The notes under the pieces were generated by a model, which made no database searches, was not told the origin of the DNA, and saw only the letters and a list, made by a program, of their open reading frames with translations. Both the position numbers and the translations under genes were made by a program. From Paenibacillus polymyxa (GTDB lineage Bacteria > Bacillota > Bacilli > Paenibacillales > Paenibacillaceae), in NCBI RefSeq assembly GCF_001719045.1, contig NZ_CP015423.1, positions 2,006,001 to 2,070,000 of the forward strand: 64,000 bases of DNA, in the 5' to 3' direction. Positions 1 to 64,000 of the stretch are shown piece by piece (positions within the stretch are counted from its first letter, which is position 1; every line of letters starts with the position of its first letter).

Positions 1-3000
1 GCTACGACCATATACAGCGTCGGAACTACAAACAATGTTAAAATAGTTGAAAAAATTAGTCCGAAAATAATGGTCGTTGCCAACGGTTTGAACAAGATCT
101 CGCCTATTGTGGCAATAGGGATCATACCCACAATCGCAGTTAGCGAAGTAAGCAAGATCGGACGGAAACGGGCAGAGCATGCCATTAGAATGGCGTCTGT
201 TAAATCAGCGCCTTCACGCCGCGCATCTTCAATAAACTCTATCAACACGATACCGTTACGCACGACGATACCAGCAAGTGAAATGATACCCATAATACTC
301 ATGAATCCAATTGGCATCCCCGAAATAAAACTTCCAAGGATTCCCCCTGCCGCTGCCAGATAAACAGTGGTCATAATAATGAGCGGTGTGGAAACCGAGT
401 AAAACTGCATGGTAATTAAGAGGAGAATAAGAAAAATAACAATCACAGCTAATTTGCCCAAATCCTTAAACATATCAGACTGCGCAGATGTTTCCCCTCC
501 CATCTCCCAGGTGTAGTCTGGTTCAAACTGGGTATTTGTAAGTTTGCTACGGATATCATTAGTGAGTTCTGTAGCTGTACGCCCATTTCCATTGGCTGAT
601 ATCGTTACCGTCCGTTCCAGATCATAGCGGTGGATTTGTTGGATGGAAAAGTCCGGTTTCATCGTGGCTAATTGGGATAAGGGGATTTGCTCCCTTGCCG
701 CATTGTTCACACTTAATTGTTGGAATAATACCTCAGGATCATGGTTTGGTTTGTTCATGTATATATTGACATCAAGCAATTCCTTACCCGTATCAAAATC
801 CGTTACGTTCACCCCGTCACCCATTAATAGCAAAGTACGCGTTAAATCGGAATAGCTAACCTGATATTTATCCAAGGCTTGCTGATTAATTTGGAAATTC
901 AGATTATAGCTTTGCATACCCATATTATCGGTCACATCTACAGCTCCGGGGGTCCCCGCAACAATTTCTTTGACTTTAGTTGTCATGTTTTGCAGCTTAT
1001 CAATGTCTTCTCCTTTTATACGGATAGACACCGCACTGCCGACCGGAATACCTAATTGGGGAACGCGAATGCTGATTAATGCAGATGGATATTTAGCTTG
1101 TAGCGTATGGGTCCAGTTATCCACTGTTTTTTTGAGATCAAATAGCCCCTCTTTTCCAACGACAGCAATTTGGCCGTTTACCGCTCCCCCAGAGCCGTGA
1201 CCACCTGCAACATCGCTGTACAGCTGAGGCGCTCCTCCACCTGCCGTTGCCGCCAGCCGCTCTGTTTCTGGCTGTTTTTTGACCCACATGCCAATCTCGT
1301 TAATAACCTGATTGGTTGCCTGCAACGATGTTCCTTCTGGCATCGTTACACTGATCGTGGCATCCGCTTGATCGGAATCCGGAAATAATTCAATAGGAAC
1401 AACAGCAAGTAGTCCATAAGCTGCTGTACCCATCATAAGACCAATAAGCGCTGTTAAAAGTGGGCGTCGCAGTATTCTTGGCATCCAGTTTTTAGAGTAC
1501 ACATTGGATAGAGACTGGATTTGATTCCCCAGAAGTCCAGGTGGCTTAACTGTCCTATTATTCTCTTTTCCTTTACGACGTTGATCATACCATTGACGGA
1601 AAATAGGAATGATCGTTAATGACATAATCATGGAAGCCAGCATCGTTAACGAAATAACGGTAGGTATCGGTTTAATAAAGTCACCAATGGTGCCCGGCAG
1701 GAATAAAAGCGGGGCAAATGCTGCAACCGTAGCTAGTGTAGCTGTAATGATTGATAAGGATACCTCTTTCGTTCCTTTAATGGCTGCCTCCGTAGCATCT
1801 TCCCCAAATTCAGTGCGTCGGCGTTCAATATTGTCATTGACCACGACGGCATCATCAACCAATATCCCTAGCACGATGATTAATCCGATGACTGAAATTT
1901 GATTCAGCGTGATTCCTGTTGTGGGCAAGAAAATAAAGCCGATGGCGATGGAAACAGGAATGGCCAAGGCCACAAATGCAGAAGTCAGCAAATTCAAACC
2001 TAATGTACATATAACAATGACCGATATAATAGCGATGATCATCTCTTTGGTTAGGTTTCCAAACATTTCATCTACTCGATCATTTTGCGCAAAAAGCGGC
2101 TCAAAATGTACATTCTTCGGCAAACTGCTCACAAGTTCATTGATTTTGGCTGTAGTCGCTTTAGATACCGTTGGCACGTCTTTGCCTGTATCTCCACTCA
2201 CACTGATCGAAATAGCAGGCTTGTTATTCACATACGTATAACTAGCTGCTTTTTTAAAAACAAGTGAGGCTGTCCCTACATCTTTCAGAGATATCGGGAA
2301 TCCATCGTCATTGCTTGAAATCTGGACGTTATTTAGAATGGATGGATCGGTAGAGGCATTTACCGTCAGCTGATAAGTACGCTCATTGAAATCCATACTA
2401 CCTGTAGGAACTCTTTCATTCTCATTTTTGATTGCTTGAACAACCTGCTCCCAGGAGATGTTATATTGTTGCATCTTTTGTGTGTCTAAACTGATTCGTA
2501 CTTCTTGATCTGGTATTCCTTGAATATTAACTTGCGAAACACCCGAGACCGTTTTTAATTGATCTTTCCATTTGTTCATCAATTCATTCAACGAGTATAA
2601 ATTCTCAATTTTATCAGAAGTAATCGCATATGAACCAATGAAAGAGCTTGTCATGCTATCATTGATAACCGGCTGCATCGCATCAACTGGAAGCTCGGAC
2701 TGTGCATCCTGTACCTTTGTACGAAGATCAGCCCATACCTTTGTCGGGTCTGCATCTTCAAAAGCTTCTACAGTTATACTGGATTGGCCTTTAGATGAAG
2801 TGGAAGAAATCGTTTTGACACCTTGTACGGCTTTAATTTTCTGTTCCATAACCTTAGTAATGGTTTGCTCAATTCTTTCGGGTGAGGCTCCCGGATAGAT
2901 GGTTGTAACACTGGCTGACAAGGGAATAACATCGGGCTGCTCTTGTTTAGGTAACGATGTAAAATTGTAGAGCCCTAGCACAATGCACATGCCAAAGAAA

Positions 3001-3041
3001 ATGAGTGTAATTTTTTGTTTTTTAACGATATATTTAATCAT
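1..3041 (-). CDS. RND-family multidrug efflux permease (AcrB/SwrC-like), truncated by window edge
   Basis: Inner-membrane proton-driven efflux permease of the AcrB/MMPL (ACR_tran) type. The frame is open from an ATG at 3041 to the left edge (about 1013 codons), so only the extreme C-terminus is missing relative to the usual 1030-1050 residues. The N-terminus starts MIKYIVKKQK and leads into the first membrane segment, followed by a large extracytoplasmic loop with the porter-type PGASPERIE segment. The RND signature GILVDDAVVVNDNIERR is visible, with the paired Asp of TM4 that carries protons. A second periplasmic-type loop and helices follow. The start codon overlaps the adaptor stop by four bases (ATGA), so the two are translationally coupled. 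Gram-positive relatives such as Bacillus SwrC export lipopeptides; a similar role here is inference only. Confidence 0.93.
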   Translation of the reverse strand, partial: MIKYIVKKQKITLIFFGMCIVLGLYNFTSLPKQEQPDVIPLSASVTTIYPGASPERIEQTITKVMEQKIKAVQGVKTISSTSSKGQSSITVEAFEDADPTKVWADLRTKVQDAQSELPVDAMQPVINDSMTSSFIGSYAITSDKIENLYSLNELMNKWKDQLKTVSGVSQVNIQGIPDQEVRISLDTQKMQQYNISWEQVVQAIKNENERVPTGSMDFNERTYQLTVNASTDPSILNNVQISSNDDGFPISLKDVGTASLVFKKAASYTYVNNKPAISISVSGDTGKDVPTVSKATTAKINELVSSLPKNVHFEPLFAQNDRVDEMFGNLTKEMIIAIISVIVICTLGLNLLTSAFVALAIPVSIAIGFIFLPTTGITLNQISVIGLIIVLGILVDDAVVVNDNIERRRTEFGEDATEAAIKGTKEVSLSIITATLATVAAFAPLLFLPGTIGDFIKPIPTVISLTMLASMIMSLTIIPIFRQWYDQRRKGKENNRTVKPPGLLGNQIQSLSNVYSKNWMPRILRRPLLTALIGLMMGTAAYGLLAVVPIELFPDSDQADATISVTMPEGTSLQATNQVINEIGMWVKKQPETERLAATAGGGAPQLYSDVAGGHGSGGAVNGQIAVVGKEGLFDLKKTVDNWTHTLQAKYPSALISIRVPQLGIPVGSAVSIRIKGEDIDKLQNMTTKVKEIVAGTPGAVDVTDNMGMQSYNLNFQINQQALDKYQVSYSDLTRTLLLMGDGVNVTDFDTGKELLDVNIYMNKPNHDPEVLFQQLSVNNAAREQIPLSQLATMKPDFSIQQIHRYDLERTVTISANGNGRTATELTNDIRSKLTNTQFEPDYTWEMGGETSAQSDMFKDLGKLAVIVIFLILLLITMQFYSVSTPLIIMTTVYLAAAGGILGSFISGMPIGFMSIMGIISLAGIVVRNGIVLIEFIEDARREGADLTDAILMACSARFRPILLTSLTAIVGMIPIATIGEILFKPLATTIIFGLIFSTILTLFVVPTLYMVV

Positions 3042-4453
3042 TCGGACGACTCCTCCGATTTCCCAAGTACGTCATTCCCAATTAAATCACCATTAAATAA
3101 GGTTCCTGCTCCTTGTGTAACGATTTGATCGCCTGCCTGTAGTCCAGAGACCACTTCGAGCTGATTATTAGTCACTTTCCCCAGTTTAATCGGTGTTTTG
3201 ACGGCTTTTCCGTTTACTGCTTTAAAGACATAAGGGTCATTTCCCGTACTAATTACGGCCTCTACGGGCACTAAAAGCGCTTCGTTTTGATCCATGCTTT
3301 TAGATGCGCTTATGACTTGACCAGGTTTCCAATTCAGTTCGGGATTGGGAATGCTAACTTCCACATTGATGCTTCCCGTTTTGGAGTTAGTCGATGGATA
3401 GATCTGAGTAACGGTCCCTGTTCTAATTTCATCGTAGAGAGATATATTTACTTTTTGGTTTTTCTTCCACGATAAGATTTCACTGTCCGGTACGGGGAGG
3501 AGTACTTTTAAAGTCTTGATATTTCCGACAACAAATGCCTCACTCCCGCTGGAGCCCAGTTGGCCATCAGATATCTTTTTTTCAATCACAACACCCGTGA
3601 TCGGGGAAGTTAAAGTTGCTTTTTTCAGTGACAAGGATGACTGTTCATAAGCAGCCAATGCATCCTCATAGGTAGCCTGCGCCTGAGCTTTACTGGCTAG
3701 TCCTTGTTGTATAGTAGCCCTAGCCGATTCCAGCCCTGCCCTGGCCTGATCTACCCCAGCCGAAGCTTGGGCACGCTGTTCCTGGGATGCCCCTGCAAGC
3801 AAAAGAGACAATTTCTCTTGCGCATCACTTAAGCTTTTTTGTGCGTTTGCTAATTCCAGCTGCGCATTCTCATTTTCCGTTAATGATACTGCACCTGCCT
3901 GGAATAGACTTTGGGACCGTGCGGCATCCGCTTTCTTCTTGTTATAATTATTAGTTGCTACAGTAACCGCATTTTGAGACTGTGCAATCTCCTGCTTTTT
4001 GGCGCCATTGTTCAATTCCTGCAATTTGGATTGGGCCGCGTTGACCTGGGATTGTGAACTATGAATGCCCGCCTGGGCCGATTGGACAGTAGCCTCCGCT
4101 TGGCTAACACCAGCCTTTGCCTTTTCCATGGTTGCCTTTGCCCGATCCAGCTGTAACTGGTAAGCAGATGTATCTAGCTTCGCAAGGACACTCCCTTTTT
4201 CTACTGAATCCCCAACCTCGACCATGGTGTTCAATATACGTCCATCCGCTTCAAAGGAAACATTGGCCTCATTACTTGCCTGCAATGTTCCCGCCAAATT
4301 AAAATCATTGGCCAAAGGTTTCATTGCAAGTTTCTCAATTTTTACCGGGTGACTGGCTTCTGTTACAGAGTTCTCCGATGCACTGGAGCAACCGGAAACT
4401 ACTAAGGCTAATGCAACCCCTGCAATCATTATCCTGATTTCTTTTCTCTTCAA
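3038..4453 (-). CDS. RND efflux adaptor / membrane-fusion lipoprotein (HlyD-like)
   Basis: 471-residue periplasmic-adaptor-type subunit that partners the RND permease just downstream. The N-terminus is a lipoprotein signal (basic start, hydrophobic stretch, lipobox VVSGC near residue 22). Next come a biotinyl-lipoyl-like half (around residues 55-95, GRILNTMVEVGDSVEKGSVLAKLD), a long Ala/Gln/Lys-rich alpha-hairpin (about 100-275), the second lipoyl half (TSPITGVVIEKKISDGQ) and C-terminal beta-barrel and membrane-proximal domains. The predicted start is TTG at 4453, preceded by AGAGG at about 10 bases; the nearer upstream ATG is out of frame. Transcription probably starts from the promoter at 4538-4601, which carries the same tandem motif as the neighbouring two-component operon. 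Confidence 0.93.
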   Translation of the reverse strand: MKRKEIRIMIAGVALALVVSGCSSASENSVTEASHPVKIEKLAMKPLANDFNLAGTLQASNEANVSFEADGRILNTMVEVGDSVEKGSVLAKLDTSAYQLQLDRAKATMEKAKAGVSQAEATVQSAQAGIHSSQSQVNAAQSKLQELNNGAKKQEIAQSQNAVTVATNNYNKKKADAARSQSLFQAGAVSLTENENAQLELANAQKSLSDAQEKLSLLLAGASQEQRAQASAGVDQARAGLESARATIQQGLASKAQAQATYEDALAAYEQSSLSLKKATLTSPITGVVIEKKISDGQLGSSGSEAFVVGNIKTLKVLLPVPDSEILSWKKNQKVNISLYDEIRTGTVTQIYPSTNSKTGSINVEVSIPNPELNWKPGQVISASKSMDQNEALLVPVEAVISTGNDPYVFKAVNGKAVKTPIKLGKVTNNQLEVVSGLQAGDQIVTQGAGTLFNGDLIGNDVLGKSEESSE

Positions 4454-4537
4454 CTAATGTCATCCTCTCTGATTCTCTCTTCTAAAGGTGCTATCAGCAA
4501 CCCGTGGGTCAAGTAAACTTTTTCATCCTTTTTTCAT

Positions 4538-4601
4538 GTTATAACAATGCACAAACAAAAAAATCGTACAAAGGGGCAAGCACCTTATGTACGACTGGGC
4601 A
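4538..4601 (-). promoter_or_regulatory. Promoter with tandem TGCCC-GTAC operator upstream of the efflux operon
   Basis: Read on the minus strand, two direct repeats TGCCCAGTCGTACA and TGCCCCTTTGTACG lie 23 bp apart (4565-4601). A T-rich stretch follows, then a -10-like TATAAC (4538-4543) that starts 21 bases after the proximal GTACG. No good -35 hexamer is present; the proximal repeat occupies roughly that position, which suits a class II activator. The same arrangement occurs upstream of the sensor kinase (6613-6676). Inference: this is the binding site of the adjacent NarL-type response regulator. Confidence 0.6.
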
Positions 4602-4630
4602 AATAAATAACATATTTTCAGTTATTATTT

Positions 4631-5281
4631 CTAAAGCTGTAAAATACCACGTTCCAACGAAACGGCAACGGCTTCGGATCTGGAATCAACACCAAGCTTG
4701 TTATAAATATTCGTTAAATGTGCTTTTACGGTACGCTCGGAAATTCCCATATCAAACGCAATTTCCTTACTTTTAAAACCATGTGCAACAGACTTTAATA
4801 TGTGTCTTTCCTTATCAGTCAGAACTAAGCTTCTTTCGTGTGATTCTATCTCAGCTTCTCTCTTATTCGTAGTAGCAAATACCCTTGCTGTTATTTCTGG
4901 CTGAAGCAGCGTTTCACCCCTTAGCGCAGACTCAATAGTGCGAAATAAGTTTTCTCGACTGGTATCTTTTAGTAAATATCCTTTTGCTCCCAAAGAGAGT
5001 CCCTTAATCATTAAATCATCTTCGTTATAGGTCGTCAGGATAATGACTGGTGTGTCATTTTGTTTTTCTCTGAGGGCTTTCATGGTTTCCAAACCACTCA
5101 TTTGTGGCATATATAAATCCAACAATATGACATGTGGCTGAAGTTCTTCGATCAATTTAAGAGCCGTTACACCTTCTCCAGCTTCACCAATCACTTCATA
5201 ACTGTCATTGGTCTCCAGCACCAGCTTTAATCCTTCTCTAACTACCCAATGATCGTCGACGATTAAAATCTTGTATTTCAT
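4631..5281 (-). CDS. NarL/FixJ-family response regulator
   Basis: 216-residue cytoplasmic response regulator. The receiver domain spans about residues 3-120, with the acidic pair D9/D10, phospho-acceptor D55 in HVILLDLYMP and the conserved Lys in LLKD. The LuxR-type helix-turn-helix spans about 150-215 (LTDKERHILKSVAHGFKSKEIA, then SERTVKAHLTNIYNKLGV). The start has AAAGGAG at 7 bases and overlaps the kinase stop by four bases (ATGA), so kinase and regulator form one operon. The efflux operon begins about 180 bp downstream and carries the same operator motif as this operon, which points to control of the pump. The signal is unknown. Confidence 0.93.
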   Translation of the reverse strand: MKYKILIVDDHWVVREGLKLVLETNDSYEVIGEAGEGVTALKLIEELQPHVILLDLYMPQMSGLETMKALREKQNDTPVIILTTYNEDDLMIKGLSLGAKGYLLKDTSRENLFRTIESALRGETLLQPEITARVFATTNKREAEIESHERSLVLTDKERHILKSVAHGFKSKEIAFDMGISERTVKAHLTNIYNKLGVDSRSEAVAVSLERGILQL

Positions 5282-6510
5282 GATAGGTCTCCTTTAGTAA
5301 GAGGCGCCTCTATTTTTATAGCTGTACCTTCTTGAAATATACTGCTGATATTGATTTTTCCACCCAGCATCCGTACACGTTCATGTATGCCTATTATTCC
5401 GTAATGCCCTGTTTGCTTGGCAATAATATCCGTATCAAATCCTTTTCCATCATCGCGAATCTCAATTTCAATCATGCCTTCTTTATCTAAAATATGAATC
5501 CATACGGTATTAGCATGTGAATGTTTCGCTACGTTGGTTAAACACTCGCTTATAATAAACAATCCATGTTCGAACAACAGTCTGGGGACTGAAGCTTTAA
5601 TTTTGATGTTGCGTATTACACGAATGCTCGTAGCCATTGTAAATCGCTGTATTTCTTCCTCCACTGCTTCTGCAAAATCAACTTCCGAGATGGTTTTCGA
5701 ACGAAGATTGTCTATAGCTCGCCTTGAATCAGACAATGTTCTTCGCACTTGTGACATCGATTGTTGGACGATCTCCTGAGCTCTTTGCGTACTCCCTTTT
5801 GTCAGATGGGCATCAATGGCTTCAAGTTGCATGATTAGCCCAGCAAGCCCTTGAGCCAGCGTATCATGAAGATCACGGGCCATACGTTGTCGTTCGTTAG
5901 CAATTGTAAGTTCTTCGACCTTTTGATGTGCGATTTCAAGTTCTTTAAGAACGTTTTGCGTTCGGATTCGTGCTTTGACTTGTTTGAGAAAAAGAACGGC
6001 ATAAGCTACTATAACAACTGCAATTAGAAAAAATAGAGGGATGAACAACACAAATTGCTTGCCATCATTATGCCAGACCACAGCAACACAAAAAAGTACA
6101 TAGGAGATCAAAAATACAAGAATGACCTTAAGCGGCTTGTAATAAATACCTATACTCTGACCCACCAAAATTGGCATTAACCCAACCAGTACAATCGAAA
6201 AACTCTCAGGTAGAAGAAATGCACTTGAAAAGATCAATCCCCCTTGCACAACAAAATAAGCCCAAGAAAAATATTTTGCAACTCTATGAGCATGCAAGTA
6301 CAAGAGGATGTGCAATATGATGATTACAGTGAATAAGACACTTTGCAGCAGATTTAGACCACTAGACAAATGTTGAAGAATGACAGACTCACTATAAATT
6401 ATAAAAATCCATATTATAGTTAATACTTTTGAAATATCTTTCTTCTCAAATTCACCTTCACTTATTTCCGGATCTAGATTTTGAATCTGTTCATTGAATA
6501 CATCAATCAT
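5278..6510 (-). CDS. NarL-type sensor histidine kinase (HisKA_3)
   Basis: 410-residue membrane sensor kinase. After a short polar N-terminus, about six hydrophobic segments (residues 30-175) form an integral membrane sensor with no large extracellular loop. A coiled stretch leads to the HisKA_3 dimerisation domain with the H-box RMARDLHDTLAQ (phospho-acceptor His215). The C-terminal HATPase_c domain shows the N-box SECLTNVAKHSHAN and the G-box DDGKGFD. GGAGG precedes the ATG by about 5 bases. It is the first gene of the two-component operon and phosphorylates the overlapping response regulator. The six-helix, loop-poor sensor resembles kinases that sense membrane stress (LiaS/DesK-like), but the ligand cannot be read from sequence. 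Confidence 0.92.
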   Translation of the reverse strand: MIDVFNEQIQNLDPEISEGEFEKKDISKVLTIIWIFIIYSESVILQHLSSGLNLLQSVLFTVIIILHILLYLHAHRVAKYFSWAYFVVQGGLIFSSAFLLPESFSIVLVGLMPILVGQSIGIYYKPLKVILVFLISYVLFCVAVVWHNDGKQFVLFIPLFFLIAVVIVAYAVLFLKQVKARIRTQNVLKELEIAHQKVEELTIANERQRMARDLHDTLAQGLAGLIMQLEAIDAHLTKGSTQRAQEIVQQSMSQVRRTLSDSRRAIDNLRSKTISEVDFAEAVEEEIQRFTMATSIRVIRNIKIKASVPRLLFEHGLFIISECLTNVAKHSHANTVWIHILDKEGMIEIEIRDDGKGFDTDIIAKQTGHYGIIGIHERVRMLGGKINISSIFQEGTAIKIEAPLTKGDLS

Positions 6511-6612
6511 AATTCCCTCCTACAATTCTGAATTCGGCTTTTCAACTTATTAGAGACAACGCCGCTATGACGACCTGGTCCATTTAGTTTGAACAGAAAT
6601 CATTTATATATT

Positions 6613-6676
6613 ATTTTACAAAAAAACAAACAGAAAAAAACGTACACATGGGCAATATCATTTGTACGTTTGGGCA
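6613..6676 (-). promoter_or_regulatory. Promoter with tandem TGCCC-GTAC operator upstream of the two-component operon
   Basis: Minus strand: repeats TGCCCAAACGTACA and TGCCCATGTGTACG, 22 bp apart (6641-6676), then T-rich DNA and a -10-like TAAAAT (6613-6618) beginning 22 bases after the proximal GTACG. Geometry and motif match the efflux promoter at 4538-4601, indicating shared control and probable autoregulation by the NarL-type regulator. Confidence 0.6.
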
Positions 6677-6713
6677 TTAAATACTATTTGTTCGACTCCA
6701 GCCAAATATGTGT

Positions 6714-6752
6714 CATATAAAAAGCACGCAACAGGTTATCCTGTGCGCGCTT
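6714..6752 (-). terminator. Rho-independent terminator after sspH and the 56-residue ORF
   Basis: On the minus strand, GCGCGCACAGG, loop ATAA and CCTGTTGCGTGC form an imperfect stem followed by TTTTTAT. It lies directly downstream of the stop codon at 6762. Confidence 0.8.
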
Positions 6753-6761
6753 GGTCATTCT

Positions 6762-6932
6762 CTATTTCTCCTCCAACTCATCCGGTACATCGTATTTATT
6801 GATATGTGAAGTTATTGCTGCAACTGCTTCGCTGGCATCCGTCGTGGCCGGTACTTCTCTAACCACATCATCCGTCTGGTCACGAAAATTCAAACGGTCT
6901 GCCTCGATTTCCTTCTGTTGATTTGGTTTCAT
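6762..6932 (-). CDS. Small acidic protein of unknown function, 56 residues
   Basis: I do not recognise this family. The frame encodes 56 residues, begins MKPNQQKEIEADRLNF and ends DVPDELEEK. It is hydrophilic and acidic, with no membrane segment and no Cys. GGAG precedes the ATG by 11 bases. It lies 19 bp downstream of sspH on the same strand and just ahead of a good terminator, so it is probably co-transcribed with sspH and made in the forespore. The coding-like residue choice and clean stop-terminator junction argue for a real gene, but there is no independent support. Confidence 0.55.
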   Translation of the reverse strand: MKPNQQKEIEADRLNFRDQTDDVVREVPATTDASEAVAAITSHINKYDVPDELEEK

Positions 6933-6951
6933 TTTTCATAGCGCTCCTTTC

Positions 6952-7146
6952 TTATTCCAGTGCCTGATCTCGTTCTGTTAACGTGTATAAAGGTACTTCC
7001 CGTTCCTCTTCTGGATTGCTCAGCGCATAAATGCGTGCCGTCTCACGCTGTTCATTCACATGCTGAATATAAATGGGTAGCCCATCGCACAACACATCCG
7101 CCATGATGGAAGAGGACGCTATTTCTTGCGCTCTTTGAACATTCAC
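6952..7146 (-). CDS. sspH: Small acid-soluble spore protein, H type
   Basis: 64-residue protein of the SspH family, a minor small acid-soluble protein of the spore core. The family pattern is clear: MNVQRAQEIASSSIMADVLCDGLPIYIQHVNEQRETARIY split over the first 40 residues matches the H-type signature of RAQEI, then a G-PIYIQHV-NEQ core and a hydrophilic tail. The start is GTG at 7146 with GGGAGG 10 bases upstream. A forespore-type promoter (TGTATA-18-CATAGTA) lies about 40 bp upstream, consistent with sigma-G control. Its presence shows the organism sporulates. Confidence 0.9.
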   Translation of the reverse strand: MNVQRAQEIASSSIMADVLCDGLPIYIQHVNEQRETARIYALSNPEEEREVPLYTLTERDQALE

Positions 7147-7183
7147 TTAGAAAAAACCTCCCTTGCTAAGTAGAGTTCGCCTT

Positions 7184-7214
7184 TACTATGCACGAGTTAA
7201 ATATTTGTTATACA
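7184..7214 (-). promoter_or_regulatory. Putative sigma-G promoter of sspH
   Basis: On the minus strand, TGTATA (7214-7209) and CATAGTA (7190-7184) are separated by 18 bases, close to the sigma-G pattern (TGNATA, 17-18, CATNNTA). The location about 38 bp ahead of the GTG start fits. Confidence 0.55.
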
Positions 7215-7258
7215 CATTTCATGCCAACATGTGTTTCACGATCATGAAAGGATATCAT

Positions 7259-7286
7259 TTGAAAAAATAAATATTATTGTTATTAT
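7259..7286 (+). promoter_or_regulatory. Candidate sigma-A promoter of the glycosyltransferase gene
   Basis: TTGAAA (7259-7264), a 16-base spacer, then TATTAT (7281-7286), ending about 60 bp before the ATG at 7346. The surroundings are A+T-rich, so chance matches are possible. Confidence 0.4.
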
Positions 7287-7345
7287 GGATTAAGAGATTC
7301 AGTGAAAACTGCGATCTTAATTGTAGAGAAAAGGAGTAATGATGG

Positions 7346-8545
7346 ATGTTAAACGTATTAATGGTTAACTTTCCGGCAGAAGGACATGTAAACCCCACGC
7401 TTGGGATCACGCAAGCCTTTGCAGCACGAGGGGACCAGGTTCATTACATTACAACTGAGAAATACAAGAATAGACTCGAAGCAGTTGGAGCGAAGGTTCA
7501 CCTGCATCCTGATCTGGTCAGGACTGCTTCCATTGATACCAACACTCCGGCAGGACTGAACGCATTTATGAATATTCATATCCAGACTTCGATGGACATC
7601 TTAGCCATCACTCAGGAGCTGTCCGAGCGTATTCAATTTGACTTGGTGTTCTATGATCGATTCGGAGCTGGTGAATTAGTAAGAGATTATTTGAATATTC
7701 CAGGCATTTCTTCATCCCCATCTTTTCTCATTTCAAATCATCTGATGGCTGCCAATCTCTTCCGCTCCGACGCTAAAGTACCGTTTCATCCTGATGAACA
7801 AGTCACGTCTTCACTGCATCTCATGAAAGAAAGGTTCGGTGTTGCTCCCAAAGATCTGGTTCAATTTATGAACAATTCAGGAGATTTGAATGTTGTATAT
7901 ACGAGCAGATATTTTCAACCGAATGGTGAACAATTTGGGGACGAGCATCTTTTTATTGGCCCCAGCTTCCCGGAGCGCAAAGGAGAAAATTTATTCCCGC
8001 TGGACAGACTACAGGGTAAAAAGGTTTTATATATTTCGATGGGAACTGTGCTGGACCACACTGAAGACTTTTTTAACACCTGCATTGAGGCTTTTTCCGA
8101 TTTTGAAGGCATCGTCGTGATTGCAGCTGGCGAGAAAGCTGACTTTACCAAAATTAACCCGGCTCCTGAGCACTTTATCATCTCGTCTTATGTTCCTCAA
8201 TTGGAGGTATTACGTCATTCAGATGTATTTATTACTCATGGTGGAATGAACAGTGTGAATGAAGGAATTCACTTTAATGTACCCTTGGTCGTGCTGCCTC
8301 AGGACAAGGATCAGCCCATGGTCGCGCAGCGGTTAACGGAACTTCAAGCGGGCTATCGAATAACTAAGGATCAAATCAATACACAAACGTTAAGAGATGC
8401 CGTACATGAGGTAGTGTCAAACGCAGCGTATAAAGAGGGCGTACAAAAAATAAATGACAGCTTCCAGCAATCCGGCGGTACAAAAGAAGCTCTCGCAAAA
8501 ATTGATGCTTATCTTGATGCTTATCTGCAACATAAGCGCGCCTAA
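7346..8545 (+). CDS. Macrolide-type UDP-glycosyltransferase (MGT/YjiC family, GT1)
   Basis: 399-residue cytoplasmic GT-B glycosyltransferase transferring sugar from a UDP-sugar to a small hydrophobic acceptor. The N-terminal acceptor domain opens with LMVNFPAEGHVNPTLG, whose His (in GHVNP) is the usual catalytic base. The C-terminal donor domain carries the GT1 signature, here SYVPQLEVLRHSDVFITHGGMNSVNEG and VPLVVLPQDKDQ. The length is typical of OleD/YjiC/YojK proteins, which inactivate macrolides or glycosylate flavonoids and similar acceptors; the acceptor here is not readable. AAGGAG lies 9 bases before the ATG. The gene is monocistronic, ending in a terminator shared with the convergent GH32 gene. 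Confidence 0.9.
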   Translation: MLNVLMVNFPAEGHVNPTLGITQAFAARGDQVHYITTEKYKNRLEAVGAKVHLHPDLVRTASIDTNTPAGLNAFMNIHIQTSMDILAITQELSERIQFDLVFYDRFGAGELVRDYLNIPGISSSPSFLISNHLMAANLFRSDAKVPFHPDEQVTSSLHLMKERFGVAPKDLVQFMNNSGDLNVVYTSRYFQPNGEQFGDEHLFIGPSFPERKGENLFPLDRLQGKKVLYISMGTVLDHTEDFFNTCIEAFSDFEGIVVIAAGEKADFTKINPAPEHFIISSYVPQLEVLRHSDVFITHGGMNSVNEGIHFNVPLVVLPQDKDQPMVAQRLTELQAGYRITKDQINTQTLRDAVHEVVSNAAYKEGVQKINDSFQQSGGTKEALAKIDAYLDAYLQHKRA

Positions 8546-8570
8546 AATCATACGAGCAAAATGGCCACAA

Positions 8571-8611
8571 AAAAACAGGAAACTGACCATCCACGGTCAG
8601 GTTCCTGTTTG
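8571..8611. terminator. Bidirectional terminator between glycosyltransferase and GH32 gene
   Basis: CAGGAAACTGACC, a six-base loop and GGTCAGGTTCCTG form a 13-bp stem with one mismatch. It is flanked by A-run and T-run on either side and serves both convergent genes. Confidence 0.85.
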
Positions 8612-8620
8612 TATGCGATT

Positions 8621-10099
8621 CTATGCAAGGATATCCCACTTCTGGAACGAGACAATCGTACAGTTTCCGTTCGCAAATGCACGAATACCTTTTGATTCCA
8701 TTCCGGGATACACTCTTCCTGTGAGAACGTATTCGCCGTCGCCGATGAATATCTCCACAGAGCTTTTATCGACAAAAATCCGAAGCTCCAGACGCCCCTC
8801 TTGTAATTCCAAGGGCACTCTTCTCTCTCCGCCCGGTCCGATACCGGCACGCTCACGGTTAAAACGGAACAGACCGTCATCAGGACGATACGAGAGTACA
8901 GTCTCCTCTTCGTCGCCCACCCGCAGCTTCAAGCCGAATTCATCCGTATGGCCAGCCTCGAACTCAAATACGACCTTCAGTTCGTAGCTATCTCCGCGCG
9001 TGTCCATAATCTGCTCACCTGTCAGTAAGATATCCCGCTGTTCAAACAGATTGGATCGGTAATTTTCCACCTCTTCAAGCGGACGGAACAGCAATCTGTC
9101 GTGGTCGATCACCGCTTCCCGCGAAAGACTCATCGCACCAGCCCAATGGTGCCCCTCCTGAGTCGGCATCTCCGATTCCCACATATCCATCCATCCGATA
9201 ACGATACGCCGCCCTTTATCATCCAAGGTTGACTGTGGGGCATAGAAATCGAATCCGTGATCCACCTGAGCATACCGCTCTGCCGTAAATGTTCCGGCAG
9301 CGGAATTGAAATCACCTATACCGTACATGGTGGAATGCAGATTGCGGTAAGCCTCCCCCTGTGCAGGCATGCGCTGCGGGGATAGCATAAATACGTGCCG
9401 ACCACCGAGCGGGAACAGATCTGGACACTCCCAATTATCACCGAAGCGTCCGTCACTCACGGCTAGTACATTGACATACGTCCAGCTTTTCAGGTCTTCA
9501 GAACGGTAAAGCAGTACAAGTCCGTTCCCTTTGGCATCATTAGAACCGAGAACGGCGTAATATTGATCTTCGTGCCTGAACACCTTAGGGTCACGGAAGT
9601 CTTTACGGCTGATCGTGTCCGGTATAGCGTCATAACTGATGACCGGGTTGCCCTCCCACTTTTCGAACGTTATTCCGTCTTCTGATACTGCAATTCCCTG
9701 CGACTGCTTGTAATCCTGATCTTTGTCAGGCCCGGTTACAACATGCCCGGTATACATCAGGACAAGCTTTCCGTCCTGCTCAATCGCACTGCCAGAGAAG
9801 CAGCCATCCTGGTCGAACTCACCGTCCGGTGCCAAAGCGATCGGTAGATAATCCCACTTCATAAGATCGCGGCTGACTGCATGTCCCCAGTGCATCGGTC
9901 CCCATACTGATTTATACGGGTAATGTTGATAGAACAAGTGATATTGCCCGTTATATTGAATGAAGCCGTTCGGATCATTCATCCAGCCCAGTTCAGCCAT
10001 TAAATGGTAGTGCAGCCGATAATCTGGCCGAAGCATATGCTTCGATTGGGAAATAAATTGATCTGCACGCTCTCTCGTATACGTTCTAGTCTGTTTGAT
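8621..10099 (-). CDS. GH32 sucrose-6-phosphate hydrolase / beta-fructosidase
   Basis: Beta-fructofuranosidase hydrolysing sucrose or fructo-oligosaccharides. GH32 motifs are intact, numbered from the Met at 10036: WMNDPNG (nucleophile D21), FRDP (D149, transition-state stabiliser) and WECPDLF (acid/base E203), then the C-terminal beta-sandwich. No signal peptide, so it is cytoplasmic, consistent with uptake by the ABC transporter upstream. Start: homologous-looking sequence (KQTRTYTRERADQFISQSKH) continues in frame 21 codons upstream of the first ATG. The strong site GGGGGAGG lies 7 bases before an in-frame ATC at 10097-10099, while the ATG touching the GGAGG is out of frame and stops after six codons. 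I therefore place the start at ATC (492 residues); 10036 gives 471. Either AUC initiation or a mutated ATG is implied. Confidence 0.85.
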   Translation of the reverse strand: MKQTRTYTRERADQFISQSKHMLRPDYRLHYHLMAELGWMNDPNGFIQYNGQYHLFYQHYPYKSVWGPMHWGHAVSRDLMKWDYLPIALAPDGEFDQDGCFSGSAIEQDGKLVLMYTGHVVTGPDKDQDYKQSQGIAVSEDGITFEKWEGNPVISYDAIPDTISRKDFRDPKVFRHEDQYYAVLGSNDAKGNGLVLLYRSEDLKSWTYVNVLAVSDGRFGDNWECPDLFPLGGRHVFMLSPQRMPAQGEAYRNLHSTMYGIGDFNSAAGTFTAERYAQVDHGFDFYAPQSTLDDKGRRIVIGWMDMWESEMPTQEGHHWAGAMSLSREAVIDHDRLLFRPLEEVENYRSNLFEQRDILLTGEQIMDTRGDSYELKVVFEFEAGHTDEFGLKLRVGDEEETVLSYRPDDGLFRFNRERAGIGPGGERRVPLELQEGRLELRIFVDKSSVEIFIGDGEYVLTGRVYPGMESKGIRAFANGNCTIVSFQKWDILA

Positions 10100-10119
10100 A
10101 AAGCATCCTCCCCCTGCAG

Positions 10120-10947
10120 TTATTTAATCGAGCCTTGCATAACACCCTGAATAATATACTTCTGGGCGAACAGATAGATGATAATGATCGGAAATATCGT
10201 CAGTACCAAACTTGCCATCAATGGACCATAATCCACTGTATAGGTTCCATAAAAGTTGTACGTGGACAACGGAAGTGTCCTTTGCTCCGGATCGACCAGA
10301 ATAAGGGAAGGTAACAGAAAATCATTCCAGATCCACAGTACATTGAGAATGGAAATGGTGGCAGTCGTGGGCATCAGTACCGGAAACACAATCCGGAAGA
10401 ATGTCTGAAACCGCGTGCAGCCGTCAATTAGCGCCGCTTCCTCCAGTTCCTTTGGAATACTCTTTACAAAACCATGATAAATGAAGACGGCCAGCGAGCT
10501 GCCAAAACCGATATACATGTAAATCAGCGACCACTTGCTGTTCAGCAGATCAAGTGACCCGTAGATTTTCACCAATGGAATCATGATAGCCTGGAATGGA
10601 ATGATCATGGATGCAACCATTAGCATAAATGTATATTGGTTGAACTTGGTGTTGTTTCTGACAAAATAATGGGCCGTCATCGCCGCGAACAGTGAAATAA
10701 ACAGAACACTTAACACCGTTATGACCAATGAGTTGGTGAAGGCAGCGATGTAATTCATTTTATCAAATGCATTCATATAATTGACCGTACTGAAGCTCTC
10801 TGGAAGCGATAACGGATTTGAGGTGATGGCCATGTTTTCCTTGAACGAATTGATCAGCAGAAAGACGAAAGGTACGATGAACAATATGAGTATGACTGTC
10901 AGCACAATGAATTTGATCACGGAGGAAGCAATTCTTTTTCTTGTCAT
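10120..10947 (-). CDS. ABC sugar transporter permease (MalG type)
   Basis: 275-residue inner-membrane permease of the carbohydrate-uptake (CUT1) class, with six predicted helices. The conserved EAA loop reads EELEEAALIDGCTRFQTFFRIVFPVLMP, the contact site for the ATPase. The start overlaps the stop of the preceding permease (TAATG), with GGAGG about 10 bases upstream. The GH32 gene follows after about 20 bp. No ATPase gene is present in the operon, as is common for CUT1 systems served by a shared MsmX-type ATPase elsewhere. The neighbouring GH32 enzyme suggests a fructose-containing oligosaccharide as substrate. Confidence 0.92.
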   Translation of the reverse strand: MTRKRIASSVIKFIVLTVILILFIVPFVFLLINSFKENMAITSNPLSLPESFSTVNYMNAFDKMNYIAAFTNSLVITVLSVLFISLFAAMTAHYFVRNNTKFNQYTFMLMVASMIIPFQAIMIPLVKIYGSLDLLNSKWSLIYMYIGFGSSLAVFIYHGFVKSIPKELEEAALIDGCTRFQTFFRIVFPVLMPTTATISILNVLWIWNDFLLPSLILVDPEQRTLPLSTYNFYGTYTVDYGPLMASLVLTIFPIIIIYLFAQKYIIQGVMQGSIK

Positions 10948-11831
10948 TACGCCTCAACCTCCAACTTCTTGCTAAAATAAACCTGAAGCAGAGTGATGAG
11001 AGCAACCATCAGGAACAATACGAATGCTTCTGCCTGCCCCACACCATAATCACGGGAAAGGAATGCCTTTTCATACACATGCATCGACACCATTTGAGTA
11101 CTGCTGAACGGCCCACCTTTCGTGAGTGCAAGGTTCACGTCATAGACCATAAATCCGCGCTGCAGGGACAAGAATATACATACGATGAAAGAAGGAACCA
11201 TCAAGGGCAGCACCATTTTCCGCAGTCTGGTCCAGCTGTTTGCCCCATCAATGCTTGCGGCCTCCATAATATCATTCGGGACACCAGTCAACCCTGCGAT
11301 GTAAATGACCATCATGTAACCCGCGTTCTGCCACACGGTTACAATCACGAGTGCCCAGAACGCTTTGTCGGGATCAGCCAGCCAAGTCGTGCTGAGCGAC
11401 TGTATGCTGGCATGTTGTCCCAAATAGACAAGCACGTTGTTGAATATAAACTGCCATATAAAACCGAGCACAATGCCGCCGACAAGGTTGGGCAGGAAAA
11501 ATCCCGCCCGGAAAATACTCTGTCCTTTTAACCCTTTTGTCAGCACATAAGCCAGCATAAAAGCGATCACATTGATAAGAACAACGGTATAAAACACATA
11601 CTTGAGCGTCAAGCTGAACGATTTCCAAAACTCAATATCTCTAAAAACAGCCAGATAGTTTTGGACGCCAACCAGCGATAGTGTGGTGGAAATACCATCC
11701 CAGTTTGTGAACGTCAGATAGATGCCGTACAAAAATGGAATGATCATTACCGTTATGAAGGCAAACAAGGTTGGTCCGGTAAACAGCAGCCGCGTCCGCA
11801 GCCGATTCCATACTCCTTTTTCCTCAATCAT
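10947..11831 (-). CDS. ABC sugar transporter permease (MalF/UgpA type)
   Basis: 294-residue membrane permease with about six helices, beginning with the short cytoplasmic MIEEKGVWNRLRTR. The EAA loop is visible as NDIMEAASIDGANSWTRLRKMVLPLMVP. A G-rich ribosome site lies 4-5 bases before the ATG. It pairs with the MalG-type permease encoded directly downstream and with the binding protein encoded upstream, forming the membrane pore of one sucrose/fructan-type importer. Confidence 0.92.
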   Translation of the reverse strand: MIEEKGVWNRLRTRLLFTGPTLFAFITVMIIPFLYGIYLTFTNWDGISTTLSLVGVQNYLAVFRDIEFWKSFSLTLKYVFYTVVLINVIAFMLAYVLTKGLKGQSIFRAGFFLPNLVGGIVLGFIWQFIFNNVLVYLGQHASIQSLSTTWLADPDKAFWALVIVTVWQNAGYMMVIYIAGLTGVPNDIMEAASIDGANSWTRLRKMVLPLMVPSFIVCIFLSLQRGFMVYDVNLALTKGGPFSSTQMVSMHVYEKAFLSRDYGVGQAEAFVLFLMVALITLLQVYFSKKLEVEA

Positions 11832-11892
11832 GATGCCCCCCCTCTCTTTGTCCCTGATTTCTCTCTCTATTCCGGGTAATTTGAAAACAACC

Positions 11893-13218
11893 TTATTTTA
11901 CGGTCTTCCAGTAGTTTTCGATTTCTTTAACCAGTGTTGCTCGATCGCCCTGTTTCGCCAGATACTTTTGCATGGAAGATCCTGTCTTGGACCAGTGGTC
12001 GGCAGGCAGCATGCTCATCGACTGCTCTGACTTGCCTTTTGCGATATAATCCTGGATGGACTTGCCCAGCGGATCGGCCGCAGGCAGTGTAATATTTTTG
12101 AACGCCGGGATGATGTTTGCTTGGTTCACGAGGAAATCCTGGCCTTTCTCTTCATAGACGATCCAGTTCAGGAACTTCTTCGCCGCCTCTTGCTGTTCTG
12201 GAGTAGCCTTCTCCTTGTCAATAACAATGCGCTTGGATACAGCAGACGAAATCTCCTGATTGCCGTAGTCATCGGCATTGTTGCTGATGGGTACAGGCAG
12301 AAAACCATATTCTTTGTTAGCGGTATCAAAACTGTTGATTTGCGGCCATGCCCAGTTGCCCATGAACCAAATGCCAACTTCACCTTTGCCGAGCAGTTCC
12401 GGTCCGCGTTCATAAGTTCCTGCTAGCGGAGAAGCCTGATCGATATTGTATTTCATCATGACGTCGAATGTATCCATAAGTCCGTTAAATACAGGATTAT
12501 TAGCCAAGTCCGCCTGGCCCGCTTTTAGTGACGCCATGAATTTGTCCACTTCAGCCATGTCTTTGTTCTGGCCTGCATAAGCAAGAGGCAAATAATGAGC
12601 GCCCAGGGACCAGTCCATTGATGAAATCACCAGTGCTTTCTTTCCGGATGTCTCGATTTGCTGAAACAGTTTTTCAAGGTCATTTCGGGTTTTAATTGTG
12701 GTGGGATCAAAGCTTCCGCCTACCGCTTTATCTACAACGGCTTTATTGTAAATGAATCCGTAGCCTTCAACAGCCAGTGGAAACGCGTAATTTTTACCAT
12801 CAACTGTCGTAGCATTAGTAGCGCTTTCAACAGTGTCCGCATTCCACTTTTCCCCGCTTAGATCGAGGATACGGTCCTTAAATTTCTCAACATCGCCTGT
12901 ATCTAGCATGATCATGGTCGGCGGGTTTCCTGATGCATACAAGGCAGAGGCACGCTCAAAAGGAGATCCACCAGTCGGAACCGGCTGGATTTCAACAGTA
13001 ATGCCCGGATTGTCTTTCTGGAACGCCTTCGCGGCTTCCTCCAGCTGTGGAAGGATTTCGCCTTTGGAGTTCAAAAGCGTAATTTTCACATTTTTCGAAT
13101 CCCCTGATCCCCCTCCAGAAGCCGAATTACCTTCTCCTCCGGAGCCACTGCATGCAGATACCACCATAACCAAAAGGAGCAGCATTACCATCCATTGAAC
13201 TCTTTTGAATTTCCTCAT
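11893..13218 (-). CDS. Extracellular sugar-binding lipoprotein of ABC transporter (family 1 SBP)
   Basis: 441-residue solute-binding lipoprotein. The start is taken at 13218 because the upstream in-frame ATG at 13227 touches the GGGG of the ribosome site, whereas this one is 9 bases away. The signal peptide is MRKFKRVQWMVMLLLL followed by the lipobox VVSAC, then a Gly/Ser-rich linker. The mature part has the two-lobed family 1 fold with segments such as FQKDNPGITVEIQPVP and GKGEVGIWFMGNWAWPQI. First gene of the operon with two permeases and GH32. Its promoter carries LacI-type operators and a cre-like site, so it should be induced by substrate and repressed by preferred sugars. Confidence 0.92.
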   Translation of the reverse strand: MRKFKRVQWMVMLLLLVMVVSACSGSGGEGNSASGGGSGDSKNVKITLLNSKGEILPQLEEAAKAFQKDNPGITVEIQPVPTGGSPFERASALYASGNPPTMIMLDTGDVEKFKDRILDLSGEKWNADTVESATNATTVDGKNYAFPLAVEGYGFIYNKAVVDKAVGGSFDPTTIKTRNDLEKLFQQIETSGKKALVISSMDWSLGAHYLPLAYAGQNKDMAEVDKFMASLKAGQADLANNPVFNGLMDTFDVMMKYNIDQASPLAGTYERGPELLGKGEVGIWFMGNWAWPQINSFDTANKEYGFLPVPISNNADDYGNQEISSAVSKRIVIDKEKATPEQQEAAKKFLNWIVYEEKGQDFLVNQANIIPAFKNITLPAADPLGKSIQDYIAKGKSEQSMSMLPADHWSKTGSSMQKYLAKQGDRATLVKEIENYWKTVK

Positions 13219-13259
13219 TGTTGTCATCCCCTTATTTATATAATGGCTCTGAACACTTA

Positions 13260-13275
13260 AATAAAACGCTTACAA
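13260..13275 (-). promoter_or_regulatory. cre-like catabolite repression site
   Basis: Minus strand TTGTAAGCGTTTTATT resembles the CcpA cre pattern TGWAANCGNTNWCA at 12 of 14 positions. It lies just downstream of the -10 box, a roadblock position. Confidence 0.5.
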
Positions 13276-13279
13276 ACGG

Positions 13280-13319
13280 ATTATATGTCAATGGTTTAAC
13301 TTGTGTCAATCGTTTGACA
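13280..13319 (-). promoter_or_regulatory. Consensus promoter with two LacI-type operators for the sugar operon
   Basis: On the minus strand, TTGACA (13309-13304), an 18-base spacer and TATAAT (13285-13280) give perfect -35 and -10 boxes. The -35 lies inside the near-palindrome TGTCAATCGTTTGACA (13304-13319, plus strand) with the central CG typical of LacI/GalR sites. A second, poorer copy TGTCAATGGTTTAACT (13286-13301) fills the spacer, 18 bp away. Binding there by the adjacent LacI-family protein would block polymerase. Confidence 0.75.
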
Positions 13320-13341
13320 TGTTGAATTTTTAACATGTACT

Positions 13342-13379
13342 AAAAAAAATCTGTTCCCCTTGTTAGAGGAACAGATTTT
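13342..13379. terminator. Terminator of the LacI-family gene
   Basis: The stem AAATCTGTTCC / GGAACAGATTT with a ten-base loop is followed on the minus strand by eight T residues. It directly follows the regulator stop codon. Confidence 0.88.
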
Positions 13380-13382
13380 CAT

Positions 13383-14360
13383 TCAGGTCGTTGCACGCTC
13401 AATTAGTTCAACAGGCAGCAGATTGACAGGTTGTACCTGCTCCCCTTCCGCCTGCCTGCGGATCAGCTCGACCGCCAGTCTGCCGATGTCTGCAATCGGC
13501 TGTCTTACCGATGTAAGTTCCGGCGTCAGCCAGGAAGCAACGCTTACATCATCGAAGCCTACAATGCGCACATTCTCTGGCACATGCCTTCCAGCTCGAA
13601 TATATTCTTTCAGCGCAAAAGCCGCAATAATATCACTTGTTGCGAACACTCCATCAACATCGGGATGTTCATGAACGAGTTTTGAAATGATTCGCTCGTA
13701 CTCCTTCTGGTCGAACACATTCAAGTCTGTTTGAACGATCACATGCTGGACACCATCCCTGCCCACGACATCCCGGAATGCTTTGGTCCGCTCATTGGAC
13801 AGCATGTTCAGCTCCAGATTTCCACATATATGCGCAATTTTCTGGCAGCCTTTGCTGATGAGCAGCTCCGTAGCCAGCTCGCCTCCGCGATAATTATCCG
13901 AGGATATGTAAGGAATACACGGGTCAATCTGTCTATCAAATGTCACAATCGGTGAATTCAAATGTCGGTACTCTTCTACTTCTAATGTATGGCTACCCAT
14001 AATGATGCCATCCACCCGGTTCCGCTTCAACATATCGATATACACTTTTTCCTTCACGGGATCCATATGGGAATTGCACAGCAGGACCTTGCAGTTTTGC
14101 TGATAGGCATAGAACTCAACCTGATTGGCAAGCTCACTGAAGAAAGGATGCGAGACATCGGGAATAATCAGGCCAATAATATTAGACTGCTTGCGCAATA
14201 GGGATCGTGCTATTTCATTCGGTTGATAATTAAGTTCCTCCATTGCATCGAACACTTTTTTGCGTGTAGTTTCGCTAATATATCCCCGGTTGTTCATTAC
14301 ACGGGATACTGTTGTGACCGACACGCCCGCTTTTAATGCTACATCATGAATTGTCGCCAT
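13383..14360 (-). CDS. LacI-family transcriptional repressor of the sugar operon
   Basis: 325-residue LacI/GalR regulator. The start is placed at 14360 (MATIHDVALKAG), which has GGAAGAGG about 5 bases upstream; the in-frame ATG six codons earlier lacks a site. The N-terminal HTH (ATIHDVALKAGVSVTTVSRV) and hinge helix (NEIARSLLRKQSN) lead into a periplasmic-binding-like effector domain (IIGLIIPDVSHPFF; EYIRAGRHVPENVRIVGFDD). It is transcribed separately, upstream of the binding-protein gene and in the same direction. The operator pair at 13286-13319 has the central CG such proteins need. The effector is probably sucrose, a fructan fragment or a phosphorylated derivative. Confidence 0.9.
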   Translation of the reverse strand: MATIHDVALKAGVSVTTVSRVMNNRGYISETTRKKVFDAMEELNYQPNEIARSLLRKQSNIIGLIIPDVSHPFFSELANQVEFYAYQQNCKVLLCNSHMDPVKEKVYIDMLKRNRVDGIIMGSHTLEVEEYRHLNSPIVTFDRQIDPCIPYISSDNYRGGELATELLISKGCQKIAHICGNLELNMLSNERTKAFRDVVGRDGVQHVIVQTDLNVFDQKEYERIISKLVHEHPDVDGVFATSDIIAAFALKEYIRAGRHVPENVRIVGFDDVSVASWLTPELTSVRQPIADIGRLAVELIRRQAEGEQVQPVNLLPVELIERATT

Positions 14361-14604
14361 ATTAACCTCTTCCCGCACAAAATAAATACATACAAACTAT
14401 ACTCTCTCCTCATCATTTCAACAACCTTACATAACGGAAGCCTAAAAATGGACGTAAATGTTAGGTGACTGAACTTTGCGAATCCCAAATTAGAGGTTAC
14501 AGCAAGTTCTACTAACTTCATAAACTGATCCTCATACATAATTCGCGAAGAGCTTTCTTCTTCCATTTGTTCACCGCCTGCTGAGTGATTTTGAGTTCTC
14601 ATTT

Positions 14605-14645
14605 CTATAAAATAATACAACAGCCTATCCAATTGGATAGGCTGT
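14605..14645 (-). terminator. Terminator of the GH5 gene
   Basis: ACAGCCTATCC, loop AATT and GGATAGGCTGT make a perfect 11-bp stem. On the minus strand it is followed by TGTATTATTTTAT. The rest of 14361-14666 shows only the LacI-gene leader and a doubtful short open frame. Confidence 0.82.
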
Positions 14646-14666
14646 CGGTAGCTGAAAGAATTAACA

Positions 14667-16013
14667 TCATTCTGATTGTGCGTCAGTCGGTGCATTAATG
14701 TATGTATCTGTAAGCACATCAGTCGGTGCATCCGCAGGCACATTATCCGTTGCTGATTCACTGTTCTGGAGTAGTGCTCTCGGATAGGCCTGTGCACGCT
14801 CATAGTACCAGTTAAACAAGAAGCGGGCCATCGCCTGACGTCGGGTATCGCCATCCCACTTTAACCCTGCTGTTGGGTCCGCAAATGAACTCCTTGCTCC
14901 AGATTCCAGCAGAAAGCCATTCATGTGTGCGGTCATGCTGACATTACCGGCTGCTGTAAAAATGGACTTCGTGTTTTTCCCAAATCCATCATTAGAGCCG
15001 TTAAACAAATTCCAGTACTCTGAATCGCCGGGTTGTGTCTTGAACCAGGTAAATTCTGTAACATTTATTGGATAGGCTTGAGCTGCCGCCTTAATGTTGG
15101 AATTCCATTGCGATTGCAGCTTGTCCTTGTTATCATAAGCTCCGTAGCCTGGATACCAGTGGACAGCATAGCCGTAGTTGTTCAAGGGGTCTGTCAGCGG
15201 GTGTTTTGCCACCGGGCTGTAAAATTGGTTGTATCCAAGTCCTGCAGCCCAGATGACATTATCCGCTCCTTTACTTCGAATCGTGGAAATGATAGAGTTC
15301 TGGAATCTTCTCAGATCATTCCAATGGTCAAGAAAATCATTCTCACCGGGATAGCCTCCCCAATGCCCATTCGCATACGACTTAATTGGCTCGTTGATCA
15401 GTTCAAACATGACGTTATCCGCGCTATTAATAGCAGGCTGCGAGGCAAGATACCCCCAGATTTGATTAAATTTGTCCAAATTGGATTGTGTTGTACCCTG
15501 ATCGTTAGCTAAAGTGAAATCAAGACCAAGGGTAACATAAACGCCCTTTGTTTTCGCATAATTGATGTATGGAATAATCACATTTTGTGTAACTGCCTGT
15601 AAACCGGCGAAGTTGTATGACCCTGCGGCCACATCTCCCATATCCTGGCGGTCAATAAACAATCGGACCTGATTCATATACCAACCGTGGTTGCTTCCAT
15701 ACTTCGGTCTGGTGTCTGTAAAGGTGTCGGTGATATCCTTCAAATAAGCCAAAATTGCTGCATGACGATTGTTACCATTCAATTTGAGATAATAATTACT
15801 ATTTTGATAGGTCCAGTATGCTCCCGACGGCTGATGCCAGCCACTCAAAACAACAGGTTTTCCGCTGCTGTTCACCAATTGATTGCCCCTGACATGGAGC
15901 TCTCCCATGGGCATACCTGACCATGCATCTATATGTTGGTCAAACACCGGTTTTAAAGGCAATATGAATACAAGTATCAGAACTATTTTACATACCATAC
16001 CTAATTTTTTCAA
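14667..16013 (-). CDS. Secreted GH5-type glycoside hydrolase (cellulase-like)
   Basis: 448-residue extracellular clan GH-A hydrolase. A signal peptide covers about residues 1-30. The (beta/alpha)8 domain shows VMFELINEP with acid/base E208 and, in INVTEFTWF, the likely nucleophile E320; W/H-rich loops (SGWHQPSGAYW, GYAVHWYPGYG) fit a glycan cleft. GH5 assignment rests on the NEP and TEF signatures; the subfamily and substrate (beta-glucan, mannan or similar) are not resolved. The C-terminus is an Asp/Pro/Thr-rich tail (APTDVLTDTYINAPTD) without a recognisable binding module. The start is TTG at 16013 with GGAGG 7 bases upstream. It is monocistronic with its own terminator and diverges from the lichenase gene. 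Confidence 0.8.
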   Translation of the reverse strand: MKKLGMVCKIVLILVFILPLKPVFDQHIDAWSGMPMGELHVRGNQLVNSSGKPVVLSGWHQPSGAYWTYQNSNYYLKLNGNNRHAAILAYLKDITDTFTDTRPKYGSNHGWYMNQVRLFIDRQDMGDVAAGSYNFAGLQAVTQNVIIPYINYAKTKGVYVTLGLDFTLANDQGTTQSNLDKFNQIWGYLASQPAINSADNVMFELINEPIKSYANGHWGGYPGENDFLDHWNDLRRFQNSIISTIRSKGADNVIWAAGLGYNQFYSPVAKHPLTDPLNNYGYAVHWYPGYGAYDNKDKLQSQWNSNIKAAAQAYPINVTEFTWFKTQPGDSEYWNLFNGSNDGFGKNTKSIFTAAGNVSMTAHMNGFLLESGARSSFADPTAGLKWDGDTRRQAMARFLFNWYYERAQAYPRALLQNSESATDNVPADAPTDVLTDTYINAPTDAQSE

Positions 16014-16398
16014 AGAAAGGCCTCCTCCTCAAAAATTTAATTGACTATTATGCCAAAAGAATAAAATGGTATAAACATGTAGTGGCTGCGCTTCCTGAGT
16101 CTATCCTATTGCAAAATCATCACCTCCCTTAATGGAAGATTATAACGTTTATTTGTATTTCTTGCATCTAATTGTATAACTTACATTTCCAAACCACAAC
16201 TTGATAAAATTTAGTTTTTTTGAAATTATTTTTCTATCGTTAAGTTTGCTATAGTCTACGCCTCAATTTCAAGCTACAATGAAGATACCAAATATGGAAG
16301 TCTTTTATATTTTTTCGGTAAGCCGGCCAATACTTGAAATAATGTATCATTGCCAGCCGTTTCTTTCATGTTTGGTCAATCTTTTATGGAGGTGTAAA
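16014..16398. promoter_or_regulatory. Divergent regulatory region between GH5 and lichenase genes
   Basis: A+T-rich 385 bp without a gene. Minus-strand candidate for GH5: TTTATA-17-CATAAT within 16035-16080. Plus-strand candidates for the lichenase: TTGTAT-16-TATAAC near 16155-16185 and an extended -10 TGCTATAGT near 16248. None is decisive. Confidence 0.35.
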
Positions 16399-17112
16399 AT
16401 GAAGAAGAAATCTTGGTTCACTTTAATGGTCACGGGTATTGTCTCTCTGTTTTTTTCGGTAAGCGTTTATGCGGGGAATGTTTTTTGGGAACCACTTAAT
16501 GGTTTCAATTCTGGTGCATGGCAAAAGGCGGATGGATATTCCAATGGGAACATGTTTAATTGCACTTGGCGTGCTAATAATGTCAATTTTACGAACGATG
16601 GCAAAATGAAGCTTGGCTTAACAAGTTCTGCGTACAATAAATTTGACTGTGGAGAGTATCGATCGACGAACACTTACAGATACGGCTTATACGAGGTCAG
16701 CATGAAGCCTGCTAAAAATACTGGGATCGTATCTTCCTTCTTTACGTATACGGGACCTACTGATGGCACGCAATGGGATGAAATAGATATTGAATTTTTA
16801 GGCAAAGACACGACAAAAGTGCAATTCAACTATTATACAAACGGGGTCGGTGGTCACGAGAAGATTGTTGATCTGGGCTTTGATGCATCAAGAGGCTTCC
16901 ACACCTATGCTTTCGATTGGCAGCCAGGGTACATTAAGTGGTATGTTGACGGGGTTTTAAAGCATACGGCAACTACAAACATACCAAGCACACCAGGCAA
17001 GATTATGATGAATTTATGGAATGGTACTGGCGTTGACGACTGGCTGGGTTCGTATAATGGAGTGAATCCGCTATACGCCGAATACGATTGGGTAAAATAC
17101 ACGAGCAATTAG
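16399..17112 (+). CDS. Secreted lichenase, endo-beta-1,3-1,4-glucanase (GH16)
   Basis: 237-residue extracellular enzyme cleaving beta-1,4 bonds next to beta-1,3 bonds in mixed-linkage glucan. The start at 16399 has GGAGG about 7 bases upstream; an in-frame ATG 40 codons earlier lacks a site. Signal peptide about residues 1-25 (ending SVYAG). The jelly-roll catalytic domain carries DEIDIEFLG with nucleophile E128, D130 and acid/base E132, the classical GH16 lichenase motif. Cys54 and Cys84 would form the conserved disulfide. The C-terminus [10 protein letters not shown] is typical of Bacillus/Paenibacillus lichenases. It is the last host gene before the left end of the Tn7-like element and was probably the original neighbour of glmS. 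Confidence 0.95.
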
Positions 17113-17127
17113 CCCGTAGTACAAAAG

Positions 17128-17152
17128 CAGCCCTGTAGGGGCTGTTTTTTTT
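17128..17152 (+). terminator. Terminator of the lichenase gene
   Basis: CAGCCC, loop TGTAG and GGGCTG form a tight stem followed by eight T residues, 15 bp after the stop codon. The stretch from here to 17449 holds no gene I can support. Confidence 0.9.
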
Positions 17153-17449
17153 GATGATGCATTGAGTCAGCCATGTTCGGCCATGAAGAAAACCACCGGA
17201 AATCTATTCAAAGCTGGCGATCATCGATGCGCAGCTTGAATATAATCAGGGATTTAATAACTCCTCAGTTTACCCCATACGTTTGTAGGTGATTGGAATT
17301 CATCTGCTTCAATTACTTTAAAACACCAATACAGGAAAGGATTCATGTAACTATACTACGCACTGATTGAGCCAAAGCTGTAGCCTCTGAATTTAATAAA
17401 AAAGCCCGGTGTACAAAGGTACCAACTTTAATGTAACTAAACAATAGTT

Positions 17450-17510
17450 TGTCAGGTGATAAAAAAGTCTGAAACCACCACAAATTACCATAAAAAGGAA
17501 GTTGGAAACT
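17450..17510 (+). repeat. Left end of the Tn7-like element
   Basis: Terminal TGTCAGGTGATAAAAAAGT followed by CTGAAACCA, inverted relative to the right end. A further TnsB-like half (GTTGGAAAC) lies at about 17501. Fewer and wider-spaced sites than at the right end are typical of Tn7 left ends. Confidence 0.82.
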
Positions 17511-17534
17511 TGTACTATTACGATAATATAATTT

Positions 17535-17780
17535 TCATAACCATTTCCTCAATATACTGAATGTCGCATATAACGTGCTTAAATGATCAATTTTCTTTTT
17601 CAAAGAATTATCTCTAATAATCTGTCCATCTTTAGTCCATTGTCCATATATTTGAACTAACCACCCTGTAGTTCGTGAGAGTTCAAGAAGTGCTGTGCCA
17701 TTATATCTCTAGCTAGTTTATTAATTCTCTTTTTTTGTTCGAATGATAGCTTGATTTTACTTCATTCTTTAAATAGTGAA
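17535..17780 (-). pseudogene. Frameshifted remnant of an unrecognised gene near the left end
   Basis: Two overlapping minus-strand frames join into one coding-like sequence. KIKLSFEQKKRINKLARDIM followed by AQHFLN is in one frame. SRTTGWLVQIYGQWTKDG, then IIRDNSLKKKIDHLS to a final RKWL is in another, with stop at 17535. The switch lies near 17680, and an in-frame stop precedes the first part. Composition is helical and basic. I do not recognise the family; it is part of the element cargo. The rest of 17478-17921 shows nothing else convincing. Confidence 0.4.
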
Positions 17781-17921
17781 CTTATGGAATGGTTTGATTC
17801 TTAGTATACCAAAGGTAAACTACGATTTCTGTTGTGTTTTGTCGATTTTCCAATAAATTGAAATCGTTGCTCAGCGGAACTTGACGTCAGATTCCTGTGG
17901 TGGATTTTTCCCTTTCATTTG

Positions 17922-17980
17922 GAAAAAACACCCGGCAGGATGCGTACCGAGAGAAATACGGCATACACCCAAGCCGGGTA
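17922..17980 (-). terminator. Terminator of the pmx operon
   Basis: Minus strand: CCCGGC and GCCGGG enclose an inner stem ATGCCGTA / TACGCAT, and the outer stem is followed by TGTTTTTT. It starts about 5 bp after the pmxE stop codon. Confidence 0.82.
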
Positions 17981-17985
17981 AGGGA

Positions 17986-20900
17986 TTAGAAAATAATATC
18001 AATGGCCTCTAGCACATCTTGCTCCTGTTCGGATTGCCCGTTCAGGGAAATATCCTTCAACAGCACCGAAGGCTGTTCGCAAATTTGGGTGATGATCACG
18101 AGCAGGTCCTGAGCGAAATTGTCGATCAGATTGCGCGTAAACAACTTGGTGGCATATTCAAACTGCCCGTTCATTCCCTCATCCAGCAACGAAATGACCA
18201 AGGTAAGATCAAATTGGGAAACCGTATGAGTTTCCGGATAAGATTCGATCTTGATATCCCCGAAGCTTTGAACATTATCTTCCTTGGTTTCCAGAACAAA
18301 CATGATATCGAATACAGGATTGCGGCTTTGATCTCGCGGCGCCTGCAGCTTTTTCACAAGCTCCTCGAACGGATAATCCTGGTGGTCGTAGGCCCCCAGC
18401 ATCGTTTCTTTGACTTCGTTCAAGTAAGCGAGGAACATCTTCTCCCCGGACGGATAATGGCGAATCGCCAAAGTGTTGACAAACATTCCGATGAGCGGCT
18501 CCAGGTCGGCATGTGTGCGGCCCGAAACCGGTATGCCTACAATGAAGTCTTCTTGTCCTGAGTACTTGCTGAGCAGGATTGAATAGGCCGCCAATAACAC
18601 CATATAAAGGGTGGCACCGTTCTCATCGGCGATGCGCTGCAAGCTATCGGTCATCTGCTTGTCGATGCTGAAAGGCAGCACATCTCCCTCAAAGCTGCGA
18701 GCGGCAGGTCTGACAAAGTCCGTAGGCAATTCAAGCGTTGGCAGTTCGCCTTCCAGCACGTCCAGCCAGTAGGCTTCCTGACGTTTCAGCCGCTCTTTTA
18801 CAGGTTCGGACTGCTGCCAAGCGGCAAATTCCTTGTATTGAATCCGAAGCGGTTCCAGAGTCTCACCGTTATACAGGCGCAGCAACTCTTCGACGAAGAT
18901 GCCCATCGACATGCCATCCGTGACGATATGATGAATGTCCAGCATGAGCAGATGCCGTTCCGCTTCCCATTCGACTAAGCCCACACGCAACAGCGGCGGC
19001 CGCTCCAAATCAAAGACGCGCACAAAGCCGTCTACGATGCTCTTCGTTTCACTTTCCGTCGCTTTCGTATACTCGACGGCAAACTTCAAGTCCGGATAAA
19101 CTCGTTGTACCGGTTCGCCGTCGACCATTTCGAAGCCGGTTCGCAAAATTTCGTGACGAGCTATCAATCCTTTGAGCGCCGCCTCGAATTGATTCCGTTC
19201 CAAGCGCCCGACGAGAACCGTCATGCCGGACATGTTGTAGCTAAGCTCGGCGCCTTCCATCTGCTGCTGGATGTACAGCCGTTTTTGCACGGAGGAAAGC
19301 GGATAGTAATCCCTCTTATCCAGAACCGGAATGGAGAGGTGTTCCTGCCGCTCCAATTGGCTGATCGCTTCGGCCATCGCTTCGATGGTCGAGTGCCGGA
19401 ACACATCGCGCAGCGGCAGGTCCACGCTCAGCTCCTTGTGCACCTTGCTGACCAGCGTCGTCGCCCGCAGGGAATGCCCGCCGAGGTCGAAGAAGTTGTC
19501 CGTCACGCCAATCGTGACCGGTCCGAGCACGTCCTGCCAGATGGCGACCAGTTTCGCCTCCAGTTCGGTGCACGGCGCCACGTATTCGCGGCCTGCGCTT
19601 GCTCCCCCTTCCGGCGCCGGCAGCACCTTCCGGTCGATTTTCCCGTTCGGCGTCAGAGGCAGGCGCTCCAGCTCGACGAAGTACGACGGGATCATGTAAC
19701 CCGGCAGCTCGCTGGAGATCGCCCGTTTCAGGTCTGCCGCCGTCAGTTCGCCATCCGTTGTGTAGTACGCGCACAGCGCTTTCTGCCCGTTCGCGTCACT
19801 TCGAACCAGCACCACCGCTTCGCGCACGCCTTCCACCCGCAGCAGCTGCGACTCGATCTCGCCCGTCTCGATCCGGTAGCCCCGGATTTTCGCCTGGTTG
19901 TCGATCCGGCCGATGAAGTCCACGTTGCCGTCCTCCATCCACCGCGCCAAGTCTCCCGTGCGGTACAGTCGCTCGCCCGCGGCGAACGGGCTGTCTACGA
20001 ACTTCTCTTCCGTCAGCTCCGGACGGTTCAAGTACCCGCGCGCCACTCCGACTCCGCCGATGACCAGCTCGCCCAGCACCCCGACCGGCACCGGGTTCAG
20101 ATGCGCATCCACGATGTAGAATTTCGCATTCAGCCACGCTTTGCCGATCGGCACATTGCCTGTCTGCGGCAGCTTCGCCAGCTCCTCGTCGTAGAAGCTG
20201 GAGTCGATCGCCGCTTCCGTCACGCCGTATGCGTTGATGATCCGGAACAACGAGCCGAAGCGTTCCTGCAAGGTCCGGTAATCCGCCACGCTGCAGCTGT
20301 CCGAGCTCGTGATCAACAGCTCCATCCAGCTCATATCCAGCCGCTGCTCGTGCACGTACTCCAGGAACGGCACGATCAGCGCCGGCGTCGATTCGAAGAT
20401 GGTGACCCGCTCCCGCTCCATCCAGTGGTGCAGACGAGACGGATCGATCCGGTCGTCCTTCGGCACAATCACCATCGTGCCTCCGTTGTACAGCGTCCGC
20501 GCGATATCTCCCACGAACACGTCAAACGAGAAGCTTGCGAGCTGCAGCAGCCGCACCGGGAACTGATCCAACCGGTATTCCCGCCGGTAGCCCGCCGCCG
20601 TATTCACCAGGCTGCGGTGCTCGATCATCACGCCCTTCGGCTTGCCCGTCGTTCCCGACGTGTAGATCACGTACGCCAGGTCCTCTGGACGGGCTTCATG
20701 GAAGCTGTCGGTGCCAACATTCTGATGGCTCTCATCGCCGTCGTCCACAGCATCCGTCAGCTTGCCGGAGACCATGCCGGAGCCAATCGGCGCATTCGTC
20801 CGCTCCTCGCTGTACGAAGTTTCGTCGTCGAGGTACAGCACCGCCGCCAGCGCCAGCTCCTCTTCGTCGAGCCAGGCTTCGGCACGCTCTCGCAGCGCCG

Positions 20901-23900
20901 TTTGCGTCAGCAGTACCTTCGCTCCGCTGTCTTCGAGCATGAACCGCACGCGCTCCGCCGGGTAATCCGGGTCGAGCGGCACATATGCCCCACCCGCTTT
21001 CCAGACGGCCAGAACGGCCACCAGCAAGTCCACCGAACGCTCGGCGAGAATGCCAACGATCGTCTCCCGGCCGATGCCGCTTGCACGCAGCGTGGCCGCC
21101 AAGCGGTTCGCCCGCTCGTTCAGCTCCGCATACGTCAGCCGGTCGTTCTCGTACACGACGGCCGCCTCTTCCGGCGTGCGCTCCGCCTGTTCCTCGAACA
21201 GCCGGTGGAACGCGGCCGCAGGAGCCGCTTCCGGCTGCGCCGGGTTAAACGCGCCGAGAATTTGCTCTTTTTCCGCCGGTGTCAAAATGCCCAGCTCGGC
21301 AATAGTCGCCGACGGGTTGCGGAGAATGGATTCAAGCAGCTGCAAGTAGTGAGCGGCCAATTTCTCCACCGTCTCGGTTTTATAAAGAGCAGTGGCGTAT
21401 TCAAACAGATATTCCAAGCCTTCCTCGATCTCCGTGACGTCCAAGCTGAGATCGAATTTAGAAACAATTTCTTCGCTGGCATACGTCGACAAATGGAGTC
21501 CGGGAAGCTGGATTTCCAAATTCTCTGTATTCTGCAAAGCAAACATCGTATCGAACAGCGGATTGCGGCTTAAATCGCGAGCCACGTTCACCTTATCCAC
21601 CAGTTCCTCAAACGGATAATTCTGATGTTCAAAAGCGCCCAGCGTCGTCTCCTTGATTTCCTTCAAGTAGTCAAGGAACGTCTTACCGGCAGCCGGATAA
21701 CTGCGGATGGCCAGGGTATTAACGAACATCCCGATCAGCGGCTGAACGTCGCTGTGATTTCTTCCCGCAATCGGCGTACCGACCACCACGTCTTCTTGCC
21801 CTGTATATTTATGCAATAATATTGTATAACCAGCAAGCAGAACCATGTAAAGTGTTGCGCCGTTCTCGGCTGCAAGCCGTTTCAGACCCTCGCTTTGCTC
21901 GCTATGCATAAACAATTGCAGCGTGCGGCCCTCGTAGCTCTGCATAGCCGGGCGCGGATAGTCCGTCGGCAATTCCAAAACCGGCAGCTCTCCGCGGAAC
22001 ATGTCGAGCCAGTAGGCTTCCTGCTTGGCAAGCTGAGCTTTCTGCTCGTCCGATTGCTGCCATACCGCATAATCTTTGTACTGAATGCGGAGCGGCTCCA
22101 ACTGCTCCCCGCTGTACAAGCGGACGAACTCTTCGATCAGTACGTCAATCGAAACGCCGTCAGATACGATATGATGCGTATCGAACATTAGAATGTGCCG
22201 GTCCGGCGCCAGTTCGGCAAGGCCTACCCGCAGAAGTGGCGGCTTCGCTAGATCAAACGGACGAACGAATTGGCGCACCGTTTCTTCCGCCTGCTCCCCG
22301 CTGATCTGCACATATTCCACCTGGAAGGCGGCTTCTTCGTAAATCCGCTGAACCGCTTCGCCTTTTACCATCTCAAAGCCGGTACGCAGCGTTTCATGAC
22401 GAGCTACGAGCCCGCGGAACGCTTCTTCAAACCGCTGCCGATCGAGCTCCCCTTCGAGCAGCATAGCTCCCGGTATGTTGTAGCTCAGCTCGGCTCCTTC
22501 CAGCTGGTTCAAGATATAGAGACGTTTCTGAGCGGAAGAGAGCGGATAATACTCGCTAGGTTCCGCAGCCGGAATAGCCGTGAACGAGCCGATCTCCAGC
22601 CGCTCCATAGCCGCGGCCATTTCCTCAACCGTCGAGTAGCGGAATACGTCGCGAAGCGGGAATTCAACGCCTAGCTCCTTATGCATTTTGCTGACAAGTG
22701 TCGTCGCCCGCAGGGAGTGTCCGCCGAGGTCGAAGAAGTTGTCCGTTACGCCTACCGCCTTCTCCCGAACAAGCACATCCTGCCAAATGGCGGCCAGCTT
22801 CGCCTCCAGTTCGGTGCGCGGCGCCACGTATTCGCGGCCTGCGCTTGCTCCCCCTTCCGGTGCCGGCAGCGCCTTCCGGTCGATTTTCCCGTTCGGCGTC
22901 AGAGGCAGGCGCTCCAGCTCGACGAAGTACGACGGGATCATGTAACCCGGCAGCTCGCTGGAGATCGCCTGTTTCAGGTCCGCCGCCGTCAAGCCTTCTT
23001 CCGCTGTATAATAAGCGCACAAAGCTTTCTGACCTTCTTGATCTTCCCTGACGACGACGACCGCTTCCTTCACGCCACCTACACTCAGCAGCTTCGCTTC
23101 GACTTCGCCCGTCTCAATCCGGTACCCCCGGATTTTCGCCTGGTTGTCGATCCGGCCGATGAAGTCCACGTTGCCGTCCTCCATCCACCGCGCCAAGTCT
23201 CCCGTGCGGTACAGCCGCTCGCCCGCGGCGAACGGGCTGTCTACGAACTTCTCTTCCGTCAGCTCCGGACGGTTCAAGTACCCGCGCGCCACTCCGACTC
23301 CGCCGATGACCAGCTCGCCCAGCACCCCGACCGGCACCGGGTTCAGATGCGCGTCTACGATGTAGAATTTCGCATTCAGCCACGCTTTGCCGATCGGCAC
23401 ATTGCCTGTCTGCGGCAGCTTCTCCAGCGGCTCGTCGTAGAAGCTTGAGTCGATCGCCGCTTCCGTCACGCCGTAAGCGTTGATGATCCGGAACAACGAG
23501 CCGAAGCGTTCCTGCAAGGTCCGGTAATCCGCCACGCTGCAGCTGTCCGAGCTCGTGATCAACAGCTCCATCCAGCTCATATCCAGCCGCTGCTCGTGCA
23601 CGTACTCCAGGAACGGCACGATCAGCGCTGGCGTCGATTCGAAGATGGTGACCCGCTCCCGCTCAATCCAGTAGTGCAGACGAGACGGATCGATCCGGTC
23701 GTCCTTCGGCACGATCACCATCGTGCCTCCGTTGTACAGCGTCCGCGCGATATCTCCCACGAACACGTCGAACGAGAAGCTGGCGAGCTGCAGCAGCCGC
23801 ACCGGGAACTCATCCAACCGGTATTCCCGCCGGTAGCCCGCCGCCGTGTTCACCAGGCTGCGGTGCTCGATCATCACGCCCTTCGGCTTGCCCGTCGTTC

Positions 23901-26900
23901 CCGACGTATAGATCACGTACGCCAGATCCTCCGGACGGGCTTCATGGAAGCTGTCGGTGCCAACGTTCTGATGGCTCTCATCGCCGTCGTCCACAGCATC
24001 CGTCAGCTTGCCGGAGACAATGCCGGAGCCAATCGGCGCATTCGCCCGCTCCTCGCTGTACGACGCTTCGTCGTCCAGGTACAGCACCGCCGCCAGAGCC
24101 AGCTCCTCTTCGTCGAGCCAGGCTTCGGCACGCTCTCGCAGCGCCGTTTGCGTCAGCAGTACCTTCGCTCCGCTGTCTTCGAGCATGAACCGCACGCGCT
24201 CCGCCGGGTAATCCGGGTCGAGCGGCACATACGCCCCGCCCGCTTTCCAGACGGCCAGCACGGCCACCAGCAAGTCCACCGAACGCTCAGCGAGAATGCC
24301 GCCGATCGACTCCCGGCCGATGCCGCTTGCGCGCAGCGTAGCCGCCAAGCGGTTCGCCCGCTCGTTCAGCTCCGCATACGTCAGCCGGTCATTCTCGTAC
24401 ACGACAGCCGCCTCTTCCGGCGTGCGCTCCGCCTGTTCCTCGAACAGCCGGTGGAACGCGGCCGCAGGAGCCGCTTCCGGCTGCGCCGGGTTAAACGCGC
24501 CGAGAATTTGCTCTTTTTCCGCCGGTGTCAAAATGCCCAGCTCGGCAATAGTCGCCGACGGGTTGCGGAGAATGGATTCAAGCAGCTGCAAGTAGTGAGC
24601 GGCCAATTTCTCCACCGTTTCGGTTTTATAAAGAGCAGTGGCGTATTCAAACAGATATTCCAAGCCTTCCTCGATCTCCGTGACGTCCAAGCTGAGATCG
24701 AATTTAGAAACAATTTCTTCGCTGGCATACGTCGACAAATGGAGTCCGGGAAGCTGGATTTCCAAATTCTCTGTATTCTGCAAAGCAAACATCGTATCGA
24801 ACAGCGGATTGCGGCTTAAATCGCGAGCCACGTTCACCTTATCCACCAGTTCCTCAAACGGATAATTCTGATGTTCAAAAGCGCCCAGCGTCGTCTCCTT
24901 GATTTCCTTCAAGTAGTCAAGGAACGTCTTACCGGCAGCCGGATAACTGCGGATGGCCAGGGTATTAACGAACATCCCGATCAGCGGCTGAACGTCGCTG
25001 TGATTTCTTCCCGCAATCGGCGTACCGACCACCACGTCTTCTTGCCCTGTATATTTATGCAATAATATTGTATAACCAGCAAGCAGAACCATGTAAAGTG
25101 TTGCGCCGTTCTCGGCTGCAAGCCGTTTCAGACCCTCGCTTTGCTCGCTATGCATAAACAATTGCAGCGTGCGGCCCTCGTAGCTCTGCATAGCCGGGCG
25201 CGGATAGTCCGTCGGCAATTCCAAAACCGGCAGCTCTCCGCGGAACATGTCGAGCCAGTAGGCTTCCTGCTTGGCAAGCTGAGCTTTCTGCTCGTCCGAT
25301 TGCTGCCATACCGCATAATCTTTGTACTGAATGCGGAGCGGCTCCAACTGCTCCCCGCTGTACAAGCGGACGAACTCTTCGATCAGTACGTCAATCGAAA
25401 CGCCGTCAGATACGATATGATGCGTATCGAACATTAGAATGTGCTGGTCCGGCGCCAGTTCGGCAAGGCCTACCCGCAGAAGTGGCGGCTTCGCTAGATC
25501 AAACGGACGAACGAATTGGCGCACCGTTTCTTCCGCCTGCTCCCCGCTGATCTGCACATATTCCACCTGGAAGGCGGCTTCTTCGTAAATCCGCTGAACC
25601 GCTTCGCCTTTTACCATCTCAAAGCCGGTACGCAGCGTTTCATGACGAGCTACGAGCCCGCGGAACGCTTTTTCAAACCGCTGCCGGTCGAGCTCCCCTT
25701 CGAGCAGCATAGCTCCCGGTATGTTGTAGCTCAGCTCGGCTCCTTCCAGCTGGTTCAAGATATAGAGACGTTTCTGAGCGGAAGAGAGCGGATAATACTC
25801 GCTAGGTTCCGCAGCCGGAATAGCCGTGAACGAGCCGATCTCCAGCCGCTCCATAACCGCGGCCATTTCCTCAACCGTCGAGTAGCGGAATACGTCGCGA
25901 AGCGGGAATTCAACGCCTAGCTCCTTATGCATTTTGCTGACAAGCGTCGTCGCCCGCAGGGAGTGTCCGCCGAGGTCGAAGAAGTTGTCCGTTACGCCTA
26001 CTGTCTTCTCCCGAACAAGCACATCCTGCCAAATGGCGGCCAGCTTCGCCTCCAGTTCGGTGCGCGGCGCCACGTATTCGCGGCCTCCGCCTTCCGGTGC
26101 CGGCAACGCCTTCCGGTCGATCTTTCCGTTCGGCGTCAGAGGCAGGCGCTCCAGCTCCACGAAGTACGACGGGATCATGTACCCCGGCAGCTCGCTGGCA
26201 ATCGCCCGCTTCAGGTCCGCCGCCGTCAAGCCTTCTTCCGCTGTATAATAAGCGCACAAAGCTTTCTGACCTTCTTGATCTTCCCTGACGACGACGACCG
26301 CTTCCTTCACGCCACCTACACTCAGCAGCTTCGCTTCAATTTCACCAAGCTCGATCCGATAGCCGCGAATTTTCACCTGGTTGTCGATCCGGCCGATGAA
26401 GTCCACGTTGCCGTCCGGCATCCAGCGCGCCAGGTCGCCCGTCCGGTACAGCCGCTCCCCAGCGGCGAACGGGCTGTCTACGAATTTCTCCGCCGTCAAA
26501 TCCGGGCGGTTCAAGTAACCGCGGGCCACACCCGCTCCGCCGATAACCAGCTCGCCCAACACCCCGATCGGCACCGGCTTCAGATTCGCATCCACGATGT
26601 AGAACTTGGCGTTCAGCCACGCTTTCCCGATCGGCACGCTGCCCGTCTTCGGCAGCTTCTCCAGCGGCTCGTCATAGAAGCTGGAGTCAATCGCCGCTTC
26701 CGTTACGCCGTAGCTGTTAATAATACGGAACTCCGAGCCGAAGCGCTCCTGCAAGGTGCGGTAATCCGCTACGCTGCACGCATCCGAGCTTGTGATCAGC
26801 AGCTGCATCGAGCTGAGCTCCAGACCCTCGGCATGCACATGCTCCATGAACGGCACGATCAGCGCCGGAGTCGATTCGAATACCGTCACGGCGTAGTCGC

Positions 26901-29900
26901 GAATCCAGCCGTAGAGGCGGGTTGGATCAATCCGGTCGTCCTTCGGCACGATGACCATCGTGCCGCCGTTGTACAGCGTCCGCGCAATGTCGCCGACGAA
27001 CACGTCGAACGAGAAGCTGGCGAGCTGCAGCAGCCGGATCGGGAACTGATCCAGGCGGTATTCCCGCCGGTAGCCCGCCGCCGTGTTCACCAGGCTGCGG
27101 TGCTCGATCATCACGCCCTTCGGCTTGCCCGTCGTACCGGAGGTGTAGATGACGTAAGCCAAATCGCGCGGCTTGTTCACATTCGCCGGATTCGATGCGA
27201 GATCCGCCGCTAGTACGTTCTTCTCGGCTTCTGCCGTGGCGGACGTTTCGGCAGAAGCCGTTTCCGCTTGCGCCAAAGCCTCCGCCTCTGCGCCTGCTTC
27301 GCCCACAGCCGCTCCGAGGCTGTACGTCGCGGCGTCGTCAAGCGCAAGCACCGTTTGCAGCACTAGAGCTCCGTCGCTGCGCCAAGCTTCCGCCTGCTCC
27401 AGAAGGCGGGTCTGTGTGAGCAGCACCGACGCCCCGCTGTCCGCGAGCATATACTCGATCCGCTCCGCCGGATAGTCCGGGTCGAGCGGCACATAAGCGC
27501 CGCCCGCTTTCCATACGGCGAGCACCCCGATCAACAGCTCCGCCGAACGGCCGGCCAGAATGCCGACCACCTGCTCCGGCTTCACCCCGCGCGCCCGCAG
27601 TGCATACGCCAGACGATTCGCTTTGGCGTTCAGCTCCGCATACGTCAGCTTGCTGTCTTCGTAGACAACCGCCAGCGCTCCCGGAGTGCGCTCCGCCTGC
27701 TCCTCGAACAGCTCGTGGAACGTTCTCTCTCTCCACGACTCATCCGCTTCCAAACCTGTACCCTCTGCGGCGGGTTGCTTCGCAAGAGCCGATGACGACA
27801 CGTCAAACCCGACCAGCAAATCATGCTTTTCGCTGTCCGTCAAGATATCCAAATCCGAAATCCGCGCACCCGGCTGAGCCAGGATCGACGCCAAAAGCTG
27901 CTCGTAATGACCCGCCAGCCGTACCATCGTTTCCTGTCTAAACAACGAGGTAGCGTACTCGATCTTGCAAACCAGCTCGTTATCGGCTTCCACGATATCA
28001 AGGCTAAGATCAAACTTTGCCGTCTTTTCCTCGATGTCGAACAGCGACCATTGCAAGCCTTCCAGGGTTAAATCCAAGCTTTCGTGCTTTTGCAAAGAAA
28101 ACATGGTGTCAAACAGAGGATTCCGGCTTAAATCCCGGCTCACCTGAAGAACTTCCACCAGCTCCTCGAACGGATAGTCCTGGTGCTCGTAGGCTCCAAG
28201 CGTCGTTTCCTTCACTTCCTGCAAGTAATCCAGGAACGTCCGCTCCGCCGCCGGACCCAAGCGAAGGGCCAGCGTATTGACGAACATGCCGATAATCGGC
28301 TGCAGGTCGGCGTGAGAACGGGCAGCAATCGGAGTGCCGACCACTATATCTTCCTGTCCCGCGTATTTATGAAGCAATACGGAGTACGCAGCCAGCAGAA
28401 GCATGTACAGCGTCGCCCCCGAATCGCCGGCAAGCCGTTTGAGAGCTTCGCTTTTCTCCGCATCCAGCGTAAACGTGAGCGTTTGACCGTCAAACTGCTG
28501 GACGGCCGGGCGGGAGAAGTCGAGAGGCAGCTCAAGAACCGGAAGCTCGGAGCTGAATACCCCGCGCCAGTATTCCTCCTGCCGTTTGATGCGCTGGCGC
28601 TGCTCCTCGGATTGCTGCCAAACGGCGTAATCCTTATATTGAATCCGCAGCTCCGGCAATTCTTCCCCATTGTAAAGCCGCACGAATTCGCGCAGCAGCA
28701 CGTCCATGGAAAGGCCGTCGGAACCAATATGATGAATATCCAGCGCGAGCAGGAATTTCTCTTTCTCCAGTTCGATCAGCAGGGCGCGCAGCAAAGGCGG
28801 CTGGGTCAGGTCAAAAGGCTGAATGAAGCCTTCAAGAATGGCCGCAACCTGATCTTCGCTTGCTTGAAGCTTCTCGACCTTGAAAGCTACGAGCGGATGA
28901 ATACGCTGAACCGGCTCCCCATTCACGATTTCAAAACCGGTGCGCAGCATATCATGCCGGGCCACCAAAGTTGTCAGCGCCTTTTCCACTTTGGCCTCGT
29001 TCAAAGCCCCTTCCAACTGCAAGGCACTTGGGAGGTTGTAATTCAGCTCCGAGCCATCCAGCTGGTGCAGGACGTACAGCCTTTTTTGCGCGGAGGAAAC
29101 CGGATAGTACGCTTTCTCTTCCGCTTTCGGAATCGAGCTGTGCCGCGTTTCTTCCAAGCTGGCAATAGCCCCGGCCATCGACTCTATCGTCGTATAGCGG
29201 AACACATCGCGCAGCGGAAGTTCGACGTTCATTTCCTTCTGAATCTTGCTGACAAGGTTCGTCGCCCGCAAGGAGTGGCCTCCGAGCTCGAAGAAATTGT
29301 CCAGGACTCCAATGCCGGAGTAGCCCAGCACTTCCTCCCAGATCTTCACAAGCTGGGACTCCGTCCGGTTACGCGGCGCTACGTATTCGACGCCCGTTTG
29401 CAAGCCGCCTTGCGGCTCCGGCAGCGCTTTGCGGTCCACTTTTCCGTTGGACGTCAGCGGGATGCGCTCCAGCTGCACGAAGTACGACGGGATCATGTAC
29501 CCCGGCATTTCCTGGGCCAGCGAGGTTCTCATTTCGCTGACCGTCAGCGTCCGGTCCGCCACAAAGTAGGCGACAAGCGCCTTCTCGCCCCCGCCGTCCT
29601 GACGGGCGAGCACCACCGCTTCTTCCACGCCCTCGACGTTCAGTAGCTGCGTCTCGATTTCGTCCAGCTCGATCCGGTACCCGCGGATTTTCACCTGATG
29701 ATCGATCCGGCCCAGGTATTCGATGTTGCCGTCCGGCAGCCAAGCCGCCAAGTCGCCCGAGCGGTACAGTTTCTCCCCCTCCACAAACGGGGAATCGACG
29801 AACTTCTCCGCCGTCAGATCTGGACGGTTCAGGTATCCTCTCGCAAGGCCTTCCCCGGCCACGTACATTTCGCCCGCTACGCCGATCGGCACAGGGCGGC

Positions 29901-32900
29901 GGTTTTCATCAAGGACGTACACGCTCAGCGTCGGGATCGGCTTGCCGATATTGCTCTTCGCCGCCTCCATTTCGACCCACGTGATTTCCTTATACGTAAC
30001 GTGAACCGTCGTCTCGGTAATGCCGTACATATTGATCAGCTTCGTCTCCGGGTACTTCGTCTTGAAGCCCTTGAGCAGCAGCGGACTCAGCGCTTCGCCC
30101 CCGAAGATGACGTTGCGAATCCGCAGATCGTACGGATGGTCCGCCAAGACCTTACGCAGCAGCTGGTAGAAGTACGTTGGCGTCTGGTTCAAAATCGTGA
30201 CCTGTTCGCGGCCCAGCAGCGCCAGGAAATCGGCCGGATTTTTCGCCGTAAGCGGCGGTACGATGACCAGCTTGCCTCCGTACAGCAACGCTCCGTACAT
30301 TTCCCAGACGGAGAAATCGAAGCAGAACGAGTGGAACAGCGTCCACGTGTCGGACGGCCCAAAGTCGAACAGGTTCTTGTCGTTGAACAGGAGGCGCACG
30401 ACGTTCTTATGCTCGATCAGCGTTCCTTTCGGTCTGCCGGTCGTTCCCGACGTGTAGATGACATATGCCAGGTTGCCCGGCCCGGAAATCGGCTCCAGGT
30501 TCGAAGCGTCCAGCGCATCGGCGGAGTCCGCCCCTCTGTCGCCCCAAACGAAATCGTCCAATTCAAGGCGCGTTCCTGCAAAGTCGGTCTTCTCGTGCAG
30601 ATGCTTTTGAATCAGCAGTAACGGCGCGCCCGAATCCTCGATCATGAAGCGGATGCGCTCCTCCGGGTAGTCGGGATCGACAGGCACGTATGCTCCGCCC
30701 GCTTTGAGAATCGCCAGAATGCCGACAATCATATCGAGCGAGCGTTCGGCCAGAATCGCTACCAGCTGGTCCGCTTCTACTCCCGTCTCCCGCAGCTTCC
30801 GCGCAAGGCGGTTGGATCGCTCGTTCAGCTCGCGGTAGGTCAGCTGCCGCTCGTTCATGACGGCGGCCACGTTGTCCGGGTAAAGCTCCGCCTGCTCTTC
30901 GAACAAGCCGTGAATCGTCTGCTGCTGCGGGTAGTCCGCCTCCAAATCGTTGAAACCGCGCACCAGCTTGCGGATTTCCTCCTCCGTGAGCATTTCCAGC
31001 GAGGCAATATCCCCGTCCGGCCCTGCTGCGATGGTTTCGAGCAGCTTGTCATAATGTCTGGCGAACCGCTCCGCGGTCTCCTGTTTATACAAAGCCGTAG
31101 CGTACTCCAACCGGCATTCGAGCTGACCGTCCAGCTCCGAAATATCCAGGAGCAGCTCGAACTTGGATGTTTGGTTTTCCAGTGGATAAAACGATTGCTC
31201 CAGCCCCTCGATGACAATTTGCTCGTTCTCCGTATTTTGTAGGGAGAAGAACGTGTCAAAGAGCGGATTCCGGCCGGTCGCGCGCGGAATGTGAAGACTT
31301 TCTACCAAGTCTTCGAACAAATAATTTTGGTGTTCGAAAGCCCCGAGCGTGATGTCCTTGATTTCTTCCAGGTACGAAAGGTACGGCTTGGAACGCTCCG
31401 GACGGCTGCGAATGGCCAGCGTGTTGATAAACATCCCTACGATCGGCCGCACTTCTTCCTGCGTTCTTCCGGCAATCGGCGTGCCTACGATCAGATCTTC
31501 CTGACCCGAATATTTATGCATAAGGATGGTGTAAGCCGACAGCAGCACCATGTACAGGGTCGTCCCTGTCCGTGCCGCCAGCTCTTTCAGCTTCTCCGTC
31601 CGATCTTTCTCGATATAAAACTTCACGGTTCGGCCGTCAAAGCTTTGCACCGCAGGCCGCGGGAAGTCCGTCGGCAGCTCCAAGACCGGCAGCTCGCCCG
31701 ACAGCTGTTCCAGCCAATACTCCTTCTGCGGCTGGAGCATCTGCCCGTAAGCTTCGGAATGCTGCCAAACGGCATAATCTTTGTATTGAATGCGCAGCGG
31801 GGCCAGCTCCTCGCCCCGATACAGGCGGCTGAACTCGTCGAAGAGCAGCGCTGTCGAAATGCCGTCCGAGACGATATGGTGCATATCGAACAGCAGAATG
31901 TGGCGATCCTCGGCGACTTCGATCAGGCCGATGCGGAGAAGTGGCGGCTTGGTCAGATCAAACGGGTGATAGTAAGCTTCCACCACTTGCTCCACTTCCC
32001 GCTCGCTCGCTTGGAAATAATCTACAGCAAACTCCACCTCGTCATAGATGCGCTGGACAAGCTCGCCTTGAACCTGCTCGATCCCGGTACGCAGCGTCTC
32101 ATGGCGCTGAATCAGCGCCCGGAACGCGTGCTCGACGCGCGTGCGGTCCAGCTTGCCTTCGAGAAGAAGCGCCGCCGACATATTGTAGCTGCGCTCGGCC
32201 CCGTCAAGCTGGCGCAGGACGTACAGACGCTTTTGCTCGGATGAAACCGGATAGTACTCGGCCTCAGCCGCCTTTGTAATCTCATACGTCTCCTGCTGCC
32301 TTAAACCGCCGATTCTTTGGGCTAGCTGTTCGATCGTGGTGTAGCGGAAAACTTCCCGCAGCGAAACCTCGACTTGCAGTTCTTTCCTAATCTTGGAAAC
32401 AAGCGTAGAGGCCCGCAAGGAATGACCACCCAAGTCAAAGAAATCGTCTTGGACTCCAACTCGCGCAATACCCAGCACCTGCTGCCAAATGAGAGCAAGT
32501 CTTGTTTCCAGCGTTGTGCGAGGAGCCACATACTCACGGCCTGCTTCTACCTCTCCGGTCGGTTCAGGCAGCGCTTTACGGTCAATTTTGCCGTTCGGCG
32601 TGAGCGGAAGCTTATCAAGAGACACCAGCCGGGCCGGAACCATATGGGCCGGCAGCTCTTGCTTCAATTGGGACAGCAGATCGCTCAGCTGCAAGGAAGC
32701 ATCCGCCGCGACGTAGCCGCACAAATACTTTTGCCCCTGCTCATCCGTACGGTCGGTCACCACAACCTGCTTGACGCCCCGGAAACGCAGCAGGGCCGTT
32801 TCAATTTCGCCGAGTTCGATCCGGAACCCGCGAATTTTCACTTGATAGTCGATCCGGCCGATGAAGTCGACGTTGCCGTCTTCCAGCCAGCGGGCCAAAT

Positions 32901-35463
32901 CGCCTGTCCGGTACAGACGTTCGCCCGGCACAAACGGGCTGTCCGCAAACTTCTCGGCGGTTAGGTCCGGACGGTTCCAGTACCCGCGCGCCACCCCGGC
33001 GCCGCCGATGACAAGCTCGCCCGGAACCCCTACAGGAACCGGCTTTAACGCGGCATCGACAATGTAAAACCGGGCGTTCAGCCAAGCTTTGCCGATCGGC
33101 ACATGCCCCGACGGCGGCAGCTTATCCAGCGGCTCACCGTAAAAGCTGCTGTCAATGGCCGCTTCGGTAACGCCATAGCTGTTGATGATGCGGAATTGTC
33201 CGCCGAATCTTTCCTGCAGCAATCGGTAATCGGTGACACTGCAAGCATCCGAGCTGGTAATCAGCAACTGCATGGAGCTAACGTTCAGCCCTTCTTCATA
33301 AATATACTGCATGAACGGCAGGATGAGCGCAGGCGTCGATTCGAATACCGTAATGTTTTGGTCCCGAATCCAGCCGTATAAGAGGTTCGGATCAATCCGG
33401 TCATCCTTCGGCACAATCACCATCGTGCCTCCGTTATACAGCGTTCGCGCGATGTCTCCGACGAACACGTCAAACGAGAAGCTGGCCAGCTGGAGCAGCC
33501 GCACCGGAAACTGATCCAACCGGTACTCGCGACGGTACGCATCTGCCGTATTCACGAGACTACCGTGCTCGATCATGACGCCTTTCGGGCGTCCCGTCGT
33601 ACCTGAGGTGTAAATCACATAAGCCAAGTCTTGCGGGGCGCTGTCGGCAGATTCAAATTCCACGGTTAAGGCATCCCCGTTATAAATCTGTTCATCGTCC
33701 ATGGCATAGACAGCTTGAAGCTTCAGCCGGTCATCGGCCAACCAACCTCTGGCCCGCTCCAACAGATGACGCTGCGTAAGCAGCACCGATGCATCGCTAT
33801 CGCTGAGCATGTACTCAATCCGCTCCGCCGGATAATCGGGGTCCAGCGGTACATAGGCTCCGCCGGCTTTCCAAACGGCGAGCACCCCGACCAGCAGTTC
33901 CACTGAACGCTCCGCCCAGATTCCCGTAATCGTCTCCCTTCCCACGCCCTGTTCGCGAAGGAGAGAAGCCAGCCGCTCGGCGCGTTCGTTCAATTCGCCG
34001 TAGGTCAGCTGTTTGTCCATGTAGACGACTGCCGGATGATCCGGATTTTCCCGGGCAAACTTTTCAACATACCGATGAAATGTTTCTCCCTCGCTCAGCC
34101 CTGCCACCGGCGGGTTAAAAACGTTGAGAATGCGGTGTCTCTCCTCATCGCTCAGCAGAGAAATCTCGCGTACCGGCAGTTCGGGAGTCTGAAGAAACTG
34201 GTCCAGAACGGTTACATACTGTTCCATAATCCGATCAATCTCGGCCGTCTCGAACAGGCCGGTACGATAGGAAGCATGGAGAATTACATGGCCTTCATTC
34301 AGCATATGGTCGAAGCGCAGCAGCAAATCGTCCATCTCGTGCCTAGCGAAGTGAGACTCCAGGCGTACCTTGATTTCTTCGTACTCCACGATTTTCAAAG
34401 GCAGATATTCCAGAGACGTGCGGAACAGCCCCGAAAGATCGTTGCGGCCGTGTTGTTCGCGTAAATCCTGGATCAATTGGTTATAAGGGTATTTCTGATA
34501 CCGCAGATCCGCCGTATTTTCCTTGGAAACCGTTTGGATCAAGGAAAGCACGTGCCCGTCTGGATTCAGACGAATCCGCGTAGCCACGGTGCTGACGAAC
34601 ATGCCGATCGTTTCTTTTTCCTTCTTGCTGGTGCGATTGGCGAAAACCGTGCCGACCGGAACATCGGTGCTGTCGGTCAGCTTGTACAATAAGGCGTACA
34701 TGGCGGACAGAAATAACGTATATAAGCTGACCTGATATTGTTCGCTGAAGGCCAGAATGCGTTCATACCGGGAACCGTCCAAAGTGATGGCCAGTTTATT
34801 GGATTCGCTGCCGATCGAGAATGGCGGATACGATTTAATGCCGGTCGTTTCAGGCAAAGTGTTGTACTTCGTCAGCCAGTATTCCTTGCCTTTTTGATAA
34901 CGCTGCGATTGCTCATATTCACACTCCGCGGAAATATAATCCAGATAGGAAGGGGCCTGGTAACTGCTGGAGATGCCTTTGCGCAGTTCCAGGTATTTTT
35001 CCATCACCGCATGCAGCAAAGCATTGACGGACAAGCCGTCGGCGATAATATGGTTTACCGTCAAATTGAGCCATACTTGGCCGTTCGCAAAATGGATAAT
35101 CGTAAATTGGTAGAGGTGTTCGTCGAACACGCTGGCCGGTTTTTCGCTTACTTCTTTCACCCAAGCATAGAATTGTTCGGTTGTGCCTATTTCGAGGCGG
35201 CTTATCCTAGCTTGGACATTCTCCGGCTCTTCGAACCACTGCGTTGGATTTTGCAAATCCCCGCTAATTCGGATTCGGAAAACGTCATAGGTTTTGACGA
35301 TCTCTGCCGCCGCTTGCTCCAGAAGCTGTGTGTTGATCTCGCCCGTAATCTGGTAGGTCGCGGAAAGCATCGTGATGGACGTTCCCGGATTCATAATTTC
35401 CATGAACCATATTCGGCGCTGGGCTTGCGTTAATCCATATTGCTCGTTGGTATTCTCTCTCAC
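17986..35463 (-). CDS. pmxE: Polymyxin synthetase PmxE: modules 1-5 (Dab-Thr-Dab-Dab-Dab)
   Basis: 5825-residue NRPS that starts the lipopeptide. Order with approximate residues: starter C (10-440; motif NHIIADG, accepts the fatty acyl group), A1-T1 (460-1050), C2-A2-T2 (to 2095), C3-A3-T3 (to 3200), C4-A4-T4 (to 4280), C5-A5-T5 (to 5365), and a terminal C (5385-5825, HHIVTDG). Codes read at the ten pocket positions: A1 and A3 DVGEISSIDK (Dab), A2 DFWNIGMVHK (Thr), A4 and A5 DVGEISAIDK (Dab). All carriers read LGGHS, and there is no epimerase, so residue 3 stays L. The start is GTG at 35463 with GGGAG about 10 bases upstream. It is last in the operon but first in synthesis. The terminal C hands the pentapeptide to PmxA. 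Modules 4 and 5 are near-identical in DNA. Confidence 0.95.
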   Translation of the reverse strand: MRENTNEQYGLTQAQRRIWFMEIMNPGTSITMLSATYQITGEINTQLLEQAAAEIVKTYDVFRIRISGDLQNPTQWFEEPENVQARISRLEIGTTEQFYAWVKEVSEKPASVFDEHLYQFTIIHFANGQVWLNLTVNHIIADGLSVNALLHAVMEKYLELRKGISSSYQAPSYLDYISAECEYEQSQRYQKGKEYWLTKYNTLPETTGIKSYPPFSIGSESNKLAITLDGSRYERILAFSEQYQVSLYTLFLSAMYALLYKLTDSTDVPVGTVFANRTSKKEKETIGMFVSTVATRIRLNPDGHVLSLIQTVSKENTADLRYQKYPYNQLIQDLREQHGRNDLSGLFRTSLEYLPLKIVEYEEIKVRLESHFARHEMDDLLLRFDHMLNEGHVILHASYRTGLFETAEIDRIMEQYVTVLDQFLQTPELPVREISLLSDEERHRILNVFNPPVAGLSEGETFHRYVEKFARENPDHPAVVYMDKQLTYGELNERAERLASLLREQGVGRETITGIWAERSVELLVGVLAVWKAGGAYVPLDPDYPAERIEYMLSDSDASVLLTQRHLLERARGWLADDRLKLQAVYAMDDEQIYNGDALTVEFESADSAPQDLAYVIYTSGTTGRPKGVMIEHGSLVNTADAYRREYRLDQFPVRLLQLASFSFDVFVGDIARTLYNGGTMVIVPKDDRIDPNLLYGWIRDQNITVFESTPALILPFMQYIYEEGLNVSSMQLLITSSDACSVTDYRLLQERFGGQFRIINSYGVTEAAIDSSFYGEPLDKLPPSGHVPIGKAWLNARFYIVDAALKPVPVGVPGELVIGGAGVARGYWNRPDLTAEKFADSPFVPGERLYRTGDLARWLEDGNVDFIGRIDYQVKIRGFRIELGEIETALLRFRGVKQVVVTDRTDEQGQKYLCGYVAADASLQLSDLLSQLKQELPAHMVPARLVSLDKLPLTPNGKIDRKALPEPTGEVEAGREYVAPRTTLETRLALIWQQVLGIARVGVQDDFFDLGGHSLRASTLVSKIRKELQVEVSLREVFRYTTIEQLAQRIGGLRQQETYEITKAAEAEYYPVSSEQKRLYVLRQLDGAERSYNMSAALLLEGKLDRTRVEHAFRALIQRHETLRTGIEQVQGELVQRIYDEVEFAVDYFQASEREVEQVVEAYYHPFDLTKPPLLRIGLIEVAEDRHILLFDMHHIVSDGISTALLFDEFSRLYRGEELAPLRIQYKDYAVWQHSEAYGQMLQPQKEYWLEQLSGELPVLELPTDFPRPAVQSFDGRTVKFYIEKDRTEKLKELAARTGTTLYMVLLSAYTILMHKYSGQEDLIVGTPIAGRTQEEVRPIVGMFINTLAIRSRPERSKPYLSYLEEIKDITLGAFEHQNYLFEDLVESLHIPRATGRNPLFDTFFSLQNTENEQIVIEGLEQSFYPLENQTSKFELLLDISELDGQLECRLEYATALYKQETAERFARHYDKLLETIAAGPDGDIASLEMLTEEEIRKLVRGFNDLEADYPQQQTIHGLFEEQAELYPDNVAAVMNERQLTYRELNERSNRLARKLRETGVEADQLVAILAERSLDMIVGILAILKAGGAYVPVDPDYPEERIRFMIEDSGAPLLLIQKHLHEKTDFAGTRLELDDFVWGDRGADSADALDASNLEPISGPGNLAYVIYTSGTTGRPKGTLIEHKNVVRLLFNDKNLFDFGPSDTWTLFHSFCFDFSVWEMYGALLYGGKLVIVPPLTAKNPADFLALLGREQVTILNQTPTYFYQLLRKVLADHPYDLRIRNVIFGGEALSPLLLKGFKTKYPETKLINMYGITETTVHVTYKEITWVEMEAAKSNIGKPIPTLSVYVLDENRRPVPIGVAGEMYVAGEGLARGYLNRPDLTAEKFVDSPFVEGEKLYRSGDLAAWLPDGNIEYLGRIDHQVKIRGYRIELDEIETQLLNVEGVEEAVVLARQDGGGEKALVAYFVADRTLTVSEMRTSLAQEMPGYMIPSYFVQLERIPLTSNGKVDRKALPEPQGGLQTGVEYVAPRNRTESQLVKIWEEVLGYSGIGVLDNFFELGGHSLRATNLVSKIQKEMNVELPLRDVFRYTTIESMAGAIASLEETRHSSIPKAEEKAYYPVSSAQKRLYVLHQLDGSELNYNLPSALQLEGALNEAKVEKALTTLVARHDMLRTGFEIVNGEPVQRIHPLVAFKVEKLQASEDQVAAILEGFIQPFDLTQPPLLRALLIELEKEKFLLALDIHHIGSDGLSMDVLLREFVRLYNGEELPELRIQYKDYAVWQQSEEQRQRIKRQEEYWRGVFSSELPVLELPLDFSRPAVQQFDGQTLTFTLDAEKSEALKRLAGDSGATLYMLLLAAYSVLLHKYAGQEDIVVGTPIAARSHADLQPIIGMFVNTLALRLGPAAERTFLDYLQEVKETTLGAYEHQDYPFEELVEVLQVSRDLSRNPLFDTMFSLQKHESLDLTLEGLQWSLFDIEEKTAKFDLSLDIVEADNELVCKIEYATSLFRQETMVRLAGHYEQLLASILAQPGARISDLDILTDSEKHDLLVGFDVSSSALAKQPAAEGTGLEADESWRERTFHELFEEQAERTPGALAVVYEDSKLTYAELNAKANRLAYALRARGVKPEQVVGILAGRSAELLIGVLAVWKAGGAYVPLDPDYPAERIEYMLADSGASVLLTQTRLLEQAEAWRSDGALVLQTVLALDDAATYSLGAAVGEAGAEAEALAQAETASAETSATAEAEKNVLAADLASNPANVNKPRDLAYVIYTSGTTGKPKGVMIEHRSLVNTAAGYRREYRLDQFPIRLLQLASFSFDVFVGDIARTLYNGGTMVIVPKDDRIDPTRLYGWIRDYAVTVFESTPALIVPFMEHVHAEGLELSSMQLLITSSDACSVADYRTLQERFGSEFRIINSYGVTEAAIDSSFYDEPLEKLPKTGSVPIGKAWLNAKFYIVDANLKPVPIGVLGELVIGGAGVARGYLNRPDLTAEKFVDSPFAAGERLYRTGDLARWMPDGNVDFIGRIDNQVKIRGYRIELGEIEAKLLSVGGVKEAVVVVREDQEGQKALCAYYTAEEGLTAADLKRAIASELPGYMIPSYFVELERLPLTPNGKIDRKALPAPEGGGREYVAPRTELEAKLAAIWQDVLVREKTVGVTDNFFDLGGHSLRATTLVSKMHKELGVEFPLRDVFRYSTVEEMAAVMERLEIGSFTAIPAAEPSEYYPLSSAQKRLYILNQLEGAELSYNIPGAMLLEGELDRQRFEKAFRGLVARHETLRTGFEMVKGEAVQRIYEEAAFQVEYVQISGEQAEETVRQFVRPFDLAKPPLLRVGLAELAPDQHILMFDTHHIVSDGVSIDVLIEEFVRLYSGEQLEPLRIQYKDYAVWQQSDEQKAQLAKQEAYWLDMFRGELPVLELPTDYPRPAMQSYEGRTLQLFMHSEQSEGLKRLAAENGATLYMVLLAGYTILLHKYTGQEDVVVGTPIAGRNHSDVQPLIGMFVNTLAIRSYPAAGKTFLDYLKEIKETTLGAFEHQNYPFEELVDKVNVARDLSRNPLFDTMFALQNTENLEIQLPGLHLSTYASEEIVSKFDLSLDVTEIEEGLEYLFEYATALYKTETVEKLAAHYLQLLESILRNPSATIAELGILTPAEKEQILGAFNPAQPEAAPAAAFHRLFEEQAERTPEEAAVVYENDRLTYAELNERANRLAATLRASGIGRESIGGILAERSVDLLVAVLAVWKAGGAYVPLDPDYPAERVRFMLEDSGAKVLLTQTALRERAEAWLDEEELALAAVLYLDDEASYSEERANAPIGSGIVSGKLTDAVDDGDESHQNVGTDSFHEARPEDLAYVIYTSGTTGKPKGVMIEHRSLVNTAAGYRREYRLDEFPVRLLQLASFSFDVFVGDIARTLYNGGTMVIVPKDDRIDPSRLHYWIERERVTIFESTPALIVPFLEYVHEQRLDMSWMELLITSSDSCSVADYRTLQERFGSLFRIINAYGVTEAAIDSSFYDEPLEKLPQTGNVPIGKAWLNAKFYIVDAHLNPVPVGVLGELVIGGVGVARGYLNRPELTEEKFVDSPFAAGERLYRTGDLARWMEDGNVDFIGRIDNQAKIRGYRIETGEVEAKLLSVGGVKEAVVVVREDQEGQKALCAYYTAEEGLTAADLKQAISSELPGYMIPSYFVELERLPLTPNGKIDRKALPAPEGGASAGREYVAPRTELEAKLAAIWQDVLVREKAVGVTDNFFDLGGHSLRATTLVSKMHKELGVEFPLRDVFRYSTVEEMAAAMERLEIGSFTAIPAAEPSEYYPLSSAQKRLYILNQLEGAELSYNIPGAMLLEGELDRQRFEEAFRGLVARHETLRTGFEMVKGEAVQRIYEEAAFQVEYVQISGEQAEETVRQFVRPFDLAKPPLLRVGLAELAPDRHILMFDTHHIVSDGVSIDVLIEEFVRLYSGEQLEPLRIQYKDYAVWQQSDEQKAQLAKQEAYWLDMFRGELPVLELPTDYPRPAMQSYEGRTLQLFMHSEQSEGLKRLAAENGATLYMVLLAGYTILLHKYTGQEDVVVGTPIAGRNHSDVQPLIGMFVNTLAIRSYPAAGKTFLDYLKEIKETTLGAFEHQNYPFEELVDKVNVARDLSRNPLFDTMFALQNTENLEIQLPGLHLSTYASEEIVSKFDLSLDVTEIEEGLEYLFEYATALYKTETVEKLAAHYLQLLESILRNPSATIAELGILTPAEKEQILGAFNPAQPEAAPAAAFHRLFEEQAERTPEEAAVVYENDRLTYAELNERANRLAATLRASGIGRETIVGILAERSVDLLVAVLAVWKAGGAYVPLDPDYPAERVRFMLEDSGAKVLLTQTALRERAEAWLDEEELALAAVLYLDDETSYSEERTNAPIGSGMVSGKLTDAVDDGDESHQNVGTDSFHEARPEDLAYVIYTSGTTGKPKGVMIEHRSLVNTAAGYRREYRLDQFPVRLLQLASFSFDVFVGDIARTLYNGGTMVIVPKDDRIDPSRLHHWMERERVTIFESTPALIVPFLEYVHEQRLDMSWMELLITSSDSCSVADYRTLQERFGSLFRIINAYGVTEAAIDSSFYDEELAKLPQTGNVPIGKAWLNAKFYIVDAHLNPVPVGVLGELVIGGVGVARGYLNRPELTEEKFVDSPFAAGERLYRTGDLARWMEDGNVDFIGRIDNQAKIRGYRIETGEIESQLLRVEGVREAVVLVRSDANGQKALCAYYTTDGELTAADLKRAISSELPGYMIPSYFVELERLPLTPNGKIDRKVLPAPEGGASAGREYVAPCTELEAKLVAIWQDVLGPVTIGVTDNFFDLGGHSLRATTLVSKVHKELSVDLPLRDVFRHSTIEAMAEAISQLERQEHLSIPVLDKRDYYPLSSVQKRLYIQQQMEGAELSYNMSGMTVLVGRLERNQFEAALKGLIARHEILRTGFEMVDGEPVQRVYPDLKFAVEYTKATESETKSIVDGFVRVFDLERPPLLRVGLVEWEAERHLLMLDIHHIVTDGMSMGIFVEELLRLYNGETLEPLRIQYKEFAAWQQSEPVKERLKRQEAYWLDVLEGELPTLELPTDFVRPAARSFEGDVLPFSIDKQMTDSLQRIADENGATLYMVLLAAYSILLSKYSGQEDFIVGIPVSGRTHADLEPLIGMFVNTLAIRHYPSGEKMFLAYLNEVKETMLGAYDHQDYPFEELVKKLQAPRDQSRNPVFDIMFVLETKEDNVQSFGDIKIESYPETHTVSQFDLTLVISLLDEGMNGQFEYATKLFTRNLIDNFAQDLLVIITQICEQPSVLLKDISLNGQSEQEQDVLEAIDIIF
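19650..22900 (-). repeat. Tandem NRPS module repeat, copy 2 (pmxE, T4-C5-A5)
   Basis: Offset by exactly 3246 bp (1082 codons) from the next copy. Long stretches, for example 21.25-22.55 kb against 24.50-25.80 kb, differ at only a few bases. Boundaries are approximate. Confidence 0.85.
22901..26150 (-). repeat. Tandem NRPS module repeat, copy 1 (pmxE, T3-C4-A4)
   Basis: Partner of the repeat at 19650-22900. The unit runs from the carrier of module 3 through the condensation domain and adenylation core of module 4, so the repeat unit is T-C-A rather than C-A-T. Boundaries are approximate. Confidence 0.85.
29640..30930 (-). repeat. Thr adenylation-core block shared with pmxB
   Basis: DNA and protein are nearly identical to 40477-41767 (offset 10,837 bp), from the start of the A domain (LFEEQAELYPDNVAAV) to just past the A8 motif (ELDEIETQLL). 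Immediately outside, the two proteins diverge. Confidence 0.88.
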
Positions 35464-35692
35464 ATCGACACACTCCCGGTTTAGAGATTCTTTATAGATA
35501 GGCTTTGTACCTAGATGTCACTTAGTCACTCTTAGAAGAACCGCGCGGCCATTCCCGGAACGGCTCCTTCGGACTCTGTCCCCTTTTTCGTGTCTGCGTT
35601 TTCTGGTAACTACCGGTTATAAAGTAATACCTTGGATTACTAAAAGACTCTGTCGCATTCGCAAGCAGGAAGCCGCCCGCCGTAAAGCGGGT
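35464..35692 (-). other. Intergenic spacer between pmxD and pmxE
   Basis: 229 bp, the longest gap inside the operon. A small hairpin (CCCGC-tttacg-GCGGG) directly follows the pmxD stop but lacks a T-run. I see no convincing -35/-10 pair, so read-through from pmxD is the simplest view; a separate pmxE promoter is not excluded. Confidence 0.4.
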
Positions 35693-37426
35693 CTAGCCGT
35701 ACAGCCGGGCGTAATAACCCCCGAGCGCCAGCAGGTCCTGATGGCGGCCCCGCTCGACGACCGTCCCTTGGTTCATGACGGTAATCAAATCCGCATGTTC
35801 CACGGTGCTGAGACGGTGGGCGATCAGAATGGTGGTGCGCCCCTTCATCAATACGTTCAGGGCCTGCTGTACCCAATGCTGGGATTCGTTATCCAGCGCG
35901 GAAGTCGCTTCGTCCAGCAGCAGAATCGGGGCGTTTTTGAGAATCGCCCGGGCAATCGCAATTCGCTGCCTTTGTCCGCCCGACAACGACGCTCCTCTCT
36001 CTCCCACCGGCGTTTTATACTGTTCAGGAAGTTCCTGAATGAAATGGTGAGCGTACGCCGCTTTGGCCGCTTCGATCACTTCTTCATCCGTTGCATCCGG
36101 GTTGCCGTAGCGGATGTTTTCCTCAATCGTGCCGGTAAACAAGAACGGCTCCTGTGGAACGTATGCAATCTGCCTGCGGATTTCGTCCAGCGTGTAATGG
36201 CCGAACGGTTTGCCTTGGAGCAGGATTTCTCCGCTGTCCACAGGATAAAAGCCGAGCAGCAGCTTGATCAGCGTACTTTTGCCGCTGCCGCTGGCCCCCA
36301 CGATAGCGGCGACCTGGCCGGGAAACACCTGCATGGAGATGTCGACAAGCACCTTTTTATCCGCCTGATAGGAAAATTCCACATCGCGAAACTCCACCGC
36401 AGCCTCCGACACGAGCTCGCTGTGAGGAGATCCCAAACGCTCCGGTTCCTCTTCCTCTCTTAGTACCTCTTGAATCCGGTGAGCGCCCGCGATCGAATTT
36501 TGGGTCATCGACAGAACCATCCCCAAGTTCAACAAGGCGTGCGTCAGATTCACTTGCAGAACCGCCAGGGCAGCGACGCTTCCCATTCCCATCAGTCCGT
36601 AGGCATAAAGAAGACTGCCGATGACGATGATACCGCAGAACGTGACGTAGCTGATAAAATGATTCACCGCAGCCTGCATGCCGTTCTTCTGCGCGGTTTG
36701 CCGAAGCGTCTGCGTCATTTGTTCGTTCAACGCCTTGTACTGGCCGTAAATCGTGCGGATGCGGAACAGCTTCACAATTTGAATGCCGCCCATAAAATCT
36801 TTGAATTTTTCGGTCATTTTACCGAGCGTTTGCAAGCCTTGTTCGGACAAGGCGCGAATATCCCGCGCAAATTTCAGGCTGACCACGGAGGACAGCAGCA
36901 GAATGACGAAGGATACGCCGGCAAACCGCCAATCGATCAACACCATGGAGACAATGGAGCCGATGCAAAAGACAACTTGAAGCAGCAAAACGAAGTAAAC
37001 CTGCGAGAATGTAAACTCAACGGTCGTTACGTCGTTGTTCACCCGCGACAGCAAATCCCCATGGTGCGTCTGCTCCAGGAATCTCGTCCGCACCCGGCAC
37101 AGCTTGTCATAAAGACGTTCGCGGATATTCAGCACAGTCAGCTCGACACTGCGCTGGTATAAGTAAATGAACCAGGGAGAAATCACATTTTCCAGGAACA
37201 AGGCCGCGCCCAAAATAATAAAGGCTTCCACCATCAGGGACGTATCTCGAGACACGGCGAAATCAACCAAGTTATGTACGACCAAGCTGAAGGCGATCAA
37301 GAACAATGTCTGGGTGAGCGCCGTCACGGCCAGGCCAATGGCGTACTGGGTTTTGCGCTTGCGGTTCATAAACATCAGCAAGTAGCCGAGTTCTTTCACT
37401 TGCGAGAGCCATCCGCCCTTTTTCAT
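35693..37426 (-). CDS. pmxD: ABC exporter PmxD of the polymyxin operon
   Basis: 577-residue half-transporter: an N-terminal six-helix membrane domain (about 15-310) and a C-terminal ATPase. Walker A GASGSGKST, Q-loop YVPQEPFLF, signature LSGGQRQRIAIARA, Walker B ILLLDEATSAL and the switch His in IAHRLST are all intact. It probably forms a heterodimer with PmxC to export polymyxin and protect the producer; that role comes from its place in the operon and from known polymyxin clusters. The ATG overlaps the pmxC stop by four bases (ATGA), with GGGAGGTGG ahead of it. Confidence 0.93.
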   Translation of the reverse strand: MKKGGWLSQVKELGYLLMFMNRKRKTQYAIGLAVTALTQTLFLIAFSLVVHNLVDFAVSRDTSLMVEAFIILGAALFLENVISPWFIYLYQRSVELTVLNIRERLYDKLCRVRTRFLEQTHHGDLLSRVNNDVTTVEFTFSQVYFVLLLQVVFCIGSIVSMVLIDWRFAGVSFVILLLSSVVSLKFARDIRALSEQGLQTLGKMTEKFKDFMGGIQIVKLFRIRTIYGQYKALNEQMTQTLRQTAQKNGMQAAVNHFISYVTFCGIIVIGSLLYAYGLMGMGSVAALAVLQVNLTHALLNLGMVLSMTQNSIAGAHRIQEVLREEEEPERLGSPHSELVSEAAVEFRDVEFSYQADKKVLVDISMQVFPGQVAAIVGASGSGKSTLIKLLLGFYPVDSGEILLQGKPFGHYTLDEIRRQIAYVPQEPFLFTGTIEENIRYGNPDATDEEVIEAAKAAYAHHFIQELPEQYKTPVGERGASLSGGQRQRIAIARAILKNAPILLLDEATSALDNESQHWVQQALNVLMKGRTTILIAHRLSTVEHADLITVMNQGTVVERGRHQDLLALGGYYARLYG

Positions 37427-39249
37427 GTGTACGCCACCTCCCTGCGTTCGGCAGACTCGGTAAATTCCTGATAGTACGACTGGGCGTACAGTCCCTTCAT
37501 CTTCAGCAATTGTTCATGAGTGCCCTTTTCAACAATACTCCCCTGTTCCATGACCCAAATTTCGTCGGCGTTTTGTACTGTAGAAAGCCGGTGGGCAATA
37601 ATCATCGTCGTTCTCTGCTTCATCAATGCGCCCAGCGCTTCCTGAACCGCGCTTTCCGACTCCGGATCAAGAGCCGACGTTGGCTCGTCCAGCAGCAGAA
37701 CGGGAGCATCCTTAAGAAAAGCCCGGGCCATTGCAATGCGCTGGCGCTGCCCGCCGGACAAAAGGCCTCCGCGCTCTCCGACATACGTCTGGTAGCCGTC
37801 GGGAAGCTGCATAATGAAGGAATGCGCCTGAGCGGCTTTAGCGGCTTCGATAATCTCGTCCATCGACGCTACTTCCCGCCCGTAGCCGATATTTTCAGCG
37901 ATCGTGCCGCTAAACAAATATGAATCCTGGGTTACCACGGAAAAATGCGACCGAAGCTGCTCCGGATCGACGCCGTGGATCAGGCTGCCGAACACGCGGA
38001 TCTCGCCCTGGTCCTCTGGAAGCGGATAAAAGCCGCATACAAGCTTAAACACCGTGCTCTTCCCTCCGCCGCTCGCTCCGACAAGCGCGATCGTCTTCCC
38101 TTCCGGCACCGAGAAGCTAACATTCCGCAGGATCGGGGAGCTCTCCTCATATCCGAAGGTTACGTTCTGAAACTCGATGGGGGCGGCGCTCGCTTTCGGA
38201 AGCGAACGGCCATTTTCCGTTTCGGTCGGCTGCTCGACGATTTCGGAGACCCTTCTCAGGGCACCGGCCATTTCGAACGTCCGCGTGATGAGCTCGGGAA
38301 TATGCTCCAGCGGCTCCAGACACAGATTCAGCAAATACAGGAAGGCGATCAGCTCTCCCGCGCCTAGCTGCCCATTGTAGATCAAATAGCTTCCGTAACT
38401 GACGGCGAAAATGATCGGGCTGATCATCAGCGTGGAAAGCAGCGGGTTGACCCAGGCTTCCCGCTTTTTCACGGCCAGCTTTTTTTGAGCCGTCAATTGC
38501 AGCAGCACTTGGTAGGAGCGAGATAACATGCCGGATAGCAGGTAGCTTTTTACAATAGGCATACCCCCAAGCGTATCCTGGAGGTTGACGTTCATTCGGC
38601 CCATGTTCGCCTGGGCTTCCTCCGTCAACCGCTCCAACTGCTTGCCGATCCATTGGGAAACCAGCAGCGCTACGGGAAATAACAGCAGGCTGTACAGCAT
38701 CAGCTCCCATTGGAGGTAGATCAAATAAGCGAAACAGCCGATGAACACCAGCGGATGATAAAACCACTGGGCGAGGTCCCGAATCATAAACTGCTGGATC
38801 AGCTGCAGGTCGTTGTTGATCCGCGACAATACGTCGCCGGAGTGCTGCTTTTCCAAGTAGGAGACTGGGAGTTTGCCGACATGACGCATGACATGGTTGC
38901 GGATATCCTGCACCGCAGAGGCGCTGCTTCGCTCCACGCCGAAGCTCATGAAAAACTTCGCCGGCACACCGATCAAGATGACCACAAAGACCGTGTACAC
39001 GATTTGCAGAACGATTGGCCCTGCCCCCTTCTCAGCCTGGGTGGTCAGCTGCTCGATCAAACTTCCCATCCATATCTCAATAACGGCGGCGGCAATCGCG
39101 GACAAGATACCGACGATCATCCAGCCTTTGTGACGGCTTACATAGGACATCAGCCAGCGGAACGCTTTCCAGGCGGCGTAAGCGGTTTGGCGCTTGGAAG
39201 GCGCCGCTGTGCCTTGTTCTAGAACAGACGGCTGGCGGTCAGCTTCCAT
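37423..39249 (-). CDS. pmxC: ABC exporter PmxC of the polymyxin operon
   Basis: 608-residue half-transporter with an extra hydrophilic N-terminus of about 40 residues (MEADRQPSVLEQGTAAPSKR), then a six-helix domain and an ATPase. Walker A GASGGGKST, Q-loop VVTQDSYLF, signature LSGGQRQRIAMARA, Walker B VLLLDEPTSAL and the switch His in IAHRLST are present, so both nucleotide sites of a PmxC-PmxD dimer look active. The ATG lies inside the end of pmxB (11-bp overlap) and the stop overlaps pmxD, making B-C-D one coupled unit. The likely substrate is the finished polymyxin. Confidence 0.93.
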   Translation of the reverse strand: MEADRQPSVLEQGTAAPSKRQTAYAAWKAFRWLMSYVSRHKGWMIVGILSAIAAAVIEIWMGSLIEQLTTQAEKGAGPIVLQIVYTVFVVILIGVPAKFFMSFGVERSSASAVQDIRNHVMRHVGKLPVSYLEKQHSGDVLSRINNDLQLIQQFMIRDLAQWFYHPLVFIGCFAYLIYLQWELMLYSLLLFPVALLVSQWIGKQLERLTEEAQANMGRMNVNLQDTLGGMPIVKSYLLSGMLSRSYQVLLQLTAQKKLAVKKREAWVNPLLSTLMISPIIFAVSYGSYLIYNGQLGAGELIAFLYLLNLCLEPLEHIPELITRTFEMAGALRRVSEIVEQPTETENGRSLPKASAAPIEFQNVTFGYEESSPILRNVSFSVPEGKTIALVGASGGGKSTVFKLVCGFYPLPEDQGEIRVFGSLIHGVDPEQLRSHFSVVTQDSYLFSGTIAENIGYGREVASMDEIIEAAKAAQAHSFIMQLPDGYQTYVGERGGLLSGGQRQRIAMARAFLKDAPVLLLDEPTSALDPESESAVQEALGALMKQRTTMIIAHRLSTVQNADEIWVMEQGSIVEKGTHEQLLKMKGLYAQSYYQEFTESAERREVAYT

Positions 39250-42200
39250 GCAGTACCCCGGCCTCCGCTTCGATCTGCCGCTTGACTTGCTCTAAGATGT
39301 CCCGGATGACGACGGCCGTTTCTTCCACGCGCGCGAGTTCCAGCAATTCCTCGTGCGCGCCCTCCAGCCGATAATCGGCGTAAGCTTGCGTCGTTGCCCC
39401 CCGCCAGGAAGGCAATTGGTGCTCCAGGCGGAACGCTTCGCTGTCCTTCGCAATCATTTCGTAAATCCGGGCCGGGATCGTGCCGGAATTAATAAGCTGC
39501 GCTTCGTACGCCAAGGTCGCTTTGACCTTCCGATGAACCCGCTCCCGCACGAGCGGGTTGCTCATTAATTCCTTCTCTTCTTCGTCGAAATCGGCAAGCG
39601 TTTCTTCAAGCTCTTTCTCCGACGTTTCGGAAGGCGTCAGCGTGTCCTTAATCCACGAGTCCACCATGAGCACGTCCGTTACGGAATACCCTCTTTTCTC
39701 CATCGTTTTGGCTACCTCGAACGTCAGGTTGCCTCCGAAGCAGTAGCCGAGCAGCACGTAAGGTCCTTCCGGCTGGATGCGGACGATCTCGTCCACATAA
39801 CGGTTCAGCATGGCCTCGTAATCGACGGCATCGTCAATAAAATCAATGCCGTAGAGCACGAACCAGCCGTCGAGCCTGCTTGCGAGCTCTCGGTAACCGA
39901 TGCCGAAGCCGCTGCCCGGAGGGAAGCAGAACACGTTCAAATCTCCTGCTTTATTCAGCTTAATGAAGGAGTCTCCCCCTTTATCCAGGCCCAGATCCCC
40001 CTCTCCCAAAGCCATGGCTTCAACTGTTAAATTGTGGAATTGGCGGTTCAGCGGTATCTCGAGGCCCGTTTCATCGTAAACGGCTTGAACGAGCCTCATC
40101 AGACTTAACGAATTGCCACCCAACTCAAAAAAGTTATCCTTTACGCCGACCTGCGGAACGCCAAGCGTATCCTGCCAGACGCGGGCGATCTTCATTTCGA
40201 GCAGCGTTCTCGGCGCGACATATTCCGCTCCTCCGGCCGCGGCTTCCTCCGGCGCGGGCAGCGCTTTGCGGTCGATTTTCCCGTTCGGGGTCAGCGGCAT
40301 CCGCGAAAGCTGCACGAGGTGCGAAGGAATCATATACCCCGGAAGCTGCTTGGCGAGCTCCTCCTTGAGTTCATGCACCGCCAGCCTCGTTTCCGCCACG
40401 TAATAAGCGACAAGCTGCTTATGGCCGTTCGCGTCGTCGCGGTCGAGCACCTTAGCTTCTTGCACGGCGGCGATCTTCAGCAGCTGCGTCTCGATTTCGT
40501 CCAGCTCGATCCGGTACCCACGGATTTTCACCTGATGATCGATCCGGCCCAGGTATTCGATGTTGCCGTCCGGCAGCCAAGCCGCCAAGTCGCCCGAGCG
40601 GTACAGTTTCTCCCCCTCCGCAAACGGGGAATCGACGAACTTCTCCGCCGTCAGATCCGGACGGTTCAGGTATCCTCTCGCAAGGCCTTCCCCGGCCACA
40701 TACATTTCGCCCGCTACGCCGATCGGCACAGGGCGGCGGTTTTCATCAAGGACGTACACGCTCAGCGTCGGGATCGGCTTGCCGATATTGCTCTTCGCCG
40801 CCTCCATTTCGACCCACGTGATTTCCTTATACGTAACGTGAACCGTCGTCTCCGTAATGCCGTACATATTGATCAGCTTCGTCTCCGGGTACTTCGTCTT
40901 GAAGCCCTTGAGCAGCAGCGGACTCAGCGCTTCGCCCCCGAAGATGACGTTGCGAATCCGCAGATCGTACGGATGGTCCGCCAAGACCTTACGCAGCAGC
41001 TGGTAGAAGTACGTTGGCGTCTGGTTCAAAATCGTGACCTGTTCGCGGCCCAGCAGCGCCAGGAAATCGGCCGGATTTTTCGCCGTGAGCGGCGGTACGA
41101 TGACCAGCTTGCCTCCGTACAGCAACGCTCCGTACATTTCCCAGACGGAGAAATCGAAGCAGAACGAGTGGAACAGCGTCCACGTGTCGGACGGCCCAAA
41201 GTCGAACAGGTTCTTGTCGTTGAACAGGAGGCGCACGACGTTCTTATGCTCGATCAGCGTTCCTTTCGGTCTGCCGGTCGTTCCCGACGTGTAGATGACA
41301 TAAGCCAGGTTGACCGGCCCGGAAATCGGCTCCAGGTTCGAAGCGTCCAGCGCATCGGCGGAGTCCGCCCCTCTGTCGCCCCAAACGAAATCGTCCAATT
41401 CGAGGCGCGTTCCTGCGAAGTCGGTCTTCTCGTGCAGATGCTTTTGAATCAGCAATAACGGCGCGCCCGAATCCTCGATCATGAAGCGGATGCGCTCCTC
41501 CGGGTAGTCGGGATCGACAGGCACGTATGCTCCGCCCGCTTTGAGAATCGCCAGAATGCCGACAACCATATCGAGCGAGCGTTCGGCCAGAATCGCTACC
41601 AGCTGGTCCGCTTCTACTCCCGTCTGCCGCAACTTCCGCGCAAGGCGGTTGGATCGCTCGTTCAGCTCGCGGTAGGTCAGCTGCCGCTCGTTCATGACGG
41701 CGGCCACGTTGTCCGGGTAAAGCTCCGCCTGTTCTTCGAACAAGCCGTAAATCGTTTTCCCCCGCTCGAACCCGGTTTCGGTGTCATTAAATCGCTTCAG
41801 CAGCGTCTCCCTCTCGTCTGGGGACAGCACATCGGCTTGTCCGAGCTCCAGATCCGGCTGAAATAAAAGCACGGACAGCAGCCTAACAAGATGGTCGGCC
41901 GCCTGTTCCACAAATGCCCGCTCGTACCGCTGCCCGTCAAAGCTTATTTCCAGCTCGATGGAGTGGTTTTGGCGGTCGAAGCGAAAAAACGTATCGGCCG
42001 CCACCCGGTTACCCAGCGGTTCCGGATGAATCGGGGCGAAGGATACGACGGTGTTGACGACCGGGAGGCCGTCCCCCGTATAGTCCAGATGGAGCGGCTC
42101 CACCATTTTCCGAAAAGGCAGGTGCTGATGCTCCAGCGCCTCGCCGATGGAGGCTTTGATGCCCCCGAGCAGCGTTTTCAGCGTAGTCTGGCGGCTTACG

Positions 42201-42547
42201 GACGTCTTGATCACCAAGATGTCATGCGGCGGCGGAGTCCCGTCGGGGTCTGCGCTATAAGAAGGCATGCCGACCAGCACTTGGTCCCGCCCGGTATATT
42301 TGAACAGCAGGCTTTTTACTCCTGCCAAAACAATCATGTACAAAGCCAAATCCGAACCGTTGGCGAGGCAAATGATTCTCTCCGAGAGTTCGCTCGGCAG
42401 AGTACGGTGAAGCAAGCCCGGCTCGGCCGCAGCTTCCCCGTCGGCGGATAATTTGGAGGATTGACTGTAGGGAAGGAAGCTCAGGCTGTCTTCGGCGTCA
42501 AACTTGCCGCTCCAGTACCGTTCTTCCTTTTCAAACAAAGATTTCAT
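39239..42547 (-). CDS. pmxB: Polymyxin synthetase PmxB: module 10 (Thr) and cyclising thioesterase
   Basis: 1102 residues. About 1-265 is only the C-terminal lobe of a condensation domain (starts FEKEERYWSGKF, includes EHQHLPF; no HHxxxDG). The adenylation domain follows (about 270-780) with code DFWNIGMVHK (Thr), then a carrier (LGGNSLSLMRL, Ser near 811) and a thioesterase (850-1102). The thioesterase releases the decapeptide by joining Thr10 to the side-chain amine of Dab4. Its nucleophile elbow is GYCFGG (Cys near 934, codon TGC), not GxSxG; the likely Asp (LMVDSW) and His (EGAHEELL) are present. GGGGAGG precedes the ATG. The acceptor condensation must be done by the C domain at the end of PmxA. 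Confidence 0.95.
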   Translation of the reverse strand: MKSLFEKEERYWSGKFDAEDSLSFLPYSQSSKLSADGEAAAEPGLLHRTLPSELSERIICLANGSDLALYMIVLAGVKSLLFKYTGRDQVLVGMPSYSADPDGTPPPHDILVIKTSVSRQTTLKTLLGGIKASIGEALEHQHLPFRKMVEPLHLDYTGDGLPVVNTVVSFAPIHPEPLGNRVAADTFFRFDRQNHSIELEISFDGQRYERAFVEQAADHLVRLLSVLLFQPDLELGQADVLSPDERETLLKRFNDTETGFERGKTIYGLFEEQAELYPDNVAAVMNERQLTYRELNERSNRLARKLRQTGVEADQLVAILAERSLDMVVGILAILKAGGAYVPVDPDYPEERIRFMIEDSGAPLLLIQKHLHEKTDFAGTRLELDDFVWGDRGADSADALDASNLEPISGPVNLAYVIYTSGTTGRPKGTLIEHKNVVRLLFNDKNLFDFGPSDTWTLFHSFCFDFSVWEMYGALLYGGKLVIVPPLTAKNPADFLALLGREQVTILNQTPTYFYQLLRKVLADHPYDLRIRNVIFGGEALSPLLLKGFKTKYPETKLINMYGITETTVHVTYKEITWVEMEAAKSNIGKPIPTLSVYVLDENRRPVPIGVAGEMYVAGEGLARGYLNRPDLTAEKFVDSPFAEGEKLYRSGDLAAWLPDGNIEYLGRIDHQVKIRGYRIELDEIETQLLKIAAVQEAKVLDRDDANGHKQLVAYYVAETRLAVHELKEELAKQLPGYMIPSHLVQLSRMPLTPNGKIDRKALPAPEEAAAGGAEYVAPRTLLEMKIARVWQDTLGVPQVGVKDNFFELGGNSLSLMRLVQAVYDETGLEIPLNRQFHNLTVEAMALGEGDLGLDKGGDSFIKLNKAGDLNVFCFPPGSGFGIGYRELASRLDGWFVLYGIDFIDDAVDYEAMLNRYVDEIVRIQPEGPYVLLGYCFGGNLTFEVAKTMEKRGYSVTDVLMVDSWIKDTLTPSETSEKELEETLADFDEEEKELMSNPLVRERVHRKVKATLAYEAQLINSGTIPARIYEMIAKDSEAFRLEHQLPSWRGATTQAYADYRLEGAHEELLELARVEETAVVIRDILEQVKRQIEAEAGVLHGS
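40477..41767 (-). repeat. Thr adenylation-core block shared with pmxE module 2
   Basis: Partner of 29640-30930. The sharp loss of similarity beyond IETQLL, and upstream of the LFEEQAELYP segment, shows that the adenylation core was copied as a unit. Confidence 0.88.
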
Positions 42548-42701
42548 TTGTACCTCCCCTAAAAATGAAGTGACCGCATGCCCCGGCGCAGGTCCGAAAA
42601 AGCTTGCTTTCGGCCTGCGCGTTTACGGGCTTGGACGTTGTTCGCCGTCTTCCTTGGGATGCGCGCCGCTTTCGCTTGACGGCGGAGGCGCGCTTATAGG
42701 A

Positions 42702-45700
42702 TTAGAACGCGAATTCGATCGTATCGACGGCACTCTTTGCGCCTGCCGCCGGTTTATGACATTCAATCCGGCTTAGCTCGAGTTGTGGATTTTCCGCAAT
42801 TTGAGACAGTACCCGCAGGTAATCCTCGGTCAAGGTGCGGATCATCGCTTCTTTGAACAGCTTGGTGGCGTAGAAGAAGCCCCCGCTCAGCGCCCCGTTG
42901 TTTTCATACATAAACAGCGTCAGATCGAACTTCGCTTCTTCCAAATGGTCAAGCTCGTAAGTCTTCAGGCTGACCCCTTCCAGCTCGGCGTCTCGTTCTT
43001 CGATATTTTGCAAGTCGAAAACGGCATCGAACAGCGGGAAGCGGCCCGGCTCCCGCTTCACATTCAAACGCTCCACGAGCTCCTCGAATGGATAATCCTG
43101 GTTCTCGAAAGCACCCAAAGCCGTTTCCTTCACTTCTTCCAGGTAGGACAAGAACGTTTTGTCGCCCGACGGACGATTGCGGATCGCCAGCGTATTGACA
43201 AACATCCCGATGACCGGTTCCAAATCGGCGTTCGTTCTTCCCGCCACCGGGGTGCCCACGACCAAGTCCTCCTGCCCGCTGTACTTGGACAGCAGCACGG
43301 TATAAGCCGCAAGCAGCACCATGAACAGCGTGCTTTCACGCTCGGCCGCCAATTCGCGCAGCCGCGCAGAGAGAGAAGCTTCGACGTCGAACTCCAGATG
43401 CGCGCCTTCGTAGCTACGAGCCGCAGACCGTTCGTAGTCCATCGGCAGGTCCGCCGTCGGCAGCTCGCCTTCGAAGGTTTGCAGCCAGTACGCTTCCTGC
43501 CGCCCGATCCGCTCTCGGTGGGCCTTCGACTGCTGCCAAACGGCATAATCCTTGTATTGAATGCGCAGTGGCGGCAGTTCTTCCCCGGCGTAGAAACTCG
43601 AGAACTCATCAATCACAATCGCCATCGATACGCCGTCGGACACCATATGGTGCATGTCGAAAAGGAGAATATGCAGGTTCGGCTCCAGCTCGATGACCCC
43701 GGCGCGCAGCAGCGGCGGCTTGCCGAGATCAAACGGACGAACGAAGCTGCGGACGATCTGCTCGATTTGAGCCGCATCCTCTTTATCCGCTTGATGATGC
43801 TCGATAGCAAAATCGACCTGCGGGTAAATCCGCTGAACCGCTTCGGCCTTCACGATTTCAAAACCGGTGCGCAGCGATTCATGCCGTGTTATCAATTTCC
43901 GCAAGGCGGCTTCCAACCGGTCTAAATCAAACTCGCCTTCCACCTGCACCAGCTCCGGCATGTTGTAAAGCTGATCCGCTCCATCCAGCGTGTGCTGAAT
44001 GAACAGCCGTTTCTGCGCGGAGGACAGAGGGTAGTACTCTCTCTCCTCCGCTTGAGGAATGGCCTCATGCTCCCGCCGTTCCATCCGGGCGATTGCCTCG
44101 GCCATCGCCGCAATCGTCGAGTGACGGAATACGTCGCGCAGCGGCAGGTTGACGTTTAATTCCTTAAATACCTTGCCCGCCAGCGTCGTCGCTCGCAGGG
44201 AGTGGCCGCCGATGTCGAAGAAGTTGTCGTGAACGCCAATCTCCTTCGCAAGCCCCAGCACCTCCTGCCAAATCGCCGCCAACTTCGTTTCCAGCTCATT
44301 GCGCGGTGCGACGTACTCCGTTCCGCTTCCCGCTTCCCCTTCCGGCGCCGGCAGCGCCTTCCGGTCAATCTTTCCGTTCGGCGTCAGAGGCAGGCGCTCC
44401 ATCTCTACGAAGTACGACGGGATCATGTAGCCCGGCAGCTCCTGCGCTAGCGCGCTGCGCAAATCGTTCACCACCAGCTCCGCTCCGGTATCCGGCGTGT
44501 AATACGCGCATAGCGCCTTCTGCCCGTTCGCGTCACTTCGAACCAGCACCACCGCTTCGCGCACGCCTTCCACCCGCAGCAGCTGCGACTCGATCTCGCC
44601 CGTCTCGATTCGGTAGCCCCGGATTTTCGCCTGGTTGTCGATCCGGCCGATGAAGTCCACGTTGCCGTCTTCCATCCACCGCGCCAAGTCTCCTGTGCGG
44701 TACAGCCGCTCGCCCGCGGCGAACGGGCTGTCTACGAACTTCTCTTCCGTCAGCTCCGGACGGTTCAAGTACCCGCGCGCCACTCCGACTCCGCCGATGA
44801 CCAGCTCGCCCAGCACCCCGACCGGCACCGGGTTCAGATGCGCGTCCACGATGTAGAATTTCGCATTCAGCCACGCTTTGCCGATCGGCACATTGCCTGT
44901 CTGCGGCAGCTTCGTCAGCTCCTCGTCGTAGAAGCTGGAGTCGATCGCCGCTTCCGTCACACCGTATGCGTTGATGATCCGGAACAACGAGCCGAAGCGT
45001 TCCTGCAAGGTCCGGTAATCCGCCACGCTGCAGCTGTCCGAGCTCGTGATCAACAGCTCCACCCGGCTCATATCCAGTTGCTGCTCGTGCACGTACTCTA
45101 GGAACGGCACGATCAGCGCTGGCGTCGATTCGAAGATGGTGACCCGCTCCCGCTCAATCCAGTGGTGCAGACGAGACGGATCGATCCGGTCGTCCTTCGG
45201 CACAATCACCATCGTGCCTCCGTTGTACAGCGTCCGCGCGATATCTCCCACGAACACGTCAAACGAGAAGCTTGCGAGCTGCAGCAGCCGCACCGGGAAC
45301 TCATCCAACCGGTATTCCCGCCGGTAGCCCGCCGCCGTGTTCACCAGGCTGCGATGCTCGATCATCACGCCCTTCGGCTTGCCCGTCGTTCCCGACGTGT
45401 AGATCACGTACGCCAGGTCCTCCGGACGGGCTTCATGGAAGCTGTCGGTGCCAACATTCTGATGGCTCTCATCGCCGTCGTCCACAGCATCCGTCAGCTT
45501 GCCGGAGACCATGCCGGAGACAACCGACGCATTCGCCCGCTCCTCGCTGTACGACGCTTCCTCGTCGAGGTACAGCACCGCCGCCAGCGCCAGCTCCTCA
45601 TCGCCGAGCCAGGCTTCGGCACGCTCTCGCAGCGGCGTTTGCGTCAGCAGCACCTTCGCTCCGCTGTCTTCGAGCATGAACCGCACGCGCTCCGCCGGGT

Positions 45701-48700
45701 AATCCGGGTCGAGCGGCACATACGCCCCGCCCGCTTTCCAGACGGCCAGCACGGCCACCAGCAAGTCCACCGAACGCTCGGCGAGAATGCCGACGATCGT
45801 CTCCCGGCCGATGCCGCTTGCGCGCAGCGTAGCCGCCAAGCGGTTCGCCCGCTCGTTCAGCTCCGCATACGTCAGTCGGTCGTTCTCGTACACGACGGCC
45901 GCCGCTTCCGGCGTGCGCTCCGCCTGTTCCTCGAACAACCGGTGGAACGCGGCCGCAGGAGCCGCTTCCGGCTGCGCCGGGTTGAACGCGCCGAGAATTT
46001 GTTCTTTTTCCTCTGCCGTCAGCAAGTTCAGCTCGGCGATCTTCGCATCCGGATGGCTTACGATCGTTACGAGCAGCTGCTCGTAATGTTTTGCCAGCCG
46101 TTCGATCGTCTCCCTTTTGTAGAGAGCCGTCGCATATTCGAAGCTGTAATCCAAGCCGCCGTTCTCCTCGCCCACATCCAAGCTGATATCAAACTTCGCG
46201 GTATCCAGTGCGCTCGGATAAGGAATCAGGCGAAGCCCTTCCAGCTCAAATTCCTCGTTCTCCGTATTCTGCATCGTAAATAGCGTGTCGAAGAGCGGAT
46301 TGCGGCTTAAATCACGGGTGACTTGCACCTTGTCCACCAATTCTTCGAACGGATAGTTTTGATGCTCGAAGGCGTGGAGGGTCGTTTCTTTGACTTCGTT
46401 CAGGTATGACAGGAATGTCTTCTCCGAAGCCGGATAACTGCGGATAGCCAGCGTGTTTAAGAAAATCCCGATCAACGGCTGCACATCTCCATGATTCCTT
46501 CCGGCAATCGGCGTACCGACGATCACGTCTTCCTGACCTGAATATTTATGCAGAAGGACGTTATACGCCGCAAGCAGCACCATAAACAGCGTCGTGCCCG
46601 TTTCCGAGGCCAGCTGCTTCAGGCCGTCGGTTTTCGAAGCGTCGAAGAAAAACTCCAGCGTTTGGCCTTCGTAGCTCTGCACGGCCGGACGCGGATAGTC
46701 GGTCGGCATTTCCAGCACCGGAAGCTCGCCTTGGAACATGTCCAGCCAGTACGCCTCCTGCCGCTGAAGCCGTTCCTTCTGCTCCTGCGAATGCTGCCAA
46801 ACGGTGTAGTCTTTGTACTGAATACGCAGAGGCTCCAATTGCTCGCCGCCGTACAAGCGGACGAATTCTTCAACAAAGATTTCCATCGAGACGCCGTCGG
46901 AAATAATATGATGCATGTCGTACATTAGAATATGGCGTTTCGGAGCTAGCTCGACAAGGCCTACCCTCAGCAGCGGAGGCTTCGCCAAGTCAAACGGACG
47001 GACGAAACGGCGAACCGTCTCTTCGGCCTCTTGCTCATCCGCTCGATAGAACTCCACGGCAAAATTCACGTCCTGGTAAATCCGCTGCGATGCTTCGCCA
47101 TCCACCATTTCGAACCCGGTGCGCAGCGTTTCATGCCGCGCCACGAGCTTACGGAACACTTCTTCGAACCTTGCTCGGTCCAAAGCACCCTCCAGCAGCA
47201 TCGCTTCCGGCATGTTGTAGCTAAGCTCCGCGCCTTCCAGTTGATTCAGGATAAAGAGACGTTTTTGAGCAAAAGATTGCGGGTACACCTCTCGGTCATC
47301 CGCCATCGGAATGGCAACGAATGTCTGCTCATCCAGCCGGGAAATGGCGGCCGCCATGCTCTCGATCGTGGAATGGCGGAACACGTCGCGCAGCGGCAGA
47401 TCCACGTTCAACCCTTTATGAATCTTGCTGACCAGCGTCGTCGCCCGCAGGGAGTGACCGCCGATGTCGAAGAAGTTGTCGTGAACGCCAATCTCCTTCG
47501 CAAGCCCCAGCACCTCCTGCCAAATCGCCGCCAGCTTCGTTTCCAGCTCATTGCGCGGTGCGACGTACTCCGTTCCGCTTCCCGCTTCCCCTTCCGGCGC
47601 CGGCAGCGCCTTCCGGTCAATCTTTCCGTTCGGCGTCAGAGGCAGACGCTCCAGCTCCACGAAGTACGACGGGATCATATAGCCCGGCAGCTCCTGCGCC
47701 AGCGCGCTGCGCAAATCGTTCATCGCCAGCTCCGCTCCGGTATCCGGCGTGTAATACGCGCATAGCGCCTTCTGCCCGTTCGCGTCACTTCGAACCAGCA
47801 CCACCGCTTCGCGCACGCCTTCCACCCGCAGCAGCTGCGACTCGATCTCGCCCGTCTCGATCCGGTACCCCCGGATTTTCGCCTGGTTGTCGATCCGGCC
47901 GATGAAGTCCACGTTGCCGTCTTCCATCCACCGCGCCAAGTCTCCCGTGCGGTACAGCCGCTCGCCCACGGCGAACGGGCTGTCTACGAACTTCTCTTCC
48001 GTCAGCTCCGGACGGTTCAAGTACCCGCGCGCCACTCCGACTCCGCCGATGACCAGCTCGCCCAGCACCCCGACCGGCACCGGGTTCAGATGCGCATCCA
48101 CGATGTAGAATTTCGCATTCAGCCACGCTTTGCCGATCGGCACATTGCCTGTCTGCGGCAGCTTCGCCAGCTCCTCGTCGTAGAAGCTTGAGTCGATCGC
48201 CGCTTCCGTCACGCCGTATGCGTTGATGATCCGGAACAACGAGCCGAAGCGTTCCTGCAAGGTCCGGTAATCCGCCACGCTGCAGCTGTCCGAGCTCGTG
48301 ATCAACAGCTCCAACCGGCTCATGTCCAGTTGCTGCTCGTGCACGTACTCCAGGAACGGCACGATCAGCGCCGGCGTCGATTCGAAGATGGTGACCCGCT
48401 CCCGTTCAATCCAGTAGTGCAGACGAGACGGATCGATCCGGTCGTCCTTCGGCACAATCACCATCGTGCCTCCGTTGTACAGCGTCCGCGCGATATCTCC
48501 CACGAACACGTCGAACGAGAAGCTGGCGAGCTGCAGCAGCCGCACCGGGAACTGATCCAACCGGTATTCCCGCCGGTAGCCCGCCGCCGTGTTCACCAGG
48601 CTGCGGTGCTCGATCATCACGCCCTTCGGCTTGCCCGTCGTTCCCGACGTGTAGATCACGTACGCCAGATCCTCCGGACGGGCTTCATGGAAGCTGTCGG

Positions 48701-51700
48701 TGCCAACATTCTGATGGCTCTCATCGCCGTCGTCCACAGCATCCGTCAGCTTGCCGGAGACCATGCCGGAGACAACCGACGCATTCGCCCGCTCCTCGCT
48801 GTACGACGCTTCGTCGTCCAGGTACAGCACCGCCGCCAGCGCCAGCTCCTCTTCGCCGAGCCAGGCTTCGGCACGCTCTCGCAGCGCCGTTTGCGTCAGC
48901 AGTACCTTCGCTCCGCTGTCTTCGAGCATGAACCGCACGCGCTCCGCCGGGTAATCCGGGTCGAGCGGCACATACGCCCCGCCCGCTTTCCAGACGGCCA
49001 GCGCGGCCACCAGCAAGTCCACCGAACGCTCGGCGAGAATGCCGACGATCGTCTCCCGGCCGATGCCGCTTGCACGCAGCGTAGCCGCCAAGCGGTTCGC
49101 CCGCTCGTTCAGCTCCGCATACGTCAGCCGGTCGTTCTCGTACACGACGGCCTCCGCTTCCGGCGTGCGCTCCGCCTGTTCCTCGAACAGCCGGTGGAAC
49201 GCGGCCGCAGGAGCCGCTTCCGGCTGTGCCGGGTTGAACGCGCCGAGAATTTGTTCTTTTTCCGCCGGTGTCAAAATGCCCAGCTCGGCAATCTTCGCAT
49301 CCGGACAGCTTACGATCGCCGCAAGCAAATGTCCGAAATGAGTCGACAGCCGCCGGATCGTGCTTTCTTTATAAAGAGCCGTTGCAAATTCAAAGCTGCA
49401 CTCCAGGCCGCCGTTTTCTTCCGTTACATCCACACTCAGGTCGAACTTGGCCGTGCCGTATTCGCTAGGGTACGGGGACAATTTCAGCCCTTCCAGCTCA
49501 AACTCTTTATCCTCCAAGTTTTGCAGGGAGAACATCGTGTCAAACAGCGGGTTGCGGCTCAAATCCCGGCTGACCTGCACTTTATCGACGAGCTCTTCGA
49601 ACGGATAATTCTGATGCTCGTAAGCGCCTAAGGTCGTTTCTTTCACTTCCTCCAGATACGACAGAAAGGTCTTCTCCGAAGCCGGATAATTGCGGAGCGC
49701 CAGCGTATTGACGAACATTCCGATCAAAGGCTGCGTGTCTCCGTGCGTTCTGCCCGCAATCGACGTTCCGACGATCAAATCGTCCTGACCTGTGTATTTT
49801 TGCAAAAGCACGGTATATGCCGCAAGCAGCACCATATACAGCGTCGTTCCTCTTTGAGCGGCCAGCTGCTTCAAGCCTTCGTTCGTTGCCTCGTCCACGA
49901 AGGACGTCAGCGTTTGTCCCTCAAAGCTCTGCACGGCCGGACGCGGATAGTCCGTCGGCATTTCCAGAACCGGCAGCTCGCCCCGGTAACGGTCCAGCCA
50001 GTAAGCTTCCTCGCGTTTCAACTGCGCTTTTTGCTCGTCCGACTGCTGCCATACCGCATAGTCCTTGTATTGAATGCGCAAAGGCTCTAATGACTCGCCG
50101 CCGTACATACGAACGAGTTCCTCGACTAACACGTCCATTGAAACCCCGTCGGAGACGATATGGTGCATGTCGAACATCAGCAAATAACGTTCGGCTGCCA
50201 GCTCTACGAGCTCCGCCCGCAGCAGCGGAGGCTTCGCCAAGTCGAAAGGCCGGATGAAGGCCTGCACGACTTCGGGCGCTTCTTCCTCGCTCACATGACG
50301 GTACTCGACGGCAAAGTCGACGCTCTCGTAAATGCGCTGTACAGCTTCGCCTTGTACGATCTCAAAGCCGGTTCGCAGCGTTTCGTGCCGTGCGATCAGT
50401 CCGCGGAAAGCCTTCTCCAGCAGGCTCCGGTCAATCGATCCTTCCAGCAGCAGCACGCCCGGCATGTTGTAGCTCTGATCGGCCCCTTCCAGCTGATTCA
50501 GGATAAACAGCCGCTTCTGAGCTGAGGAAAGCGGATAATATGCTCTTGCGTCCGCCAGCGGAATCGACGAGAACGACTGCTCTCCGATCCGGGAGATGGC
50601 GAGAGCCATCTCTTCGATCGTCGAGTAGCGGAATACGTCGCGCAGAGGCAGCTCGACGTTCAGCTCCTGATGCACCTTGCTCACCAGTGTAGTCGCCCGC
50701 AGGGAATGGCCGCCCAGGTCGAAGAAGTTGTCATGAACCCCGATGTGCTCCAGTCCGAGCACGCTTTTCCAAATTCCCGCCAAGCTGGCTTCCAGCGGAG
50801 TCCGAGGCGGAGTACGTTCTTCGCCCGGCTGCAAGCTCTCCTCCGGCGCCGGGAGTGATCGGCGGTCGACCTTGCCGTTCGTCGTCAGCGGGAGCCGCTC
50901 CAACTGGATCAGGTACGCCGGAATCATATAGGCCGGCAGTTCCTGGGAAAGCACGCTCTTCAGCTCGGCCGCCGGAAGCTCGCGGTCCGCTTCATAATAG
51001 GCGCAAAGCTGCTTCTCGCCGGAGGCGTCTTCCCTCGCGAATACCGTCGCTTTCCGAATTCCCTCCACTTTCTGAAGCTGAGCTTCGATTTCGCCCAACT
51101 CAATGCGGAAGCCGCGGATTTTCACTTGGTCGTCGGTCCGTCCCACGTATTCGATCGTGCCGTCCGGCAGCCATTTCGCCAAATCCCCCGTCCGGTACAT
51201 GCGCTCTCCCAGCACAAACGGATTGTCCACAAATTTCTCCGCCGTCAGCTCCGGCCGGTTATTGTAGCCCCGTACCAAGCCTTCTCCGCCGACGCAAAGC
51301 TCCCCGGCCACGCCGATCGGCAGAAGCTTATTCCGGCTGTCGACGATATACACCTTCGTATTACTGATCGGCCGTCCGATGGGTACGGTAACCGCCGACT
51401 CATCGACGAAGTCGACCGGAAGGTACGTGGTATAAACCGTGCTTTCCGACGGGCCGTACAGGTGGTTGAGCCTGCCCGGTCCGATATGGGCGAGCGCTTT
51501 ACGTACATGTCCGACCGACACTCGCTCTCCTCCGAACAAAATCGCCCGGACATCCCGCAGGCAATCGACGTTCACATCTACAAGGACGTTGAAGAAAGCC
51601 GTCGTAATCAGCATGACCGAGATGCGCTCACGCTGGATGAGATCCGCCAGCCGGACGATTTCCAGCAAAGTCTCGCGGGGAACCAGCACCAGCCGCGCCC

Positions 51701-54700
51701 CGTTGGTCAAAGCGCCGAAAATATCGAAAATCGCTCCGTCGAACGAATAGCTCGAAAGCTGGAGGACATGATCCCGTTCGGTGATGTCGATATAATTCGT
51801 ATTTCGCACGATCCGCACGATGTTGCGGTGCGAAACAAGGTTGCCTTTCGGCTTGCCCGTCGTGCCTGAAGTATAGATGACGCAGGCCAGATCCGTCGCT
51901 TCGGTGCCCGGATTTAGATTTGTGCCGTCCTCGTGATAGAAGGACTCGTCATCCAGTAAGATCACGGAGTCCGAACCCGCCAGGCGCTCGCGCAAGCGGC
52001 TTTGCGTCAGCATGACCTGCGCTCCCGAATCCTCAATCAAGAAACGGATACGCTCCTCGGGATATTCCGGGTCAATCGGTACGTAAGCCGCTCCGGCTTT
52101 GTGTGCCGCCAGCATGCCCACCACCATTTCGATGGAACGCTCAGCCATAATGGCGACCAGACGGCCTTTGGATATCCCGTGGCTACGCAAGGTACGGGCA
52201 AGGCGGTTGACGCGTTCGTTCAGCTCGCGGTAGGTCAGCTCTTGCTCATTCAAGGAGATGGCGGCTGCATCCGGGATGCGCTCCGCCTGCTCTTCGAACA
52301 ATTGAATGAGCGTCTTCCCGCGCGGAAATTCCGTGGTGGTGTCGTTAAAACGTCCGAGAAGGTCGGCCTTTTCCGCCTCCGTCACAAGTTCCAGCTCGCC
52401 CACGGTAATTTCCGGGTTATCCGTCACCTGCTCCAGCAGATGGACGAGATGCCCCTTGAGCAACTCGATGCTGTCTTTATCGAACACTTCGGCGTTAAAG
52501 TCGAATCGAATTTCGATCTCGACTCCCGGCACCACGGTCACGTTGAAGTTATAGTTCGTCTGCTCCTCCATCTGAACGTCAGCGATGGTAAGGTCGCCGT
52601 GCTGCTGGTCGCCCGCCTGCTCCATCTGCTCGTCCACTGGATAGTTCTCGAAAGCGATGATATGGTTGATCAGGTTCTGCTTTTGCACGCTGCGGGCTTG
52701 AATTTCATACAGCGGATAGTAATCATAACGCCCGGACTCCAGCGCCCGCTCTTGGAGCTTCGCCATCAGGTCGGCGAACACGGTGTCCGCTTCGCTCGTG
52801 ACGCGAACCGGCACCGTATTGATGAACAGCCCGATCATGGACTCGATGCCCGGGATTTCCGCCGGTCTTCCGGCCACGACGCTGCCGAATACGGCATCGT
52901 TTGTTCCGTTATATTTTTGCAGCATTACGCCCCAAGCGGCTTGCAGCAGCGTATTGACCGTAACCAGGCGCTGTTTCGCCACCCGGTCCATCCGCTCGCT
53001 CAAGTCCTTGCCCAGCTCGGCGGTGACGTGATCAGCCGTAAATCTGCCGTTTGGCGCCGGTTCCTTTTGTCCCGGGAGTACGGTTTGCCCCTCATAACCT
53101 GCCAGGAATGCCGTCCAATAGCCGGATGCCGCCTGATCGTCCTGTTTCTCCAACCATTCGATATAAGCGCCATAATCCGATCCCTTATCTCCCGCTGGCT
53201 GCTTGCCGGATGCCAAGGCCGAGTACGTCTCAAACAGCTCCTGCGTCAGCTGCGGCAGGCACCAGCCGTCCATCAAAATATGCTGGAAACTCCACAGCAC
53301 ATGATAGCTTTGCTCTTCGGTGCGCAGGATCGTAACCCGAACGAGCGCGTCATGTTCCATGTCGAAGCCGCGAAGCTTGTCATCCTCGGCCTTTTTATCC
53401 AAATACGCTTGTTTCTCGTCCGCCTGCAAATGAAGCAGCTCTTCATATTCAAAGCCGACCGGCTTGTCGCGGTATATGATTTGCAGCGGCTCGCCCGCCG
53501 GTCCTTTCACAAAATTCGCCCGCAGCACCAGATGACGTTTCGCAAGCTCCATCCAGCTCCTCTCGAAAAGCTGGACGTCGAGCGCTCCCCGCATCGTAAA
53601 CCGAGTCTGCTCGAAGTAAGCGGCCGTTTGCCGGTCAAGCGCGCTGTGGAACCACATGCCCTTCTGCATCGGCGTAAGCGAGTAAATATTTTCAATTTCC
53701 CCGAGATGGCCCGAGCGCTGGGCGATTTGCTCCAATTCCGCGATGGTCAAGCCTTTAAATTGCACGTCGCTCGGCGTCAATTCGGTGTTTTCTTTGCCTG
53801 CGCAGTGGGTAATGAGCTCTCGGAGACTTTGCTCAAGCCGCTGAGCGAAGGCTTCCATCGTTTCCTTGCGATACTGCTTCCGGCTGTAGCTGAGATCGAG
53901 CGATAAAGCGCCGTCCAGCACCATGCCGTTGATATCCAGCACAAAGCTGCGGGCCTGCCGGTCGCTGGCCGGGCTGCCGCTGGAATAAGAAGATATGCCG
54001 ATCTCGTCCTGATTGACATCATCGTCGAACTGGCCGAGGTAGTTAAAATTAATTTCCGGCTCTGCGCCCCAAACAAAGCCATCCTCCGATTTGGAGAGAT
54101 AGCGGCATACGCCGTACCCAAGCCCCTTGTTCGGAATGCGGCGCAAGCTTTCCTTGACCTGTTTAATCTGATAGGCCAAATCCCGGTCGGTTTCCGGCTC
54201 CAGGACGACCGGAAACTTGGTCGTAAACCAGCCGACTGTGCGCGTGATGTCGATATCCGTTCCGATCGATTCGCGTCCGTGTCCTTCGAGATTGATCCGC
54301 ACCCGTTCGTGTCCCGTCCACTTGCGAACAGCTATGCCGAGTGCCGTTACCAAAATATCGTTCATTTCGGTGTTGTAGGCCCGGTGAACCCGCTTCAGCA
54401 GCAGCTCCGTTTCTTCGGGAGTCAAACGGACAAACAGCGATTCGCTGTCCTGCTGCGTCGTAACGTCCGCCTCCAGATCCTTCGGCACGGCCGGAACCGC
54501 AATTTGTTCCACGGCCTGCCAATAGGCCCGTTCCTTCGCCATCTCCGGGCTTTGCGCGTAAGCGGCCAACTGCTCGGACCAAGTGCGGTACGCATCCGTT
54601 TTCGCCGGGAAACGAATTTCCTCGCTTTTGCCGGCCTGCTCGTAACCCACAGCGAAATCCTCCATCAAAATGCGCCAAGACACGCCGTCCACCACGGCAT

Positions 54701-57605
54701 GATGAACCGCGAGCAGCAAATGATCGCCGTCCGCGCACCGGAACAGTCCCGCCTTCACGAGGGGCCCGTTCTCCAGATCGATGCCCGCTTGAATGTCCGT
54801 TGCCTTCGCTTCCACAGCCTGGGCGGTATTCTCCGCATCCTTGAAGTCGAACACGTCCAGCGTGAACAGCCCGCCTTCCTGAATCGCGCGATTCCGCGCG
54901 CTAAACCCTTGTTCCGTCTTGCGGAACACCATCCGCAAGGCGTCATGATGCTCGGCCAGCTTTTGCAGCACCTGACGTACCGTCTCTTCGTCGAAGCTTT
55001 CCTTCCGGTACAGCATCACCGACTGGTTGAAATGATGCGGGGCCGCAAAGGAGCTCTCGAAAAACCAAAGCTGAATCGGCGTCAGCGCCGTTTCACCCGT
55101 TATTTCGCCTTGATCGATGGTACGTCCGATCGGTTTCACATGCAGGCTGAGCTGTGAGATAGTCGGATATTTGAACAAATCCCGGATTTCCAGCTTGTAC
55201 CCGGCTTGATGAAGCCGCGAAGATACTTGAATGGACTTGATCGAGTCTCCGCCCAGCTCGAAGAAATGATCCGTTACCCCAACGCGATCGGCGTTCAATA
55301 CCGCCTGCCACACATCGGCAAGCGTCCGCTCGGCTTCATTGCGGGGAGCTACGTACGCGCCGCCGGTCAGCGCGTTTCCTTCCGGAGCGGGCAAAGCCTT
55401 GCGGTCGATTTTGTCGTTCGGCGTGAGCGGCATCCACGGAAGCTGAACAAAATGCGCTGGAATCATGTAATTCGGCAATTTTTGCGCCAGCGCGCTTCTC
55501 AGCTCGCCGAGCGTAAGCGGGCGGCCCGCGACCAGGTAAGCGCACAGTTCTTGCCCGCTTTTGCCTTCCCGCGCGATTACAATCGTCTCCTGCACGGAGT
55601 CGATCTTCAGAAGCTGCTCTTCAATCTCGCCGATCTCGATCCGGAATCCACGGATTTTCACCTGATGGTCAATCCGGCCCAAGTACTCAATATTTCCGTC
55701 CGGGAGCCAGCGGGCCAAGTCGCCCGTCCGGTACAGTCTCTCTCCGGGCTCAAACGGGTGTTCGATGAATTTCTCCGCCGTCAGATCCGGCCGGTTCCAA
55801 TATCCCCGGGCGAGGCCGACGCCCGCGATGCATAATTCTCCCTCCACTCCGATAGGCGCCAGCTGATTCTGTGCGCCCAGTATATACAAGCGATGGTTCC
55901 AGATCGGACGTCCGATCGGTATCGCTCTGCGTTCGGTGTCATGCGTAGACGCCGCCCACACGGATGTGGCAATCGAGGCTTCCGTCGGACCGTACGCGTT
56001 ATAGTACTGTACCTTGTCTTTCCACTGCTGCACGAATTCGGCTGAAACGGCGGAGCCCGCCGTGATGAGCCTGCTCAGACTCGGCAGGCGGTCTGAATTC
56101 AAATAAGCCGCATAAGTTGGCGGCAAAGTGGCGATCGTAATTGCATGCTCGTTCATGAAACGTTCGAACAGCTGATCATCCAAAATCGTCTCGGTTGACG
56201 GTATATATAAGGTCGCCCCGAAATACAGAGCGTTGAACATCTCCCAACACGACGCATCGAACGATAGGCTGGCGAATTGCAGCACTCGATCCTGTTCGGT
56301 CGTGTGAAGCGTATGGGCAAACGTCAGTTCCAGGCTGACCAGCCCGCGATGCTCCAGCATGACCCCTTTGGGTTTGCCCGTCGTACCTGATGTATAGATG
56401 ACATAAGCCAGATCGTTCGGACCGCTGGCCGGCTCCAGGTTCGAGCCATCGTCGCTGTAGGCCTGCTCGTCATCCAGCGCCACCACGGTCCCTTCGAACG
56501 GCACCTGCTCCAGCAACTCCCTTTGAGTCAGCAGCAGCTGCGCGTTCGAGTTCTCCAGAATGTAGCGGATGCGTTCTTCCGGGTATTCCGGGTCGATCGG
56601 CACGTAGGCACCGCCAGCTTTCAGAACCGCCAGAATGCCAACGACCGTCTCCAGCGATCTCCTGGCCATCAAGCCTACCAGCTGATTGGGCAGCACGCCG
56701 ACCGATCGCAGCGTCCGCGCCAGCCGGTTCGCCCGTTCGTTCAGCTCCGCGTACGAAAGCCGCCGCCCCTCAAAGACAACCGCCGTCGCTTCGGGCACCC
56801 GCTTCGCTTGCTCCTCCACGAGCTGATGAATCGTCCGATCACGGGGATAGTCCTTCTCGGTATCGTTAAAGCTTTGCAGCAATTGAAATTTCTCGTCCTC
56901 CGACAGCATGTCCGCCCGCACGATGTCCAGCTCCAACTCGTGAAGCCCCACGGCCAGCAGGCGATTCAGATGGCCGACGACCCGAGTCATGAACTCGGAG
57001 TCATATAAGTGCTCGTTATATGACAGTGCTAGCTGTATCGTCCCGCCGGTTAAGCTGAATTCAAAGGAACAATCCGTGACCACGTTTTGCCCGATTTCGT
57101 CCAGATGCAGCTCCTTAAGGGATACTAGCGTATGGACGACGGGTATCCCGCCTGCATATTGCAGGTCCAGCTTCTCCGTCATTTTCAAGAACGGAATATG
57201 TTGATGCTGAATCGCTTCCGGCAAGGAAGTCCTCAGCTCGCTCAGAAGCGTTCTAAAAGTCGCACCCGCCGAAAGCGAGTTTTTCAAAATGATCGTATGA
57301 TTAACGGATCGGCGCGTCTCCGTCGGTTTCCGTACAACCGGCATGCCGACCAGAATGTCAGAAGCGCCTGTATATTTATGCAAGAGCGACTGAACACCGG
57401 CGAGCAAAATCATAAAAGTGGCCAGCGGAGCGCCCTTGCTCATTTGAAGTACTCGCTGCGCCACTTCCTCCGAAAGCGTCCCGCCGACGGTTGTCATAAT
57501 GGGCGCCAGGGAGCTTGGAGCTTTGCTGTATGGCAGCCGCGTCAAGGTATAATCGTCGCTACCGAATTTTTCGTTCCAAAACAACATTTCTTTTTCAAAA
57601 GCCAT
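42702..57605 (-). CDS. pmxA: Polymyxin synthetase PmxA: modules 6-9 (D-Phe/Leu, Leu, Dab, Dab)
   Basis: 4967 residues from the ATG at 57605 (AGAGGGG about 10 bases upstream). The frame stays open 100 codons further up, but that part looks non-coding and the Met-Ala-Phe-Glu-Lys start mirrors PmxB. Order: half-C lobe (1-255), A6-T6-E6 (code DAWTIAAIAK, carrier LGGDS, epimerase HHAVVDG near 968), C7-A7-T7 (QHILMDG; code DGFLLGLVYK), C8-A8-T8 and C9-A9-T9 (both DVGEISAIDK, Dab), and a terminal C (HHMVSDG, 4500-4967). It adds a D-configured Phe-like residue 6, a Leu-like residue 7, Dab8 and Dab9, then condenses onto Thr10 on PmxB. First gene of the operon. The code of A6 is closest to Phe (DAWTIAAICK) but has Ala at the ninth position, so Leu is not excluded. 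Confidence 0.95.
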   Translation of the reverse strand: MAFEKEMLFWNEKFGSDDYTLTRLPYSKAPSSLAPIMTTVGGTLSEEVAQRVLQMSKGAPLATFMILLAGVQSLLHKYTGASDILVGMPVVRKPTETRRSVNHTIILKNSLSAGATFRTLLSELRTSLPEAIQHQHIPFLKMTEKLDLQYAGGIPVVHTLVSLKELHLDEIGQNVVTDCSFEFSLTGGTIQLALSYNEHLYDSEFMTRVVGHLNRLLAVGLHELELDIVRADMLSEDEKFQLLQSFNDTEKDYPRDRTIHQLVEEQAKRVPEATAVVFEGRRLSYAELNERANRLARTLRSVGVLPNQLVGLMARRSLETVVGILAVLKAGGAYVPIDPEYPEERIRYILENSNAQLLLTQRELLEQVPFEGTVVALDDEQAYSDDGSNLEPASGPNDLAYVIYTSGTTGKPKGVMLEHRGLVSLELTFAHTLHTTEQDRVLQFASLSFDASCWEMFNALYFGATLYIPSTETILDDQLFERFMNEHAITIATLPPTYAAYLNSDRLPSLSRLITAGSAVSAEFVQQWKDKVQYYNAYGPTEASIATSVWAASTHDTERRAIPIGRPIWNHRLYILGAQNQLAPIGVEGELCIAGVGLARGYWNRPDLTAEKFIEHPFEPGERLYRTGDLARWLPDGNIEYLGRIDHQVKIRGFRIEIGEIEEQLLKIDSVQETIVIAREGKSGQELCAYLVAGRPLTLGELRSALAQKLPNYMIPAHFVQLPWMPLTPNDKIDRKALPAPEGNALTGGAYVAPRNEAERTLADVWQAVLNADRVGVTDHFFELGGDSIKSIQVSSRLHQAGYKLEIRDLFKYPTISQLSLHVKPIGRTIDQGEITGETALTPIQLWFFESSFAAPHHFNQSVMLYRKESFDEETVRQVLQKLAEHHDALRMVFRKTEQGFSARNRAIQEGGLFTLDVFDFKDAENTAQAVEAKATDIQAGIDLENGPLVKAGLFRCADGDHLLLAVHHAVVDGVSWRILMEDFAVGYEQAGKSEEIRFPAKTDAYRTWSEQLAAYAQSPEMAKERAYWQAVEQIAVPAVPKDLEADVTTQQDSESLFVRLTPEETELLLKRVHRAYNTEMNDILVTALGIAVRKWTGHERVRINLEGHGRESIGTDIDITRTVGWFTTKFPVVLEPETDRDLAYQIKQVKESLRRIPNKGLGYGVCRYLSKSEDGFVWGAEPEINFNYLGQFDDDVNQDEIGISSYSSGSPASDRQARSFVLDINGMVLDGALSLDLSYSRKQYRKETMEAFAQRLEQSLRELITHCAGKENTELTPSDVQFKGLTIAELEQIAQRSGHLGEIENIYSLTPMQKGMWFHSALDRQTAAYFEQTRFTMRGALDVQLFERSWMELAKRHLVLRANFVKGPAGEPLQIIYRDKPVGFEYEELLHLQADEKQAYLDKKAEDDKLRGFDMEHDALVRVTILRTEEQSYHVLWSFQHILMDGWCLPQLTQELFETYSALASGKQPAGDKGSDYGAYIEWLEKQDDQAASGYWTAFLAGYEGQTVLPGQKEPAPNGRFTADHVTAELGKDLSERMDRVAKQRLVTVNTLLQAAWGVMLQKYNGTNDAVFGSVVAGRPAEIPGIESMIGLFINTVPVRVTSEADTVFADLMAKLQERALESGRYDYYPLYEIQARSVQKQNLINHIIAFENYPVDEQMEQAGDQQHGDLTIADVQMEEQTNYNFNVTVVPGVEIEIRFDFNAEVFDKDSIELLKGHLVHLLEQVTDNPEITVGELELVTEAEKADLLGRFNDTTTEFPRGKTLIQLFEEQAERIPDAAAISLNEQELTYRELNERVNRLARTLRSHGISKGRLVAIMAERSIEMVVGMLAAHKAGAAYVPIDPEYPEERIRFLIEDSGAQVMLTQSRLRERLAGSDSVILLDDESFYHEDGTNLNPGTEATDLACVIYTSGTTGKPKGNLVSHRNIVRIVRNTNYIDITERDHVLQLSSYSFDGAIFDIFGALTNGARLVLVPRETLLEIVRLADLIQRERISVMLITTAFFNVLVDVNVDCLRDVRAILFGGERVSVGHVRKALAHIGPGRLNHLYGPSESTVYTTYLPVDFVDESAVTVPIGRPISNTKVYIVDSRNKLLPIGVAGELCVGGEGLVRGYNNRPELTAEKFVDNPFVLGERMYRTGDLAKWLPDGTIEYVGRTDDQVKIRGFRIELGEIEAQLQKVEGIRKATVFAREDASGEKQLCAYYEADRELPAAELKSVLSQELPAYMIPAYLIQLERLPLTTNGKVDRRSLPAPEESLQPGEERTPPRTPLEASLAGIWKSVLGLEHIGVHDNFFDLGGHSLRATTLVSKVHQELNVELPLRDVFRYSTIEEMALAISRIGEQSFSSIPLADARAYYPLSSAQKRLFILNQLEGADQSYNMPGVLLLEGSIDRSLLEKAFRGLIARHETLRTGFEIVQGEAVQRIYESVDFAVEYRHVSEEEAPEVVQAFIRPFDLAKPPLLRAELVELAAERYLLMFDMHHIVSDGVSMDVLVEELVRMYGGESLEPLRIQYKDYAVWQQSDEQKAQLKREEAYWLDRYRGELPVLEMPTDYPRPAVQSFEGQTLTSFVDEATNEGLKQLAAQRGTTLYMVLLAAYTVLLQKYTGQDDLIVGTSIAGRTHGDTQPLIGMFVNTLALRNYPASEKTFLSYLEEVKETTLGAYEHQNYPFEELVDKVQVSRDLSRNPLFDTMFSLQNLEDKEFELEGLKLSPYPSEYGTAKFDLSVDVTEENGGLECSFEFATALYKESTIRRLSTHFGHLLAAIVSCPDAKIAELGILTPAEKEQILGAFNPAQPEAAPAAAFHRLFEEQAERTPEAEAVVYENDRLTYAELNERANRLAATLRASGIGRETIVGILAERSVDLLVAALAVWKAGGAYVPLDPDYPAERVRFMLEDSGAKVLLTQTALRERAEAWLGEEELALAAVLYLDDEASYSEERANASVVSGMVSGKLTDAVDDGDESHQNVGTDSFHEARPEDLAYVIYTSGTTGKPKGVMIEHRSLVNTAAGYRREYRLDQFPVRLLQLASFSFDVFVGDIARTLYNGGTMVIVPKDDRIDPSRLHYWIERERVTIFESTPALIVPFLEYVHEQQLDMSRLELLITSSDSCSVADYRTLQERFGSLFRIINAYGVTEAAIDSSFYDEELAKLPQTGNVPIGKAWLNAKFYIVDAHLNPVPVGVLGELVIGGVGVARGYLNRPELTEEKFVDSPFAVGERLYRTGDLARWMEDGNVDFIGRIDNQAKIRGYRIETGEIESQLLRVEGVREAVVLVRSDANGQKALCAYYTPDTGAELAMNDLRSALAQELPGYMIPSYFVELERLPLTPNGKIDRKALPAPEGEAGSGTEYVAPRNELETKLAAIWQEVLGLAKEIGVHDNFFDIGGHSLRATTLVSKIHKGLNVDLPLRDVFRHSTIESMAAAISRLDEQTFVAIPMADDREVYPQSFAQKRLFILNQLEGAELSYNMPEAMLLEGALDRARFEEVFRKLVARHETLRTGFEMVDGEASQRIYQDVNFAVEFYRADEQEAEETVRRFVRPFDLAKPPLLRVGLVELAPKRHILMYDMHHIISDGVSMEIFVEEFVRLYGGEQLEPLRIQYKDYTVWQHSQEQKERLQRQEAYWLDMFQGELPVLEMPTDYPRPAVQSYEGQTLEFFFDASKTDGLKQLASETGTTLFMVLLAAYNVLLHKYSGQEDVIVGTPIAGRNHGDVQPLIGIFLNTLAIRSYPASEKTFLSYLNEVKETTLHAFEHQNYPFEELVDKVQVTRDLSRNPLFDTLFTMQNTENEEFELEGLRLIPYPSALDTAKFDISLDVGEENGGLDYSFEYATALYKRETIERLAKHYEQLLVTIVSHPDAKIAELNLLTAEEKEQILGAFNPAQPEAAPAAAFHRLFEEQAERTPEAAAVVYENDRLTYAELNERANRLAATLRASGIGRETIVGILAERSVDLLVAVLAVWKAGGAYVPLDPDYPAERVRFMLEDSGAKVLLTQTPLRERAEAWLGDEELALAAVLYLDEEASYSEERANASVVSGMVSGKLTDAVDDGDESHQNVGTDSFHEARPEDLAYVIYTSGTTGKPKGVMIEHRSLVNTAAGYRREYRLDEFPVRLLQLASFSFDVFVGDIARTLYNGGTMVIVPKDDRIDPSRLHHWIERERVTIFESTPALIVPFLEYVHEQQLDMSRVELLITSSDSCSVADYRTLQERFGSLFRIINAYGVTEAAIDSSFYDEELTKLPQTGNVPIGKAWLNAKFYIVDAHLNPVPVGVLGELVIGGVGVARGYLNRPELTEEKFVDSPFAAGERLYRTGDLARWMEDGNVDFIGRIDNQAKIRGYRIETGEIESQLLRVEGVREAVVLVRSDANGQKALCAYYTPDTGAELVVNDLRSALAQELPGYMIPSYFVEMERLPLTPNGKIDRKALPAPEGEAGSGTEYVAPRNELETKLAAIWQEVLGLAKEIGVHDNFFDIGGHSLRATTLAGKVFKELNVNLPLRDVFRHSTIAAMAEAIARMERREHEAIPQAEEREYYPLSSAQKRLFIQHTLDGADQLYNMPELVQVEGEFDLDRLEAALRKLITRHESLRTGFEIVKAEAVQRIYPQVDFAIEHHQADKEDAAQIEQIVRSFVRPFDLGKPPLLRAGVIELEPNLHILLFDMHHMVSDGVSMAIVIDEFSSFYAGEELPPLRIQYKDYAVWQQSKAHRERIGRQEAYWLQTFEGELPTADLPMDYERSAARSYEGAHLEFDVEASLSARLRELAAERESTLFMVLLAAYTVLLSKYSGQEDLVVGTPVAGRTNADLEPVIGMFVNTLAIRNRPSGDKTFLSYLEEVKETALGAFENQDYPFEELVERLNVKREPGRFPLFDAVFDLQNIEERDAELEGVSLKTYELDHLEEAKFDLTLFMYENNGALSGGFFYATKLFKEAMIRTLTEDYLRVLSQIAENPQLELSRIECHKPAAGAKSAVDTIEFAF
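44160..46010 (-). repeat. Dab adenylation block, pmxA module 9 copy
   Basis: Offset by 3252 bp from the module 8 copy. Near-identical through the adenylation domain and carrier, whereas the preceding condensation domains differ. Also close to the Dab blocks of pmxE modules 4 and 5. Boundaries are approximate. Confidence 0.8.
47412..49262 (-). repeat. Dab adenylation block, pmxA module 8 copy
   Basis: Partner of 44160-46010. Both share the post-A8 segment YRIETGEIESQLL with pmxE module 5, which is absent from pmxE modules 1 and 3. Confidence 0.8.
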
Positions 57606-58373
57606 CTGGATCGTTCCCCTCTCTTCATCGGTAAAAGCAATCCGGCGGAGCATATGCCGCAGCAACGCTCCCCGCCTTTTCAAACATGTGACAACAATGT
57701 CAATGGCTTTCGCCAGGTCACCGCTTCGCTTGCCCGGTTGATCGCATGCGGCAATCCTCTGCCTAGCAGCTGTCCCGCTCGGCTCCCATGCGTGAAAGAC
57801 AACAAAGAGCATCGTTCTACGCAAGAGATGCGGCTGCTTCCGGCTCCTCTGCTTCAATATGCTTGCTGCGGACGAGCTGCCCGAAGACGGGCTTTGGTTT
57901 AACATTGGGTTCGGAATTGGATTTGGGGGTGAACAAGGGATGTTCCTCCCATCGATGTAAGGCTTACTGTAGGATTCCGGCCGGCCAGCAGGAAGTCGGC
58001 CGTACCTCCGGATTCGGCACCGGAGCTGCCTTTGTCGAAGCCTATGTTTAAGGGATATTGATACACTCTATGTACGATTTGTATATTCCCCCACCTGGTG
58101 TGGATAAGTAAAGATCCGGCTGCGGGGTAGTGAGCTTTTCCTGACGATTAGATGTGACGATGGTGCTGCATGAGGCTCAAAGAATGCTCCGTATGGCATG
58201 AACGGGACAGCCCTTGGATTGGCGGTGAATTCCATGCTGTCTGACGGTACCGCAGGCAGTATGGAGAGAAAATCTTCCAATGGGGTGAAAACGTTATCTT
58301 AACATCAGGGCCGCACGGCCCCCGGAAGGCACTTCCGTGCCTCTTGCCGGGGCGGCCACCGGCTTGGCCAAGC
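57606..58373 (-). promoter_or_regulatory. Long structured region upstream of pmxA
   Basis: 768 bp between the ectB remnant and pmxA, where the operon promoter should lie. A G+C-rich nested hairpin spans 58309-58358 (outer GGCC/GCCCC arms, inner GGCAC-TTCC-GTGCC). Another, CTCCGG / CCGGAG, lies near 58006-58025. The A+T-rich island 58051-58095 contains TATACA and weak -35-like TTATCC, 16 bases apart, on the minus strand. On the opposite strand the same island reads TTGATA-18-TATATT, but no plus-strand gene follows. I cannot name the start site. The 300 bp next to pmxA is an open frame without codon-like residues. Confidence 0.4.
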
Positions 58374-59276
58374 TTAGGTCGTTACCAGCAAATCCTGGGT
58401 CTCCTGAGAGATCACCTGCTGCATACTGGACTTGATAATGTCGCAGCCGGTGGCCAGATGCTCCATCGAGACGGTCAGCGGAGGCATGATCTTTAGTACG
58501 CGGTCTCCTCTGCCGGCTCTTTCAATGATTAGCCCGTTCTCGAAGCTGATCTCCGTCATCCGCTTCGCCCCGGCTTCATCCGTGAAGCCCGAGACGTCAA
58601 TGCCCCAGATCAGGCCGAGTCCGCGGATGGCGATGGACGGATGCAGAGGCTTGATTTCTTTGTCAAAGAACGAGCGCACAAACTCTTCCTTCTGCTTCAC
58701 CTCGGCTTCCAGGGCGGCTCTGTCCCGGAACTCGAGAGCGGCCTTCGCGGCCGGCTTGTCGATTCCAGAGTGCGAATCAGTCAGGATATTCTCGATATAG
58801 CCGAGCGTATCCATTTCTGCGAAAGCCCCGCTCGGGTGCGGCATGAACGTAACTCCGCCCAGAGGAAGCCCCGCCCCTTCCCTCATAGACTTGGAGCTTG
58901 TCGCCGACAGGCTGCCGATCGACATGCCGTGGAAGCCGCCCATGAATGCGAATATCCCGGTTCTCTTCTTCGCCTTGCGTGCGAGCTTAAGGGCCGCTTC
59001 CACCGCGTTCGTCCCCGTCGGACCGCAGACTTGAAGCTTGTAATCCAGCTTCTTCGGCTCCAGGATCCGCTCCGAGAAGCTCTTGAAGAATTCGCGCTTG
59101 GCCATTGTATACATATCCAGACCGTGCATAATCCGGTCGGAGGTCAAGTAATCGAGAACCTGGTCCTTGATATAATCGTTGTTATGACCGTAATTCAGTG
59201 CCCCGGCACGTGCAAAAAAATCAATATATGCTCTTCCGTCCTCAGAATATAACAGCTCCCCACCTTCTGACGTCAT
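58374..59276 (-). pseudogene. ectB: Diaminobutyrate-2-oxoglutarate aminotransferase remnant lacking its catalytic core
   Basis: EctB-type class III aminotransferases make L-2,4-diaminobutyrate, the main building block of polymyxin. This frame keeps the N-terminal half (YIDFFARAGALNYGHNN, then CGPTGTNAVEAALKLARK and GGFHGMSIGSLSATSSK) and the C-terminal domain (IAIRGLGLIWGIDVSGF). Between DSHSGIDKPAA and KAALEFRD, about 120 residues are missing in frame. The lost part holds the PLP-binding Asp and the Schiff-base Lys (SKSISG region) and the FRGN loop. It is 300 residues against a usual 420-430. About 30 N-terminal residues are also missing; the ATG at 59276 has no ribosome site and a stop lies two codons upstream. 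FFAGAG has become FFARAG. It cannot be an active transaminase. Same strand as pmxA and directly upstream of it. Confidence 0.88.
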
Positions 59277-59764
59277 GGATCAACATATTCTCGGCTGTCA
59301 TTTTCCACAATTGTCGGTCTCCGCATGCCGGCTTGCTGGGTAGCCAGTGGACTGGTCTCTCGCACACAGCTTGGATAGGTATAAAAACCATCCAATTCTA
59401 TTTTCTATCATAATTGGAAAGATGACCTAGGTAGAATTATATCAAAATTTCCAATAATGTATAGTAAAACTTCAGTTAAATTTGGTCAACATGGTGTTAA
59501 TATTTTGCCTAAAAAGAGCGAATGGAGAAGAAACGCTGGGAATGGTTTGCCATCAATCGAGGAATTCGACGCGTGTCGACATTCAGGCGGGGTGCCGGCC
59601 GATTTGGGAGATCTTCCCTGTAGACATTCTCTGTCGGTGCTCCGAATCCTTGCGCTTTGCGATAACTTAACATGATTACCTGACGAATTTCTGGAAGCCT
59701 GGCTGGAAACGTGACTGGATGTCAGCTGGATACTCTGCTGGAAAATCCGTTGGATACTCGCGTT
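59277..59764. other. Intergenic debris between ectB and tnsA remnants
   Basis: About 490 bp. The left part is A+T-rich. 59530-59700 is more G+C-rich and stays open on the minus strand in several frames (for example RSPKSAGTPPECRHASNS) but matches nothing I know. No promoter or terminator stands out. Confidence 0.4.
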
Positions 59765-59876
59765 TTAGGTCGGGTGTAACGTTAACTCCAGACGGTCCAA
59801 TATCGTTCGAATGATCTCGTATGCCCGATCCGCATCCTTCTTGGGGATATATTGGCGCTCTACGGTTTGCGGAATG
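59765..59876 (-). pseudogene. Possible group II intron reverse transcriptase fragment
   Basis: In the frame offset from tnsA, the minus strand reads IPQTVERQYIPKKDADRAYE followed by IIRTILDRLELTLHPT and a stop. The end resembles the EIIR-ILDRLGLTLHPEKTR segment that follows the YADD box of group II intron maturases. A one-base shift near the stop continues with PKTRVSNG. Only about 35 residues are involved, so the assignment is weak. Confidence 0.35.
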
Positions 59877-60225
59877 TGCAATAAATTTTATACTTTCTTC
59901 TTGTTTTACTGTAAGCAACATATCTGTAGTCATAATGATGGGAAGCTTATTCTTGGGGTCAGTTGGATGTTTAATGCCTAACTTTTGTGCAATATAGAGG
60001 GTTTTATCTAGGGGTAATAAAGGAAATTGTTCGCGAATATCAATCTCTTGCTCTGACCACTCCATTTGGTAATGATGTGCCAATTCAAAGTGTTCAGACA
60101 GATAATGGTGAAGTCGACCACTTTTCCAACCAAGGTTTATATTCCGAAAAGTGGCCTTGACCTCTTCCTTCTTTGATTTTCCGTTGAATAGATGCTATAG
60201 ATTTACTTGATCGAATTTTGTTCAT
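59870..60225 (-). pseudogene. tnsA: Tn7-type endonuclease TnsA, broken
   Basis: TnsA cleaves the 5' ends of Tn7 during cut-and-paste transposition. From the ATG at 60225 the frame reads MNKIRSSKSIASIQRKIKEG and FSEYKPWL. After a frame change it continues as KSGRLHHYLSEHFELAHHYQ, MEWSEQEIDIREQFPLLPL, IAQKLGIKHPTDPKNKLPI and IMTTDMLLTV. This is the TnsA N-terminal catalytic domain, with the E of the SE(H/L)FE block, DIREQFPL and the MTTDFLI-like core. The segment that should lie between YKPWL and KSGR is deleted out of frame, and similarity stops after FIAHS, well short of a full TnsA. It lies near the right end of the element and reads away from glmS, as tnsA does in Tn7. Confidence 0.82.
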
Positions 60226-60518
60226 TATTCACCTTCTTTTTAGAACTACTAAATCAGAGGAAAGTTCAGTTATCTTTTTCTACTCCTAAGATATATTTTA
60301 GTTTACTTCAAAATACAAATGTAGAATATAACAACTCACAGCTTTATACAATAGCAAAGCGATATTTTTTAGCTATATTTTACTTTGTATCCTATTCATA
60401 GCTACTCGTAGAGTACAGTAGGGTATGAAAAGCTATAATATGGGCTATAAGTAGGTATAATTAGTAAGCAGATGGGTCGGGTTAAAACCTATTTGATATT
60501 CTCAATAGAGGTGAACTC
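60226..60518. other. A+T-rich intergenic stretch
   Basis: 293 bp with no supported gene. It probably includes the promoter of the plus-strand XRE gene; GAGGTG lies about 7 bases before its ATG. Confidence 0.4.
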
Positions 60519-60946
60519 ATGAATTATTTGGGACAGCCATGTAGAAATTTAAGACTACTCCATAAATGGACACAAGAGGAACTTGCTAATAAAATCGGGG
60601 TAACCAAACACGTTGTTTCTAATTGGGAGCGAAATGTAGCACGACCTGAAATTAATCATTTAATATCTTTAGCAGAGGTTTTTGATGTTACAACCGATTA
60701 TTCACTTTGTATTGCTAATCAAATGACGTTCCCCTACTGTGTGGACTCAATGATACAATTCATTCGGACCTTAATAACGAGAAAATCAAAAAATCCTTTG
60801 ATCTTTTATCATTTCTAAATTCTGGTTTTCGAATTGAATTAAATGGGCAGGTATTAGAACAAGAAGATTTGAATCTAATCGGTAAAAATATTACCTTTTT
60901 AATGGAGCATTTTGTCTCTCCTTTAAAGAAAAGATATAGTAAATAG
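60519..60946 (+). pseudogene. XRE-family regulator with a single-base frameshift
   Basis: The first 68 residues form an HTH_3 DNA-binding domain: ARNLRLLHKW-like start (CRNLRLLHKWTQEELANKIG), then VTKHVVSNWERNVARPE and LISLAEVFDVTTDY. At 60719-60723 the sequence has CAAATG; one extra A would give NQNDVPLLCGLNDTIHSDLN and carry the frame to FVSPLKKRYSK with stop at 60944-60946, about 142 residues in total. As written, the protein ends at 60818 (99 residues) with an unrelated tail. The cause is a real deletion or a homopolymer sequencing error. Such SinR-like regulators often sit in mobile elements; the target is unknown. Confidence 0.75.
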
Positions 60947-61039
60947 AAAATTTTAGTACCCATTAGTTCACTTAAAGAAGTAGCGCCTCACACCTTCTTT
61001 TACAATTTAATTAACTATGTGTTAGCTGAAGTTTTACTT

Positions 61040-61237
61040 TTAGGGATAGTCTTTCAATATTTCTTTTGCAAGTTTCATTAGTTGCACACTCTGTAAATAG
61101 ATCTCTATGTTAAGACCTTGCAATGATTCTTTTACCACCAATCTACATTCTTCATAATCTTCAAATCCATTTCTTATGTAAATTGATTTTAGATCAGTTG
61201 GGGATCTAATGCTGAGGTTCCAACCGCCTTCTTTCAA
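61040..61237 (-). CDS. Hypothetical protein, possibly the C-terminal part of a decayed gene
   Basis: 65 residues from a TTG at 61237 (MKEGGWNLSIRSPTDLKSIY to LMKLAKEILKDYP). The frame stays coding-like for about ten further codons upstream (KCEKWFERAL) before a TAA, with no ATG, so the 5' part seems lost. Trp- and Glu-rich and soluble. I do not recognise the family; small immunity-type proteins look similar. Neighbouring genes are also broken, which favours a remnant. Confidence 0.4.
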   Translation of the reverse strand: MKEGGWNLSIRSPTDLKSIYIRNGFEDYEECRLVVKESLQGLNIEIYLQSVQLMKLAKEILKDYP

Positions 61238-61383
61238 AGCTCTTTCAAACCATTTCTCACATTTTTAATTTTTTTATGCATAAATGCCATGAATAATCGG
61301 TATACGGATAATTCGTGACTTTTATGTACCAAAATTAAAATGAGTAATTCTAAGACATATTATTAAGGAACTCCCGCGAAAGA

Positions 61384-61721
61384 TTAGTACCGAACAATCT
61401 TCAGTTTTATAAAATCAATAATTTCATCTCTATCTTCTTTAGTAAGTTCTCGAAACAAAGAAATAAGTTCTAATTCCTGAGCTTCAATGGCTAAATTAAA
61501 AATAGTGTTCTTTGATACAGGCGTATCTTCAAAGATTAACCACTCTATATGAGAAGTGAAGTTTTCTTTAATTGCTATAATTATATCAAGAGAGGGTATG
61601 TATTTATCTTACTCCAGCTCACTCAACGTTCCTTGAGAAATTCCAATTATATTTGCAAACTTTATTTGATTCAAGTTGTTTGTTTTTCTAATAGTTCAAA
61701 TTCGTTGCCTATTGTAGACAT
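61384..61721 (-). pseudogene. Second XRE-family regulator, frameshifted and with an internal stop
   Basis: It starts at an ATG at 61721 with GGAGG 6 bases upstream: MSTIGNEFELLEKQT, then a frame change into NNLNQIKFANIIGISQGTLS and ELE, a TAA, DKYIPSLDIIIAIKENF and a C-terminus ELISLFRELTKEDRDEIIDF to KIVRY. The HTH pattern (IGISQGTLSELE-DKY) is clear. The TAA probably replaces CAA (Gln). Two independent lesions indicate a true pseudogene. It lies just inside the right end of the element. Confidence 0.72.
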
Positions 61722-61735
61722 AATTACCCTCCTAA

Positions 61736-61769
61736 GCTAAAAAGATCCCGATATATTATCGGGATCTTT
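61736..61769 (-). terminator. Terminator inside the right end, serving glmS transcription
   Basis: AAAGATCCCGATA, loop and TATCGGGATCTTT form a perfect 13-bp stem. On the minus strand it is followed by TTTTTAG. It is the first terminator after glmS but belongs to the inserted element. Confidence 0.88.
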
Positions 61770-61779
61770 CTTGATGTTT

Positions 61780-61836
61780 GTAAAATGACTAGTTCCAGAC
61801 TTTTTTACTGGTTCCACACTTTTTTATCACCAGACA
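61780..61836 (-). repeat. Right end of the Tn7-like element with tandem TnsB-like sites
   Basis: Minus strand from 61836: TGTCTGGTGATAAAAAA, then GTGTGGAACCAGTAAAAAA, then GTCTGGAACTAGTCATTTT. These are three tandem related units, the last two 19 bp apart. Dense sites at the end next to glmS and a TGT terminus match Tn7 right ends. Confidence 0.85.
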
Positions 61837-61893
61837 AAAGTCATAAAAGCAACTTAAAGCTTATTCTACAGTAACACTTTTCGCCAGGTTACG
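61837..61893 (-). other. attTn7-like target: glmS 3' end plus 24-bp spacer
   Basis: Codes for the conserved glmS C-terminus PRNLAKSVTVE and stop, the segment recognised by TnsD in Tn7, followed by 24 bp to the element terminus. The recognition segment is intact, so the site should still be usable. Confidence 0.75.
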
Positions 61894-63693
61894 TGGTTTA
61901 TCAACATCATGACCCAGGGCAAGAGAAGCGTAGTAAGCCAATAATTGGAGAGATACAACTGAAATTGCAGCAGACAGAATTGGAAGTGTCTTCGGAATAG
62001 CAAATACCTGATCCACGGACTTCAGCAACTCAACTGCGTGCTCTTCGTACGTAATCGCAAGAACATCTGCACCACGAGCCTTGACTTCCTTAATGTTGCT
62101 CACGGTTTTCTCCAACACGGATTCCTGTGTTACCAAAGCGATAACCGGAATGCCGTCTTCAATCAATGCCAGTGTACCATGCTTCAATTCACCCGCAGCA
62201 TAAGCCTCGGAATGAATGTAGGAAATTTCCTTGAGCTTCAGGGAGCCTTCCTGTACTACAGCATAGTCCTGACCGCGACCAATAAAGAACAGGTGCTTGT
62301 GGCTTGCAATTTGCTCAGCATAGGCTTTGATCGCATCTGCTTTACCCAGCATCTCTTCCACTTGCTCTGGCAGGGATTCCATAGCAGCCAGCACATGAGC
62401 TACTTGCTCATCCGTTTGTGTGCCACGCACTTGAGCGAGATACAAACCAAACAGATAGAACGCAATCAACTGTGAAGAATATGCTTTAGTGGAGGCTACG
62501 GCAATTTCCGGTCCTGCCAGTGTAACCAACACATCATCTGCATCACGGGCAATGGAGCTACCGACTACGTTTGTAATCGCCAGTACATGAGCGCCATTTG
62601 CTTGTGCTTCACGCAGGGCTGCCAACGTGTCAGCAGTTTCACCGGATTGGCTCACCACGATCACCAATGTCTCTGGTGTTACGATAGGTGAACGATAACG
62701 ATATTCGGAAGCCACATCATTTTCTACCGGTATACGAGCCAGACTTTCAATAACTGTACGACCAATCAAACCAGCATTGTAAGCTGTACCACATGCAACA
62801 ATTTGAATGTTACGGATATTTTTAATTTGTTCTTCTGTCAGCTTCAGCTCAGGAAGAACAACTTTTTTAGTATCTTTATCGATACGGCCCAACATTGTGT
62901 CACGATAAGCCTTAGGCTGCTCGTGAATTTCTTTCAACATGAAATGCTCATAGCCGCCTTTTTCCGCTGTTACAGCATCCCATTCGACATGAATCATTTC
63001 CCGAGAAATAAATTGGCCTTCGATTGTCATTAATTCGACAGCATCACTGGTCAAAACTGCCATTTCGCCATCGTTCAAAATAAATACATTGCGTGTATAT
63101 TTCAGAATAGCCGGAATGTCGGAACCGATAAAGTTCTCGCCTTCTCCCACACCAATAACCAGCGGGCTAGCTTGACGAACAGCAACCAGCTTATTAGGCT
63201 CGTGCTCTGTCAGCACACCCAGTGCAAAAGCACCGCGCATAAAGGTAATTGCTTTTTGTACTGCTTTAACGATATCCCCTTTATATTCACGCGCAACCAG
63301 ATGGGAAATAATTTCCGTGTCCGTTTCGGAAATAAAGGTATGACCTTCGCTGATCAGCTGCTCCTTCAGCTCCAGATAGTTCTCAATAATTCCGTTGTGA
63401 ACTACGGAGAACTTTTGGCTCTCATCCAAATGTGGATGGGAGTTTTCATCAGAAGGCTTACCGTGCGTTGCCCAACGTGTATGTCCGATACCTGCATGGC
63501 CTACCAACGGCGTACCATCCAGTTTAGCTTCCAGATTCGCCAGACGACCTTTAGCCTTGGCTACTTGCAATCCTGAATCTGTAAACACGGCAATCCCCGC
63601 AGAGTCATAACCGCGATACTCCAGCTTTTTCAATCCGTCAATCAATACCTCTTGCGTATTCTGATTACCAATATATCCTACAATGCCACACAT
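61861..63693 (-). CDS. glmS: Glutamine-fructose-6-phosphate aminotransferase (isomerising)
   Basis: 610-residue cytoplasmic enzyme making glucosamine-6-phosphate from fructose-6-phosphate and glutamine, the entry step to cell-wall amino sugars. The start is placed at 63693 so that Cys2 of MCGIVGYIGN becomes the N-terminal nucleophile after Met removal; GGAGG lies 8 bases upstream, and the longer frame would bury it. Glutaminase domain about 1-240 (TRWATHGKPSDENSHPH, NGIIENY). Two SIS isomerase domains follow (about 290-425 and 460-600; VVSQSGETADTLAAL, IGRGQDY, SEAYAAGELKHG). The C-terminus DKPRNLAKSVTVE is fully conserved and is the Tn7 recognition segment. The gene is intact despite the insertion 24 bp downstream. 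Confidence 0.97.
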   Translation of the reverse strand: MCGIVGYIGNQNTQEVLIDGLKKLEYRGYDSAGIAVFTDSGLQVAKAKGRLANLEAKLDGTPLVGHAGIGHTRWATHGKPSDENSHPHLDESQKFSVVHNGIIENYLELKEQLISEGHTFISETDTEIISHLVAREYKGDIVKAVQKAITFMRGAFALGVLTEHEPNKLVAVRQASPLVIGVGEGENFIGSDIPAILKYTRNVFILNDGEMAVLTSDAVELMTIEGQFISREMIHVEWDAVTAEKGGYEHFMLKEIHEQPKAYRDTMLGRIDKDTKKVVLPELKLTEEQIKNIRNIQIVACGTAYNAGLIGRTVIESLARIPVENDVASEYRYRSPIVTPETLVIVVSQSGETADTLAALREAQANGAHVLAITNVVGSSIARDADDVLVTLAGPEIAVASTKAYSSQLIAFYLFGLYLAQVRGTQTDEQVAHVLAAMESLPEQVEEMLGKADAIKAYAEQIASHKHLFFIGRGQDYAVVQEGSLKLKEISYIHSEAYAAGELKHGTLALIEDGIPVIALVTQESVLEKTVSNIKEVKARGADVLAITYEEHAVELLKSVDQVFAIPKTLPILSAAISVVSLQLLAYYASLALGHDVDKPRNLAKSVTVE

Positions 63694-64000
63694 ATTCGTT
63701 ATCCTCCCGATCATCATTTCACAAGACGACTCATCACAGGACTAACGTGTGCGGTAGATTGTGGAATAAAGTTCATTCATCTATGAAGTTGTCAATGATA
63801 ACTATAGAATTTACAGGCATCTCTTCACGAATGTAACGAAATTCCCAAACCGCGCACGCCAATGATGATGGCCGCACATTCATGAAATGAATCTTATAAT
63901 TTAGGTTATAAAATAATAAAAGCATCTACCGGTGCGTTGTGTAAACAGTTGCCTGCTCATTTTCCGCTGCCGGTTTACGGCTTGATGCTTCACCGGAAGG
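63694..64000 (-). promoter_or_regulatory. glmS upstream region without a recognisable glmS ribozyme
   Basis: 307 bp to the window edge. I do not find the conserved core of the glmS ribozyme (GGAGGUUAUCGA, GGCGGAUGCCUCCC) that many Firmicutes have here. A promoter candidate is TTGACA at 63795-63790 with a poor -10 (TTTATT, 19-base spacer). Near the edge, two pairs of complementary segments alternate: AAGCATC/GATGCTT (63920-63926 and 63984-63990) and CCGGTG/CACCGG (63929-63934 and 63991-63996). On the minus strand the first pair ends in TTTTATTATTTTAT, like a terminator. Confidence 0.4.

Follow-up and report, generated by a model that had tools for sequence, protein, structure and literature searches.

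The polymyxin operon of Paenibacillus polymyxa as predicted cargo of a non-autonomous Tn7-like transposon at attTn7

How did the polymyxin biosynthesis operon pmxABCDE come to lie next to glmS in Paenibacillus polymyxa? The window analyzed here is the whole 64,000-nucleotide stretch of contig NZ_CP015423.1 (assembly GCF_001719045.1, positions 2,006,001 to 2,070,000), in which the operon is flanked on one side by the 3' end of glmS. Transposon Tn7 has TGT...ACA termini, several TnsB sites per end and a glmS-proximal right end, and inserts about 24 bp past the stop codon with a 5-bp duplication. Homing to glmS is described both for Tn7 and for glmS-targeting Tn7-like transposons (PMC10293859).

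The original prediction, made from the window alone, was that the operon is Tn7-type cargo at attTn7. It is supported here, with the amendments that the copy in the window is non-autonomous, that it lacks a target-site duplication, and that cargo of this general kind has published precedent. Very probably, the interval 17450-61836 is a non-autonomous Tn7-like transposon that carries pmxABCDE at attTn7 and would be mobilized in trans, spreading polymyxin production across Paenibacillaceae.

Termini and cargo of the element in the window

The features of the locus are summarized in Table 1. The proposed inverted termini were confirmed: the left starts at 17450 (+), the right ends at 61836 (-), and their outer 28 bases match at 25 positions. 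All other 28-mers in the window stay below 20 of 28 matches, and five shuffled windows peak at 18-20. The right terminus proved to lie exactly the predicted 24 bp from the glmS stop codon, and the insertion is orientation-specific, with the right end proximal. A right-end profile, built from sequences that include the window itself, matches from position +25 past the glmS stop codon (E=3e-17). The tandem TnsB-like sites predicted inside the right terminus correspond to two 19-bp direct repeats at 61788-61825. Inverted TGT...ACA termini are present, together with predicted TnsB-like sites at both ends; the left end lacks 67 bp found in other copies. A 5-bp target-site duplication is absent from the window copy, where ACTTT on the glmS side faces AACTA beyond the left end. 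The remnant just outside the left terminus was likened by eye to the glmS-proximal sequence of two other genomes, G008 and G018.

Table 1. Features of the predicted element and its surroundings (positions within the window)
Feature	Position	Strand	Remarks
GH16 glycosidase gene	16279..17112	+	neighbor downstream of glmS in pmx-negative relatives
Remnant like the right end of an older, different Tn7-like element	17418..17443	-	just outside the left terminus
Tn7-like element, whole	17450-61836		44.4 kb; right end toward glmS
Left end	17450..17511	+	terminal TGTCAGGTGATAAAAAAGT and inner TnsB-like site
pmxE	17986..35463	-	NRPS, 5 modules, 5825 aa
pmxD	35693..37426	-	ABC exporter
pmxC	37423..39249	-	ABC exporter; marker in genome scans
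pmxB	39239..42547	-	terminal NRPS module with thioesterase, 1102 aa
pmxA	42702..57905	-	NRPS, 4 adenylation domains, 5067 aa
Diaminobutyrate aminotransferase gene, broken	58377..59261	-	
tnsA remnant, inward-reading, broken	59871..60225	-	identity to G013 TnsA; weak PF08722 match
Right arm	59872..61836	-	90-94% identity to the G013 transposon right arm over two main blocks
Right end	61788..61836	-	terminal TGTCTGGTGATAAAAAAGT and two 19-bp TnsB-like repeats
Spacer between glmS stop codon and right terminus	61837..61860	.	exactly 24 bp, from sequence
glmS, 3' end = attTn7 target	61861..63717	-	618 aa; SIS and glutamine amidotransferase Pfam domains

The cargo was compared with the part of the published cluster description available to us (PMC3708778), which gives 5010 aa in four modules for PmxA of M-1, 1102 aa for PmxB and 6312 aa for PmxE of M-1. 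The gene order pmxABCDE, the 4+1+5 NRPS modules, the 1102-aa PmxB with its thioesterase and the two exporters predict a polymyxin synthetase; one pmxE adenylation domain was divided when the sequence was cut for the scan. The diaminobutyrate aminotransferase gene is broken in the window; many related pmx elements have it at nearly its full length.

The inward-reading tnsA remnant was confirmed. Compared with the intact TnsA of the G013 transposon, a pmx-free relative, it is 73% identical over residues 1-26 and 98.9% identical over residues 41-128; its Pfam TnsA match taken by itself falls under the cut-off (23.6 vs 26.5 bits). The right arms of the two elements align over three blocks (element positions 1-34, 12-572 and 577-1965).

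The tns genes and a putative helper element

The element in the window contains none of tnsB, tnsC and tnsD, only the broken tnsA. The tns-gene search suggested by the original prediction had a divided outcome: (i) the host genome yielded no TniQ match; (ii) the rve family, which is uninformative for TnsB, was found at eight places in that genome, none of them in the window; and (iii) the relative G013 encodes, between the same ends, an intact tnsABC and two TniQ/TnsD-type genes. Pfam domains of the G013 proteins comprise TnsA N and C, Mu-transpos_C, AAA/TniB and TnsD (289.7 and 135.6 bits), and its TnsB matches the Tn7 TnsB (PDB 7pik) at 2e-99. No intact tns operon was found in the pmx-element stretches examined, which hold at most an interrupted tnsA. 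Since only a broken tnsA remains and the genome has no TniQ match, the window copy is classified from its gene content as a non-autonomous derivative; it is probably stranded, because it lacks tnsB, tnsC and tnsD, has shortened ends and shows no duplication.

The proposed mobile unit consists of the ends, the diaminobutyrate aminotransferase, the NRPS genes and the exporters. Its cargo would be the entire pmxABCDE operon and, ancestrally, the aminotransferase, which would supply diaminobutyrate, the main building block of polymyxin. TnsA and TnsB of a related autonomous element of the G013 type would cut at the shared ends, TnsC would provide the activation step, and a TnsD-type TniQ protein would direct insertion to a point about 23-25 bp beyond the glmS stop codon, duplicating 5 bp. 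Given one fixed insertion site in each new host, polymyxin production could spread across Paenibacillaceae. We infer both the mobilization in trans and a vehicle between cells. PmxC had no match in a plasmid collection at E 1e-100; the TnsB of the putative helper G013 matched 461 plasmid records, all of them relatives below 60% identity.

Occurrence, junctions and transfer between genera

We analyzed 394 genomes of the family Paenibacillaceae and, for the ends, 75 genomes of the genus. PmxC at no less than 91% identity was found in 37 of the 394 genomes; pmx lies downstream of glmS in 31 of these, elsewhere in 3, and was unplaced in 3. The glmS-linked copies span four GTDB genera and comprise 26 contiguous genomes, with pmx on the same strand as glmS, and 5 drafts in which glmS and the aminotransferase gene of the element are 0.4-3.0 kb apart. 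A scan of the genus genomes for the end pattern, one mismatch allowed, gave 16 matches in 12 genomes (1 for the reversed-pattern control). Fifteen fall at pmx elements or the G013 transposon; the sixteenth, in G018, is only some 1 kb away from the end of its contig and could not be placed. Among the genus genomes, the right-end profile (E<1e-3) matched 13 of the 23 with pmx and 2 of the 52 without.

The expectation that other pmx-positive genomes would share both ends was borne out in three GTDB genera and failed in some genomes. A left end was detected in 10 of the 18 pmx genomes searched within the genus and in 4 of the 8 searched outside it. At the thresholds used, no left end was found in G025, G026, G036, G068, G032, G069, G029 and G053 of the genus or in G121, G257, G260 and G271 of other genera, nor in the left stretch of G262; the glmS-side stretches of G271, G283 and G259 yielded no right end. 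These ends may have decayed or may lie beyond the stretch taken. In G016, a right-end-like match is accompanied by no more than 36 bp of pmx homology. In G258, a pair of similar ends near glmS encloses 44 kb of genes that look ordinary and match neither the Tns queries nor the aminotransferase.

Empty sites, the comparison proposed at the outset, were found for the second pmx clade. Among 25 pmx-negative genomes matching the left flank of its member G050, five join that flank, from base 5-6 on, to a point 22-25 bp after their own glmS stop; the remaining 20 match only further out. Of nine pmx-negative relatives in the window's own clade, three have the flanking GH16 gene 0.6-6.8 kb downstream of glmS, and two others have it at distances of about 27 and 33 kb.

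Perfect 5-bp duplications flank 3 of 13 elements with both ends read, compared with 0 of 156 mismatched pairs: ATTTG in G045 and AATAT in G147, both with pmx, and TTAAA in the pmx-free G013. The G147 element is on one contig; the ends and pmxC of G045 are spread over three. The other ten lack a duplication, among them the window, five second-clade genomes sharing one junction, G256, G274 and G027; G264 is ambiguous. For pairs from different genera, homology ends within 3 bases of the left terminus in 11 of 15 cases and continues 5-45 bases beyond it in four; between the window and second-clade copies it stops short, in another register. Of the 44 right-end blocks listed, 22 begin no more than 3 bases from the right terminus, including 14 that begin exactly at it.

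Two explanations without transposition of pmx were weighed. One takes pmx as an ancestral, vertically inherited neighbor of glmS and the Tn7-like ends as unrelated hot-spot debris. It would account for the 31 of 37 genomes with pmx beside glmS, for the left-end junction common within the second clade, as expected from one insertion followed by descent, and for the many other Tn7-like ends that fill the region downstream of glmS. In deeper second-clade copies, pmxA is moreover not clearly closer than glmS: third positions are 58-65% vs 46-49% identical, hardly closer, and amino acids 76-82% vs 85-86%, lower. Between genera, however, PmxC is 93-96% identical against 72-83% for GlmS, and third positions of pmxA in the window are 72-89% identical to those of other genera (12 genomes), whereas those of glmS are 26-39% identical (6 measurable). 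Because third positions of pmxA are far closer than those of glmS, this comparison shows transfer of pmx between genera. Related copies of the element carry pmx in distantly related bacteria of the Paenibacillus family, which helps to account for the spread of the trait. Vertical descent is further contradicted by the loss of cross-genus homology at the terminus in most pairs, by the perfect duplications in two pmx elements, and by the lack of a PmxC match at E 1e-100 in 42 of 75 genus genomes. In addition, G256 carries the whole element, with both ends, away from glmS, at a site common to G260 and G261; in the corresponding empty-site comparison, G270 retains the right flank up to about 140 bp from the junction and its next 13 kb are unlike the left flank, while G268 diverges earlier. 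We therefore reject ancestral synteny as the main explanation and consider it hardly credible.

The other explanation is homologous recombination between glmS regions, by transformation or conjugation, in which glmS and conserved flanks would serve as the substrate in place of transposase action. Some exchange of this kind is likely, since the right arm in the window is a mosaic with a G013-like arm and the window copy has no duplication. As the main route it is very unlikely and was rejected: glmS is not common to donor and recipient genera, junctions fall mostly at the termini, three elements have perfect duplications, and three genomes carry pmx outside glmS. Returning to transposition, we regard it as likely that polymyxin biosynthesis throughout Paenibacillaceae is a mobile non-autonomous Tn7-like unit, repeatedly moved between genera to glmS in trans by autonomous relatives, and that at this site it adds to a pile-up of Tn7-like elements in competition with one another.

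Known systems and implications

The pmx elements resemble Tn7, with its TnsABC and TnsD, in their termini, TnsB-like sites, orientation and spacing of about 24 bp, in the duplication of the best copies, and in having a putative helper, a relative that encodes tnsABC together with two genes of the TnsD type. Unlike Tn7, they carry at most an interrupted tnsA, and their cargo is an NRPS antibiotic operon of 40 kb; the copy in the window differs also in lacking the duplication. The bicyclomycin (bcm) cluster, smaller than the pmx cluster, belongs to a different antibiotic and a different phylum. Like pmx, this Pseudomonas aeruginosa cluster is a complete antibiotic biosynthetic cluster beside glmS at attTn7 and is horizontally spread; the part of that paper available to us does not delimit transposon ends or a duplication (Vior et al. 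2018, PMC5930311), whereas the pmx ends are delimited here. In the available part of Benler et al. (2021, PMC8649781), nonribosomal peptide synthases are named among known Tn7-like cargo and few complete pathways are said to be carried by Tn7-like transposons; the words Paenibacillus, polymyxin and glmS are absent from its main text. The pmx element carries a complete pathway with exporters.

The original prediction knew of no description of polymyxin synthesis as Tn7-type cargo. For polymyxin this holds: in a full-text search, with subscription papers and bioRxiv preprints outside its scope, no report linking polymyxin biosynthesis to Tn7, attTn7 or glmS was recognized among the matches listed. 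As far as these sources go, the new element is the polymyxin cluster as Tn7-like cargo; earlier publications already describe NRPS genes as Tn7-like cargo and the location of bicyclomycin genes at attTn7.

Polymyxins are last-line drugs, and the literature, as far as searched, treats the gene cluster as a strain trait and does not name its vehicle. A 2024 study, in the part available to us, reports polymyxin capacity in all P. polymyxa strains but twelve, which show no segregating pattern (PMC11271205). With the element delimited, the two ends together with glmS offer a ready marker for finding related clusters, and mobilization of a 40-kb antibiotic pathway becomes directly testable. Such a Tn7-like unit can explain the patchy occurrence of the polymyxin cluster in P. 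polymyxa and its near-identity across genera.

Structure of the polymyxin element at glmS

The cargo comprises the whole pmx operon, as originally predicted: five minus-strand genes in the order A-B-C-D-E, enclosed, within 44.4 kb, by two inverted termini that lie exactly at the predicted positions and agree in 25 of their 28 outer bases. Elsewhere in the window every 28-mer stays below 20 of 28 matches, and the maxima in five shuffled windows are 18-20. The claimed Tn7 spacing was confirmed, with 24 bp between the right terminus and the glmS stop codon, and the TnsB-like sites correspond to two 19-bp repeats just inside this terminus. The tnsA remnant is also real: its residues 41-128 are 98.9% identical to the intact TnsA of a relative, and its Pfam match taken alone is below threshold. 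A search of the same genome for other copies of the ends with the left-end DNA matched only the query itself and the right end.

Coordinates of features in the window and in related genomes
Feature	Location	Coordinates	Strand
Left terminus	window	17450	+
Right terminus	window	61836	-
glmS stop codon	window	61861	
Other Tn7-like remnant at the left junction	window	17418-17443	
pmxE	window	17986-35463	
Broken aminotransferase gene	window	58377-59261	
Tandem TniQ/TnsD-type genes of a helper transposon	L105, oriented	9769-13441	
Tandem TniQ/TnsD-type genes of a helper transposon	L012	7259-10998	
Pair of similar ends	G258 (L226-L228)	C1:1589628-1633846	

Several features distinguish the window copy: (i) a TniQ search of the window genome gave no match, (ii) the left end lacks 67 bp present in G045 (Paenibacillus sp. 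BJ-4), G256 (P. agilis), and others, and (iii) TnsB-like repeats at the right end number two, versus four in G013, a pmx-free relative with an intact transposon. We therefore read this copy as stranded. Over its first 1965 bp, the element is 90-94% identical in two main blocks to the right arm of G013; the replaced right arm and the absence of a target-site duplication would fit a later exchange of this arm by recombination. The left junction is not clean, since another Tn7-like remnant adjoins it.

Empty sites, duplications and transposition genes

The predicted empty sites were found in part. Within the second clade (glmS about 86% identical to that of the window), 25 pmx-negative genomes matched the 2.5-kb stretch that flanks the left end of G050 on its outer side. 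In five of them (G001, G002, G015, G040, and G056) the match begins at flank base 5-6, at base 22-25 after the glmS stop, as in an empty site; in the remaining 20, the match is confined to more distant parts of the flank. For the window clade, the GH16 gene that flanks the left end is near glmS in three of nine pmx-negative relatives (0.6 kb after it in G059, 2.9 kb in G063, and 6.8 kb in G061) and farther away in two (about 27 kb in G062 and 33 kb in G060). Bases 39-105 of the window left flank align 123 bases past glmS in G061, bases 39-157 align 140 bases past glmS in G063, and a further 10-kb part of this flank lies 8.5 kb past glmS in G019.

Both ends were read for 13 elements. Three of these have perfect 5-bp target-site duplications: ATTTG in the pmx element of G045, whose ends are on two contigs, AATAT in that of G147 (P. 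woosongensis; single contig), and TTAAA in the pmx-free element of G013. Mismatched flank pairs agree in 0 of 156 cases. The ten other elements, including that of the window, have no matching 5-bp flanks; five of these belong to clade-2 genomes with one common junction.

The transposon that occupies the same glmS position in G013 is 30 kb long, has the same ends, and carries tnsA, tnsB, and tnsC plus two TniQ genes whose products have TnsD domains; its TnsB matches Tn7 TnsB at 2e-99. It also has an inner left end, located 20 kb from the right end and with no matching duplication, which shows that elements are nested there. In G147, a further element with tnsABC and two TniQ genes lies between glmS and the pmx element, 15 bp from the latter. 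Both helper transposons carry two tandem TniQ/TnsD-type genes, suggesting two possible target modes. In the stretches examined, the pmx elements contain nothing beyond an interrupted tnsA; thus, we call them non-autonomous. Several different Tn7-like end families occur 23-25 bp past glmS (e.g. L004, L009, L012, L015, and L105), a hot spot at which ends are sometimes stacked (G027, G026, G147, and G013).

Distribution of pmx and of the transposon ends

We searched 75 genomes of the genus, including that of the window, and 394 of the family, one per species, among them P. xylanexedens (G067). PmxC at 91% identity or higher occurs in 37 genomes, 23 of them in the genus. In 26 carriers pmxC and glmS share a contig and a strand, with pmxC 21.0-47.8 kb downstream, and in five further drafts the aminotransferase of the element is 0.4-3.0 kb from the glmS stop; pmx is thus downstream of glmS in 31 of the 37 carriers, from four GTDB genera. 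Three others, G256, G260 (P. arenosi), and G261 (P. assamensis), have it at another locus, and the remaining three (G018, P. maysiensis; G270; G284) are drafts left out of these classes. None of the ten genomes with PmxC relatives of 64-69% identity shows them within 60 kb of glmS (three on the same contig but far, seven on other contigs), a contrast limited by draft assemblies. In G256 (L103, L104), G260 (L116), and G261 (L121), the pmx element and its ends occupy a second site, about 0.2 kb beyond what we take to be a PaiB-like gene, and the glmS site holds another Tn7-like end. The window genome falls into a group of 15 with 98-100% GlmS identity, which we take as the polymyxa group. G028 (L145) is titled P. 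polymyxa ISL-58; its species label looks doubtful, because its GlmS is only 86% identical to that of the window.

The same ends recur in other pmx-positive genomes, as anticipated, and both are known from three genera. With one mismatch allowed, the end pattern gave 16 matches in the 75 genus genomes versus one for the reversed control; 15 are at pmx elements or the G013 transposon, and the one in G018 could not be placed. Left ends (up to three mismatches) were found in 10 of the 18 genus pmx genomes looked at and 4 of 8 from other genera, right ends (up to five mismatches) in 8 of 11 other-genus genomes and one also in G262. In 11 of 15 cross-genus pairs whose homologous block reaches the left terminus, the block stops within three bases of it, sometimes at exactly the terminal base (e.g. 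G045-G264, G256-G027, G147-G027, and G013-G274); four pairs (G027-G264, G027-G274, G045-G274, and G147-G274) run 5-45 bases past it. Where the window or clade 2 is one of the pair, homology ends short of the terminus and in a different register, because those left ends are shortened. Among 44 listed right-end blocks, after removal of those starting more than 60 bases outside the terminus, 22 start within three bases of it (14 exactly there), and the rest begin 4-29 bases outside. A right-end profile (first 400 bases after glmS, E<1e-3) matched 13 of 23 pmx-positive genus genomes, some of which had helped to build it, with matches starting at +24 to +32 after glmS, and 2 of 52 pmx-negative ones; the right end has decayed in several pmx-positive species. 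In G258, two similar ends lie 44 kb apart, 4 kb from glmS; the genes between them look ordinary, and Tns queries gave no match there.

Cargo, transfer between genera and precedent

PmxA has four adenylation domains and PmxB (1102 aa) a thioesterase; both PmxC and PmxD are ABC exporters. PmxE (5825 aa) has five modules and six condensation/epimerisation-like stretches; as it was cut for the domain scan, one adenylation domain was counted twice. In the description of the M-1 cluster, PmxA has 5010 aa, PmxB 1102 aa, and PmxE 6312 aa, with an epimerase in module 3 (PMC3708778). Judged by its genes, the window cluster matches that of M-1, apart from a PmxE shorter by 487 aa. Because of this shorter PmxE and the module-3 location of the M-1 epimerase, position 3 of the predicted polymyxin is probably L-Dab, as in polymyxin B/E. 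In G054 (L036, L102) PmxC is matched in two separate pieces, one of which contains a stop, so this pmx copy may be decaying.

The diaminobutyrate aminotransferase gene adjoining pmx has near full-length matches in 18 genomes of the genus and 11 of other genera, a tally of 29 that includes the source of the query (G256) and a copy without about 38 residues (G257, P. alvei DSM 29). In G000, G025, G026, and G027 the gene is broken or vestigial; the last three, of the polymyxa group, retain only about 30 residues. A self-sufficient cargo of pmx and aminotransferase is an attractive reading, not proof.

Fourteen genomes outside the genus have a PmxC 93-96% identical to that of the window, versus 72-83% for their GlmS. 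At third codon positions, pmxA agrees with the window in 72-89% (12 of these genomes, about 620-700 codons) and glmS in 26-39% (six measurable genomes, 72-194 codons), values that are hard to reconcile with descent. The clade-2 values are 58-88% for pmxA and 46-49% for glmS. The deeper copies of this clade, with pmxA at 58-65% at third positions and 76-82% in amino acids, below GlmS, are not, on this test, evidence of recent transfer.

The claimed novelty appears to hold for the compound and not for the general kind of cargo. Nonribosomal peptide synthases are named among Tn7-like cargo in one paper (PMC8649781), and another places a bicyclomycin cluster at attTn7 of P. aeruginosa (PMC5930311). 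Searches of open-access full texts turned up no description of polymyxin synthesis as cargo of Tn7. Polymyxin is an unusually important cargo for a known kind of Tn7-like element.
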